DNA of 64,000 nucleotides from Lichtheimia corymbifera B2541 (taxonomy: Eukaryota; Mucoromycota; Mucoromycetes; Mucorales; Lichtheimiaceae): NCBI GenBank assembly GCA_000697475.1, contig JNEU01001176.1, positions 167,533 to 231,532 of the forward strand, read 5' to 3'. The translations under genes were made by a program, and so were the position numbers. Shown here in pieces: positions 1 through 64,000 of the stretch. The notes under the pieces were generated by a model that saw only the letters and a list, made by a program, of their open reading frames with translations, did not search any database and had not been told where the DNA came from. Each line of letters starts with the position of its first letter. The stretch's first letter is position 1.

Positions 1-1538
1 CTTTTTTTATCCCCCATGTTTACTTACCTTGTGTATCGAGTCCGAAATGTTCATAAACAAGGCTTTCCACATAAACTTTAAAGTTTGTTGAGAACTTTTG
101 TGTTCGGGATGTGCTGAATGCATCTAATGCGCGCAATACACACGCCAACGCTGTTAGCCAAATTGATCATGACTTGCCCTTTTTCATTTAACTGACCTGG
201 TAATGCGATCGCCGAATCGTCCTTTTCAGAGGGTACAACTTTGACACCATCAATAACGTCATCATCCACCACAAAATCATCCTGGTCTTCTTCATCCGTA
301 TCCACTTGTTCAATCGAAGAGGCGGCGGTATCATCATCATCGTCATCGTCTGATTCATCGGAACCCGATCCACCCTCATGCTCGCAGTAGTCGTCCATTG
401 GGCCAGCTTCTCCTTCAAAGTCCCGCCTTTTCCGTGCTAAAGGGTAAATATGAGATACATCGTCAGGCTGAGGCTGTCTTTTTGTCGCCTTACATTTCAA
501 CCGATCCAAGGCCAATGCATAATCTGACTTTTTACGGCCACGTGTGCGTTCTTCGTATACATCTAATCATTGTCATCCCATATCAGTCATTCAATCCTTT
601 CACCATTCTCCTCTAAATATTCTCACCATTTTCTCCAAGGAACTCCAAATCCTCTTTCCAATCTTCTTCTGGTGGGCTTTCATTGTTTATACGTCGCTGA
701 TGTAATCGTCGTTTGGGAGTTGGTTCTGAGTCATCTAAACAAATTCCCATTTGTTAAATGTTGCTCTCCTCTTTGTATTGGTGTCTGGTATGAACTTACT
801 TTCATCCTCCAAATCTATTATTGAGCTGCCATCTCTTCCTTGTTTCCTTGGACGTCGTTTGACTATCACCTCATCATCATCATCTTCATCATCTTCATCC
901 AAGTCTGTTGTTGAGCTGCCATTTCTGTCTTGTTTCCTTGGACGCCTTTTGATTACGACGTTGTCGTCGTCGTCATCATCATCACCACTCGTGTTTGCTC
1001 GATTGACTACGGGATATTGAATCAACAACGAATATGTCGAATAAACCACCAACTCTCTGACTGTACCTGTTCCTTCATCTTCCTCATGATCACTTTGTTT
1101 TATACGCTGTTTCAATCGTCGAGTGGGGGTAATAAATAGAGGCTCACCTAGACAACCGTGTATGTATCAATACCTCATATCTTCATTGCAGGATAATGTC
1201 GCTTTAAGCTTACTGTCGTCGCTATCATCTTGTTCAGGTGCTATTGCTTCATCTTGTTTACGCTTGCCGATATTTTGAGATACGTCCTTTTTCTCATCGT
1301 TGAAGTCGCCTGAAATGCCTGACGTTGCTGCATGGGGTCTGAAGCAAAAGTACATGAGCACAAGTGAAAATCGGGGTGGTGGTGGTCCGAGGATTTACAT
1401 TGAGGTTACTGGGGATACGGCAGATTCGACATTCTCCAATGAGGTACTCTGCGATGGCTCATTTTGTGGTTGTGGTTGTTGTGGTGGCGGTGCTCTGTTG
1501 ATAAAGTAACTGATTTTTGCTTGTTTGAGTGGCATAAT
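1..1538 (-). CDS. Acidic nuclear protein with DUF4211-like C-terminal region (partial, runs off left edge)
   Basis: Reads leftward from an ATG at 1538. Exons that join in phase are 1147-800, 734-627, 562-197 and 150-28, preceded by an exon ending at 1214 and a first exon starting at 1538; the junction between these two (about 1330-1460) is not settled. A GTAAGT donor at 27 leads off the window. The protein is very acidic with basic patches. The N-terminus carries a PIP-box-like stretch (QAKISYFI). Two tandem repeats follow, each a basic patch (KRRPRKQ) and an acidic tail, one holding SIIDLEDE, which looks like a SUMO-interacting motif. The far end has the DDFVVDDD block followed by a helical segment ending ...VESLVYEHFG, which I recognise as similar to the fungal DUF4211 domain. 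No catalytic residues are visible. The role is unknown; a chromatin or replication link is inference from the motifs. Confidence 0.6.
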
Positions 1539-1659
1539 AGACTGAAGAGAGAGAGCGTGGAAATTACAAGACGTCAAACATTTCTGATTTATAAAAGGTC
1601 CGCTGAGGGATTCATGCAAAGCGATATACAAGGTGGGGGATATATGTATACATGTATTA

Positions 1660-2383
1660 TCAAAATGCATCTGATTCAAACAATAACTCTCGTTCACTAC
1701 GCACTTCACCAGCCGGTACTATATCCCATTGTTGACTCAAATCTTCATTTAGCCGAACCTTGCGTCTTTTCAGTATAACCCTTGCACCATCATCACCCGA
1801 TCCACCACGCACATCAAGCACCATATGAGGATCCTCTAGGAAATGGTATCAATAAAGAGAATCAATAGAGAAAGATAAAAGATGAATTGTTACCGAGAAT
1901 ATAAATGTATCCTTCACGGCTATAACCCCAGCGCTGATTTTGAGCATCCATAACAAGTTTTCTGTCGTATTGAATGATAGGCATATTCTCGTCAAGATTG
2001 CCACCGCGTACGTCCAACACCTTGTTCGAGTGCTTATTCACAATGAATCCATCCTAACACTCTCCCATAATGAGCACAATGATACACATCTTTATCCTCC
2101 CAACTCCCTTTACCTGATAATACCACAACTGATTGTCTCGATCATCATTGTGTTTGGGTGTCCATATTAACACTTTGGCATCATTCTAAATCATCGGGCA
2201 TAAATATCCAAGTCGTCTCCACGTGCAAACGAGTCAATATCACCTTGAGTGAGGCGCCATCAACTGCATAATCCAATTAGCATCTTGCCTGTGCAGTAGA
2301 GACAATGACCCACCGTCGATTACTTTGCCACTAAAACGCGATCGAAGATAAAAGAACCCTTCGGGAAATGGATAGTCGGCCAT
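1660..2383 (-). CDS. Ricin-B-type beta-trefoil lectin domain protein
   Basis: Five exons join in phase: 2383-2314, 2263-2244, 2185-2114, 2053-1894 and 1835-1660, giving 165 residues and a stop at 1660. The whole protein is one beta-trefoil: three repeats, each with an LDV-GG type loop (VIDVDG, VLDVRGG, VLDVRGG) and a Q-x-W element (NQLW, NQRW, QQW). This is the carbohydrate-binding fold of R-type lectins. There is no signal peptide and no enzymatic or toxin domain, so the product is likely a cytosolic lectin-like protein, a type common in fungi; the ligand is unknown. Exon 2 is only 20 nt. The stop lies about 120 bp upstream of the next minus-strand gene's start, so the two genes are closely packed on the same strand. 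Confidence 0.85.
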
Positions 2384-3203
2384 TACGACAAGAACGAAAC
2401 AAGACAAGGAAGGAACCACATGACATCCCTTTCCATCTATTCGCTTCAGCCAGTCACACTACCTACTCGCACACACTCTTGGATGAAGGTTGCCTAGCAA
2501 CTGAAACGAATAGGGATGACGCTAGATACCGCGAGATCCCTGCCAAGTAAACGACGCCAAAGATAGCATAAATCTCGTTAGAAGATCAATAAACATTCAT
2601 GTCAATAAAACAGATACACTCTTTGTCATTTGATTATATATCTCTCGTAAGCCTATCGCAAACCACACACTCTTCAAAGATGAAAGGGTTCGCAACAGGT
2701 GGTCAACCGGTCCACTCTTTGGCGGAATTTGGTTACTGCTGAGTTACCGCCTCCAAGCATAAATATAGGAGATTTCGCACTATGTCCCTTGCACCATCCT
2801 TTATGCAAACGGCGATTGTGCCATGCCAGGTGAGGCTTGATTTCTGATATATCAAAGGTGATCCGATCATCCTTGCTGCTTATACCGAACACGCATACTG
2901 TACCAATATTAAAAGTAGGCTACCTTTCTAATAATGGGGATGTGCGCAGGTGTACAAGTGATTAATTCCCTTGATAGACCGATGTATGCATAGACAACAT
3001 TGCACTAGGCTCCTCAGGCCTATTCCTGGTATATGCACCCCCCATCACTCTATCAGCTCATTCATGCATCAATTTATCAATGCATCATCCCCAACAGACA
3101 AAAATACCCACGCCCACAATGCACAATAAAAGGATGTTGTCGCCACCGATCATACTCCTACACGTCTCTTTCCTCTGTCATTCTTCTTTGAATTCTTACA
3201 AGG
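2384..3203. other. Intergenic stretch with one weak minus-strand frame
   Basis: This holds the promoter side of the lectin gene and the region before the next plus-strand gene. A minus-strand frame at 2892-2674 (about 72 codons, ending in a TGA) has ordinary amino-acid composition and could be a last exon, but I could not attach a convincing upstream exon or start codon. No repeat or RNA gene was seen. Confidence 0.3.
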
Positions 3204-4271
3204 TCAATGTTCAAGTTTGTGTGTATTACATCTTGCAACCTGTGATAAAGTGCTGATATTTGTGGACATTCATAGTGCTTCTTTGTATCGTGGCCGTCAT
3301 TGTGATATTGGACCCTTAATCAGGTAAAGCCAATTCATGTTGCTTAATGCATCACTACTCATACACGCCACTTGTCTGAATCAAAACGTGGTAGAACGTA
3401 TGCCAGACACTACCGCTGATGTGCGGTTTTATCCAAGAGAATTAAACCTGACAAATTGGCATCGTGGGATGTACCACTTGAACAAAGAACCAGGCGGATT
3501 GGACGAACAGCGCTTGCAAGGAACCAGGATGGCCTGGATTGACACAGGTAGGACAATAATGAATGATAGTGATGTGCATATTCTAATTATCCTCTATATC
3601 TCCCAGGCATAAAGGCAATGATTACAGGCACCGACACTACACAGAATTGGGAAGATCGTCAAACAAGACAACAACATGTTGTCCAAATCTCCAACAAGGA
3701 GCACCAGTAAGTATCTAATGCTGTATTTTTTTCTGAAGGTATATTCACCACTCATTTCACAGATATCGCTCTATCAAATTGGGCAAGACAAAAAACATGG
3801 AACAGCCGTATTCATAGCCCAGACGAAATGGAGACTCAATATTTGGCTCTAAGTGCGTTTCCCACTCGCACATGCAATCTACAAAACTTTTTGGATCACG
3901 TGCACTTGAGGTCGTTTCTTCGCAACACGTAAGTGTAAGAAAAGTTGTGTGCAGCTATTGGTAATATCAACTCCTTTACATATCCTTTTAGTTTGCATAA
4001 TTTTGTGTGCGTGCCACTACAGGCACAGGGAACAACGATGTACAACCTTTCCAGCACGCGTATCAACTCAAGAGTCTATAGTCAACCAGATTCTTAATAT
4101 AGAAGATCCAGAGGATGTACGTAAACAAGAGAATACTTAATTATTCGATGGCTAACTTAGGTATATCTAGCTACGCGATCTTCCTTTCGACTGCATGTTA
4201 TTGCGAAAGGCGCTATTTCAGAAGCCCCCCCCCACACACACACACCATCTACCTCATCATCATCCTCATGA
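3204..4271 (+). pseudogene. Unrecognised spliced gene with one apparent frameshift
   Basis: A chain of exons with good splice signals fits about ..3323, 3438-3547, 3607-3706, 3763-3928, 4023-4116 and 4161-4271, with a TGA at the end and an AATAAA at about 4289. All joins keep phase except one: after the junction at 3706/3763 the frame runs to an early stop, unless one base is removed from the six-A run at 3790-3795, after which it stays open to the last stop. This fits either a sequencing error in the homopolymer or a young inactivating change. I found no clear start codon; the 5' exon (about 3204-3323) is open but lacks an in-frame ATG. I do not recognise the family. The 3' end encodes a Ser/Thr/His-rich tail. 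Confidence 0.45.
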
Positions 4272-5347
4272 TAGCCAATAGATAAATATGAATAAAGAAA
4301 TGATCCTCACGTATAGCAAAAGGGTGTGTGTCATTTTCATTTTACGTTTTAGTATAAGGATATGATCCATCAACAGTCATTATTGCATTATTTTGACAAT
4401 TAACCGTGGTGTCTTTAATAGAACAAAATTGCTCGATGGGGACGAAAGGATCCTGTGTGGAAGTCTCAAGTTCATCATGGGCAACACCAGATTCACCCAA
4501 GGTTGCCACCAGCCAACACTATTTGGAAGTCATCGTCGAGAAAGATTCAATGTGTGGATTGTAACAAGTAGCACTCACTTTACCACGTGACATGCTTTCA
4601 AAGGCCGCATGGTACTAATCGGTGGAGCACAGGCCATACCATGCTGCATGCATCCATTAACTAATAAGCCTAGCAGTGCCCATCGCTGTGTTCCTTATAT
4701 AAAGCCATCATAGTGAACCATATGCCTCGCAACCATGTTTATAGTAGAGATTACTAATACAGCTTATCATTGCCTAGCAACATAGAGCCTAGCAATGGAT
4801 AGCAACGCAGTACAACACTATGATCCCTAGTCATCCGTTGCGTGATATTGCATGCACGTTATGTCGCTGATTTGTTTATTTCAAATTTTTCTTTGCCCAT
4901 CCTAGTTCCTAGATGATGATGATTGATCGTCAGTTTCAAAAGATAATATGCGTTCATGAATGAGCGAGAATGATACATGTAAACGTATAGTGCTGCCTTG
5001 TATAGTAGGATCATGTATATGGAAACACCTAACGAATGATAGGCGTAGATATCGTACGTTTCATAATTTCAATTATTCGACAGTCAAGGATCTCATATTA
5101 AGATGGTACAAGCACGATTCATGAGTCAGTCAAGTTTATTCTCATGTAGTGGTTGTGATGGTAGTGGTGGTGTGTGTGGGGGCATGACTATCTCTATCCT
5201 AACTACCAATGGACGGCGCAGTAGTAATAGTAGCAGCCCACTCACTGGGAGAGAAGAGATGAGGAATTTGAAACGCCGACACGGCCAAAGTGACGAGCGC
5301 GGCGCGCTAGGTAGCCCTCACTGTTCATAACCTTGGAGCCTTCTTCA
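4272..5347. other. Intergenic region before the remodeller gene
   Basis: Apart from the decayed repeat at 4.4-4.5 kb I see no gene. Open frames near 5103-5330 are biased by GGT/AGT runs in what is probably the 5' leader of the remodeller gene. Confidence 0.5.
4393..4545 (-). repeat. Degenerate single arm of the foldback repeat family
   Basis: The stretch (TTTAATAGAACAAA, then CACCCAAGGTTGCCACCAGCC) matches, with many changes, the arm and centre seen at 25.4, 26.1, 47.9 and 49.4 kb. Only one arm is present, so this looks like an old, decayed copy. Confidence 0.55.
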
Positions 5348-10282
<4,935 letters not shown>

Positions 10283-10629
10283 CGACTTGGCTGATTGATT
10301 ATTCTGCTCTCTATCTCTCTCTCACACATACTCTCTTCTCCTATAACGTCTCTTTCCCTCTCTCACCTTTCGAATACATCATGCATACAGAATTAAAGTG
10401 TTACTATTTAGCTTATATCCGCCGCGTCTTTATCCTCATCAACTCATACATAGAGAAAGGAGTCACTGTCAATGTTCGAATGTATACCATGAGGGAGAAC
10501 TAGTGTAATCTTATATCTCAAATAAGGTGGTGGGGACACTAAGGAAGAAGGGAGGATAATATAAAAAGAGACTACTATATACATGTGGACGAAGAATATT
10601 CCAAAACGAAAAGGTTGATATATACGCCT
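10283..10629. other. Convergent 3' intergenic region
   Basis: Lies between the converging ends of the remodeller gene and DOT1. It holds a TC-rich tract (about 10300-10370) and AT-rich stretches likely to serve both 3' ends. No gene seen. Confidence 0.6.
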
Positions 10630-12292
10630 TCATCGTTGACTCCTACGGTACATTCCTTCATAAAAGGGCTTGAGACGACTTCTATCTATAGTTGCCACGT
10701 AATAGGTACCACCATTATTCGTCCAGCTTACAGCTTCTGAAAAGTACTCGAATTCCTCGACTCGCAAGATGGATTCTGGCATGTGGAATGTCCGCTGATT
10801 GATCTTGTGACTCTTTGGGACAAACGATTTTAATGAAATGATCTTGGTACCTTCCTTGAGATCCAAAAACAGTTGTGCCAAGGAGTGATTTGTTTGCCAG
10901 TCGAAAGCATAATTGTTCACCAGCAACACATCGGCTCGTTTCAGAGTTGCGTACAAGTCACTTGTGCCCACGTCCAGAAAATCACCATGTCGAAAATGGA
11001 TTTTGCCCGTTGGAAGTCGCCATGCCCTAAAATCACATGTCAATCAACATCCAACAACAATAACAACCCATTACTTACTTCATCCGTGCTGCATATTCTT
11101 TCAGTTGTCGCTTGGCACATTTGCACGGAAGATCCATAATCTCAATACCATAAGCCTCGCATCCTGTTTGTGCTGCCACTTGCAATACCACATTTCCAAT
11201 ACCACAGCCCATATCCATGAATACACTGTGCGAGTTGATGTTGGTCTTGGAGATGAATTCGTTGATAAGCACAGGATTGATCTCACCATAGACATTGTTT
11301 GAGAATGCTATACCCAACCAAATGTATGTGTTAAGCCAAATCTGAAACAATACGAATCACGCACCCTTCCCCTTTTACCTCCTCCCCTTAGCTGTGACGA
11401 TCCCATTGTACCTTACCTTGATAATTATTAAGTGCCTCGGCCTGCCTTGCCACTGTACGACTATACACTTGGTACAGAATGTGGCATGTAAGATCATATC
11501 CAGGGTGTTTGAGCGCCTTTGCATTCTTGCTAAGCTCCCCTTTTGCCTTGAGATCCGAAATAACCTTGTTGAAATCTTGCACAGCTTGCACAAATCCATC
11601 GCCGTTACGTCGATTCCGGTACTTGTTAAGGTTACGCAAAATCCCATGGCTCTCATCTCCCAATAGCTTTTGTTGCTCGGGCGTAAGATAGCAATCGTAG
11701 ATGAAATAGACCGTGCGCACCAGATCCGTAATGGGATTGTATTCATCCTTATCCTCCTCTTCTTGATGCGATCCATTCTTCACAACGGGCCAAACCAATA
11801 AGAATCTAAATACGTCCAGTGTGTGTGCGTGTCAATCAATAAACCCGTTTCCATGGCACACTCTCTCTCTTTCCCGAAAATTACCTCTCGCTATCACCTG
11901 GATACTCCAACGTTACGGTCAATTCCTTTTCTTGGCTACCGTCATTGGTCGCATTCTGCACAGTGAAATCTAGATTGGAAGGGTCATTAGCACATGCCGT
12001 TTGTACCTGCCCCTTTGAACAATGAATACATACATGGTCGATAGGTTGTTTCTGACGCTTTTACAATACGTTCCGAGCTGACCATCATTTTCGACTTGTT
12101 GGGAGGTGTAGAAGCTGCTGCCGTAGTTGTTTCAGACTTGCTTCTTTTATCGGGAACATGCTCGGTGGAAAGACGTCGTTTGGTTGCTGGGGCTGCTGTC
12201 ATGTTGATTCGGTTGCTATCAGATTCGGTTTTAAGAAGAGGTGATTTGTTTTCCAGAATGCTGTCTGTACGAGAAACGGTAGCAGTATTCAT
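10630..12292 (-). CDS. DOT1: DOT1 histone H3-lysine-79 methyltransferase
   Basis: Five exons join in phase: 12292-12007, 11969-11885, 11805-11417, 11307-11079 and 11026-10630, giving 461 residues. The S-adenosylmethionine site of the DOT1 fold is clear: the YGE segment (NNVYGE), motif I DMGCGIGNVVLQ (about 285-296), an acidic residue after GIE and the NNYAFD substrate-channel motif. The enzyme methylates Lys79 in the H3 globular domain and affects silencing, checkpoint signalling and transcription elongation in other fungi. The N-terminal 95 residues are Ser/Thr/Lys-rich and probably disordered, as in yeast Dot1, where this end binds nucleosomes. The gene is shorter than yeast Dot1 (582 residues) mainly in that tail. 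It converges with the remodeller gene. Confidence 0.93.
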
Positions 12293-12598
12293 AAGGGGAG
12301 GAGGAGAAGAAGAAGGGAAGGAGGAGAAGGTACAGGGCAAAAGAAAGAAAAAGAGAGAGTAAAAGTAGCAGTAGAAAAAAGAAGCGAATGACTAGCAACG
12401 AGTGTGTGTGTGTTGTATGTGTGGACCCAATCAGCCCATCCTTTTATGGACACTCCGCAATATGATTCGCCTCTTTCTCTCGCTCACTCCCCCAACCCCC
12501 ACGGTAGTACAACACAAATGTCAAATTGCCTTTTGTTCCAAGTCTAAAGCAACGGAAATAGTATTTACAACAATGAAGAAAAAGGGAGATGATCTAAA

Positions 12599-13514
12599 CT
12601 AGTGGCTGCCGTAATATATGCCTTGTACATCGGTCACCTTCTTTCCACGCATCTTTGCAATATCTTGTGGCATCTTTTGGTTCGATAGAGCTTCAAAAGT
12701 AGCCTTGATAACATTCATGGGTGTTCGTGATCCACGCACCTTGCCACTCAAATCCTGGATACCAATGCATCGACAAATCTCGTGAATGTAGTGGTTGGCA
12801 CGGCAACCAAATCCTATACAAAAGAATGAGTCCACTATTCACCTATCCACCTTCTCTCTCTCTTTTACCTGGAGGTCGGCTTCTAAGTTCAAGACGAGTA
12901 GCATGGAACTTGTGTTCAATATCCATGGGGATGGTGCGATCATCATAACGATCAAAGTAACGGAGGTTCTTGATAGCCTTGTTGGTAGCCTTGAAGACAG
13001 CACGAGCAGCTTCCTCATCCTTGCCTTCACCATAACCAGCCAATCCCTTGCCATTGCCCACAACCACGAGAGCATACATGGATGGCTGCTTGCCCTTTCC
13101 GTTCATGTTGACAACACGCTTCACCACCAAGGCCTTTTTGAAAAGTCGCATTTGTTCGGCAGTTGACAAGGGCGTATCCACAAAGTCGTTGACAGCATTC
13201 AAGACCATTTCGGTGGGACGGTGTGAAGGGAACAGCTTGTCCTGATCAAGTGTCTTTGGCTTCGTCTCGGCAAAATCAAGAATCGAATCGACCTTGTTAA
13301 GTTGTGGAATGGTGTCCTCGTTCAATTCGGCATGGCGGAAACGTTTGTTGTTGTTGTTGTCGACAGCAGCGTAGAATCGAGTAGCACATGCTAGAATCCA
13401 ACATTGGCAACGTGAGAAGCTATTATGACAACAAGAGCAGCATGTTTCTAACATACCTGCAGCAATGGGCTTCCGTGCAATGGACCTGCCGACCAATCGA
13501 GGCAATGACAACAT
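12599..13514 (-). CDS. MRPS5: Mitochondrial ribosomal protein uS5m
   Basis: Three exons join in phase: 13514-13457, 13390-12869 and 12813-12599, giving 264 residues. The N-terminus is basic with hydrophobic residues and no acidic residues for about 30 positions, typical of a mitochondrial targeting sequence. The middle has the S5 double-stranded RNA-binding-like domain, with VVVGNGKGLAGYGEGKDEEA (the GNGxGxxGxG core of S5). The last exon is the S5 C-terminal domain, which contains the NVIKATFEAL segment. The protein is a component of the small subunit of the mitochondrial ribosome, at the mRNA entry side. The start codon was chosen because it gives the targeting peptide and lies just after the divergent leader. 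Confidence 0.92.
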
Positions 13515-14082
13515 GGTGCGAGAGAGAGAAAAAAGGAACACCTTATTTTGGCTGGGCTTGCTGCTGGTCCAAAAATTGGACAACTCTCGTGACGTCGGTC
13601 ACCAATAACAACAAGGAGCTCTCCACCCACACCTCAAACCACACCCACAGACTCTACGTAGAGTGCAATCCACATCTAGCTTATAACTCGGCAGTAGCAA
13701 CCTCATTGCGATGATACGACTTGGGATCCATTTATTCTATTCCTTGGTTACCACCTACGTATGCTCCCATAAGGAAGGGTCACGTGATACAAGATCTACC
13801 TTGTACTCGAATGCATCTTTGAAACAAATATAATGTTTTGAGAAAATACACCATCTTGCCTTGTTATCACTCCCAAGAACCACTTGTTTTTTGGTTCATC
13901 AAACTTCATAATATATAGATCTGACAACTTTTGTGATCGCCATGGATGATGGATACAATTGTACTGAAAGCGGAAGGCCATGGCAGTAAACCGATGTCAT
14001 TCTTCATCCTGTCATAATCTAGCCATGATGTCAGTCGATTTATGCAGGGACAACATCACACCCACTCTATCAAGTCTAGGTG
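13515..14082. other. Divergent intergenic region with one weak minus-strand frame
   Basis: Between uS5m (minus) and the small plus-strand gene at 14142. A minus-strand frame at 13981-13796 begins with ATG and encodes 61 residues (contains HHPWRSQKLSDLY). It could be a tiny gene or last exon, but nothing else supports it. Confidence 0.3.
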
Positions 14083-14089
14083 TATAAAA
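14083..14089 (+). promoter_or_regulatory. TATA box for the small gene at 14142
   Basis: TATAAAA lies 53-59 nt upstream of the ATG, a spacing that leaves room for a leader of about 25-30 nt. Confidence 0.55.
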
Positions 14090-14141
14090 ACCTGCTTGAT
14101 GAAAGCTGTCGTCAATTACATTGTTTATCTACCTTGTTACA

Positions 14142-14522
14142 ATGTCTGCTGAAAATCAAGCTGTTGCAAGATTATCTCTACAAGCGATGCTTCAGCAGTT
14201 AAAGATACTCCGACAAGCGCCATATGAAGAGCAAGCGGCTCCCAATAACAGAAGCGATCACATACAAGCTGCTAGAAATCATCTTGATAAAGCGCTTCAA
14301 AGTATGACTGCAGATACGGATCTTCCTCTTGCACCAAATCAAGCTCTTAAAACAAGCTATGAGGTGAGATTGCCTATGCGGGACAAGCCTTTACTTCAGA
14401 TGGAGATGACACCACGTAACACGGATCTGGATACCATAGCCAAAATGATGGATGTTGCTACCTGTTGTGCCCCAGATGCCTATGTTGACAACGTAGTTGC
14501 GAGAATAATTAACCAAGAATGA
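14142..14522 (+). CDS. Hypothetical small helical protein
   Basis: A single exon of 126 residues with ATG, TGA and a TATA box at the expected distance. The composition is Gln/Ala/Leu-rich and looks mainly helical, with a Cys-Cys pair near the C-terminus. There is no signal peptide or membrane segment. I do not recognise a family. The tight promoter and lack of introns suggest a small stress- or development-regulated gene, which is inference only. Confidence 0.6.
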   Translation: MSAENQAVARLSLQAMLQQLKILRQAPYEEQAAPNNRSDHIQAARNHLDKALQSMTADTDLPLAPNQALKTSYEVRLPMRDKPLLQMEMTPRNTDLDTIAKMMDVATCCAPDAYVDNVVARIINQE

Positions 14523-14893
14523 TAACTGCATCATGGCTACGTAATGCAGCTTTGATCATGTGGCCCTGGTTGATATACAACGCATCTTTAGTATGACAAT
14601 TATTGATGGATGGATTATCTGTCACGTGATATAATCCACAGCATGACAAGTTTTATTGTATGAAATGAAATGCTCTTACGCTGTAATTATAAAACTAAAG
14701 CAATTGGCCACTTTGAGGGGAGGGGGAGGATATTGGTGGTGACGATGGTGGCAATAGAATTGATATTACTACTACTGCTAACGATGACCCCAGTCACGCT
14801 GGAATGGGTGGTTGTATTTTCGAGTATCCTGTGTGTATGTGTTGTCTCCGGCTCAAACACCTCCCCACTCATATACAATCTCCCCACTCTCAA

Positions 14894-15895
<1,002 letters not shown>

Positions 15896-16159
15896 AATAT
15901 AGATGTCATTTTATAGCAACTAATCAATATACACTCAGAGATTCGATAGTTGTTGAAAGAATGTTTGGAGAGAGAGATAGGGTTGTTGTTATGATTGGAT
16001 GAAAGGATGGGGGTTTTATCTCAATGGTGTCCAGGCATAGCAAGTAGGTTCTATTTCTAGCCTATTCCGACACATGGCACTACTACTACGCGCCTTCCCT
16101 CTTTTCTTTTTTTATTGCTCCCTCCTTTCCACTCAATATACCTCGCCGTCGCTTTAGCA

Positions 16160-18639
16160 ATGAATCTGCAGCGGATTGGTAATTTGGCCGCGGCGATCTT
16201 TGCATTGACTGCCTGTCTGTTGCCTCTCTCAGTACATGCGGACGAACATAACCATGTGGTTGGTATCTACAGTCATTGGTCTCTTTGTTCTTTGCTCTCC
16301 CCCTTCTTTTACTCAAACCACCATTATGCATCGACTTAGTACGTCAAGGGCGAAGAAGTCGTGGCCTGGATGGACACTGTAGGACCACTCAACAATCGAC
16401 AAGAAACATACCCGTACTATCAGCTTCCTTTTTGCCCAGGCACGAGCAGTGTTGAGCACCACCATGAAACTTTGGGTGAAGCCTTACAAGGCATGGACCT
16501 TATCAACTCTGGTATTCCTATTCGATATTTAGGTAAATGGCTTGATATATATATATATATATAACAACGAGGGCCTGCAAGCTGATACACACACCAATAA
16601 TAGAACCAGTCAAGCATGGCCTCATTTGCCGCAAGACTTTCAAAGATTATGATGTTCCTTCGATGCTCTATGCAATCCACAAAGATTACTGGTATACAAT
16701 GTTTATTGGTGAGGAAAAAGATAGCATGATGAAGAATCAAATAGATATGCTGACATATTTCGTTGCTCTAGATGATCTACCAGTAAGAGGCCCAGTGGGT
16801 ATGGTGACCGACGATGCCGGAACTGATGATGAGGACCATGTTGGGCACGATCCTCGCTGGAGTCACACCTACTTGTACACTCACAAGAACTTTGCCATCG
16901 AATACAATGACGACAGGGTATGTAGGGTATGGACAAAGAGGTAGTAAGCATTGTTAATATAACCTCTCCCTAGATCATTCATGTCAAACTGGAATATGGC
17001 AGCCCTGTTGAACTACCTACCAGTCCACAGTCAATGGATATCGAGTTCACTTATTCGGTCGAATGGACACCCACAGATGTTACTTTTGAAAACCGCTTCC
17101 AGCGTCTTTTGGAGACCGATTTCTTTGAACACAAGGTATAGTCAAAAGAGATGGGAAAAGAGGATATGAATTTTAAAACATGATGATTAGGTGCATTGGC
17201 TATCCATCTTTAGCTCATTCATGATGGTGTTATTCTTGACTGGCCTAGTATCTGTGATTTTATTACGCACAATCAAACGAGACTATGCACGCTATGACCG
17301 TGAGGAAGGATTGGATGATTTTGTAAGTATATCCAAGGGAGACAAATGAGATGAAGCTCATTATTATGGATATTAGGATCGGGATCTTGGTGATGATTAT
17401 GGATGGAAACAAGTGCATGGTGATGTCTTCAGACAACCTCCTCGGCTCATGGTCATGTCGGCGTTGATGGGTACTGGATGCCAGTTGGTGATCTTGTCAG
17501 GTGTGGTGATCCTTTATACCATCATGGGCGACTTGTACGCAGAACGTGCTACCATTTTGACGGCTACCATTTTCCTCTACGCATTGACATCAGGCGTTGC
17601 TGGCTACACGAGTGCACGTTACTATGCTCGTTATGGTGGTAAGTGGAAGAGAGCTGCCAAGAAATGACTGTAATTAACATTTATAATTAAGGCAAGGATT
17701 GGGTGCGCAATGTCTTGCTTACGGCTGCCATTTGGCCAGGTGCTGTGTTCCTTATCGGTGGTTATATCAACAGCGTCGCTATTTACTACTCAAGTTCGCG
17801 TGCCATTGCATTTTCCATCATTGTAAGTGTCTGCCTTTTCATGCAAGGAGACTGGCTAATTTTAGTCAATGTAGTTGGCTATGGCCGCCATTTGGATCTT
17901 TTTGTGCTTCCCATTGACATTGCTTGGTGCTATCATTGGTCGCAACTGGGGTAGTAAGGCGGATTTCCCATGCCGAGTCAATCCTATTCCACGTCCCATT
18001 CCTGACAAGGTGTGGTATGCTGAACCTATGGTCATCATAGCCATGGGTGGTGTTCTCCCATTTGGTTCCATTTTCATCGAAATGTACTTTATCTTCACCT
18101 CATTTTGGACCTACAAGATTTACTATGTCTATGGTTTCATGTTGCTGGTGTTCATTATCCTGCTCATTGTCAGTGCATGTGTGGCCATTGTAAGCACCTA
18201 TTTCCTTCTCAACTCGGAGGATCATCGATGGTAAGCATATACATGGCTCCCCACGGGTTTTACGTATAAGCATTGCTGATTACGCTTTTTCTTTCAGGCA
18301 CTGGCTCAGCTTCATGACATGCGCATCGACTTCTCTTTATGTATATCTTTATTCTGTATATTACTTTTTCGCCAAGACAAAGTAAGTTGACGTAGAAAAG
18401 CGATTGGGTGCGATGTGCTAATTACTGTTCTTTAGGATGACTGGCATGTTTCAGACGAGCTTTTACTTTGGTTATACGGCGCTGATAGCATTGGGCATGT
18501 TCTGTATGCTGGGTAAGTTGGCAAGGAGATGTATACGATCTTCGTCTCTCATCTAAAAAAACAAAAATTAGGCTTCGTGGGTCATTCTGCAGCAACACTT
18601 TTTGTACGCAGGATATATCAAAATGTCAAGATTGATTAA
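16160..18639 (+). CDS. Transmembrane 9 superfamily (EMP70/nonaspanin) protein
   Basis: Eleven exons join in phase: 16160-16258, 16340-16532, 16604-16917, 16974-17135, 17191-17322, 17377-17638, 17692-17822, 17875-18230, 18298-18381, 18436-18512 and 18572-18639, giving 625 residues. There is a signal peptide (about 1-26), a lumenal domain beginning [11 protein letters not shown], a [20 protein letters not shown] first membrane segment and eight further hydrophobic segments. The C-terminus ends NVKID, the K-x-D/E motif by which TM9 proteins are kept in the Golgi through coatomer. Family members act in endosome/Golgi sorting of membrane cargo, and in adhesion and metal homeostasis. Length matches TM9SF1/3-type members; I cannot assign a yeast orthologue (EMP70, TMN2, TMN3). 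Confidence 0.93.
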
Positions 18640-18689
18640 AACGTTGTACTTTTGCTTAGTTGGAAAAGTGATGTTCCCAGATGATATAT

Positions 18690-19325
18690 TTATTCCTGTA
18701 CATTGCACATTAAATGTTTAACATATTCTACGCGAGACATGTCTTTTCCTGGAGCAAAGTAGTGTTTTGGCAAGGATTGCAGCAATTCATTGAGTCGTTC
18801 CTCTTGTTTGAGCTTGATAGCAGTGGGTGAATCATCTGAGATATCCTCGTCGTTATTGTAATCCTTGCAAGCAAGTCGCACATATCGTCGCAAAAGCCTG
18901 TCACTGAGCTCTTGTCTCTGTTGCTTCATGCGACGATTTTCCCGAAGTGTCTTGATTACGTCTTCTTCTTTGCGTGAATGATATTCCCATAAAGGATCCA
19001 CATTGTCGTTGACTTGACCGGTGGGGTTCACTGGTGAGCGTGCCATGGAGGTAGTGTTGTACTTTTGTGATTCAAGTCCTGATCGAAACTTTGATTGTTT
19101 GATAGGTGCATGGAGTCGACTAGCACAATGGGATGCAACTTGAACGAATGTTGATGCGCCAATGTTTGTGTTGGTGTGGCACAGTGATGTGCTTCGTTGT
19201 TGTTGTTGGCGAGACAATAAAGGTGGGAACATGGCGTCCATATCCAATTCAGGAACTGGATCATTGTGATGGAATGTTTCGGCAAATGCCAAGACGAGTG
19301 GCTCATTGTTCGACGTCTTTGTCAT
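18690..19325 (-). CDS. Hypothetical protein
   Basis: A single exon of 211 residues, ATG at 19325 and TAA at 18690. The C-terminal half is charged and predicted helical, with a run of Arg/Gln (RRMKQQRQ) and a final segment containing LPKHYFAPGKDMSRVEYV. The N-terminal half is low-complexity with a short Gln run. There are no membrane segments. Its 3' end lies 50 bp from the TM9SF stop, so the two genes converge. Upstream is a cluster of CCGCAG elements that may regulate it. I do not recognise the family. Confidence 0.6.
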   Translation of the reverse strand: MTKTSNNEPLVLAFAETFHHNDPVPELDMDAMFPPLLSRQQQQRSTSLCHTNTNIGASTFVQVASHCASRLHAPIKQSKFRSGLESQKYNTTSMARSPVNPTGQVNDNVDPLWEYHSRKEEDVIKTLRENRRMKQQRQELSDRLLRRYVRLACKDYNNDEDISDDSPTAIKLKQEERLNELLQSLPKHYFAPGKDMSRVEYVKHLMCNVQE

Positions 19326-19400
19326 GTTGTTGGTAAAATGAATTGGTATGAGTAGATAATGAATAATCGACGACTTCAAATGATTTGCCCCTATTTATAT

Positions 19401-19539
19401 GTAAACGCCGCAGTTGTTTCTATGTACCGCAGCATGAAGGATTATGTAGATTGAACGTGCTGCGGTGTCAAATATCTAAAATGAGATCATTGGCCGACTT
19501 TTGTCATTCTGCTGCGGCAATGATAGTAAACGCCGCAGT
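19401..19539. promoter_or_regulatory. Cluster of five CCGCAG/CTGCGG elements upstream of the gene at 18690-19325
   Basis: GTAAACGCCGCAGT occurs twice exactly (19401-19414 and 19526-19539). Further hexamers CCGCAG/CTGCGG lie at 19427-19432, 19460-19465 and 19512-19517. They sit 75-215 bp upstream of the minus-strand ATG at 19325, where promoter elements are expected. The binding factor is unknown. Confidence 0.5.
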
Positions 19540-19665
19540 CAAAAATTGATTGAGTAAGATTTTGTTATTACAATAGACACACATGACAGCAAAGGGTAAT
19601 AATAGATATAGGGTTATAACAAGCAAGAGATGAGAGGGGTAACTGTGTGAGGAGGTGGTATAAAA

Positions 19666-22600
19666 CTACAACATCAAATTGTATCGTTGGGACAACGACC
19701 TTTGAGGTTCTTGAGGAAGGTTGTTCCAAACCTGTTGCCATTGTTCTTTGGGAAGCATGCTCTTGTATCCTTCCAGGATCTTTTCCATTTAAAAGCACAG
19801 TATTAGTCAGCTTGATAATCATATCCTGCTCACACACGCACACATACCTCTCGGAACGATTGTTCCAAATGCTGGGACGGCCTTTGCCAACCGCCAATCA
19901 CTCGCAGCAAGAAAAAGAATTGCTATTAAATAGCATACGTCAGTCTAGGTTAATCAAACGTGGTATAGATGACACCTTACTTCAGCTGCCAAAATCTGTG
20001 GGTACATTTTGACCATTTTGCATAAACCTTGGAATGCCGTATCCTTTTCCGTATCTTCACGCAATGCCAATGACGTATGTAACCAAGGATCAAGAAACTG
20101 AGCCAAATAGGGTGCTATCATTTCGGGGCAACCGTAACCAAGGCGACCAAGAGTGATGCTAATGTTTTCTCGTAATGCTTCAGGGATCTCCGGATGAATA
20201 AACAATGGCAAAAGCTTATGGAGGATAGGTTCCACAAAGGACTGCATGTCGGCAGGGTCCCACCTTAACGCAATTTCACCAATGGCCCATACTGCATTAA
20301 TAGATGCAGCTGAAAATTCGGCATCAGCACTGATTTGATTGATGAGCTCTGGTAGAATGGGAGGAAGGAATGATCGAAGCTTGTCAAAGCACGCGATGGC
20401 CAAATCGCCAATCAATGCATTTGTTGCCTGAAGCACTTCGGACACTGGATCCTACATAAACAATGCGCATGTATGTTTGTGTGAGGCACATTGTTCTTTT
20501 TTTAGTTGATTGGATATGTACTTACATGTACGCATACGGCTAGTAAGGATAGTAATGGGGGATTGGAGTTGGCAATCAATGGCTCCACCAAATGGCCAAG
20601 ACCTTGAACAAGACCTGAGAGCAAACCAAGAGCCACCACAATACAATCGACATCAGGTGGATCGTATTCATCAGGATTTTGATCAGATAAAAAGACTTGT
20701 TGAAGGGTGCTGGCTACAAGCTTGACACACCGGGTAAACACGGGCTCAGCGTAGGGCGCAAAATCAGTTCCGAGTGCCGTGGTAACGGAAGAGAGACACT
20801 ACATCCCGTCACACCTCTCGTTCGTTAGCAAACTGGTTTTGCCTCATTATGTACATGTTACTAGGCTCACCTCAAGCAAAGGAAAAAGCGCAGCATCATG
20901 ATCAGAAAGCCTATTCCATTTTTCAATCAAGGGAGGCAACATGATAAAGAGGCATTTGGGTTCCTTGAGAGCGGCTCCAACGGATTCTGCCAATGTTCCG
21001 AGAGCGTCGTACAGGATCAACAAGTTCTTGTGCTGATATGTGTGGAAGGCAGTTGTGAGATTGACAAGAATGGGTTCCAGATAAGGCACCAACTCCATAG
21101 AGGCTTCCTCTTCGAGAGTGGAAAGAGCTGAACATGCTGCTTCTTGAACACGCTTATTACGATCGAGAATGCGCTGTAACAAGTTGAATAGCAAAGGTTC
21201 AAAGAATGTACGCCGTCCTTCTGGTGTTGCAGCTTGCTCCACAAACCACACTGAAAACCTGCCGAGCGCCCAACACGTGATGGATCGGACCAGAGGCTAT
21301 TACATTTCGACAAGTAAACATTTGCTCCTTTTTCTTTGGCAATCGCCGTGAACCAATCACTTGGCAACTCTTTGTCTTTTGTCTTTTTCCCCTTTCTCGT
21401 TTTTTCCTTTCCATTCCCTTTCTCTTTCTTTCTCTCACCATCTTCCTTTCTCCCTCTTTCCCTCGTTGTATTCAATTACCTTTGGATCCTCCAAGCATTG
21501 AATAAGATAAGGAATCATTTCAGGTAAATGGGGAGCCAAATGTTGCATACCGCCTGTTGTTAGGATGTCATTTCATGTTAACAAAAACAAGTTGTAGAAT
21601 GATATTATATGAGCATACATACCTTCAGCTACAGCACCTAACGCCAAAATTCCACCTTCACGCTGTTTCCAGTCATCACTTGTCAACCGGCCATTGAGAT
21701 GTGGAAGTAGTGCTGATACCACGGGTGGACCATATGTGGTGGATAACATGTCAAGGGAAGCTGCGCTGCATTTACGTAGAGTCCATTCGGAATAGAATTC
21801 ATCGTCCTCCAAGTCCCCATCATCTTGGTCATCGATGGCGTTTTCATCTGCACTGTCAGTTGCACTATGGCTGTCATCTTGTGCCATGTGAGGAGGTGGT
21901 GGTACAGTGGGTGGGTCGATAAGCTGCTGATTGGCTGGGGTGGTAGCATCAACGTCGTCATCTTCCATCATTAACAAATCGGCTTCGGAATACACCATCC
22001 GACTCAAGAGTGCAGCAACCACGTTATCCATATGTGGCAACAGTTGTCCACGCAACCGTACAAGGTTACAGTACTCCATCCAAAAGTCACAGGCTTCCAA
22101 TGCAATGGTCTCATTATCATCGCGCGTACAATAGACCATGTATTCAATCACGCTTGAAATGCACGATTGTAATCGTTCGGGACATGATTCCAGCATGCTG
22201 ACAAGAGCGTGGCATATCTGTTGTCGTGTATCATCATTGATATTTTTGGTGGTAGCCAAGGAAAAAAGTGCTGAAAGGTATTCATCCATATGACGTACAA
22301 GAGCTGGTGCAGGTGGCGTGGTGACGATGAATTGGTTGGTGGCAGTCATTGCTAGTACCCTCAATTTTGGATCATCAGCGTGGCGAACCAAATGAATAAC
22401 TCTTGGGATCATTTGATCAAGCATGTCATGCGTTCCCATTTCTTGTGGTGCATCCTCACATATCTTGGCAAGTGTATCCAATCCCATCTACATAACCATT
22501 GGCTAAGTATGATATTTTCATGAACAACAACAAGATTGAATACTTACCTCGATTGCGATTGGATTATTATTAGGAGGATTGGAAAGGACATCCAACAAGT

Positions 22601-23079
22601 GGGTGAAAATATCATTGCAATTATTGGGATGAGCTCTTGTGACAATGGCAGTAATGACAGAGGAGACAGTCCTTCGTACACTGACATCAGGATCTGGGTT
22701 GCGAAGGGTTTCCATACAGCATGTTTTGACATGATCAAGGACAGGCAGCGGAATGTCATTGAATACAGAGCGGATATTGTTCTTGAGCGTAAGCCCCGCG
22801 ATGGCCCGTGTGTACGCTTCTTGTTGTGGCATACGAGTGAGGATATGTGCAAGGTACGAGTTGTATTCCGGAATTCGGTTAAACGATGCCAGGCGCTTTA
22901 TATCAAAGTAGTATATTTAGCATGTGTGAGAGAGAACAATACATATATGAATATACCACACCCACCTGCTGCAGCATGAGCTGATCTCGATTGTCGGAAC
23001 GAAATGCATCCCGCAGTAGAATGAGTAGATCGTGTAGGCTCTGGTCTTGGGGCTGCCAGCTAGAGACGGCTGGTGTCAT
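19666..23079 (-). CDS. KAP104: Karyopherin beta-2 / transportin (Kap104 type)
   Basis: Nine exons join in phase: 23079-22966, 22895-22548, 22487-21623, 21553-21480, 21296-20871, 20798-20526, 20451-19981, 19922-19848 and 19779-19666, giving 919 residues, the usual length for this family. It is built of HEAT repeats. The recognisable points are the N-terminal LTLKNNIR repeat, a long acidic loop (rich in [12 protein letters not shown]) followed by [14 protein letters not shown], and [17 protein letters not shown]. The acidic insert is the loop that releases cargo when Ran-GTP binds. The protein imports cargoes bearing PY-type nuclear localisation signals, mainly RNA-binding proteins, through nuclear pores. 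The leader upstream of the ATG is strongly purine-rich. A second karyopherin lies 16 kb away at 39311. Confidence 0.95.
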
Positions 23080-25223
23080 GATGGAATTACAATGTACAAT
23101 GGAGGAGGCAGAGTGAGTGTGTGCGTTTGCGTGAGTGTGTGTGTAAAATAAAAGAGTGAGGAAGAGAGAAAAAGGGAGGAAGAGAGAGCGAGAGAAAGAA
23201 AAGAAAGGGTGAATATCAGCTTAGCTGGGAAGACGTGTGTGTGAGTGGGTGGTAATAGTAATAGTAAGCTGTAAGCAATAGCAGTGATAATGATGGTATG
23301 CTGCAACGCACATACAACAATCAAAAAAAGTGGCCCCGTGACAACGGCGGGATGAGCAAACCGGCATGGCTCGTCCGCAGCCTGCCCTGCCATCACACAA
23401 CCAGCATGAGAGAAAAATAAGAGACAAAGGGGGGAACAAATGGCCTGGATCGTGCTACAACAACCCACATTTTACTATTACTACTACTTGAGTACACCAA
23501 GTTCAAGTTTACAGTCATACTCAAATATGCTGCTGCTGCATTCTTTTCCCATATGACCACACGCAGCAGCTGCTCATCAAGATCGGCAGTGCACGAGACA
23601 TGTGGCCCATCGTCTTTGGAACACTGAGCACAAGGCCAATTATTTCAGAGAGAGCTGTCATCGTAAAGAGAGTATAGCAGTACAAATGGATACACAAATC
23701 CCATTACACAACAACGGGGCCCCTTCCTTTTTCCTATTCTCCCTTATGCTTTATCACAACCTCCCGCCAATAGGATTTGTTGTTGTGGTTGCTATTGCTG
23801 TACTGTTGCTGCTGCTGTTACTACTACTACTTCTGCTGCTGCTGCTGCCAAGGAGACATCCAACAAAACAACAAGCCCGCCTCTATTTTCTGCACGTCAT
23901 TTACAGCTGCAGCTCTCCTTTTGCTCTCCCCCCCCCCATCTCACTCTTCTCCGTAAGTGTATCTGTGAGGGGTGTTCCCAGAATGGTTGCACATGCACAT
24001 ATACACAACAAAGGAAGGAGCACGTCCATGTGGGCAAAGTAGTAATCTTACAATGCAGTAGCATCGTCATGATATCGTTGTGTCGTGTTGCATCAACATT
24101 CTTGGCTCTCTCTCGCTCTATGTAACATGTATCCAACCTGATATATACAATGACACAGACACTTGCAAGGTCGATCTGGTGGAGTAGAACACCAAAATTG
24201 TCGTTTTTGCTGTTTCTGTATATCCCGATGCTGGTGCCCAGATCCTGTGTACCCACATGTTATTCACGGTGCCACCTGTATCGCGTGAACACTCTCACCT
24301 TTATCCTTCCCATGATATGTCAACACGTCAACTATAACCAGTAGATTACATCAAAGGGTTTGAATGATACCCATCACACAAGGATCTATCCACAAGGTTG
24401 TAAAATGGGTATGTAAACAGCAATTAGCAATGTGGATATCCTAAGCATCATAGTGCAACATTGAACTTTAATCACTCCGCATAAACGATGCACAGCGCAC
24501 GAGCGCACGACCACCATGGTGCTTGGCAACACAATCCAAAACTACGTACATGGTCTAGTGTCATTCTTCCACAAACTAATGCATAAGCTCCTCCTTATCA
24601 ATGCTATCTCCATAGTGGTTGCAAAAACAAACTCTTTCTTTTTCTTCCTTGACATCATGCTGTGCGGTGATTTCGCATTAGGCCCAGGCACAGCCAATCA
24701 GAATAGTTGCTGTAGCCAATTAAAAGTGATACCTGATGTAAAAGAGCAAGACCAAATGCCTTTGAGCAATTTAACATAGAGGTTCCGTTTCGCATTCATA
24801 TGGGTTCTAGGATACATTACAGATGGCCATTAAACGATATTGATGAATACCAAATGAAGCGAAAACAACAGCCAGTGTAGTAAGCAGCTACTACTGCTAG
24901 TATACAAGGTCAATGCCAAGGATCATGCAATCATCCATGAATCGCCCTTGGAAGATAGTATCAGCCAATATTCTCAATGAAGAGCCACCAACCCGTCATC
25001 TTCAAAGACCGCTCTTCTTCACTCGTCCTTTTCTCATTATAACGTTGAAAACGTCGTCAGCGACGTTCACGTGACATCCACCCGTCCAAAACATTATCAT
25101 CAACCGTGCTTTCTCTGTCATCCGCTGTTGCTGAGTTCTCACAGAAAAGTATACTCGTATTGATGTAGCGATTAAATCCGTCTACTATAGTCCATATTGA
25201 ACTAATGTCATATAGGCATCATT
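23080..25223. other. Long intergenic region with simple repeats
   Basis: 23090-23215 is a GA/GT-rich leader of KAP104. 23780-23850 holds a TGC/TAC trinucleotide-rich tract. A poly-C tract is at about 23930. Open frames here are hydrophobic or low-complexity by-products of the repeats and I support none as genes. The last 200 bp lead into the foldback repeat region. Confidence 0.5.
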
Positions 25224-26262
25224 ATGCATTCTCTATCCGATAGGATTAACCCTTCCGATCCTGGCTCTCGGCTTTGTTACACAAACAAGCTCCTCTTCAG
25301 CATCTTTAGCTCTATCAGGGATCACCCAATGTCACCACCAGCCAAAGTGAAATCAGGTCGACCTCTTGATTTTTTCCTTTCGACGAGGCTGGTGGTGATA
25401 TTGGGTGAATCTGAGAATGGCCACGACGATCGTGAAACTTGCACCCAAGGTGCGCTTGACCACGGTGAGCAACTTTGTTCGATTGAATGCCCCACGCTTC
25501 ATTGTAAAGTTTAGAGATACAGACATCTTTAGGTTTTTACATATGCTGTGACCATGATGCTATATGTTGAGTGCTTTTTGTTCATTGTCAAGTAGGTAGA
25601 CCCCGATAGAGCGGAAGATGCGCAGTGGCGTGCTTGTGTGACACAGCTCATTTGCATGATACTTCACAATGAACAAACACCACTTATCATAAGCATCACG
25701 CTTTTCAGCATATGTAAAAACGAGGAACTGCATTTATCTATAAGCTTTACAATGAAACATGGGATCTTTCATAGAACAATATTGCTCGTCGTAGTAGAGC
25801 GCACCTTGTCAGTCATGTTTGACGATCACGCTTGCCAATCCTCGATACATCCACGTTTACGCTTTTACATATGCTGAAAAGCATGATGCTTATGATAAGT
25901 GGTGTTTGTTCATTGTGAAGTATCATGCAAATGAGCTGTGTCACACAAGCACGCCACTGCGCATCTTCCGCTCTATCGGGGTCTACCTACTTGACAATGA
26001 ACAAAAAGCACTCAACATATAGCATCATGGTCACAGCATATGTAAAAACCTAAAGATGTCTGTATCTCTAAACTTTACAATGAAGCGTGGGGTCTTCAAT
26101 CGAACAAAGTTGCTTGTCGGGGTGAAGCGCACCTTGGGTGCAAGTTTCACGATCGTCGTGGCCAATCCCAAATTTCGCGTTAATGGCGTCTTTATGTTTT
26201 CAGATGATGTAAGCGTGATGCTATATGAAAAGTAGTTTTTGGTCATTGTCAATCGCCTCTCT
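25224..26262. repeat. Foldback repeat cluster, region 1
   Basis: A cluster of the foldback family. 25320-25400 holds a short inverted centre (CACCACCAGCC ... GGCTGGTGGTG). 25419-26163 is a long palindrome described separately. The outer part continues to about 26262, where block B begins. Copies of the roughly 90-bp core occur at about 25430-25515 (plus), 25740-25830 (minus) and 26075-26160 (minus). Confidence 0.8.
25419..26163. repeat. Long inverted repeat, arms about 305 bp, nearly identical
   Basis: Arms 25419-25722 and 25858-26163 are reverse complements with only a handful of differences by eye; for example the stretch around the TTTGCATGATACTTCACAA segment is identical over more than 130 bp except for one base. 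The loop of about 135 bp carries one core copy in reverse orientation. Transcribed, it would form a long hairpin RNA. Confidence 0.85.
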
Positions 26263-27290
26263 CATATAAAAGCCAAAGATGCAGAAGAATTTGATGGTCC
26301 CACCAAACCCAGGGACAAGAGTTGCCGAGTCGATCCTATTGGTGGATTGTGCATGAATGAACATTTTCCCCTATTCGCATGTAGTAAAGTCCGCTTATGA
26401 TGATGCGTAGGGTATGGTCCGTTCTTATATAAGATTGCATAAGATAGCGTTAGCTGGAAATTGCCATAAGTAATCATGGTATGTTAATGTATTCGGGCCA
26501 TCGCAGCTCACACTTTTCTTCTTTAACACAATGAATTTATAAGCCTACAATGGACCACCAAGCTTATGTTGTAACAAGCACAATGCTAGACATTGTACTC
26601 TCGAGTTTATTAACTTTGCATTACAAACATTAGAGGAAACCCGTTGCCTTTACTCTAGAGCAAATGGCTCTTTATACAAGGGTGTAAACGATCCAATCGC
26701 TTTTCCAGGCCTTCAAATTCATGTTCCCACTTTCGATCCAGAAACCAATATGTGGTCCACTTTCTGCGCATATGTGCTGATAGTACGATACCCTTCTAAA
26801 TATTGTACTGGACCCAATCTTCATTAAATGAAGAGGTCGAAGCATAGTACATGGTAGTATAGATGTTTATCAAATAAAGACCATAAAGGAAGACCATTGT
26901 AGATTACAAGATACGGGTGGATCGTATAAGAATAAACAGGGGATAACTATGTAACTGTATTCTTAGCTGTTGTTGTCATCAACATCCTCCATCCACGCGA
27001 AATAGTTGCTGCATGTATTGTCTCGCGTGTTCCAATATCATCCATGGTTGTAAAGCACCTTGTCTCAAACGATATAAACCCCTCGTCAGTTCCATTTAAC
27101 CCATCATCATCCCTAGCCGTATCCACGTAGTATGATCCATCCTTCCTGCTGACGACACGCCAAGTAACCAAAGCAACATTCCTGGATTCCTTTCTCATCG
27201 CTGTACTTGGTTGCAACCATCCATCATTCCAATATTGCTGCTGATCCATTTCCATCCGACTGTTGGTCAACCTCTTTCTTGGTCATCTTC
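26230..27290. repeat. Dispersed block B, copy 1
   Basis: Matches 50260-51260 in the same orientation, with moderate divergence; shared stretches include GGTCCGTTCTTATATAAG and AAGATAGCGTTAGCTGGAAA. It follows the foldback cluster and precedes block C in both places, so the order is conserved. Confidence 0.8.
26941..27290 (-). pseudogene. Broken frame conserved in block B
   Basis: A minus-strand frame holds TWRVVSRKDGSYYVDT and runs to about 26947. The same region in the second copy (about 51260-50960) keeps similar peptide pieces (TWRVVSKEE) but in shifted frames because of single-base indels. This suggests an old gene carried in the element that is now inactive in at least one copy. I do not recognise the protein. 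Confidence 0.35.
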
Positions 27291-27299
27291 ATCGCATCT

Positions 27300-28060
27300 C
27301 AACTAGGTGAACGTTGCTTGTATTGAGGTGTACCTTGGTATGGCATCATCCATAGGAGACGGTATGTAGTGAAAGCAAGTTGATGCACGTAAATAAAACT
27401 GCCTCTGACAATGTCTATCCACTTTTCACGTAAAAAAGGCTGTAAGGCAAGTTGCTGCAAGTAAAGAATGCTGTTTAAGATGATCGAGTGAAGACCTTGC
27501 GAATAGCAACTGCTGTTAGGTTTGGTCGTGGCAGAGCGTGTGCAAGAGCGTGTGTTGGACAAGATCGTGAACGCTGTTTGAGACAATGGAATATAGTCAT
27601 TGCTAATATCAACTGCTGGAATGAACGTCCCTTTGTTTGGTCGTGGAAGAGGAGTATACAAGAGAACGTGTAGTATCAGGAAACGCGGGTGTTGTAGTGG
27701 GGTGCACACGCCATGGAACTTGCCATTCAGTCAAAAACAATCGGATCAAGGCAGTTGTAGCAATGACATGATGGGTTGAAGCAGGACAATTGTTCGCAGC
27801 TGGTAGTTGTAGTTAAATGGAGAAACAGTTGAGAATGGAGGGGCAAGAGACAAGAGTTGAGAGTGGAAGAAGTGGGAAATTTAAAAAGGGCAGGCATTGC
27901 CCTACAAATCCATGCACACTATAATTAATCCATGACCTTGATTGCCTCTCTCGAACCTGAAACTTTCACACAAGATGCTCTTCGGCATGCTGACCAACTT
28001 TGTCTTAATAAAGAACCCATGCTTCATTCAAAAATTTTGAATAGGAGGGTATAATGTGGG
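27300..28060. repeat. Dispersed block C, copy 1
   Basis: 27640-28060 is almost identical to 46775-47180 (for example GGAAACGCGGGTGTT, CACACGCCATGGAACTTGCC) and more diverged from 51290-51890. The near identity of the first pair suggests recent duplication or gene conversion. An internal TATA-like/AATTAATCC stretch leads into the tandem core units. Confidence 0.85.
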
Positions 28061-28920
28061 ATTGACTATGATGGATGGAAATTGGGAAAGCGCCGGATTT
28101 ACGATTTATCGATGCAGTATGTATTTTCTTGGGATCGCCCATTTTGAACTTGAAACTTGGTCAGAAGGTTCGCTGAGTCATGCTGATCAACTCCATTCAT
28201 TTTAAAATCGCATGTTTCATTATGATGATTTTATGAATCGGGCGGCCCAAATATAGGGGAGACGATGGATGGACGAAACGCAAGTAGGGTGCATAGTGCA
28301 CCCCCCCGCCGTTGTCCTCCTCCATCGTGAAACTTGGTCAGACCGTGGGCTGCGACATGTTTATCAACTCCATTCATATTAAAGTCGCAGGCTTCATTGT
28401 GAGAAATAAAATGGGGGCGTCCGAGAATGAAAGGACGGGTATATATATAGGGTGGACGTCTCATAATGCCCATTTCGAACCTGAAAATTTCACACAAGAT
28501 GCTCTTGGACACGCTGATTAACTTTGTTATAATGAACACCTCACGCTTCATTTGAAAATCTTGAATGGGAGGGTGTAATGTGGGGTTTACTATGCCGGAC
28601 GGAAATTCCGCACCCGTCCAAATTGATGAAATATCGATTACTATGCATTACCTTGGGATTTCCTCTTTCGAACATGAAACTTTGTAAGAAGGTTCTCTGA
28701 GTCATGCTGATCAACTCTATTCATATCAAAACTGCACGCTTCATTTTGAGAACTTTGAATGCAAGCGGCCCAAATATAGGAGAGATGATGGATGATCGGC
28801 GGGAACGTCCCGAGATTGCCCACTTCCATCGTGAAACGTGCACATCAGATGCTGTCGACCACGACTAGTATCTTTATTCTCAAAGACCTCACGCTTCATT
28901 TTTAAACTTTCCATAAACAG
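27945..28920 (+). repeat. Tandem core units of about 150-190 bp, array 1
   Basis: Six units start at about 27952, 28147, 28322, 28475, 28668 and 28827. Each opens with GAACCTGAAACTT-like sequence and closes with CACGCTTCATT-like sequence, then has a variable spacer. The opening 90 bp is homologous to the arms of the foldback elements. Confidence 0.75.
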
Positions 28921-28929
28921 ATACTTCAT

Positions 28930-30300
28930 GTTTTACCGATATACAATAAGCGCGATGGAGCTGTTTGCTGCTGAATGATTGTGTCAAGAACGCTATAGGC
29001 AAGCTGATGAGCTGGGTGAAATGACACGTGGACACGTCGTGGTTGCACACGCCACTGACAAATTGCTATACATAAATGGGATGATGGTTGCCTTTAGAAA
29101 GGTTCGTAAACAGCATCCAATCAACAAGGTATATCAATGCAATTGGTTTGCACGCGCATCTATCACGGATGAGTGGTCTTTGATAGGGGTCACACATGGT
29201 TGCTCTAGCTGAAGAGATCATTCATGCAAGATGAGCTTTATTGATCCACTACTACTGCCACTACTACTGCTCCTATGTATAAGTCTATAGGTCGGTTGAG
29301 AATTGTGTGTGGCATAGGATCACGTGAAACACACGCCTGTGTGGATGAACACCTCCCTGGCAACAGCCTGATCCACATGACAATAGAGCTTGGTTGGTAT
29401 GGAGAAAGTGCCTGTTGAGTATATCCTTATTGCCTCATGCGATCGTTGCCATGCTGATTGGCTCGCTGCAGCTCGTCAATAGCCTTCTGCAATCGCTTCC
29501 AAAAGTCGACGTACGCAGCCGTAGCATTGCTCACTCGTGTCATTGGAGGTGGATAGAAGGGCGACGCTACCCATTGCTGACGCATGAAGCGAATAGACAA
29601 CCTTAGTCAAGGACTTGGATTACGATTCCGTTTGCTCATTAGCTCCACAAGCAAGAGAGACGAGTTCCTGGCAAAAGGATACAATGCATGATGCTCTGCG
29701 TTTCAAACGAGATCCCCGACTTAGCATCGCCCACTACAACTGTCCTTGGTAGATTATGTTTATTCCACGTCAAATTAAATAATGATACATTTGATTTCTA
29801 CTACTAGCAATGTTATTAATGTGGCACCTGGTCTTCCTGTACAATGTTCTCCTTGCTGTTGCTTTTGCTTCTCCTTTTGTAATTGTGTTTGTGTTTGATA
29901 ATTGAGATGTGTCATCTAAAATAAAGTCACTAAAGTTAGATATCATTAAAATGTAACGCATTGATTGATATACGTACGTGATCAGGCTCTCTGCTGTAGC
30001 TGTATCATTGATTGATGTCCAACTCCATCGCCAGACTTGTTTTTCGCCCCAGGGTCTTACATGAAGCCCAACTCCTTTGCCAGACTTGTTTTCGCCCTAT
30101 ATACTTGGGGTCTTACGCATGCTTCACCAAACTTGTCGGCTGTGCCTATAGATAACCATCATAAGTAAACCTTCCTTCAGCAATGCTCGCAACGATACTA
30201 TAGTTACATGATAATGATATAGTAGTCCGCTCCATTGAGAGTGCCTTGTTTGTATGATGATAGAAATTGCTTTGTCGCAGGAAGGTCATAAACCGTTGTC
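28930..30300. other. Gene-poor stretch with fragments of coding character
   Basis: A minus-strand frame at 29585-29427 starts with ATG and encodes 52 residues (holds YVDFWKRLQKAIDELQRANQ); it could be a last exon. A minus-strand frame at about 29790-29639 contains LPRTVVVGDAKSGISFE, which resembles the start of dynamin-type GTPase domains but has an altered P-loop. The two are not joined by a clear intron. I treat them as unproven gene remnants. Confidence 0.3.
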
Positions 30301-30305
30301 GTTGC

Positions 30306-30850
30306 CATATGCTTTTGTGATGTTCGCTTGTGATGTTCTTTGTGATGATGTTCGCTTGTGATGTGCCTTTGTGATGTTCTTTGTGATGATGTTTGCTTGT
30401 GATGTGCCTTTGTGATGTGCCTTTGTGATGTGCCTTTGTGATGTGCCTTTGTGATGTTCTTGTGTGATGTTCTTGTGTGATGTTCTTGTGTGATGTGCTT
30501 GTGTGATGATGTTCTTTTCTGATATTCTTTTCTGATATTCTTTTCTGATGATATTCTTTTCTGATGATATTCTTTTCTGATGATGTTCTTTTCTGATGAT
30601 GTTCTTTTCTGATGTTCTTTTCTGATGTTCTTTTCTGATGATGTTCTTTTCTGATGTTCTTTTCTGATGATGTTCTTTTCTGATATTCTTTTTTGATATT
30701 CTTTTCTGATGTTCTTTTCTGATGTTCTTTTGTGATGATCTTCTTTTCTGATATTCTTTTCTGATGATGTTCTTTTCTGATATGCTTTTGTGGTGATGTT
30801 CTTTGTTGTAATGCTTTGTTGTAATGCTTTGTTGTAATGCTTTGTTGATT
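30306..30850. repeat. Minisatellite of 13-16 bp units
   Basis: Units of TGATGTTCTTTTC (13 bp) with longer TGATGATGTTCTTTTC variants repeat for about 330 bp, flanked on the left by the related TGTGATGTGCCTT and on the right by GTAATGCTTTGTT repeats. Because 13 is not a multiple of three, all frames stay open and a long Lys/His-rich frame appears on the minus strand; I do not consider it a gene. Confidence 0.9.
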
Positions 30851-31209
30851 GAATGCCTATTAAACAAAGGCTGCTGGTTAGTTTCGTGGATGTATACCTA
30901 CTTGATCACTCACATACCATTTTGCCTTGTGGCTTGTTGTATAATAGGATTCCACTAGTGGTGTTGACGTGCGTGTGCTTTCGTACGATCGAGTTCCTGA
31001 CATGGTGGCTCCATACCAGATGTAACTTAATGAATGTGATAGTTGTCCATGCTTGCGATGATTATCTCAATATAGAGATCGTCCAACGGCAATGCCACTT
31101 CCAAAGTCGTGCCTCTCATTCCATCCGTTTGATTGCTTTGTGTTGTGTTCCTTGGTAAATTGATTGCCGCCAATATATGCTCACGCGAACTCCACCAAAA
31201 ATGTGTTGA

Positions 31210-32075
31210 CCCATGGAATAACTTCGAAAGAGAAGACCCGTGCCAACATCGATAATCTTTGTCATCCGCATTGGATCCACCACCAAAGAAAGTATACGGA
31301 GCCCTTGCCGATAGAGAAAGCTTGTATCAGTAAAGAAAGGACATGTGCCAAAATGGAAGTTGTTGTCATCCGCTTCGATTCGACCACCAGTAAAATAGAG
31401 AGATCTCACGCCAATAGAGACACTTGCACCAAGTTGATAGTCTTGTCATCCGCATCGGCTTCACCACCAATAATATGAAGAGAGAGCTCTTGCCAATAGA
31501 GAAAGGACGTGTGCCAAATTGATAGTCTTGTCATCCGCATCGGCTTCACCACCAAATAGAAGAGAGGACTTGTGCCAAGTTGATAGTCTCGTCATCCGCA
31601 TCGGCTTCGCCACCAATAAAAAGAAAAGAGAGCTCTTGCCAATAGAGAAAGGACGTTTGCCAAACTGATAGTCTTGTCATCCGCATCGTCTTTCCACCAA
31701 ATAGAAGAGAGGACTTGTGCCAAATTGATAGTCTCGTCATCCGCATCGGCTTCACCACCAATAAAAAGAAAAGAGAGCTCTTGCCAATAGAGAAAGGACG
31801 TGTGCCAAACTGATAGCCTTGTCATCCGCATCGTCTTCACCACCAATAAATGAAAGAGAGGACTTGTGCCAAGTTGATAGTCTTTGTCACCCGCATCGGC
31901 TTCACCACCAAAATAGAAGAGAGGACTTGTGTGCCAAATTGGTAGTCTTGTCATCCCCATCGGCTTCACCACCAAAATAGTAGAGAGATGTCATGGCAAT
32001 AGAGAGGCATGTCCCAAATTGATAGTCCTTGTCATCCACGTCGGCTCCGCCACCGATAAAAAGAAAAGAGAACTC
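31210..32075. repeat. Minisatellite, about 11 units of variable length (about 55-105 bp)
   Basis: The core GTCATCCGCATCGGCTTCAC recurs at about 31261, 31367, 31445, 31531, 31590, 31677, 31737, 31820, 31887, 31951 and 32030, each followed by CACCAA and an AGAGAGGAC/CTTGCCAA spacer. Spacing varies. The minus strand reads as GGEADADDKTINLA-like peptides, but frames break between units. Confidence 0.85.
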
Positions 32076-32404
32076 TTCCTCAAAAGAGCAGGAGCCCTCA
32101 CTCTGGCTTCAGGAAGAACCCACAACACCAGAAACAGAACGTGACATCCCAGTACACCAGTGCATCTATAAATGAAGGAATCAAGCATGCAGGATTTACA
32201 CCCTTCAAGAGAATCCTACACACAACGCCTACCACTTCGAGAGCGCTACCATGTGGACCACGTACCATTCCAGGACCCAAGCCCAAACTACGATGCCCGT
32301 GCAAGTCGATGCCTTGATGCCTTTTTTTTCAAGTACCCACTTCAAAGATGATTACCGCTTGTGCCCAAACACCATCATCCAAAAATGCAAGGGCGGCCAA
32401 ACTA

Positions 32405-32869
32405 TGTAGGGATGTATCACAGCATATATACATACACTATGACCCACCCCCACAATAAAAGACAAAAGATGATTAGCATAATGTATCCAAGCAGTGTCAC
32501 TGACTTCAACTTGCCTTTTCAAGTCCAATCCCATGCCCCAGTGGGTAACAAGATGATGATGAGTGAATCGCCCTTTGGCTCTTGATCCACGAGTAGGCGA
32601 CACCGCAAATGCTTTGTGACTTAATCGTAGCCGGGTTACAAGGGAACGGAACAGTACGTCATCCCCATGGTATCGCCCTAAAAGTGATAGGCGTTGACGT
32701 GAGGACTCTCCCGTCGGGATACCTACATGTTGATCCTTCCGTATGTGCGAGCAGCTGGCATATATAAAGGGCTGAGAAGCACGCCTGAATCCGGGTTGGG
32801 GTTTTCCATCCACCAAGCTCTCTCGCAACTCTTGCTGAGATCCTCATGCCACCGGAATGGTCATCTACA
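32405..32869. mobile_element. Possible solo LTR
   Basis: The segment starts TGTAG and ends CTACA, has a TATATAAAG at 32761-32769 placed as an LTR promoter would be, and is about 465 bp. The flanking 5-bp sequences do not match (AACTA and TAATA), so there is no target-site duplication, and no internal retroelement genes are present. The ID is tentative. Confidence 0.25.
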
Positions 32870-32934
32870 TAATATACATGTGAGTCATGCTGTCATTGGA
32901 TCATTGTGCACATAGTATATGTAACTTACTATCT

Positions 32935-35021
32935 TTAGTCTTCAAAGACTACTGCATCATATGGGTCTTCATCATCAAAGCCCAAAATTTCTCCGAGGAT
33001 ATCATCCCCACCCATGACTAAAGCACCAGAGGTTAGTATCATATAGAGTCCAATCTCCATACTGAGTAGGTATACTTACATGAATCAGATCCAGCCGCAT
33101 ATTCTTGGATGATGGATGATGGTGGTGCGGGCTGTTCTGCTGCCGATGACGGCAATGCGGATGATGATGGTGATGACGGTGGTAATGGCGGTGGTGATGA
33201 TGATATTAATGGAGGTGGTAGTGGTGGCGGTGATGATGATGAGGTATATGATGGCGGTAGTGATGGTGATAGCAAAAACGCCAAAAAGGATGATGGTAAT
33301 GGTGATGATGATGGTGGTGGTGGTGATGATGATGATGATGATGATGATGCTAATGCTGATGCTGATGATAATAATGATGATAATAATGATGGCGATGTTG
33401 GTGTTGGTGATGCTAATGATGGTGGTTGTGGTGGCGGTATTAATGGTGGTGGTCTTGGCGGTGATGGTGGTGGTCTTTGAAGCGGTGGTGGTGGTGTGTC
33501 CCCACTTGGTCTCTGCCATCTCAGGCGACTTCGAGGTCGAAATGCTGGCCTTCGGAACTGCAACCGTTGTCGGTTATTGCTGCTACCTGTGCTTGACGCA
33601 ACAGGTATTGCTGATGCTGCTGCTGGTGCTGATGCTGCTGCAACTACTGCTGCTACTACTACTTCCGGTGTGGCCTCCGGATAGATGATGGGTGGTGATG
33701 GGATCGCCTGGGTATACAAAATCGGTGGAGGTGGAGGTGGCAATGGCACTTGTGGCGGTGGTGGCGGTGGTGGTGGTGGCAATGCCGCTTGTGGTGGTGG
33801 TGAAGATGGTGGCGATCCCATCAAAACGTCTTGCAAGTCTTGCACTTGTGGCTCTGGGGCACCTACGTCCCCTATAAAGTTAAAAAAAAGATGAGTTAAT
33901 ATAAAACAATGTCATTTGGTATCAATTCCAATATGCAATGCACTTACCATTCTGCACGATTTCTCGTGGTTCTTCTGGCGTACCAGGTACTGCATCGGGT
34001 ATCTCGGTGTCTGGCTCATAAATGTCGAGCGTGCTCAGAGCTTGGCCTACAAAGAAAATCAGTTAGTATCAAAGTTTTGTTGAAAAGACGTTCATAAAGA
34101 ATACTTACAAAGCTCGTCAATGGATGCAGATGATGATGCATATGATGATGATGATGATGATGATGATGCGGATGAGGATGAAGATGATGCAGATGAAGAT
34201 GATGCAGATGAAGATGATGCAGATGAAGACGATGCCGATGAGGATGAAGAAGATGCAGATGAAGATGAAGAAGATGCAGATGACGATGAAGATGCAGATG
34301 AAGATGAAGAAGATGCAGATGACGATGAAGAAGATGCAGATGACGATGAAGAAGATGCAGATGCTGATGATGATGATGATGCTGATGCTGATGCTGACGT
34401 TGTTGATGTAGTAGTAGTAGCAGAATTTGGTGCCGGCAAGCCGCGCACATGCTGCATGGCTTTATGCATAGCCATTCCTCGAAGCAACTTTGGTGGAGAC
34501 CGTGTGCTTGTAACTTGCTTGGATGGTTTGAACAAATCCACAGCTGATGAAGAGTAGTTAACTACTGCATCACCCTCCAAGGCCGACATGTTGCCATGAT
34601 GACGGGGCACTTGTACTACTGGTCGTGTAGAAAACAACATACCAGGATACTCGCAGGCTTGCGCCTTGCAGCGAACCACTGGAGCTACCCAGGGTTGGTT
34701 GGTCAAAACAACAGGGCTAGTAGGCACCTGTGTCGAATCACCACTTACCTCTCGATCCGCCCGCAACGGCACGCCGGCCGAGCAGTCAGAATTGCAAGCA
34801 ATCGGGACGTGAGTCGACCGATTGTTGGGGCGCGAAAGCCCCCACCGAACCAACGGGAAAACGACACCGAAAAAGAAGGCAATTGGCATCACCCACATGA
34901 AGTGTACTTCTTCGAAAAGGTTGCACTTCAATGCGGTGAGCACGAGCACGAGGGGGAAAAAGCGAGCCGGTTCTTGATGAACTTGAGATGGCATTGCGGA
35001 AAGAGGAGGAACTGTCTCCAT
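32935..35021 (-). CDS. Ser/Ala- and Pro-rich disordered protein
   Basis: Four exons join in phase: 35021-34109, 34046-33948, 33871-33080 and 33017-32935, giving 628 residues. Exon 1 encodes a hydrophobic stretch (about residues 35-60) and then about 90 residues of almost pure Ser/Ala. Exon 3 begins with runs of up to nine Pro and continues with Pro/Ser runs. The C-terminus is acidic (DDILGEILGFDDEDPYD). Poly-Pro runs of this kind bind profilin or SH3/WW domains in actin regulators, but no WH2 or FH2 domain is visible, so no function is assigned. Consistent phases and splice sites support a real gene despite the low complexity; the N-terminal 100 residues are the least certain part. Confidence 0.6.
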
Positions 35022-35116
35022 GGAAACTCAAAGTCAACTTAAGTACACCCCGCCCCACTGAGTGCCATTTCACCCCCTCTCGATCTTACTTTGCAAATGG
35101 CACATTACCAAGTCGA

Positions 35117-35375
35117 TTTACGTGTAGAATTGTCTGTAGATCACGATACTGTAGTTTATTTTAATAAACGGGGTGTTTTGGAAGCAAACGGAAGCGTCAA
35201 AGTTTCATAGCAACCATAGTGCAGGTTGCCCTTCTTCCTTTATTTCTCTTTATACATGGCGTGTCATGGAGACTTTTTACGTGTAGAATGGTGCGTACAA
35301 CTCGAAAATGTGCTTTATTACACCAAAAAGCAGAGCTACTGGATGCAACGAGCGCGTCAAAGCTCTATAGCTACC
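35117..35375. repeat. Tandem duplication, period about 159 bp
   Basis: 35117-35215 and 35276-35375 share an opening ACGTGTAGAAT and a closing segment (GCGTCAAAG...ATAGC.ACCA) with diverged middles. It lies just upstream of the disordered-protein gene. Confidence 0.5.
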
Positions 35376-37120
35376 ACGTTATATAGAGGAAAATCTCTAG
35401 AATTCCAGTATGAGACTTGACATGATACCAGCAGGTACTTTCAGATCCAGTGATCATTTTTTTTCTCACAAAGGCACCATAGTTGTTTATAGAAATTTCG
35501 AGTAATGATTGATTCAATGACGCGTCTTCATATAACAGTATGCCTTGTAGGCCTGTGCTCGATGGTTTGGCTATCAAAACCAGACGTCGACATGTAGGGA
35601 GCTTGTTTTAAAAAGCACTTTTCTGAAGCCATCATCCACCACTAACAAACAACACTTTTGAAATAGCAATAATCACCATCACAGCCAAAGCTTGAGAGAA
35701 ATCATAAAACTGCCAATATATCCAAAATCTGCGTGATCAAATGGAACGCCTTGTTGAGACAAAAAGAATGATTATCAGCTTGCCTGGAAGTAGACACTGA
35801 CAAACTTCAGCCTAAAAGGTCGCATCAATATCAATCTCACTCACCTCAAGGCTCATACGTACCTTGACAGGCAACAGTTTCCTATGCCCTCGTCATTTTT
35901 GTTCTCACAAAGGCATTATATTTACTTGTACAATTATCGATACGGGCTATCACAGGCGGACGTTAGTTGCAGGAAAGGGGAAGGTGCTATTATGCGTCCT
36001 CCACCAATAGGATTGTCCCTTGAAGTTCAGACTTCTGGTACACAAACACGCCCCGCTGCATCGTTGGCTCTCTCAGGATCTATATACTTGACAATGAGCA
36101 AAGGCCACTTTACATGTAGCATCATGCTTATAGCATAGTAAAACATAAGACGGTTATATCTTAAAACCTTACAATGAAGCGTGAATAGCATCCTTGTGAT
36201 GTGCTTAAATAAAATGGATAACAAGCCTTCCTGTTTTATCACTGGATACCACAACCCATCAATGACCTTTGGTAAGTCTCAAGGTTATCTTTATGTGTTT
36301 CCTAACTCATGGATTCATCTAACATGTAGCTCACCTCTTTGCTTTACCGCTTGGTGTCCTCATTGCTGCTTAATGACATTTGGCTATGTTTCCTTGATGG
36401 ACCTTGTGGTAGGTATAGCTATCATTTATATCCCTCTTCGTTTGTATATTATGGGTGCATACGTTATTAAAAGGATACCTTGATACTGCTATTGATCCAT
36501 CCCAGAGACAGCACACGTTTATGCTAGCTACGGCACGGTCACTTATTGGCGGAAGAGACCTTTCCTTTAGCTTTACTTTGCAAAACATCTTTAGTGATAA
36601 AAGGTATCAATCCCTTAATTCATCAAAGCAAAAAGCGAATCCTAGTTGCCGTACTCAACATTCTGTTTTGTTCTGTTTATTACTAATCTGCCCCCTGACA
36701 ATGCGTAAATGGGGTTGAATCCCAGTCTATTAATTCAGAGTTCCCTGACGGCCCCATGGTAGGGACGTGAAATCGATTCAATGGTCATGCACAGCTAACT
36801 TATTTTAGTAGGCATCGATAGCCGGGTTCTCCGAAAATGGGTGGCCAAAGCCAGCAAACAACGCGAACCAAGCCTTTGGTGTCGGAAATTCTTTAACAGT
36901 GTAAGACCTTGTTTTCCAGAATTGATCATAGTAGTATTTTGGTAATCGGGGTATTGATCATGATAGAGTGATCTCATGAGAAGCTTGAGGTAGCAGGATA
37001 TTGCATCATGGTATGGAATGTAAAGAAACGTAAAGAAACTGGGCGGGCATTCCAGGATGGGGTTGTCGGTGTGTTGTTTCAAAGTGATGTCATTCATGCG
37101 TCAAACGGCATGAAACAGAA
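35376..37120. other. Intergenic region
   Basis: Apart from the decayed repeat at 36.0-36.2 kb no gene is supported. An open stretch at 36214-36483 has a good GTAAGT...TAG intron (about 36272-36330) but gives only about 30 residues when spliced, so I leave it out. Confidence 0.4.
35990..36185. repeat. Degenerate foldback-family copy
   Basis: Recognisable pieces are CACAAACACGCCCC, CTTGACAATGAGCAAAGG, GTAGCATCATGCTTATAGCAT and CTTACAATGAAGCGTG, in the same order as in the 25 kb and 49 kb copies. Much of the unit is lost or changed. Confidence 0.6.
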
Positions 37121-37127
37121 TATAAAA
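37121..37127 (+). promoter_or_regulatory. TATA box for RTC3
   Basis: TATAAAA lies 68-74 nt upstream of the RTC3 ATG. Confidence 0.5.
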
Positions 37128-37194
37128 ATCCCAAGTGCATCTTCCCCCAAGACAATAGCTTTCTCATCAAACAACAAGAAGAAAACACAACACA

Positions 37195-37592
37195 ATGTCA
37201 GCTACCAAGGTCGTTTACAAGAGTGACAATGATCAAGAATTCTTTGTCTTTACCAATCCCGGAGAAGTATCAAAATGGCGCAAAGATAAATCTATTCCAT
37301 TGGTCGATGTTGTTCAATGTAAGTGAAGGAAAAGAGCCGTTTTATTATCTTGTCGGTACTCATTTTCTACATAATACGTAGCATTTGATGTCTTTACCAC
37401 GCCCACTGGCTCCCAAACCGGTACTGCTGAGAGACCCTCGAAGGGAATACTAGAGTAAGTTTAATAGTAGGATGATATATGTAAGGAGAAAGTATGGCTG
37501 ATTGCAAATGGATTAGGAGCGCTTTTAATACTTCAAAGAAGGAAGATGTCGTCCGACAAATTGTGGAAGTGGGTGAAGAGAAGAACATGTAA
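37195..37592 (+). CDS. RTC3: RTC3-like protein (SBDS N-terminal fold)
   Basis: Three exons join in phase: 37195-37318, 37382-37454 and 37517-37592, giving 90 residues. The protein is a stand-alone copy of the first domain of SBDS/Sdo1: a VVYKSDNDQEFFVF strand, a KDKSIPLVDVV helix, the SFDVFTTP strand, then KGILE and FNTSKKEDVV. This matches yeast Rtc3/Hgh2 (111 residues), linked genetically to RNA metabolism and telomere capping. It may bind RNA, as SBDS does, but lacks the other two SBDS domains, so it is not the ribosome-maturation factor itself. The promoter has a TATA box. Confidence 0.85.
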
Positions 37593-37797
37593 ATCATCAT
37601 CCAATGCTTGTATGTAAATAGTAACAATAAACAATGACCAAGGAGTGTCACAGCTTTATATAAATGGGTGAAAACAGTTAGGAGACTACCAAAGCAAATG
37701 CATCCCTTTCCAATCCTCCCCCTTATTGATATATATCATATCGGCGTCTACTTTGATATGCTCCTCCTCACTCTTCTTTTCTTGGCTCTTCTTCAAC

Positions 37798-39088
37798 ATG
37801 ACCACAGCTGACACGACGCCATTCAGTGAACGAGAATCTCATTCTTTTTCTTCATCAAGCACTCGTCACCTTTCCATTCACGAGCTTATGCATTATGACA
37901 TGAAGGGAGAGTCGCTTCGGCCTATCGAGATTGCAGGCGAATCTGATTCCGACAAGGACCTTGTCATCAACACCTTGACCGAGTCACTTCAAATACACAA
38001 AGAGATAATGGAACGACTGCACAGTGAACGAGAAGCGTTTATTGAGAAGATGGAGAGAGAACGTAACGAGGAACAAGAGACAACGCGTAAGGAGAAGGAG
38101 CAAGCATTACAAGCTATGGAAGAGCAACTTGAACGATACGAGCGTCTTGAATCAGCGTATAATCTGGTGGTGGCCGAGCTTGAGACCAAGAAGACTGAAT
38201 ACAAAAAGATGGAGAGCCGATTCTATGACCATGTGCGCAGGTGGGTTGTTGTTTTGTGTGTGAATGGTGGTGGTGGTGGTGGTGGTGGTCTCAAGAATGT
38301 TAAGGACATTGGACTCATGGTTACACAGCATACGTCCTACCGATGACGACCTATCAACCATCCAATACGAGATCACTCATTTGACAAGTCAACTCAACAA
38401 CTTTTGCATGGGTCTCAAGTCAAAGATGGATCGATCGGGTGGCACTGCTTTTGTATTGAAACGTTGGCATCATCGAGAACATGATATTCGGCAATGCTTT
38501 TTAAGCCATGACGATGAACGATTGGACCCTGGTGTGCTTACTCTATTTACGGAAAAGTTTGTCATGGAAATTCTCCGCAGCGAGCTTTTTGATCAGCCTA
38601 TTCATGCCGGTGTATCCATCAATGACACTTTCAAGACACTCAGCGACTGGATCGAGGAACGCAATTCACATTGGGCGAATCGGTTACGACAACAAGTCAG
38701 TGCCCTCGTTGTAAGACAACCGGGTGAAGATGAAAAAGCCAACATGGATAAAGCCCTCGCTACCATTGTCGACACTATTCTCGATCAGCTTTCAGAAATG
38801 TATCCTCGTATCAAGGATGGTGATAACCAACGCAAAAAGGTCGACAGCATTGTTTCTCGTGCAGCCAAGCTCAATCTTGCCATGAAGGGACAGGAAATTA
38901 AAGTGTTTTGCCCCAACATTGAAGAAGGTGTGGCACGTTTTGATGAAACGATGATGAAACCATCCAGCAAAAGTGATCCAGAAGGCATTGTCATGTTTAC
39001 CGTTTCACCTGCGTTTGTGGCATTGGATCCCAAGGATGATGATCACGGATTTGTTATACCCGGCAAAGTGTTTTGTAAAAGTGGATAG
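37798..39088 (+). CDS. Hypothetical coiled-coil protein
   Basis: Two exons, 37798-38240 and 38329-39088, join in phase and give 400 residues. Residues about 60-145 are a strong coiled coil (KEIMERL..., EKEQALQAMEEQLERYERLE). The C-terminal 250 residues form a globular, mainly helical region with LTSQLNNFCMGLK, DDERLDPGVLTLF and WIEERNSHWANRLRQQV. There are no membrane segments or catalytic motifs that I recognise. The 88-nt intron contains a GGT run. The layout (N-terminal disordered segment, coiled coil, helical domain) suggests a scaffold or cytoskeletal adaptor; that is inference. Confidence 0.75.
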
Positions 39089-39310
39089 TTTTTTATTATG
39101 CATGGATATACCAATAAAATAGGCGTGCTTGTAATCCAAGGACTATGTACATATCATGCATCTATAGAGTCACGTGTATAGAGTGGTAGCCACGTGCGCA
39201 GGATGTCGGTGTGACAAAACTTGTGGCTTTTTGAAAGGTAAAGGGCGGCTGGGTCGCATTTTTACAAAACTCTCTTCACCTCTTTGTTTTACTTCCCCCC
39301 GAAGCTCAAT

Positions 39311-42300
39311 ATGGAAGTTCCTGCGGACGCCCTTCAGCAATTGGCACCTGTGCTGACGAGCTTATTATCTCCTGATAATGCTCAGAGGTAACTTTGAAGA
39401 AAAAGCACCGTAGAAATCGACTCGGTATCTTATTCCCGTTTGTGTCCGCTATAGATCTGCCGCAGAGACTCAGCTCAATGATCAATGGGTCAAGCAACAA
39501 CCCGATCTCTTGCTTGTCGGATTGGCTCAGTTCGTCGCCCAGAACCCTGAAGTGCAGGTAAAGGAGAGTTTGGATACTGTAACCATGTTTATTAACTTGT
39601 GGGTGGTGATGTCTCTAGTTGCGTTCGCATTGCAGTGTCCTTTTGCGTCGTCTTGCTTTCAAGCAGTTCACTTCGGCTGCTGACCCCGATGCTCGCCTTT
39701 GGGAAATGATCCAGGATAACACCAGAAACAGTGTCAAGGAACTTCTTTTGATGGCTCTTGCCAATGAAACCGATCAAGGCACTCGACACAAAGTTGCCGA
39801 TACCATTGCTGAAGTGGCAAAGACGGATTTGGAAACAAATGGTGAGTAGGCGTGGGGAGGGAGGTTTGTTGTGTGGATGATGGTATCTAATATTAGTTTA
39901 TAGCCAAATGGGACGCACTTCTCAAGGCCTTGTTTGAATGTAGTCAAGCACCCAGCGCTGCTCACCGTGAATCAGCATTCCGTATCTTTGCCTCTGTTCC
40001 TGATTTGATTTCTGATCAGCATGTCGATACCCTCAAGAATGTTTTCCTTACCAGCCTTACTGATGCCGAAAGCCAATCTGTAAGTCGCGTTGTACTTTTT
40101 TTTTCTCCGGGTCTTTGGTGTAGGTAAAACTGACCCATGATTTTGTATTTTTCAGGTCCGCTTGGAATCAATGAAGGCTGCTGCTGCGTACATTGTTCAG
40201 TCCGATGATCAGGTGCAAAAGGCTATGGGTGCTTTGATGCCCAACATGCTCGAGGTAATAACAAAGTAGTAAAAGGGGAGGGAAGAAAGCAGTAACTAAT
40301 ATCAAAGTGGTAGACTCTTGGCCCTGTTGTCGCTTCTCATGATGATCAAACTTTGGTTGATGGCTTGATGGTGCTTATTGAACTCGCTGACAGCGCTCCT
40401 ATTCTTTTCAAGCCTGTTTTGCCCAACTTGTTGTCGGTCATGGTGAATATTGCCAAGGATAAGACCTTTGAAGATCGTACTCGTCAAACTGCTTTGGAGT
40501 TGCTATTGACCCTTGCTGAAGCCAAGACCAGTATGGTGCGCAAGCAGGAGAACTTTGCTAGTGATATCATCCCTGTGGCTATGGAAATGCTTACCGATAT
40601 CGAGGATGATCAATCATGGTACACCACTGATGATGTAAGTATTGGAAAGGGCCCGAAAAAAGTAAATATGGACAAGAAGATTTAATACATTCTTATAGCT
40701 CGATGAAGATGATAACGAGGAGAACTACGTGGTCGGTGAAAGCACCTTGGATAGAATTGCTCGTACCATTGGTGGCAAGGGTGTTGTTCCTGTCGCTTTC
40801 CAATACATTCCTCAAATGCTTCAATCCGGCGAATGGCAACAACGTCGTGGTGCTTTGATGGCTATTTCTTCCATTGCTGAGGGATGCGTCAAGGTCATGA
40901 AGCCTGAGCTTGGTAACATCATCCAAATGGTTACACCTTACCTCAAGGATCCTCATCCACGTGTTCGTTACGCTGCTTGTAATGCTCTTGGTCAAATGTC
41001 TACCGATTTTGCTCCCTATTTGCAAAAGAACTTCCACCAAGCTGTAATCACTTCCATTTTGCCTGTTATGGATGACAGCTCTCAACCTCGTGTACAAGCT
41101 CACGCTGCTGCTGCCATGGTTAACTTTTGTGAGGAGGCTGAAAAGGCAACTTTGGATCCTTATCTTGATGCTATCTTTGAACGCTTGTTGGTCCTTCTTC
41201 AAACTTCCAAGGTGTACGTTCAAGAACAAGCTATCACCACCATTGCCACTGTCGCTGACTCTGCCGAAGACAAGTTTGTCAAGTATCATTCCGTAATCAT
41301 GCCTCTCCTCCTCAATATTTTGCGTGGTGCCACTGATAAGCAATACCGTCTCTTGCGTGGTCGTGCTATTGAATGTGCTTCTTTGATCGGTCTCGCTATT
41401 GGCAAGGATGGATTTGCTCCCTACACTCAAGACTTTATCCAGATCTTGGCTGAGATCCAGCAATCAGTGACTGATCCTGATGATATTCAAACCACTTACT
41501 TGCTTGCTGCTTGGGCTCGTATGTGCAAGATGATGGGTCAAGACTTTTTGCCCTATCTTCCCAACATTATGCCACCTCTTCTTCAATCCGCACGTGTCAC
41601 TCCTGAATTCACCTTTGTTGATCCCGAGGAAGAAGATGTTGAGGCTAAGTATCCTTCCGAAGACGGCTGGGAATTTGTTGGTATCAATGGTCAACAAATT
41701 GGTATCAAGACCTCGGTCCTTGAAGAAAAGCACACTGCCATTGAAATGCTTGTGAGCTATGCACGTGATCTCGGTGCTGGTTTCTTGCCCTATGTTCCTC
41801 AAGTCTTGGAGATTGCACTTCCTCTTCTCAAGTTTTACTTCCACGATGGTGTTCGTCATGCTGCAGCTGCCCTTATCCCCTTGTTGCTTCGTGATGCAAA
41901 GGAAGCCAATATCGCACCCAACGAATTGCAAACTATGTGGAACACTATCTTTGAAAAGGTCATGAACATCATGAACAAGGAAGACGACATCACTTTCCTC
42001 GCTCAATTGTACTCTACTTTCTACGAGTGTGTCGAGGTGCTTGGTGAGAACTCTTTGCAACCCGCCCATCTTGAAGCCTTCACTAGTGCTGCTGAAGGTC
42101 AACTCAAGATGTATCTTGAACGTTTGACTTTGCAAGAAGCTGAGAAGCAAAATGGTGAATACGATCCTGAGGATGATGAACAGGCTATGGAGGATGAGAT
42201 CACCGAAGAGGATGCTCTTAGTGAACTTGCACGTGCTTTCCAAGCCATCTTCAAGACCCATCAAGCCGTTTTCTTGCCTTACTTTGAAAAGCTGTTGCCA

Positions 42301-42990
42301 TTGGTTGTGCAATTCCTCAACCACCCCAGTATGGCTGCTCGTCAATGGGCTGTATGTATCTTTGACGATTTTGTGGAATACCTTGGCCCTGTTTCTTTCA
42401 ACTACTCCAACTACTTTATGCAAAGCATGGTCAATGCTCTTCAAGATCCTGCTCCCGAAGTGCGACAAGCTGCTGCTTATGGTCTTGGTGTGTGTGGTCA
42501 ATTTGGTGGTCCTCAATATGCCGATGTGTGTGCTGGTTCGCTCAATGCACTCTTTGGCATCATCAATGCACCCAACGCTCGTGATGAATCCGTAGTGTTC
42601 GTAACTGAAAATGCCATTTCTGCCGTATCCAAGATCTGCAAGTACAATAGCAGCAAGTTTGCTTTGGATGAAGTCTTGTCGGCTTGGTTTGCATCCCTTC
42701 CCATCATCTACGATGAACTTGAAGCTATCAGCGTATACACTTATCTTTTGGAATTGCTGGAGCAGAACCATCCTAGCATCTTGGGTCAAAACAACGCAAA
42801 CATCCCCAACTTGGTCAAGATTTTCACTGAGGTCCTCGCAGCTGATATTCTTCAACCCGAACTTACTGGCCGCGTTGTTAACAGTCTCAAGGTTATCCTT
42901 GGTGGTGTGGATGATGCTGCTCGATCACAGCTTTGGAATGCTATTCCTGTCGACACCAGAGCCATCCTTCAAGAGAAGGGTTACGTCTAG
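39311..42990 (+). CDS. PSE1: Karyopherin beta-3 / importin-5 (Kap121/Pse1)
   Basis: Seven exons join in phase: 39311-39387, 39455-39557, 39619-39841, 39904-40079, 40156-40254, 40314-40634 and 40699-42990, giving 1096 residues (yeast Kap121 has 1089). HEAT repeats run throughout. Typical points are LLSPDNAQRSAAETQL at the N-terminus, LLTLAEAKTSMVRK, YIPQMLQSGEWQQRRGALMA, HPRVRYAACNALGQMSTDFA and an acidic insert (EDDEQAMEDEITEED). It imports ribosomal proteins, histones and many other cargoes and acts in mitotic spindle regulation in yeast. The last exon is long (2.3 kb) and codon use is strongly biased toward GCT/CTT/AAG, which suggests high expression. The minus strand stays open over much of it as a by-product. 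Confidence 0.96.
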
Positions 42991-43348
42991 ATTTCTTTTT
43001 TTTCTTTTCTCTTACTTTTTTCCTCCCTCTCCCAACTTGTCATCATATAACACACTGCGCATCATTTCTTCTCTTTGTCTCTCGCTCTTGGTTCTGTAAT
43101 ACAATCTAATTGGCCCCTATCGTATTCCCCAAACTCACATTTTGCTCCCTTTTGCCCTTTATAACTACACACACACACTCACTCTCACAACAGCAATCTT
43201 TATTATCAATCATAAAACATTCACCCTGCTTTACAGTACGCTTAAGAATGACCATTTTATTGTTTGATCTGTTAACTATATGCAACACCACACAAGGCAG
43301 CGTGGTGGAATTTGATTTACTGGAAAACAGCGTACATACGCTATATAG

Positions 43349-43561
43349 CTAAACGGCCATTATGTCAAGCATCAATATTATAACGATGACAAGCGCCTCG
43401 GCACGACATACGGACCGATCGACCACGGCGAATATAGTGATCTGAGCTTTTCGTTGTGACGATGGCTGTACACGTGGGGTGTAGCCGTTGATCATGTAAG
43501 CACCATTTGCATATATAAAGTAAACCACGTCATTGTTGACAGCATATCTATTTCCACTCAT
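43349..43561 (-). CDS. Candidate small membrane protein
   Basis: A single-exon frame of 70 residues from ATG 43561 to a TAG at 43349, with a hydrophobic C-terminus (ALVIVIILMLDIM) that could be a tail anchor. It is divergent from the P450 gene and convergent with PSE1. Support is only composition and an ATG, so it may be chance. Confidence 0.28.
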   Translation of the reverse strand: MSGNRYAVNNDVVYFIYANGAYMINGYTPRVQPSSQRKAQITIFAVVDRSVCRAEALVIVIILMLDIMAV

Positions 43562-43778
43562 AGCCACGTTCGACAAAAAAAGGAACAATGGAATGAGGCG
43601 TTGTTGGTTATAGCAGGGAGAAGGCGAGATTTTGTAAGCGTCAATTGCATCGTTTGGGGAAAAACTGACCGCATCACATTGCCCCAGCCATTCCTCACCG
43701 TAAATTTAACCGGCCAGTTTCGGGGAGAATCTCATTTATACTTCTTTCTTTCCCACTTTCACTTTTTGACACGACCTA

Positions 43779-45988
43779 ATGGACACTGAAACTATCATTC
43801 ATACATTTGAAAGCTCTCTTCAGTATATCACTGAAACAATCCACAACCGCGAACGCATGCAAAAAGTGGGTGCTGTAGCAGCCATCTCAGTAGCAACATA
43901 TTTTGTCACTTCGGTAAGCATCCATGGCATGATCCGTGAATACGAAAATCAATAACACAGATGATGTATCATGATAGAAACTCTACGACGCCTTCCTTGG
44001 CCCCCTAAGTGGTATTCCTGGCCCTTTGACTATGAAGTTTGTGGATGCTCGCTTCTCGGGTAAAATGGAGAAAACCCCTGGAACAAGGCAAGTCCGCGTA
44101 TAGCATCCCTTCCACCATTGATCATGCCGTTGCTGACTTGAACTTTAGCTATCGCTCGTTCATGAAATGGCAAAATGAGTATGGACAAATCGTGCGAATT
44201 GGCCCAAAGCATATCTCGGTTTCCAGCAAGGAAATGCTTAAGCAGGTCCTTCAAAAGGATGATCTCACTAAGGGTCCTGCCTATGAGCGTCTTCATTGTA
44301 AGTGCTACATACTGTTTTCCATTAAGGAGATGTATACTAACAAGGACGATCGGTTTGTGCAGTGCATGGCGGAATCAACATGTTCAATACGGTCAATAAG
44401 GATTTTCATAAGCAGCGGGTAACACAACAAATGATACGATCTGTGAAACGCTCCTCATTTTAATTGCATAACCTTCCCACAGAGACGGGTCGTGTCCCCT
44501 GCCTTTTCCGTCAAGTACCTTAATTCGCTGGAACCCTACATGACTGACATGACAGAGGCGTTTTTACGTCGTATGGATAAGGATATTGAAGAGACGCGTG
44601 GGTCTGGTGACTATGGCGTCGTGGATATTTGGGCGTTGCTGCAATATCTTGCATTGGTACGCATGGTTTGACATGATATACCGGCCAATGGGAATACCAC
44701 ACATGTTCTGATCTTCAAAATACACTCGTACAGGACATCATCGGTGAGACTGCTTTTGGACGTACATTCAATATGCTTGAAGGCAATGATCATCTCGTGC
44801 CAAGGAATATCACCAAGACAATGGAAACGGGCACTTATGTACGTGACACTACTACAATATGCTTTACATACGCCATTTTCTTATAAGGTTTCCTTAGATC
44901 ATCGCACATCCCATCCTCGGTACAATCAAGGCATTGTTTTCTCTCGGTGATGTGATGTCAGCTGTGCATGAATTGCAAGCAGTATGTAGCAATGTCAACT
45001 CAGCTTCTTGTCATCGTGGGATTAATTGGTTGTATCATCCATGTTGTAGTTTATGAAAAAGATCATCATCGAGCGTATTGAAGGAGGCGAAAAGGCAAGA
45101 CGCAATGACATTCTTCAAATTTTGATCGATACACAACAAGCAAAGGAAGCCGATGATCGCCTTACTGCCCACGCTATTGCTCACGAGACCGTTCTCTTTT
45201 TGATTGCTGGTTCTGAAACAACAAGCAATACCACTGGATTCGCCATTTATGAATTGTTGAAGAACCCACACACTTTGGATGCTTTGCGTGCAGAAATCGA
45301 TGCCGTTCCCATGGAGCCAGGTCAAAAGTATTTCCATCACGAGCAACTGAAGCAGTAAGTGATTTCTCCAATACTCGCATAGTATACCCATCACTCTTCT
45401 GACAACATTTTTGTATTATAGCCTTCCTTATCTTAATGCTGTTATCGACGAGACCTTGCGGTTGGATCCCATTAGTGTCAATGGTATGGAACGACGTGCC
45501 GATCATGATATTGTGTTGGGTGGCAATCTTGTTGTACCAAAAGGAGTGAGTATATTGAGACCCATAATATATATGTATGATTGACTGAACAAAACGATCC
45601 ACATAGACTGTCGTTCATTGCAATTCTTACCATGCCCATATCAACCCTGACTACTGGCCTGAACCTACCAAGTTTATCCCTGAGAGATGGCTTGAAGGAT
45701 CTTCCATTCCTGCAGATACCAGTGCATTCTTCCCCTACAGTATTGGGTAAGTATAGGCATGTTAATATTTATTCTACGATAAGCTCATCATGATTGGTAT
45801 TCAGCTCAAGAAACTGCATTGGCAAAGGATTTGCACAGCAAGAGATGCGCTTATCCATTGCCCATATTGTCAAGCTCTATGACATCCAGCCAATTCCTCA
45901 AGAGATGGAAGACGCTAAGGAACGACGATCATTTGTTACACTAGCAGTTAAAAAGAACAGCTTCAAGATTCAAGCTAAGCGTAGATAA
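43779..45988 (+). CDS. Cytochrome P450 monooxygenase
   Basis: Eleven exons join in phase: 43779-43913, 43978-44087, 44149-44297, 44363-44418, 44483-44656, 44734-44838, 44898-44981, 45050-45354, 45422-45545, 45607-45746 and 45805-45988, giving 521 residues. The intron after 44087 has a GC donor (AAG|GCAAGT). An N-terminal hydrophobic segment (about 31-45) anchors it to the endoplasmic reticulum. The I-helix oxygen-binding motif AGSETT, the K-helix ETLR (ExxR), the PERW motif and the haem loop PYSIGSRNCIGKG (Cys about 465) are present. Substrate cannot be told; the general look is of fungal CYP families that oxidise lipids, alkanes or xenobiotics. The canonical Phe of the haem motif is replaced by Tyr. 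Confidence 0.93.
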
Positions 45989-46531
45989 ATCCATACATAC
46001 ATACATATGCTATATATCATTCTGTCATATCTGCATGAGTAAACCATCTTCATCTTCTGTCATATACTAATAAATGGATGCTTATCTTACAAGATCCAAA
46101 TCACAAGAGAGGAACGTGCGTTGTGAAGCTAAAGCGACCCTTTAATTGAACATCATTCACAAGAGCTAGACTGCGAGGTACAATGAATTGCTCTGATGGG
46201 GAAATCATACATCAGATTGGGAATATTCTATCTTTTGGGAGTGCATTGTGCAAAGGTGGAAGAATAGACGTGAGGTAGCACTCGACACGTGATGGGCATT
46301 ATATGCAGGGTGGATCAATCTATGAAGTTGCATTTACAAGGCTGACAGGTTGCATAAAGGATAGTAGCTGCCATCGAATAGCGTGTGAAGCACGATAATA
46401 GCTTGCAAGAATCGTTCAAGATGATAGCATCAAGCACAATGAAAAAGCTGACAAGGGATCCGTAAGAACAATGGCTCTTTATCCACGCATCATATATATC
46501 CACTTTCCCTGCATCCCATACGCCAAACCAG
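45989..46531. other. Intergenic region after the P450
   Basis: Contains the P450 3' end (AATAAATGG at about 46070) and no supported gene. Confidence 0.5.
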
Positions 46532-46589
46532 TATCCATATCCATATCCATATCCATATCCATATCCATATCTATATCCATATCCATATG
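46532..46589. repeat. Hexanucleotide microsatellite (CCATAT)n
   Basis: About nine CCATAT units with one CTATAT variant. Confidence 0.95.
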
Positions 46590-46599
46590 AGTCGTATGT

Positions 46600-47200
46600 A
46601 TTGAAAGCAAGTTGCTACATGAACATAAAGTTGGTTCTCTATAATGGCTATATGCTGTTCACGTGAAAAGGCCGTAACACAGGTTGCTGCAAGTAGAGAA
46701 CGCTGCTCGCGACAATGGAGTGAAAACCTCGCTAATAGTAACAGCTGCATTGAATGCTGCTACGATTGGAAGAGGAGTGTACAAGAGAACGTGCAGTGTC
46801 AGGAAACGCGGGTGTTATAGTGGGGTGCACACGCCATGGAACTTGCCATTCAGTCAAAAACAATCGGATCAAGGCAGTTGTAGCAATGACATGATGGGTT
46901 GAAGCAGGACAATTGTTCGCAGCTGGTAGTTGTAGTTGAATGGAGAAACAGTTGAGAATGGAGGGGCAAGAGACAAGAGTTGAGAGTGGAAGAAGTGGGA
47001 AATTTAAAAAGGGCAGGCATTGCCCTACAAATCCATGCACACTATAATTAATCCATGACCTTAATTGCCTCTCTCGAACCTGAAACTTTCACACAAGATG
47101 CTCTTAGGCATGCTGATCAACTTTGTTTTAATAAAGAACCCTCACTTCATTTAAAAATTTTGAATGGGAGGGTATAATGTGGGGTTTACATGGGCGGTCG
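46600..47200. repeat. Dispersed block C, copy 2
   Basis: 46775-47180 is almost identical to 27640-28060, including the CACACGCCATGGAACTTGCC stretch and the following core unit. The left part (46600-46770) is more diverged. Confidence 0.85.
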
Positions 47201-47700
47201 GAAATGGGGTACGCGCCGGATTTATGATTTATCGAAGTAGTATGTATTAACTTGGGATTGCCCATTTCGATCCTGAAACTTGGTCAGAAGGTTCGCTGCG
47301 GCATGCTGATCACTTGCATTCATTTAAAAATCGCAGGCTTCACTATAAAAGTTTTGAATGCGGGCGACCCCAAATGTAGGATGGACGATGACAAAAGTAA
47401 GTTCGACGCTCCCTAAGCCTGAGATCGCCCATCTCGAGCCTGAAAATTTCATACAAGGTACTTTCGACCGCGACGAGCAATTTCGTCCTCATAAAGATGC
47501 TACGCTTCATTATGAAGATTTTGAATGGCAGCGTCTAAATGTTTGGACGAGAACATAGATAAGATGTACGGGCCGCGCCCGCCGATATTGGCCATCCCGA
47601 ACATGAAACTTGGTCAGAAGGTGCTCTCGGCCACGTTGATCACTTTGGTCTCATAAAGACATTACACTTCATTATGACAATTTGAAAAAACACGCGCCTT
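47080..47700 (+). repeat. Tandem core units of about 150-185 bp, array 2
   Basis: Four units start at about 47086, 47270, 47449 and 47597. The first two match units at 27952 and 28147 in order, so this array was duplicated together with block C. Confidence 0.75.
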
Positions 47701-47875
47701 TATGTTTTACCTATGCTGTGATGAGAGTGATGATATATGAGAAATGGTGTTTGTTCATTGTGAAGCATCATGCAAATGAGCCGTGTTACACAAACGCGTC
47801 CCTACGCATCTTCGGCTCTATCAGAGCCTACCTACTTAACAATGAACAAAGGTCACCTTTCATATAGCATTATGG

Positions 47876-48243
47876 TTACAGCATATGTAAAACATAAAGA
47901 TGCCCATAACTAAAAATTCTACAAAGAAACGTGGGGCCTTCAATCGAACAAAGTTGCTCGTCGGGGTGAAGCGCACCTTGGGTGCAAGTTTCACGATCGT
48001 CGTGGCCGATCTCAGATTCAGCCAATGTCACCACCAGCCAAAGTGAATCGAGGTCGACCTCTTGAATTTTTTTTGACGAGACTGGTGGTAACATTGGCTG
48101 AATCTGAGATCGGCCACGACGATCGTGAAACTTGCACCCAAGGTGCGCTTCACCCCGACGAGCAACTTTGTTCGATTGAAGGCCCCACGTTTCTTTGTAG
48201 AATTTTTAGTTATGGGCATCTTTATGTTTTACATATGCTTTAA
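47876..48243. repeat. Palindrome, arms about 160 bp, practically identical
   Basis: Arms 47876-48037 and 48082-48243 are reverse complements; the innermost 150 bp show no mismatch by eye. The spacer of about 44 bp contains GGTCGACCTC and a T-run. The arms carry the core unit and the GGTGCGCTTCACCCCGACGA segment found in other copies. Confidence 0.9.
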
Positions 48244-49205
48244 GCGTGATGCTATATGACAAGCGGTCTTTGTTCATTGTCAAGTAGGTAGACCCCGATA
48301 GAGCCGAAGATGCAGACGGACTTCTTTGTGCAACACAGCTCATTTGCATGATACTTCACAATGAACAAACACCACTTGCCATATAGCATCAGGGTTTCAG
48401 CATATGTAAAAACGTAAAAGCGCCTGTATCTAGGATTGGCAAGCTGTATTGTGAAACATGATTGACAAGGTGCGCTCGACCACGATGAGCAATATTGTTC
48501 TATGAAAGAGTCCATGTTCCATTGTAAAGTTTAGAGATAAATGCACTTTCTCGTTTATACATATGCTGAAAAGCATGATGCTATATGACAAGTGATGTTT
48601 GTTCATTGACAAGTAGCTTGACCCTGATAGGGCAAAAGATGCGCAGGGGCGTGCTTGTGCAACACAGCTCATTTGCATGATACTTCACAATGAACAAACA
48701 TCACTAGTCATATATAGCATCATGGTTTCAGCATATGTAAAAACGTAAAACTGTCTGTATCTAGGATGGGCAAGCTGTATCGTGAAACATGATTGACAAG
48801 GTGCGCTCGACCACGACGAGCAATATTGGTCTATGAAAGAGCCCATGTTTCATTGTAAAGTTTAGAGATAAATGCACTTTTTCATTTTTACATATGATAA
48901 AAAGCATTATGCTATATGACAAGTGGCGTTTGTTCATTGTCAAGTAGCTCGACCCTGATAGAGCGGAAGATGCGCAGGGGCGTGCATGTGTAATACAGTT
49001 CATTTGCATGATACTTCACAATGATCAAACACCAGTTGTCATATAGCATCATGTTTTTCAGCATATGCAAAAACGTAAATGTGCCTGTATCTCTCAACTT
49101 TACAATCAAACATGGGCTCTTTCATAGAACTATATTGCTCGTCGTGGTCGAGCGCACCTTGTCAATCATGTTTCACGATCAAGCTTGCCAATCCTAGATA
49201 CAGGC
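48232..49205. repeat. Tandem array, period about 330 bp, about three units
   Basis: The landmark CATTTGCATGATACTTCACA recurs at 48341, 48670 and 49001 (spacings 329 and 331). Each unit has a core copy and a module with terminal inverted repeats (see findings). A further unit in reverse orientation follows at 49205-49380. Confidence 0.85.
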
Positions 49206-49379
49206 ACTTCTACGTTTTTACATATGCTGAAAGCGTGATGCTATATGACAAGTGATGTTTGTTCATTGTGAAGTATCATGCAAATGAGCTGTGTTACACA
49301 TGCACGCCAGTGTGCATCTTCCGCTCTATTGGGGTCTACCTACTTGATAATGAACAAACACCACTTGTTATATAGCATT

Positions 49380-49740
49380 ATGGTTACAGCATATGTAAAA
49401 CATAAAGGTGCCCATCACCAAAAATTTCACAAAGAAACGTGGGGTCTTCAGTCGAACAAAGTTACCCGTCGGGGTGAAGCGCACCTTGGGTGCAAGTTTC
49501 ACGATCGCCGTGGCCGATCTCAGATTTCGCAATGTCACCACCAGCCAAAGTGAACCTGGGTCGACCTCTTGATTTTTTTTTCGACTTTGGCTGGTGGCGA
49601 CATTGCGTGAATCTGAGATCGGCCACGGCGATCGTGAAACTTGCACCCAAGGTGCGCTTCACCCCGACGAGCAACTTTGTTCGATTGAAGACCCCACGTT
49701 TCATTGTAAAGTTTAGAGATACAGGCACCTTTATTTTTTT
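49380..49740. repeat. Palindrome, arms about 155-175 bp
   Basis: Arms about 49380-49562 and 49581-49740 pair around a short T-rich spacer. The centre extends to ACCACCAGCCAAAGT / ACTTTGGCTGGTGGC. Arms differ at a few positions (GTTACCC versus GTTGCTC), unlike the 48.06 kb palindrome. Confidence 0.85.
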
Positions 49741-50310
49741 ACTATGCTGTAAGCGTGATGCTATATGTCAAGTGGTCTTTGTTCATTGTCAAGTAGGTAG
49801 ACCCCAATAGAACGGAAAATGCACACTGGCGTGCATGTGCAACACAGCTCATTTGCATGATACTTCACAATGAACAAACACCACTTGCCATATAGCATCA
49901 TGGTTTCAGCATATGTAAAAACGTAAAAGCGCCTGTATCTCTAAACTTTACAATGAAACGTGGGATCTTCGATAGAACAATATTGCTCGTCGGGGTGAAG
50001 CGCACCTTGTGTGCAAGTTTCACGATCAACCTCGCCAACCCAGATTTCGCAATGTTACCACCAGCCAAAGTGGATCCGGGTGTCAACCTCTTTGGCTGGT
50101 AGCGGCGTCGGGTGTATCTTGGATTGACCATGATGGAACATGAGGTTGGGCAGTATATGCTTTCGACCCTGACGAGCAACCTTGTTCTATTAAAGATCCC
50201 GCGCTTCATTGTAAAGTTCTGAGTTAATGGCGTCTTTATGTTTTTAGTATGAGATATAAGCGTGATGCTATATGAAAGGAGGCCTTTGTTCATTGTCAAT
50301 TGCCACGCTT
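49741..50310. repeat. Foldback-family units leading into block B
   Basis: Contains another inverted-repeat module (about 49743-49915), a reverse core copy (about 49955-50035), a decayed centre (CCAGCCAAAG ... CTTTGGCTGG at 50058-50098) and a core copy at about 50145-50225. The order matches 25.86-26.26 kb. Confidence 0.75.
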
Positions 50311-51260
50311 ATATTACAGTCAAAGATCCAGAAGTACCTGTTTGTGCAACCAAGTCGAAGGATCAATCCTATTGGTTGAGGCATGCATGATCGATCCTTC
50401 TCCTGTCTGCTTATAGAAAGGTCCGCCTATGATGGTGCGTACGGAATGGTCCGTTCTTATATAAGGTTGCATAAGATAGCGTTAGCTGGAAATGGTCATA
50501 GGTAAGCATGGTGTGTTAACGTGCTCGTGTCACCACAACTCACTTTTTCTTGAACATAAAGAATTAAGCTTACAACAGACCACCAACAAGTTTATATAAC
50601 ATACACAATGTTGAACATCATCGCTCTCGCGTTTATTATCTTTGCAATACAAGTGTTTGATAAAACTCACTAACTTTCACCTATAACAAAAGCATCTTGA
50701 TATAAATGCTCCAACCCCCGTTTTTCAAATATCATGTTCCCCTTTTCGATCCATAAACCAATATGTGTTTCACATCCTGCACATCATATGCGCTAATAGT
50801 ACGATACCCTTCTGAATACAGTGTTTGACCCCATCTTCATTCAGTGAAAACGTCGCAGCATAGCACATGGTAGTATGGGTGTTTATAAAGTGAAGATGAT
50901 AAAAGGATACGGATGAATTATATACTAAGGGTCAACAGGGATAACTATGTCGTTGTGTTCTTGGCTGCTGCATGTATCGTCTTGAGTACTCCGATGTCAA
51001 CCATGGCTGTAAAACAACCTTTCGTCAAAGATATAAGCCCCTTCGCCAACTCAATCTAATCCATCGTGTATCCTCGGCTGTATCCACATGTATGATCCAT
51101 TCTTCTTTACTGACGACGCGCCAGGTAACCAAAGGAGCATTCCAGATTTCTCTCTCGCTTGATTGCATCCATCGTCATAGCCATTGCAAGTTCGATACTG
51201 CTGCTCATCCTTTTCCATTCGGCTCCCTTTTCCTTGGTCACTTTCCATCGTAGCTCAACC
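50260..51260. repeat. Dispersed block B, copy 2
   Basis: Same orientation and order as 26230-27290, more diverged; includes the GGTCCGTTCTTATATAAG stretch and the broken frame at about 50960-51260. Confidence 0.8.
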
Positions 51261-51289
51261 AGGTGAAGATTGCTTGTATTGCAGTGTAC

Positions 51290-51890
51290 TTGATAGTTGA
51301 TATGGCATCATCCACAGGGCGTCGTATGCATCCAAGGCAAGTTGCTACACGTAAATAAAGTTGTCTTCTACACAATGTCTATCTGCTGTCCACGTAGAAG
51401 AAGGCTGCGAGGCTGTGAACGCTGTTTGAGACAATGGAGAATAGATATTGCTAATGATAACTGCTGGATGAACGCCGTTACGATTGGTCGTAGTAGAGGA
51501 GCGCACAAGAGATGGTGTGGGTCAATAAACGAGGTTGTTGTAGTAGAATGTACACCCCAAGGAGTTGCCATTCAGTCAAAGAAAATCAAATCAAGACGGT
51601 TGTAGGATTGACATGATGGGTTGAAGCAGGACAATCGTTTGCAGGTGATAGTTGTAGTTGAATGGGGCAACAGTTGAGAATGGGAAGAAGCGGGAGATAA
51701 AGTGGGAGTGGAAGAGCTGGAAATTAAATGAGGCAGTCAGACATATCCATATACACTGATATCAATGCATGATATTGGGATTGCCTGCCACGAACCTCAA
51801 ACTTTCACACAACGTACTATCGATATGCTGATCAACTTTGTATTAATAAAGAGCCCACATTTCATTTGAAGATTTTGAACGGGAAGGCTT
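51290..51890. repeat. Dispersed block C, copy 3 (diverged)
   Basis: Matches 27330-28020 and 46610-47150 with many changes; landmarks are GGCATCATCCA, GACATGATGGGTTGAAGCAG and a final core unit at about 51790. Confidence 0.75.
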
Positions 51891-51953
51891 GCTGCATTGA
51901 TATAGTAGGAGAGAGAAGTACCCACGGCCATTTATTTACTCGTTTCACATAAT

Positions 51954-54214
51954 TCACCACCTCCTATCTCTGTCTACACTATCCCAAAAATCCGTCCAAA
52001 TAGTTGAATTAAAGTCCGAATCCGCTGTACGGCTATACTTGGTACGGCAACATGGCATATCTGCAGATTGGCTTTTGGTAGAAGATTTATCAGAGGGAGG
52101 AACATCCACTGCAGGGTTCCCAAGGAAAAAGTTGACAGGCTTGAGCGTCCACCCGCATGATTCAGTAGGCATGATGGGGAAATCTTCGACGCGTGGAATA
52201 TGGGTCAATCCGAATGTGATCCAACACACGATATCCTTGTCACGCACATTTTGTGTCTCTTGTATCCATGTTGGTAATCCTAAATTGGCATTTGGATCAC
52301 TTTGACAGCAGTAGAACCCACCAGGGAACATCTGGTCTTGCTTAAAAGGGGTCACCCACAATGACTTGGATGCAAACCTTGCACGCTCATAGACAACGGA
52401 CCCTGGTTTGGGCAACATGGTCGAGTTCCCCTGAAGGGTTACTTTGAATCCTACAGGCTGTTTGGCCCATGGGTGGATCTTGCTTTCATTGATAATTTTC
52501 CATGTACGATTTCTCTCTCCACAAGCCATCGATTGCGCCTCGTTGGTGGTGTTGAATACCTTGGTGATGGGATAAAACGAATTGCCGACCATGTTGTCCG
52601 GGTGCCCAACAGGCAACTCTGAAACAACCACATCCAATTCGGCCACAGAATTATAAATGCCATCCAACATTGGATCAATCCGCATATTAAAAAGATGCTG
52701 GTGATGTTGGGCATCGATTTGAGGAGCCACTATAGTGCCAAAAGGAGCCGCATCCTAAAGATATATTAGTACTGAAATCAGCAGCTCGATCCATCACGTA
52801 TCCTACCTCGTCTTCTGCAAGGACATGTGTGTTTAGCTCACCTGTAGCCTTGACTTCATATTGGATTGTTCCATCCTGATAAAAGTAGTAATACAAGCCA
52901 TAGTCGTAATTGGCCACTGGAGAATATAAAAATGAGCACTTATCATCATACACCACCACTGATCAATGATTCAGGTACATACCCGTAACGATATGTGATA
53001 TCACTAAACGTCGCGAACGTACAACATGAGACTTATTGTTCCGGTAATCGGTATGCTTGAACAGTAAACCAGCATCCTCTTCATGAATACAAATTGCGCT
53101 TGGGATATGCCATGGATCTCCTTTCATATCACTGAGCACGACATCCATATAATGAATTCTTCCTACGCAATCGCATCCAAGCTCCAATGAATTTGTCTGA
53201 TATCCCAAGCCATATTCCCCAACATCGAAAGCCATCTTTCGAATGTGTGGCTCATATGGATTGCCATAGGGCACTACCATCTCTGCAAGGGCCATCCTAT
53301 ACAGTATTGGGCGCACGGTGCCATCCATGTCTCGATAGTTGACGTTGCGAATCACCAACCCCTCCCGATAATTGAATCCAATATGCATATTCCACTTTTG
53401 CCAATCAATCTCTTGTCCACGGATAGTGAAGCTTACACCGTGGGGCTGGGTAATCTCTATCGGCTTGAGGGCCTTACGCAAGTTATCGTAACCCACTTGC
53501 TCCGGTAAAAAGGGATGGTTGGCAAGGGGGATCATAGGTCGTTTGTGTTTGCTATTACGCCGCTTGATTATCTCAATTCCCACCACTTGTTTGGCATTAA
53601 CATCTGGTTTACGTATCAGCGTGTTAGCATGCATTGAACTCATCTTCATTTCATTACCACTTGCCATAAATGGGCACAAAATCAAGTGGATGGGCGTACT
53701 GGTTATCACCAGGGGATGTGCGTATATACAAGAACGCTTGGATAAGACGTCTGTTCTTGATAGTGTCTTGCCACCCGATTCCCCATGTGTCTGCAAAGAC
53801 GGTCCTCATATCATCAATCCCGAGTTGTTTACATTGATCAATGACGCCTGGATCTTGTAGTATCATTTCTTCTGCTTCCATCATCTCATCTGGATGTAAG
53901 GTTGGTTGCACTTCATGTAATTTCTTCCATTGTATGATTGACTGTTTGCTCAAGTTGATCATCACCTCGTGCACAAGGCCGGATGGACGATCGACCAATA
54001 TGACCAAAGCTTCACGGTCAATGATAGAAGGCGTATTTGACGCGTTTTCCCAACCAAGGTAGCTTAACATGATGTCCTTGGGAGGCTCTTTGAGCGATAT
54101 GGAGCTAAAGATATAACCAATGCTTCCGTGTGCCTTGCGAATGATGGAGGACGCTAAGCGGATTTCTTCAGCCGAAAGGTTATCGAAAGGATTCAAAGGA
54201 TGGTCGTTCGTCAT
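51954..54214 (-). CDS. Copper amine oxidase
   Basis: Four exons join in phase: 54214-53665, 53603-52983, 52916-52807 and 52754-51954, giving 693 residues. The first intron has a GC donor (TATG|GCAAGT). The topaquinone consensus NYDYG is intact (Tyr about 394 becomes the cofactor), the catalytic-base motif FDVGEYGLG precedes it, and copper ligands are visible in HHQHLFNM and THIPRVEDFP. The enzyme oxidises primary amines to aldehyde, ammonia and hydrogen peroxide, letting the fungus use amines as nitrogen source; peroxisomal location is usual in fungi, but no clear C-terminal PTS1 is present (ends RRW). A second ATG lies 15 nt upstream; the TATA box position favours the start given. Confidence 0.95.
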
Positions 54215-54748
54215 GCTGGTGTGGGACATGAGTAAAATGTGCACGCCTTATATATATTGCGGAGTGCTCGTTCCTGTTACACATATTCTTCATGTGCATG
54301 ATAGATATCCTCACGTTGTAAACGTCTTGGGAATACCCACCATGTTTTCTCTACATTTACGACAATGGAGCCTGTAATAAAATCAAATGCGGTTTTATAT
54401 ATTCCAACGAGTCTCTCTCATAGCTTTCTTGGCATACACGCTGCTGAATGCTGTATGATGTGGCTAATCGTTGGCGAAAGGATAAAACAAATAATGCCTG
54501 AGTTGTCAGGTGCTGTTTATATATGGATTGTTCTAACGCATTCCCATCTTTATTGTCCCCACACAACCACAAACCATCTCCGTACTCACAAGCAGCTGAT
54601 ACAGAAAGCAAGTTTGACACCAGAGATATACCCAGCATAACATGTAATATGGTGAATCGGTGCAGATGCCTGCAATGTGTATTATGTTTTACGAAACATG
54701 AAACAATCTATTACTATCCGGGAACGTAAATAGTTTACAGGGACGTGA
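54215..54748. other. Promoter region of the amine oxidase
   Basis: On the minus strand TATATATAAG lies at about 54247-54257, some 33-43 nt upstream of the chosen ATG. The rest of the region up to the biotin carboxylase stop holds no supported gene. Confidence 0.5.
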
Positions 54749-56802
54749 CTAAAGTTTGCTTTCTTTGGCCTCTGACGTTTCTACAATAAGATCACCACCT
54801 TCAACAAGGTCGTTGGGTTTGGCATAAATTGCTTGAACGCGACCAGGGATTGTAGCACGAACCACTGTCTCCATTTTCATAGCACTCATGACAAAGACTT
54901 GCTGCCCTGCTTCAACGATATCTCCTTCATTGACATTGATTTCCACCACCATGCCAGTGATCGGTGTCGCTATTTCGGATGGTTGACGTGAAGAAGCTTT
55001 ACGACGCATAGCTGAGCCAACAACGGCTGATTTGCGAGTAAGTGTGATGGCCAAAGGTTTCTCAGGCTGAAGCGTGGTTTGTATCTCGGCAACAAATTCG
55101 TCAGGAAAGTTGTTGGTAGATATGGATTCAATCTGCACAGTATGTGCTTGTGTTGTAGCTGCTGTTTTATCTTGAGCATCCGTAAACTCAATGTTGAAAG
55201 CATCACCGGGCTTAAATGTCATTCCACCCGCTGCAGAAGTGGTCGCTGCAGAAGCAGGCTCAGCTGATGGATCATGAGCAATTGCTTGTCGACTTGCTAA
55301 ACGTGCCTTTGTAAACGTGTCACTCGCCTGAAGCACGACGTGTGTTTGTTCCTCAAGTGCCTTGATATGCACGTCCTGCATGCAATTGTTGGTAAATATG
55401 GGGTGCGTAATCAACGCTGTCATGAAATCAATGTTGGTATCCACTCCTTGAATATCTGTACGCTCTAGTGCCAATAACAACTTTCGAGCAGCATCATTGT
55501 ATCCTTGTCCTGTCACAATCACTTTGGCAAGAAGAGAATCAAACGTCTAATAATAGAATTGCATGCAAGTGAGTGAGTAATCCATGCGATGAAAAAAACC
55601 ATCATACGTACGGGTAAAACAACACAACCAGGCTTGATCCAAGTATCAATACGAATGCCTTGACCCTGAGGAAATTGAACAGCGGTAATCTTGCCCACTG
55701 ACAACATGTTATCTTTTGCAGGATTCTCAGCAACAACGCGTGCCTGAATAGCGACTTGACGTGGGACCAATGGGATGGATGCTTGTGTCAGAAGCAGATC
55801 GGTATCAAGGCGGTCACCCATGGCTACGCGGATCTGACTTTGTACAAGATCGACTTGAGTGATTTGTTCAGTGATGGTGTGCTCGACTTGGATACGTGGA
55901 TTGACTTCGAGGAAATAAAACTTGTTTTGCTGTGGTTGGACCAAGAATTCGACGGTGCCAGTGGAATCATAATGGATGTACTTTCCAAGACGTACTGCAG
56001 CTGCATGTATTGCTTGTCGAAGCTCCACATTCAATGATGGGCAAGGTGCCACTTCAATGATCTTTTGATATCGACGCTGAGCTGAACAATCACGTTCCAA
56101 AAGATGAATCAGGTTGCCATGCTTGTCACCGAGGATCTGTACTTCAATATGCTTGGCTCCTTTCACGGCCTTCTCCACAAACACTTGTTTGGTCGGCGAC
56201 TCGTTCACACATCGTTGTAGTGCATCGTCCACTTGTTCTCGCGAATGCACCATGCGAATGCCACGTCCACCACCTCCATCGCGTGCCTTGAGCATAATGG
56301 GATAACCATGTTGTTCAGCAAAAGCAAACACCTCTTCCACTCGCGTCACTGATTGCTCTGAACCAGGAATAACAGGTACACCAGCTGCTTGAGCTACTTG
56401 ACGTGCAGAGACCTTGTCACCAACGGCTGCAATACATGAAGGAGAAGGACCCACGAATAAAATATTGGCTTGCTTGCATTGCTCAGCAAGTTCTGTGCTT
56501 TCTGACAAGAATCCATATCCCGGATGAATAGCTGTAGCTTGTACACTAGTTGTTGCATAGATTGATCAATTATCATCCTATTGAATAAAAGAAGAACAAG
56601 AATACCTTTTAGCGGCTGTAATGATTTGTTGAGGATCCAGGAACGAAGCAGCACTCTTGAGTTTGATTGATTCATGCGCTACATCACAGTGGCTCTTGTC
56701 TTGTTCATCTGCATACACAGCCACAGTCTCCAGACCAAGTTCACGGGCAGCATTCAATGCTCGGATAGCAATCTCGCCTCGGTTACAGACCAATAATTTC
56801 AT
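54749..56802 (-). CDS. Biotin carboxylase-BCCP protein, pyruvate-carboxylase-like, without carboxyltransferase domain
   Basis: Three exons join in phase: 56802-56606, 56545-55612 and 55546-54749, giving 642 residues. The start is CNRGEIAIRALNAARELG, as in all biotin carboxylases. The ATP-grasp loop KARDGGGGRGIRMV, RDCSAQRRYQKIIEVAP, the YDSTGTVEF strand and EVNPRIQVEHTITE (catalytic Glu/Arg) are intact. After about 140 residues of linker comes a biotinyl domain with SAMKMET, the biotin-lysine motif in its pyruvate-carboxylase form. The reaction is ATP-dependent carboxylation of biotin; the acceptor partner is not encoded here. Length equals acyl-CoA carboxylase alpha subunits (PCC, MCC), so an alpha-type subunit is the main alternative. 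No mitochondrial presequence is seen. Confidence 0.88.
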
Positions 56803-57117
56803 TCCTTGAACAAGTGTGAGTGTGTGTGATATAGAAAAGAAGAAAAAAAGGGAGATTATGAATTGTGTGTGTCTGCCAAATAACCAAGATGATTCCCTCT
56901 TACTCAGCGCTTTCCCCACGGGCTGGGAAGGGCTTAACCACCCAGGAAATTCACTTGAAGGTCGGACTAGAGAGTCATTGTGTTTTCGTAGACAACAATG
57001 CTCAAAACCAATTTACATACGAGAAACAACCCCAATGCTTATACGGTTGTGCTTACAGCGACGGAGCAATTGCCAAAAGATGAAGACCCCAGATGTAGAT
57101 GATATTGTGAGAGGACC

Positions 57118-57545
57118 ATGTATTCTATGATAACAAGCAACCTGTTGTTCATGCATATCTTGAGAGACGCGCCCAATCTCGAGTGAAACATTGTTTACGC
57201 ACAAGGCGAGAAATCAGATATTCACACCCCCTACCACCATCACAATGACATAGCCTTCATCCATAGCTTGGGAGAAAAGAGAGCCCGTGTGCTCAATGAT
57301 TGACACGGTACTCCGTGTATATTAAATATAATCCATAGCCGTTAATCATCACGAACAATGTATTGGTGATGCTCAAAGGAGAGTGAGATGCCCTTGTATT
57401 CCATCATCACAAGCAACATGTCGTCCATGCATATCTAAAAGAGTGAGATGCACCCAATCTCGAGTGAAACATTGTTTACGCATAAGACGAGGAATCAGGC
57501 GTTCACGCCCTCTACCACCGTCAACGCGATAGGGATGACTCCATC
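57118..57545. repeat. Direct repeat, two copies 276-280 bp apart
   Basis: 57118-57250 and 57394-57540 share ACAAGCAAC, CATGCATATCT and CCCAATCTCGAGTGAAACAT. Copies differ at roughly one base in seven. Confidence 0.7.
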
Positions 57546-57614
57546 ATGCATCAAAAAGACACAAACCCGTAAAGCACTCTCACGACATTTTTCTTTCTTG
57601 CTTTTATCATTTTT

Positions 57615-57617
<3 letters not shown>

Positions 57618-57651
<34 letters not shown>
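57618..57651. repeat. (CA)n microsatellite
   Basis: About 17 uninterrupted CA units following a T-run. Confidence 0.97.
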
Positions 57652-57652
<1 letters not shown>

Positions 57653-57971
57653 GCCGTTCCAATGGCACGATGAACCTTATTTTCTCGTAAAGATACGTGT
57701 GCCTTGATGTACACGAGCGCTGTAACATCAATCACTGACTTCTTTCATAGTAGAGAAGACGTTGTCGGGTCCCCACGTTTTGACACAGCTGTTGGCGCAT
57801 ATGGCTTATCAAGGATGGATTTATCACAAACTAATCAATGAAGGGGAAGTACATTTTATTTCATGGGAGCACGCTACAAAGGATCTCACTTCTTCTATAT
57901 CTAGTTTCTTTTGCCCATGTTGAGCTGACCATCTCAATGTGGGCTGACAACACGGGGTTCTGAGATGCACT

Positions 57972-58218
57972 ATGATTGTCGGGGAAGAGCTTGGTCAGGA
58001 GCTTGTAGATCCACTTTCAAATGCTGCGGAGAGCCTTGTGGATTACTTTCTTTGGTACCTTCAAAGGTAAGTTTATCAATCATTATGGTCAAAAGTATTT
58101 GGGTTTGACAACGTTTATTTCTAGGGCCATCTACTATATGAATTGCCGTTATGCCTCTGTCTTAGGTATGGCGGTAATAGCCGGCACGGGCGAGTCCGTT
58201 GAAGCTCATTTTGTCTGA
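57972..58218 (+). CDS. Candidate small two-exon gene
   Basis: Exons 57972-58066 and 58125-58218 join in phase across a 58-nt intron with GTAAGT and TTTCTAG, giving 62 residues (begins MIVGEELGQELVDPLSN). There is no match I recognise. The good intron is the main support; the open frame is short and further 5' exons cannot be excluded. Confidence 0.4.
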
Positions 58219-58390
58219 GGAGATTGGGACAGCAATCGAGGGTTCAATTTCTGGCTGAGGGCTAAATCAGCGGGGGCCATCTGCTTTTGGGTAGGCAGTG
58301 TCCTCGCGATTAAATACGTGAAGTGCTTTTTATGGGGCTGCTGAGATTACTCCAAGTCCATATACGATCACAATGTTGTAAGCTTCATTT

Positions 58391-58762
58391 TCATAGTCTC
58401 AGAATCTTTGTTGCTGCAAGAAATAGTACTCGAATACATCCATCCAAGCCATAAAGCACCACTTCAACAAGTCCAATAACACGTCCGAGTTGATAACATC
58501 CAAAGAATAATAGCAACAACGATAGCAACACGCCAACCAACACCAAATTCACTTGATACGGCTTGAGTGTGCCACCATCAAACTTGATATTCAGAGTAAT
58601 TGGAAACGATAGAGAGAACCAAGCTGTACTAACGGCAACAGCTGTGGTGGACTGACGCCTACGCCAAGAAAACTTCCGATGAGGCATCCATTGCTTTGCT
58701 CGATTGACCATGGCACGACTGTATTCAGATGCGCGATTCCTTCTTCGTGCAAGGCTGTTCAT
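58391..58762 (-). CDS. Hypothetical small membrane protein
   Basis: A single exon of 123 residues, ATG at 58762. The N-terminus is very basic (SLARRRNRAS, KFSWRRRQS) and is followed by a hydrophobic strand region, one clear membrane helix (VNLVLVGVLLSLLLLFFG) and a second, weaker hydrophobic segment at the C-terminus. A basic N-terminus before membrane segments would fit a mitochondrial or ER membrane protein. Upstream of the ATG the frame stays open with more hydrophobic residues, so an earlier start is possible. Family unknown. Confidence 0.5.
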   Translation of the reverse strand: MNSLARRRNRASEYSRAMVNRAKQWMPHRKFSWRRRQSTTAVAVSTAWFSLSFPITLNIKFDGGTLKPYQVNLVLVGVLLSLLLLFFGCYQLGRVIGLVEVVLYGLDGCIRVLFLAATKILRL

Positions 58763-58926
58763 GAGTGTATGCGTGTATGTGGGTATGCGTGTAAATGTAG
58801 GTATATGGAAAAGAGAAAGCAAACAACAGCAATGGTAACCATGTGGTACAAATGACAGGTGCATGCGTACCTACCTATTATCCATCCCGTGCTCAGCCCA
58901 ATCTTCTATACATTATCGAGTCATGT

Positions 58927-59850
58927 TTATTGAATAAAGTTATGGATGATTAGAATCATAAAAGCGAATATCAACGGAGTAGAACAAAGTGATGACCATG
59001 ATTTGCTTGCATCGTTCGTGCCACCACCTCCACTACCAGCTGCTGAGCTCTTGATAGTATACGGACCTGCCAACGAACGGACATTAGAGGATGATGATGT
59101 TGATTCTACTGCAATATAATAATAAGGTCCTGGAGGAACGAGGTTGAGAATGCTTTGTGTCGATATGGATACACCATATTTTCTATCCTTTGTGCAATTG
59201 AGACTAGGAAACAACTGCACCACAGCTGTAGCAGTTTCGCCAAGGATATCGGGGCTGCCCCAGTAAAGCGCCATGCGAAAGGTATCTTCGTACGACCAAC
59301 TCACAAGCAATGGACCTCCCATCTCAATCGTGTTTCCATTTTCTCCACACTTGCCACCGCTGCATTGGACATCCAATTCAAATGGATACGAAGGTCCCCG
59401 GGTGTTGTTCATTGAATCGTCTGATCCATACACGGTGTATGGCCCAAAATTCGTTGTATAATCGCTGTAGTTGGCAGCATCATATGGCGTCAAAATGATC
59501 CAGTAATAGTCTCCAGAAGGTAATTTGGGTGGCAATGTCAATGATGTTTTGTATGTATCTGCTTGGGCGTCTTGTGTAGGTTTCTCGTAATCCAGGTACG
59601 TGATTAACGTATTAAGCGCATTTGTTCGTAATCCCCATGCAAGAACAATATCAAAGCGCTCTGGTAGATAATGATTCGCAAACTGCCAGGTCAGATCAAG
59701 CTTCGAGCCTGCTGGGATGGGATCTCGATTGATGTCTTGACAAGGCCTATTACAGCTTAGCGATGCAGCAGCAGCATCCGTGATCATGGGTAGTAGCCAT
59801 AGTTGAAATAAAAGTGCCAGATTCAATAGTAGGTTTTTGGATGATGGCAT
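58927..59850 (-). CDS. Secreted, probably GPI-anchored cell-wall protein
   Basis: A single exon of 307 residues from ATG 59850. The N-terminus is a signal peptide (about 1-28, LLLNLALLFQLWLLPM core, cleavage near DAAAAS). Two beta-sandwich-like repeats follow, each ending in a GPYT strand (GPYTVYGS, GPYTIKSS), with paired cysteines and N-glycosylation sites (NYS, NNT, NCT). The end is a Gly/Ser linker, a likely omega site and a hydrophobic tail (LIFAFMILIIHNFIQ), the pattern of GPI anchoring. The first repeat resembles the Kre9/Knh1-like Ser/Thr-rich GPI family, tentatively. It would act at the cell surface or wall. Upstream the frame stays open for 122 codons to 60216, probably the leader. 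Confidence 0.75.
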   Translation of the reverse strand: MPSSKNLLLNLALLFQLWLLPMITDAAAASLSCNRPCQDINRDPIPAGSKLDLTWQFANHYLPERFDIVLAWGLRTNALNTLITYLDYEKPTQDAQADTYKTSLTLPPKLPSGDYYWIILTPYDAANYSDYTTNFGPYTVYGSDDSMNNTRGPSYPFELDVQCSGGKCGENGNTIEMGGPLLVSWSYEDTFRMALYWGSPDILGETATAVVQLFPSLNCTKDRKYGVSISTQSILNLVPPGPYYYIAVESTSSSSNVRSLAGPYTIKSSAAGSGGGGTNDASKSWSSLCSTPLIFAFMILIIHNFIQ

Positions 59851-61020
59851 GTTGGTTGTGAGTGAATGGGTGGAAGAAGCGCAATGATAAATAGCAACAT
59901 CCACTGAGTGTGCACACCGTTTCCTCCAAGAAATACAAAAAGATGCTGGTGCGTTGGTGTCACGTTGTACATATCCATCAAAAAGGATCATGATCAAAAC
60001 AAAGCGTATATCACAATAACAACGCGCGACAATGTCAATATTATAGGTGCCCCGGCACAATGAGCAACAAGTGGCTTTGTCATCAGATGACCCGGCATCA
60101 AGAGCGATGGGTTCAAAATATACATTTCGAGGGTCATCAATACTGCTTCTATTAGGGCCATTTATTTCTATAATCGTGTACGTATACATGATGCTATGAA
60201 TGGATGGCGTTGGCATTCTCTTTCAACAAGCTTTCCCCCTCTTTGGAATATCACACCATATATGGTACCATGTCAACAATCTTGCATGGGATAATTCCCT
60301 TCTATTTCTAGAACATTGATGCAGATGATGAATGAACCCTGAATTCTCGATGCCATCCAGACAAGATGCACGCGAGATGGTATGCATTCTCTTGATGAGT
60401 GCGACAGAAAAGCAAAATCACCTTCAACTCAGATCTGCACAATCAACTGATCTCTTTGTATATAAGATCGAAAATGAACATTGATCCTTAAAGTCCATGC
60501 TGCCGAAATACGGAACCTTCTGGATATGTGATTTCCCGTCCATCCAGCCGTGGCTTGATCCTTAATCGTTGATCACCAACTCACTGGTTCAGTAGCCATA
60601 TAAGCCAAGATGGCGTTATTTTTAGTGGTTTCTGCAAGAGATTATAATAAATCTTGTTATAACTCAATACTGTACTACAACTACTCAACTATGTTCTATA
60701 TTGAATAAGCATCATGTTCCTTAACCTTAAAGGTTCATTGTTGTAGTAAGTACAAGGAGGATCTGGCTTGGATTGATTACAAACAAAGCAGCTCTATGGT
60801 ATTTTTAAACTACAGTGGAATAGTGTAATGAGGATAATATGAAGCCATGGTCAACAAGTGAATATTCTAGCATACGGTGCATCTATTTGTCAAGTGCATT
60901 AAGCTGCATTAAACGGCTGACAGCATGTACTGGCACACGCGGAAAATGAAAGCATTTCATGTGTAATGAGCAGCCTGTGCAACCTTGTTGCTGTGGTCCT
61001 CTTTTCCTTTCTTTATCGAC
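59851..61020. other. Divergent intergenic region
   Basis: Lies between the GPI-protein gene and SEC8. The first 370 bp (to 60216) is an open minus-strand extension of the GPI-protein frame. No other gene, repeat or RNA seen. Confidence 0.5.
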
Positions 61021-63930
61021 ATGGACGCCCACAATCCATTTATGGCATCTGATGGCTACGCATCACCTCCATCGCACTCAAATAACCGAGGCAACAGCTA
61101 CGATGACAGCTACTACTATGGCCAAACTGATGGCTTTGGACAAATCCAAGGTAAACTCGAATTGCCTGTTCATCGGCTTCTTTTTCTCTCTCTGCCCCCT
61201 AGTGGATGACCACCGACAAACTAAAAGCGATTACAATGCATAGCTGTTCTCGGCGAGATTCATGATGGTTGGGACTTTATGCTCAAGGAGGATGTAGGTG
61301 CAAGTGGTGTAAACGACGACGACGACGACACGCGCCTTGACCCTATTTCTTTCTACTAGTTTGATCCTGTCACTCTCGCTTTGGCTTTGATGGATGACAG
61401 CTCAGTCGGCAAAAAGAAGGATTATCAAACCTTTCGACGTATGCTTAGGGATCTCGATGTCGCATTAGAATCCATCGTGGATGGTATGTGGAAATGTCAA
61501 CCTTTGGCAACATTATGCAGGATGCTGATATGATTTCTCAGAGTATTACAAGGGGTTCAACAACTCGATTGGCACATTTGGTGGTGTCCTTCAGCATATC
61601 AATGGTAAACATAGCATGGATTGTACGAGTGCGAGGGCCATAGTTGACTTGGGATATGCATATAGATTCGCAGGAACGTGTCGCTGATATGAAGGAGAAC
61701 CTTAGAAGGTGCAAAGCCGAACTTTTGGAAAAGCGCACGGATCTTCTCAACATGTGGAACAAGAGCGAACAACACAAGGAAATGCTTAATCTTTTGGAGT
61801 CCATGTAAGTAGCACTCAAAATGGTTGGAGGGAGTGTAAACGCTAATAGATGGATATAACAGCGATGAGATTCGATCAACTCCAGAAAAGTTGGACAAGC
61901 TCATGGGAAGCAAGCACGTTCTCAGTGCAGCCAAGCTGTTGATAAAGTCGTTGCGCGCGGTGCACAGCAAAGATATGAAGGAGATCGGAGCATTGGATGA
62001 TCTTAGGAGGACATTGACAACACAGAAAAATGTGAGTATGTGGGTTGAACGTCAAGACCTGGTCACGTTTTCTTATATTGGATGTCATTAGGCATTGCAT
62101 GAATTGCTGATTGAGGAGCTACACAACCACCTATATCTCAAGAGCCAGTACTGTGATAATCGTTGGGCAACATATGTCCCAGAGCAACAAACACGTGAGT
62201 GGGTTGTTCATGTTTATCTTACCGCTGTTTATTGACTCTTGACATTTAGTGCCGGAGTCAGCTGTGAAACCAAGAAGGTATTATTTCAAAATGGCAAGCT
62301 AGATGAGCAATAGCAAGCTCTAACATGAATTTGGATCAGTTTTACGAACGGACAGCAACAAAATGGAATATCAGGTAAATGGGTTGAGAGAAAAGGCTAT
62401 TCAAATAGAAGCTCATTTTAGTTGTAGGAACCCAAGAAGATGGAGAAGACATGTTTGCCGTGGATGAAAATGCCATCGTAACTGAGGATCCGGATAAGAA
62501 CCCAGAAACCGACTCGTATTACTACATGGAAATCATCATGGAAGCACTCGCGGTTCTTGGTGATATACCTATCGCTATGGAGGTAAAGCATGCTAGGCAC
62601 ATGCCAATGATACCATGCTAACATATGTCATGTAGACGATCAAGGAGCGATTGCCATTGGAGATTCATCGTCTTGTGGATAAGACTATTGCTGAAGTGGA
62701 ACACAGGTTGGTTATTCTTCCCACCTTCTTTAAGATCCAAAAGTTAACACCAGTCGCTTATGTGAAATAGACACCTCAATCGACCAGATGCTTCGGAACG
62801 GGCAGCAAAGGATGGATCAGAGACATTGGATATGTATTGCTTGGATAGAGCAAATAGCGAATCCAAGAATGAGGCACTCAAGGATCTGCTGTGGTCATTG
62901 TATTCCAAGCTTGAAGCTGTGCTCCGTGGTTTTCGATTTACTGAGACCTGTGCTCGAAGAATTAAAAAGGTAGGTGGTGGTACGGTCATTCTTTCTTATG
63001 ATTGACATTTAACACATTGGAATAGCGTCTTATTGCTACACGCGAGCTGGATGGTGAGTACCTTCATGTGAATACTGAATGAGCTCTTGTACTAATACCA
63101 TATCAGTATCCAAGGAGGCATTCCCTATATACCACTTTCACGAGATTTGGCGACCTGTGCAGCATGAGGTATGGCATATGCTTTTGTTCTTGCAGTAGGT
63201 TAGATGCATGTACTTACAAAGAGTAAACAGGTTCGCAATTTGCTGCAAGATTATCTTACCACGCAAGAACGTACAGCTGCCAGTATTCAAACAGATGACA
63301 GGACGGCCGCCAACATCATGTTTCCCAACCACATGCGTGAAAAATCCAAAAACAAGAAGAAGTTGTTCAGCTTCACGGACGTCCCAGAAGATGCTGAGCT
63401 TGATGCAGCCTACAGCGGTGTGGAATCCAGTCTGGAGTCTTCTTTTCGACGCAACTCTGCCAGTGCAGGAAAGGATATTCTCCTTCATTCCAGTCTTGTG
63501 GACAAGTATGCAAGTGGTATGGCCTCCAAGCGTCATAAGCTGCTTGTCAAACCTGATGCTTACAATGTAAGCGTACTTTTGCGACCCACGATGGCCTTCC
63601 TTGTGCGTCTACGCGAAGTCTTTCCCAACTAGTAAGTTCTACAAGTATACTCAATAAGCAACGTTTAACGATATCGTATGGGTTATTTAGTGATGATCGC
63701 AACAAGGAAGGCTTTGGCAGCTTCCTGGATGATTTTGCCATCAATGTGTTTCTACCACAAATCGAGGAGAAGGTCATGCAACTCATTTCACATGCTACGG
63801 TTGGTGAGTGTCGCTATGGGGATCAGAGTACATTTATGAAAGTCGATGACTGATCATGGTACTATTAGGCATGGATGCTTTCCAAGACGATCGCAATTAC
63901 AAGAATTATTCAAAGTACCCTATTGTCAAG
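61021..63930 (+). CDS. SEC8: Exocyst subunit SEC8 (EXOC4), partial at right edge
   Basis: Seventeen exons up to the window edge join in phase: 61021-61150, 61244-61293, 61360-61483, 61542-61604, 61666-61804, 61863-62031, 62092-62194, 62250-62277, 62340-62374, 62428-62582, 62636-62706, 62771-62969, 63026-63053, 63107-63168, 63231-63631, 63691-63803 and 63869-63930; a donor at 63931 leads into an intron that continues past the end. About 640 residues are present. The N-terminal helices contain the Sec8 signature: LLEKRTDLLNMWNKSEQHKE, KLDKLMGSKHVLSAAKLLI, LRRTLTTQKNALHELLIEEL. Sec8 is a core subunit of the exocyst, which tethers secretory vesicles at growing hyphal tips. Several exons are tiny (28, 28, 35 nt). 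Confidence 0.88.
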
Positions 63931-63977
63931 GTATATACTACATTAAGAAAATGCAGATCAATATGCTAATATAGATG

Positions 63978-63997
63978 TTTTTTTTTTTTTTTTTTTT
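63978..63997. repeat. T20 homopolymer at window end
   Basis: Twenty T in a row inside the SEC8 intron; likely a point of assembly uncertainty. Confidence 0.9.
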
Positions 63998-64000
63998 CGA

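Follow-up and report, generated by a model that had tools for sequence, protein, structure and literature searches.

A dispersed, palindrome-forming repeat of Lichtheimia corymbifera whose core carries the insertion site of small ORF1p-coding retroelements

Results

The 64,000-nucleotide stretch of the Lichtheimia corymbifera B2541 assembly analysed here (hereafter the window) carries two blocks of repeated DNA, at 25271-28957 and 46126-51890, whose neighbours are ordinary genes (P450, copper amine oxidase); the second block starts near 46126, directly after the cytochrome P450 gene (one exon tested). Both are built around a short core, for which a profile search (nhmmer, E <= 1e-3) identified 24 family members in the window, close to the about 25 counted in an earlier sequence-only reading, although its length is 76-80 bp rather than the roughly 90 bp then proposed. 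GATCGTGAAACTT occurs 22 times in the window with up to two mismatches, compared with 2.0 +/- 1.5 times in shuffled sequences (0 of 100 shuffles reached 22), and CACGTTTCATTG 10 times with up to one mismatch, compared with 0.54.

The first block comprises a loop module, or palindromic spacer (25327-25416, plus strand; 87% to window positions 49521-49621), a core (25428-25505, plus; 91% to the reference core at 49630-49707), a hairpin (hp) module, which is a 225-bp imperfect palindrome (25514-25722, plus; 88%), and, in the opposite orientation, a core (25749-25827, minus; 78%), a further hp module (25844-26068, minus; 87%) and a core (26077-26154, minus; 97%) forming an arm of a palindrome at 25408-26174 (86.7%). 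Next come a partial hp module (26190-26252, plus; 84%), the reference copies of the non-coding flank modules U1 and U2 (26290-27950, plus) and a tandem array of diverged cores (coreC, coreB, coreB, coreC, coreB, core; 27953-28900, plus). The second block opens with an outer flank, T, common to other cluster ends (46126-46580, plus; homology to L014, L019, L023, L024 and L027), a shortened U2 module (46581-47073, plus; 76-91%) and a coreC/coreB array (47076-47645, plus); unit spacing in such arrays is ~150-190 bp. The longest palindrome of the window, an imperfect one of ~2.4 kb composed of core, hp and loop modules, lies at 47604-50022 (self inverted alignment of 2,473 columns, 78.6% identity). 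It includes tandem units of 331 bp (48226-49092, 2.6 copies) and two centres with a loop between inverted cores, one at 47921-48198 (cores 97% each, loop 84%, arms identical) and the reference centre at 49429-49707, in which GATCGTGAAACTT (49630-49642, plus) represents a retroelement target that is unoccupied here. The block continues with the reference hp module (49716-49940, plus), a core, half loop, half core and partial hp (49950-50299), U1 and U2 modules (50363-51786, plus; 73-77%) and a terminal coreC (51792-51870, plus), ending near 51887. Decayed fragments were also found, of core and loop at 4396-4516 (minus; blastn of modules) and of hp and core at 36076-36183 (minus).

The core is thus laid out in palindromes, in 150-190 bp arrays and in 331-bp tandem units, and our comparisons support one homologous core beneath all of these layouts. 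Inverted partners inside the same block account for 48% of 46126-51890 and 30% of 25271-28957, whereas two 5.7-kb control stretches gave 0%. The foldback arms and tandem units of the sequence-only reading are real, and its copies were recovered at 25.3-26.2, 27.95-28.9, 47.08-47.65, 47.9-50.2 and 51.8 kb, with decayed ones at 4.40-4.52 and 36.08-36.18 kb; the repeat zone is nevertheless wider than it described, reaching back to near 46126 and including long flank modules in both blocks (26.25-27.95, 46.13-47.07 and 50.3-51.79 kb).

Copies outside the window are plentiful. A 30-mer of the core matched the genome 1,100 times, the exact 16-base target 772 times and a motif of the U2 flank module 636 times, the last across many contigs, with 0 for each reversed control; by extrapolation, the family makes up 3.8% of the assembly (about 1.3 Mb). 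An excerpt of PMC4133162 gives 4.7% of the assembly as repeats in L. corymbifera (Repbase/Censor), and the core family, which also breaks assemblies, may rival all repeats reported for this species. No Rfam match in the window reached the gathering score (12 lay below it at E <= 5), no paper on such a repeat was found among titles and abstract openings, and no similar plasmid DNA was found; in agreement with the earlier view that no named fungal element has this layout, this very abundant repeat is apparently without a name so far.

In module maps of the window and of 20 loci, none longer than 10 kb, each cluster links flank and hairpin modules with arrays of the core and with centres in which inverted cores surround a loop. 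Their inverted arms with internal tandem units, their presence on many contigs and the ~91% similarity of central cores from locus to locus would fit a non-autonomous, FB- or Galileo-like foldback DNA transposon served by an unseen transposase, with the retroelements described below a side issue. A foldback transposon requires fixed ends, target-site duplications and mobility. Here, however, cluster edges vary from locus to locus (outer flank T being common to some), and direct clusters (the second block of the window, L019, L024) are about as numerous as mirrored ones (L011, L025, L026) in the module maps inspected; we noticed no target duplication around the repeat at the inspected edges of the window and the 20 loci, nor any empty site, and no transposase frame was seen within the repeat. 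The foldback family is not supported in the form first proposed, and we regard a foldback transposon as unlikely. Most likely, the repeat would spread and rearrange via DNA-level duplication and recombination between palindromes.

Satellite-like, centromeric or subtelomeric DNA, with palindromes arising from recombination alone, would account for the 331-bp and 150-190 bp tandem units, and 19 of roughly 100 exact core places among the matches listed are no more than 1.5 kb from a contig start (by-eye count). However, an assembler can be expected to end contigs at long palindromes, the U2 motifs are dispersed, the blocks in the window adjoin ordinary genes, and the arrays there are short and embedded in mixed modules, in contrast to the long head-to-tail arrays of a single unit typical of satellites. 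Such an origin appears very improbable.

The clusters could also be sources of long hairpin RNA feeding RNAi, in silencing or heterochromatin, with palindromes retained for that purpose. The 2.4-kb palindrome would suit this role, and an excerpt of PMC4133162 lists a predicted dicer-like and an argonaute protein in L. corymbifera. Yet the arms within a centre are hardly closer to each other (median 0.92) than are cores across loci (0.91), and no tight pairing constraint is evident. RNAalifold predicted no core pairs, and none in the shuffled control either, a result uninformative on long hairpins. A role in RNAi seems improbable.

Several other candidates were rejected. The same arm and core similarities (p 0.013, from loci selected for similarity) do not establish local homogenisation of arms. 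A structured RNA found no Rfam match at threshold, the best, MIR5274 at 49052-49234 (37.5 of 100 bits), being a reflection of the palindrome, and conserved core structure was discarded as RNAalifold, run with 100 of the 209 distinct cores, returned no pairs. A tRNA-like origin was likewise dismissed for the core, as ARAGORN called no gene in the window. Read on its bottom strand, the central core gives an open frame (MKRGVFNRT...) with no coding sign: first codon positions are the most diverse (0.112, against 0.087 and 0.067 at the second and third), and a stop interrupts 8 of 84 frames.

Small retroelements use almost exclusively one exact, highly conserved spot of the core as their insertion site. 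These elements are 1.3-1.75 kb long and poly(A)-tailed, with one ORF1p-like frame. All 11 of the 5' ends read (from 12 in the genome, C408 being left out) lie at AAGTTTC of a core (AAGTTTCACGATC or a variant of it), as do 10 of 11 3' ends, the exception being the C114 element, whose tail is outside any core. Two insertions with common flanks (C308 and C221) may be a single event, in which case 9 of 10 independent 3' ends are at the site. Target duplications of 13-16 bp (14 bp in C268) flank all seven copies with both ends read, and a private target variant is repeated on both sides in two of them (C212, C286). In these seven, only 0-3 nt separate the duplication from the ATG. Elements in central cores are always oriented from the hp side toward the loop; the C286 element, in a coreB unit and pointing away from the loop, is the exception to this rule. 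The target 8-mer TGAAACTT is the most conserved of the core, ranking top of 69 8-base windows (mean 0.953; 213 of 300 exact) and scoring 0.949 in the 100 most diverged copies against 0.651 for the remaining core, values that depend on a small number of deep subfamilies and on a profile for which the motif of the sequence-only reading was the seed.

The window holds no element copy, and none is recorded in its contig (C432), which is why the retroelement was missed by the sequence-only reading.

The ORF1p-like frames are intact, of about 370-400 codons, in three families whose protein sequences differ by 45-75%, and they are under coding constraint (dN/dS = 0.20 for families 1 and 2, a rough figure because dS is saturated at 2.1). 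The protein contains CCHC knuckles, and RRM-like folds were predicted from a low-confidence model (pLDDT 62, pTM 0.44; best TM to a target 0.56). Among named matches, those related to families 1 and 3 all come from Lichtheimia, and L. ornata has several ORF1p relatives. In the three families read, the ORF1p-like frame stands alone, without a reverse transcriptase (RT), and an RVT_1 search found none in seven contigs (C335, C402, C212, C286, C381, C276, C268; among the up to 100 candidates scored).

The site yielded no RT-bearing element, nor did the 3'-tail and 5'-end patterns of the elements mark any RT locus. Five RVT_1 loci, LINE-like as judged from match length (C1, C32, C75, C93, C115), were compared by eye in contigs up to C136, and none was near an exact target. 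One LINE-like frame (C364), with an RT at 194020 and an endonuclease at 192790 that stays under the Pfam cut-off, is situated 3.3 kb downstream of a U2 motif that has the same orientation. Around its near twin in C115, no exact target is present for about 29 kb, so the C364 frame remains a lead as autonomous donor.

Discussion

Taken together, we favour, at a probability of roughly 60%, a dispersed, non-coding, modular repeat family that forms the niche of RT-less, ORF1p-coding, poly(A)-tailed retroelements. In each cluster, U1/U2 flanks, arrays of the 80-bp core and hairpin modules of 225 bp are arranged around palindromic centres of the core-loop-core type. A putative donor would provide, in trans, an endonuclease that nicks GATCGTGAAACTT, and the new 3' end would be extended on the poly(A) tail by target-primed reverse transcription, leaving the 13-16 bp duplication. 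Read-through transcription of a repeat arm is the likely source of the RNA, because elements start at their own ATG and, in central cores, point from the hp side to the loop. Their start just before the ATG suggests that they probably rely on the repeat being transcribed, in the way that R1/R2 rely on rDNA.

This might go further. Tentatively, the whole could be a split, promoterless LINE system in which the repeat acts as a transcribed, dispersed platform, ORF1p-only elements behave as independent, protein-conserved units at its most conserved site, and a separate RT/endonuclease acting in trans moves them, an extension we consider possible but hold at less than even odds. If true, an early-diverging fungus would have, away from rDNA, an ecology like that of R1/R2, with LINE coding duties divided between elements and ORF1p maintained as a stand-alone gene under selection. 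A dispersed non-rRNA repeat would then be one of the few hosts of LINE-type elements with strict site specificity, and it would suggest that the parasite targets those bases of its host repeat that are under the strongest constraint.

Foldback (FB) and Galileo elements have long inverted arms with tandem subrepeats, as does the repeat; in contrast, the repeat has no fixed termini, has no duplications noticed at its inspected edges and mixes mirrored with direct clusters. Grem-LINE1, a Mucoralean LINE of Mucor centromeres, is likewise bound to a particular genomic niche, whereas the niche in the present case is dispersed and specified to the base, and the element in it lacks RT. With R1/R2 of 28S rDNA and other site-specific LINEs, the inserts have in common an exact site in a multicopy host repeat, a target duplication, here with a poly(A) tail, and the apparent absence of an own promoter; they differ in that the target is a dispersed, palindromic, non-rRNA repeat and that the element codes for the ORF1p-like protein alone, with no RT or endonuclease of its own. 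Mammalian HAL1 is an ORF1-only LINE derivative with a poly(A) tail, no ORF2 and RT presumed to act in trans, all features matched by these elements, which are set apart by strict site specificity, three divergent intact families and a 5' end at the ATG.

Genome-wide abundance and modular organization of the palindromic repeat

The sequence-only reading of the window had described a core of about 90 bp occurring in both orientations, as palindromes and as tandem units, all of which we recovered. It had also proposed counting copies across the genome. In the assembly (34.98 Mb, 432 contigs; the window is C432:167533-231532), searching for a core 30-mer and allowing 3 mismatches gave 547 forward and 553 reverse matches (reversed control, 0). 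A 16-mer covering the target site (TGCAAGTTTCACGATC) was found 772 times by exact search, and a 35-base motif of the flank module U2 636 times at up to 3 mismatches (controls, 0). The window and 20 loci fetched from the same genome (L numbers) together contained 95,143 bp of repeat and 78 of the core 30-mers; scaled to the genome, this gives 1.34 Mb (3.8%), although this ratio may be biased because loci were picked by similarity to a core-loop-core query. A repeat content of 4.7% has been published for L. corymbifera (PMC4133162). Judged from titles and abstract openings, we found no paper on the palindromic repeat or its retroelement.

Seven modules were placed on these 21 sequences: the core (78 bp), two diverged core types (coreB and coreC), an imperfect palindrome of 225 bp (hp), a palindromic loop of 101 bp, and the flank modules U1 and U2. 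Their recurring order was U1, U2, a coreC/coreB array, hp, core reversed, loop, core. Clusters were mirrored on both sides at L011, L025 and L026; others, including the window's second block (46126-51890), run in the same direction from flank to flank. Central cores were approximately 91% alike across loci and barely below identity inside one centre, and U2 modules about 70-75% alike. An outer flank, T, starting near 46126 in the second block, was common to several clusters, but cluster edges were generally unlike each other. We noticed no long open frame that would be part of the repeat itself.

In the window, minisatellites with units of 13/16 bp and 60-145 bp occupy 30312-30847 and 31334-31987, and simple and compound GAT-rich repeats, with overlapping open frames, occupy 33160-34408. 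The second block is immediately preceded by a cytochrome P450 gene (43.8-46.0 kb, one exon tested) and followed by copper amine oxidase frames on the minus strand (51.95-53.8 kb). Among proteins with a name, those most similar to the window's importin-beta-3 frame come from Mucorales close to Lichtheimia (Zychaea, 81%; Dichotomocladium, 87% over 71%). Together with the matches of the insert protein described below, this suggests a Lichtheimia as the host, probably L. corymbifera.

A poly(A)-tailed element inserted at a fixed site in the core

At L009 and L028 the repeat is split by a poly(A)-tailed stretch of 1.3 kb that has a single frame of about 400 codons. A genome search with this insert returned 25 matches, 4 of them full-length and none in the window's contig; its 5'-end and 3'-tail patterns matched 12 and 11 times (controls, 0). 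Flanks were read for 11 of 12 5' ends and all 11 3' ends, and an AAGTTTC of a core was abutted by every 5' end read and by 10 of 11 3' ends, the sole exception lying on contig C114. The copies on C308 and C221 have common flanks and may represent one event. Eleven core-located 3' ends run on into the loop (counting C381 and a reverse copy on C268, and leaving out C286, whose insert sits in a coreB unit). Inserts measured 1.29-1.32 kb, and the C268 copy 1.75 kb.

All seven copies with both ends read were flanked by target duplications, of 16 bp (C335, C212, C381, C276), 15 bp (C402), 13 bp (C286) and, read by eye, 14 bp (C268); their first two A may be part of the poly(A) tail. Private target variants are repeated on both sides of the insert in C212 and C286, which argues against an assembly artefact.

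Alignment of 300 distinct full-length core-family copies identified TGAAACTT as the best conserved of 69 8-base windows, with a mean majority of 0.953 and an exact match in 213 of the 300. In the 100 copies with less than 75% identity its value was 0.949, versus 0.651 for positions 13-69. The strength of this conservation is uncertain because the copies group into a small number of deep subfamilies and the motif of the sequence-only reading served as seed for the profile. Read plainly, the parasite inserts where its host repeat is most constrained.

Also identified, at L052 (341-501) and L054 (C308 and C221), was another sequence splitting the partner core, of which only the 3' end was read. 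This end, ...TTTATCTATA, lacks poly(A) and abuts AAGTTTCACGATC at the same target site; its last 149 bases had 6 genome matches. In C279, C334:52829, C353, C372, C387 and C395, CAG or AAG replaces TGC before AAGTTTCACGATC; these are candidate variants or junctions of further elements.

Orientation and putative expression of the element

In the seven two-ended copies, the start codon lies 2, 3, 0, 2, 2, 0 and 2 nt from the duplication, and the element therefore seems to lack a 5' leader. Since the target end of each central core faces the loop, a central-core insert always reads from the hp side towards the loop, and at L009, L033, L040 and L058 the insert is preceded by coreC or U2 modules of like orientation. 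A transcript starting in the repeat arm would enter the element in sense. We infer that the repeat is transcribed, though a promoter may also lie within the element's own frame. A TATATAAG-like motif can be recognized in U1 of the window's two blocks and of L026, less clearly in others.

An ORF1p-like protein and a possible donor of reverse transcriptase

Three insert families were read, represented by L009 (family 1), L040 (family 2, with 54% identity) and L058 (family 3, with 25%), each with an open frame and none encoding RT; among the RVT_1 matches listed for the genome, none lies on a contig that carries one of the seven complete copies. The interval C364:189480-194832 comprises a U2 motif and, 3.3 kb downstream on the same strand, an endonuclease/RT frame of 1,122 codons, a possible donor element. 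Ty3-like pol frames, several exceeding 1,000 codons and many at contig ends, occur at loci L041-L050 and among the RVT_1 matches listed.

Over 79% of its length, the insert protein was 100% identical to a protein of Lichtheimia corymbifera, and its search gave 13 matches, 12 of them named and all 12 from Lichtheimia. Between families 1 and 2 dN/dS was 0.20, with dS saturated. Scores for zf-CCHC were 21.1, 20.7 and 25.1 bits in families 1, 2 and 3 (cut-off 20.8). In a low-confidence AlphaFold2 model of family 1 (pLDDT 62, pTM 0.44), the predicted folded part resembles proteins with two RRM domains, namely Pub1 at E 3.4e-4 and Sex-lethal at E 3.9e-4, for which TM to target was 0.33 and 0.56, respectively. 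Many LINE ORF1 proteins combine RRM and CCHC domains.
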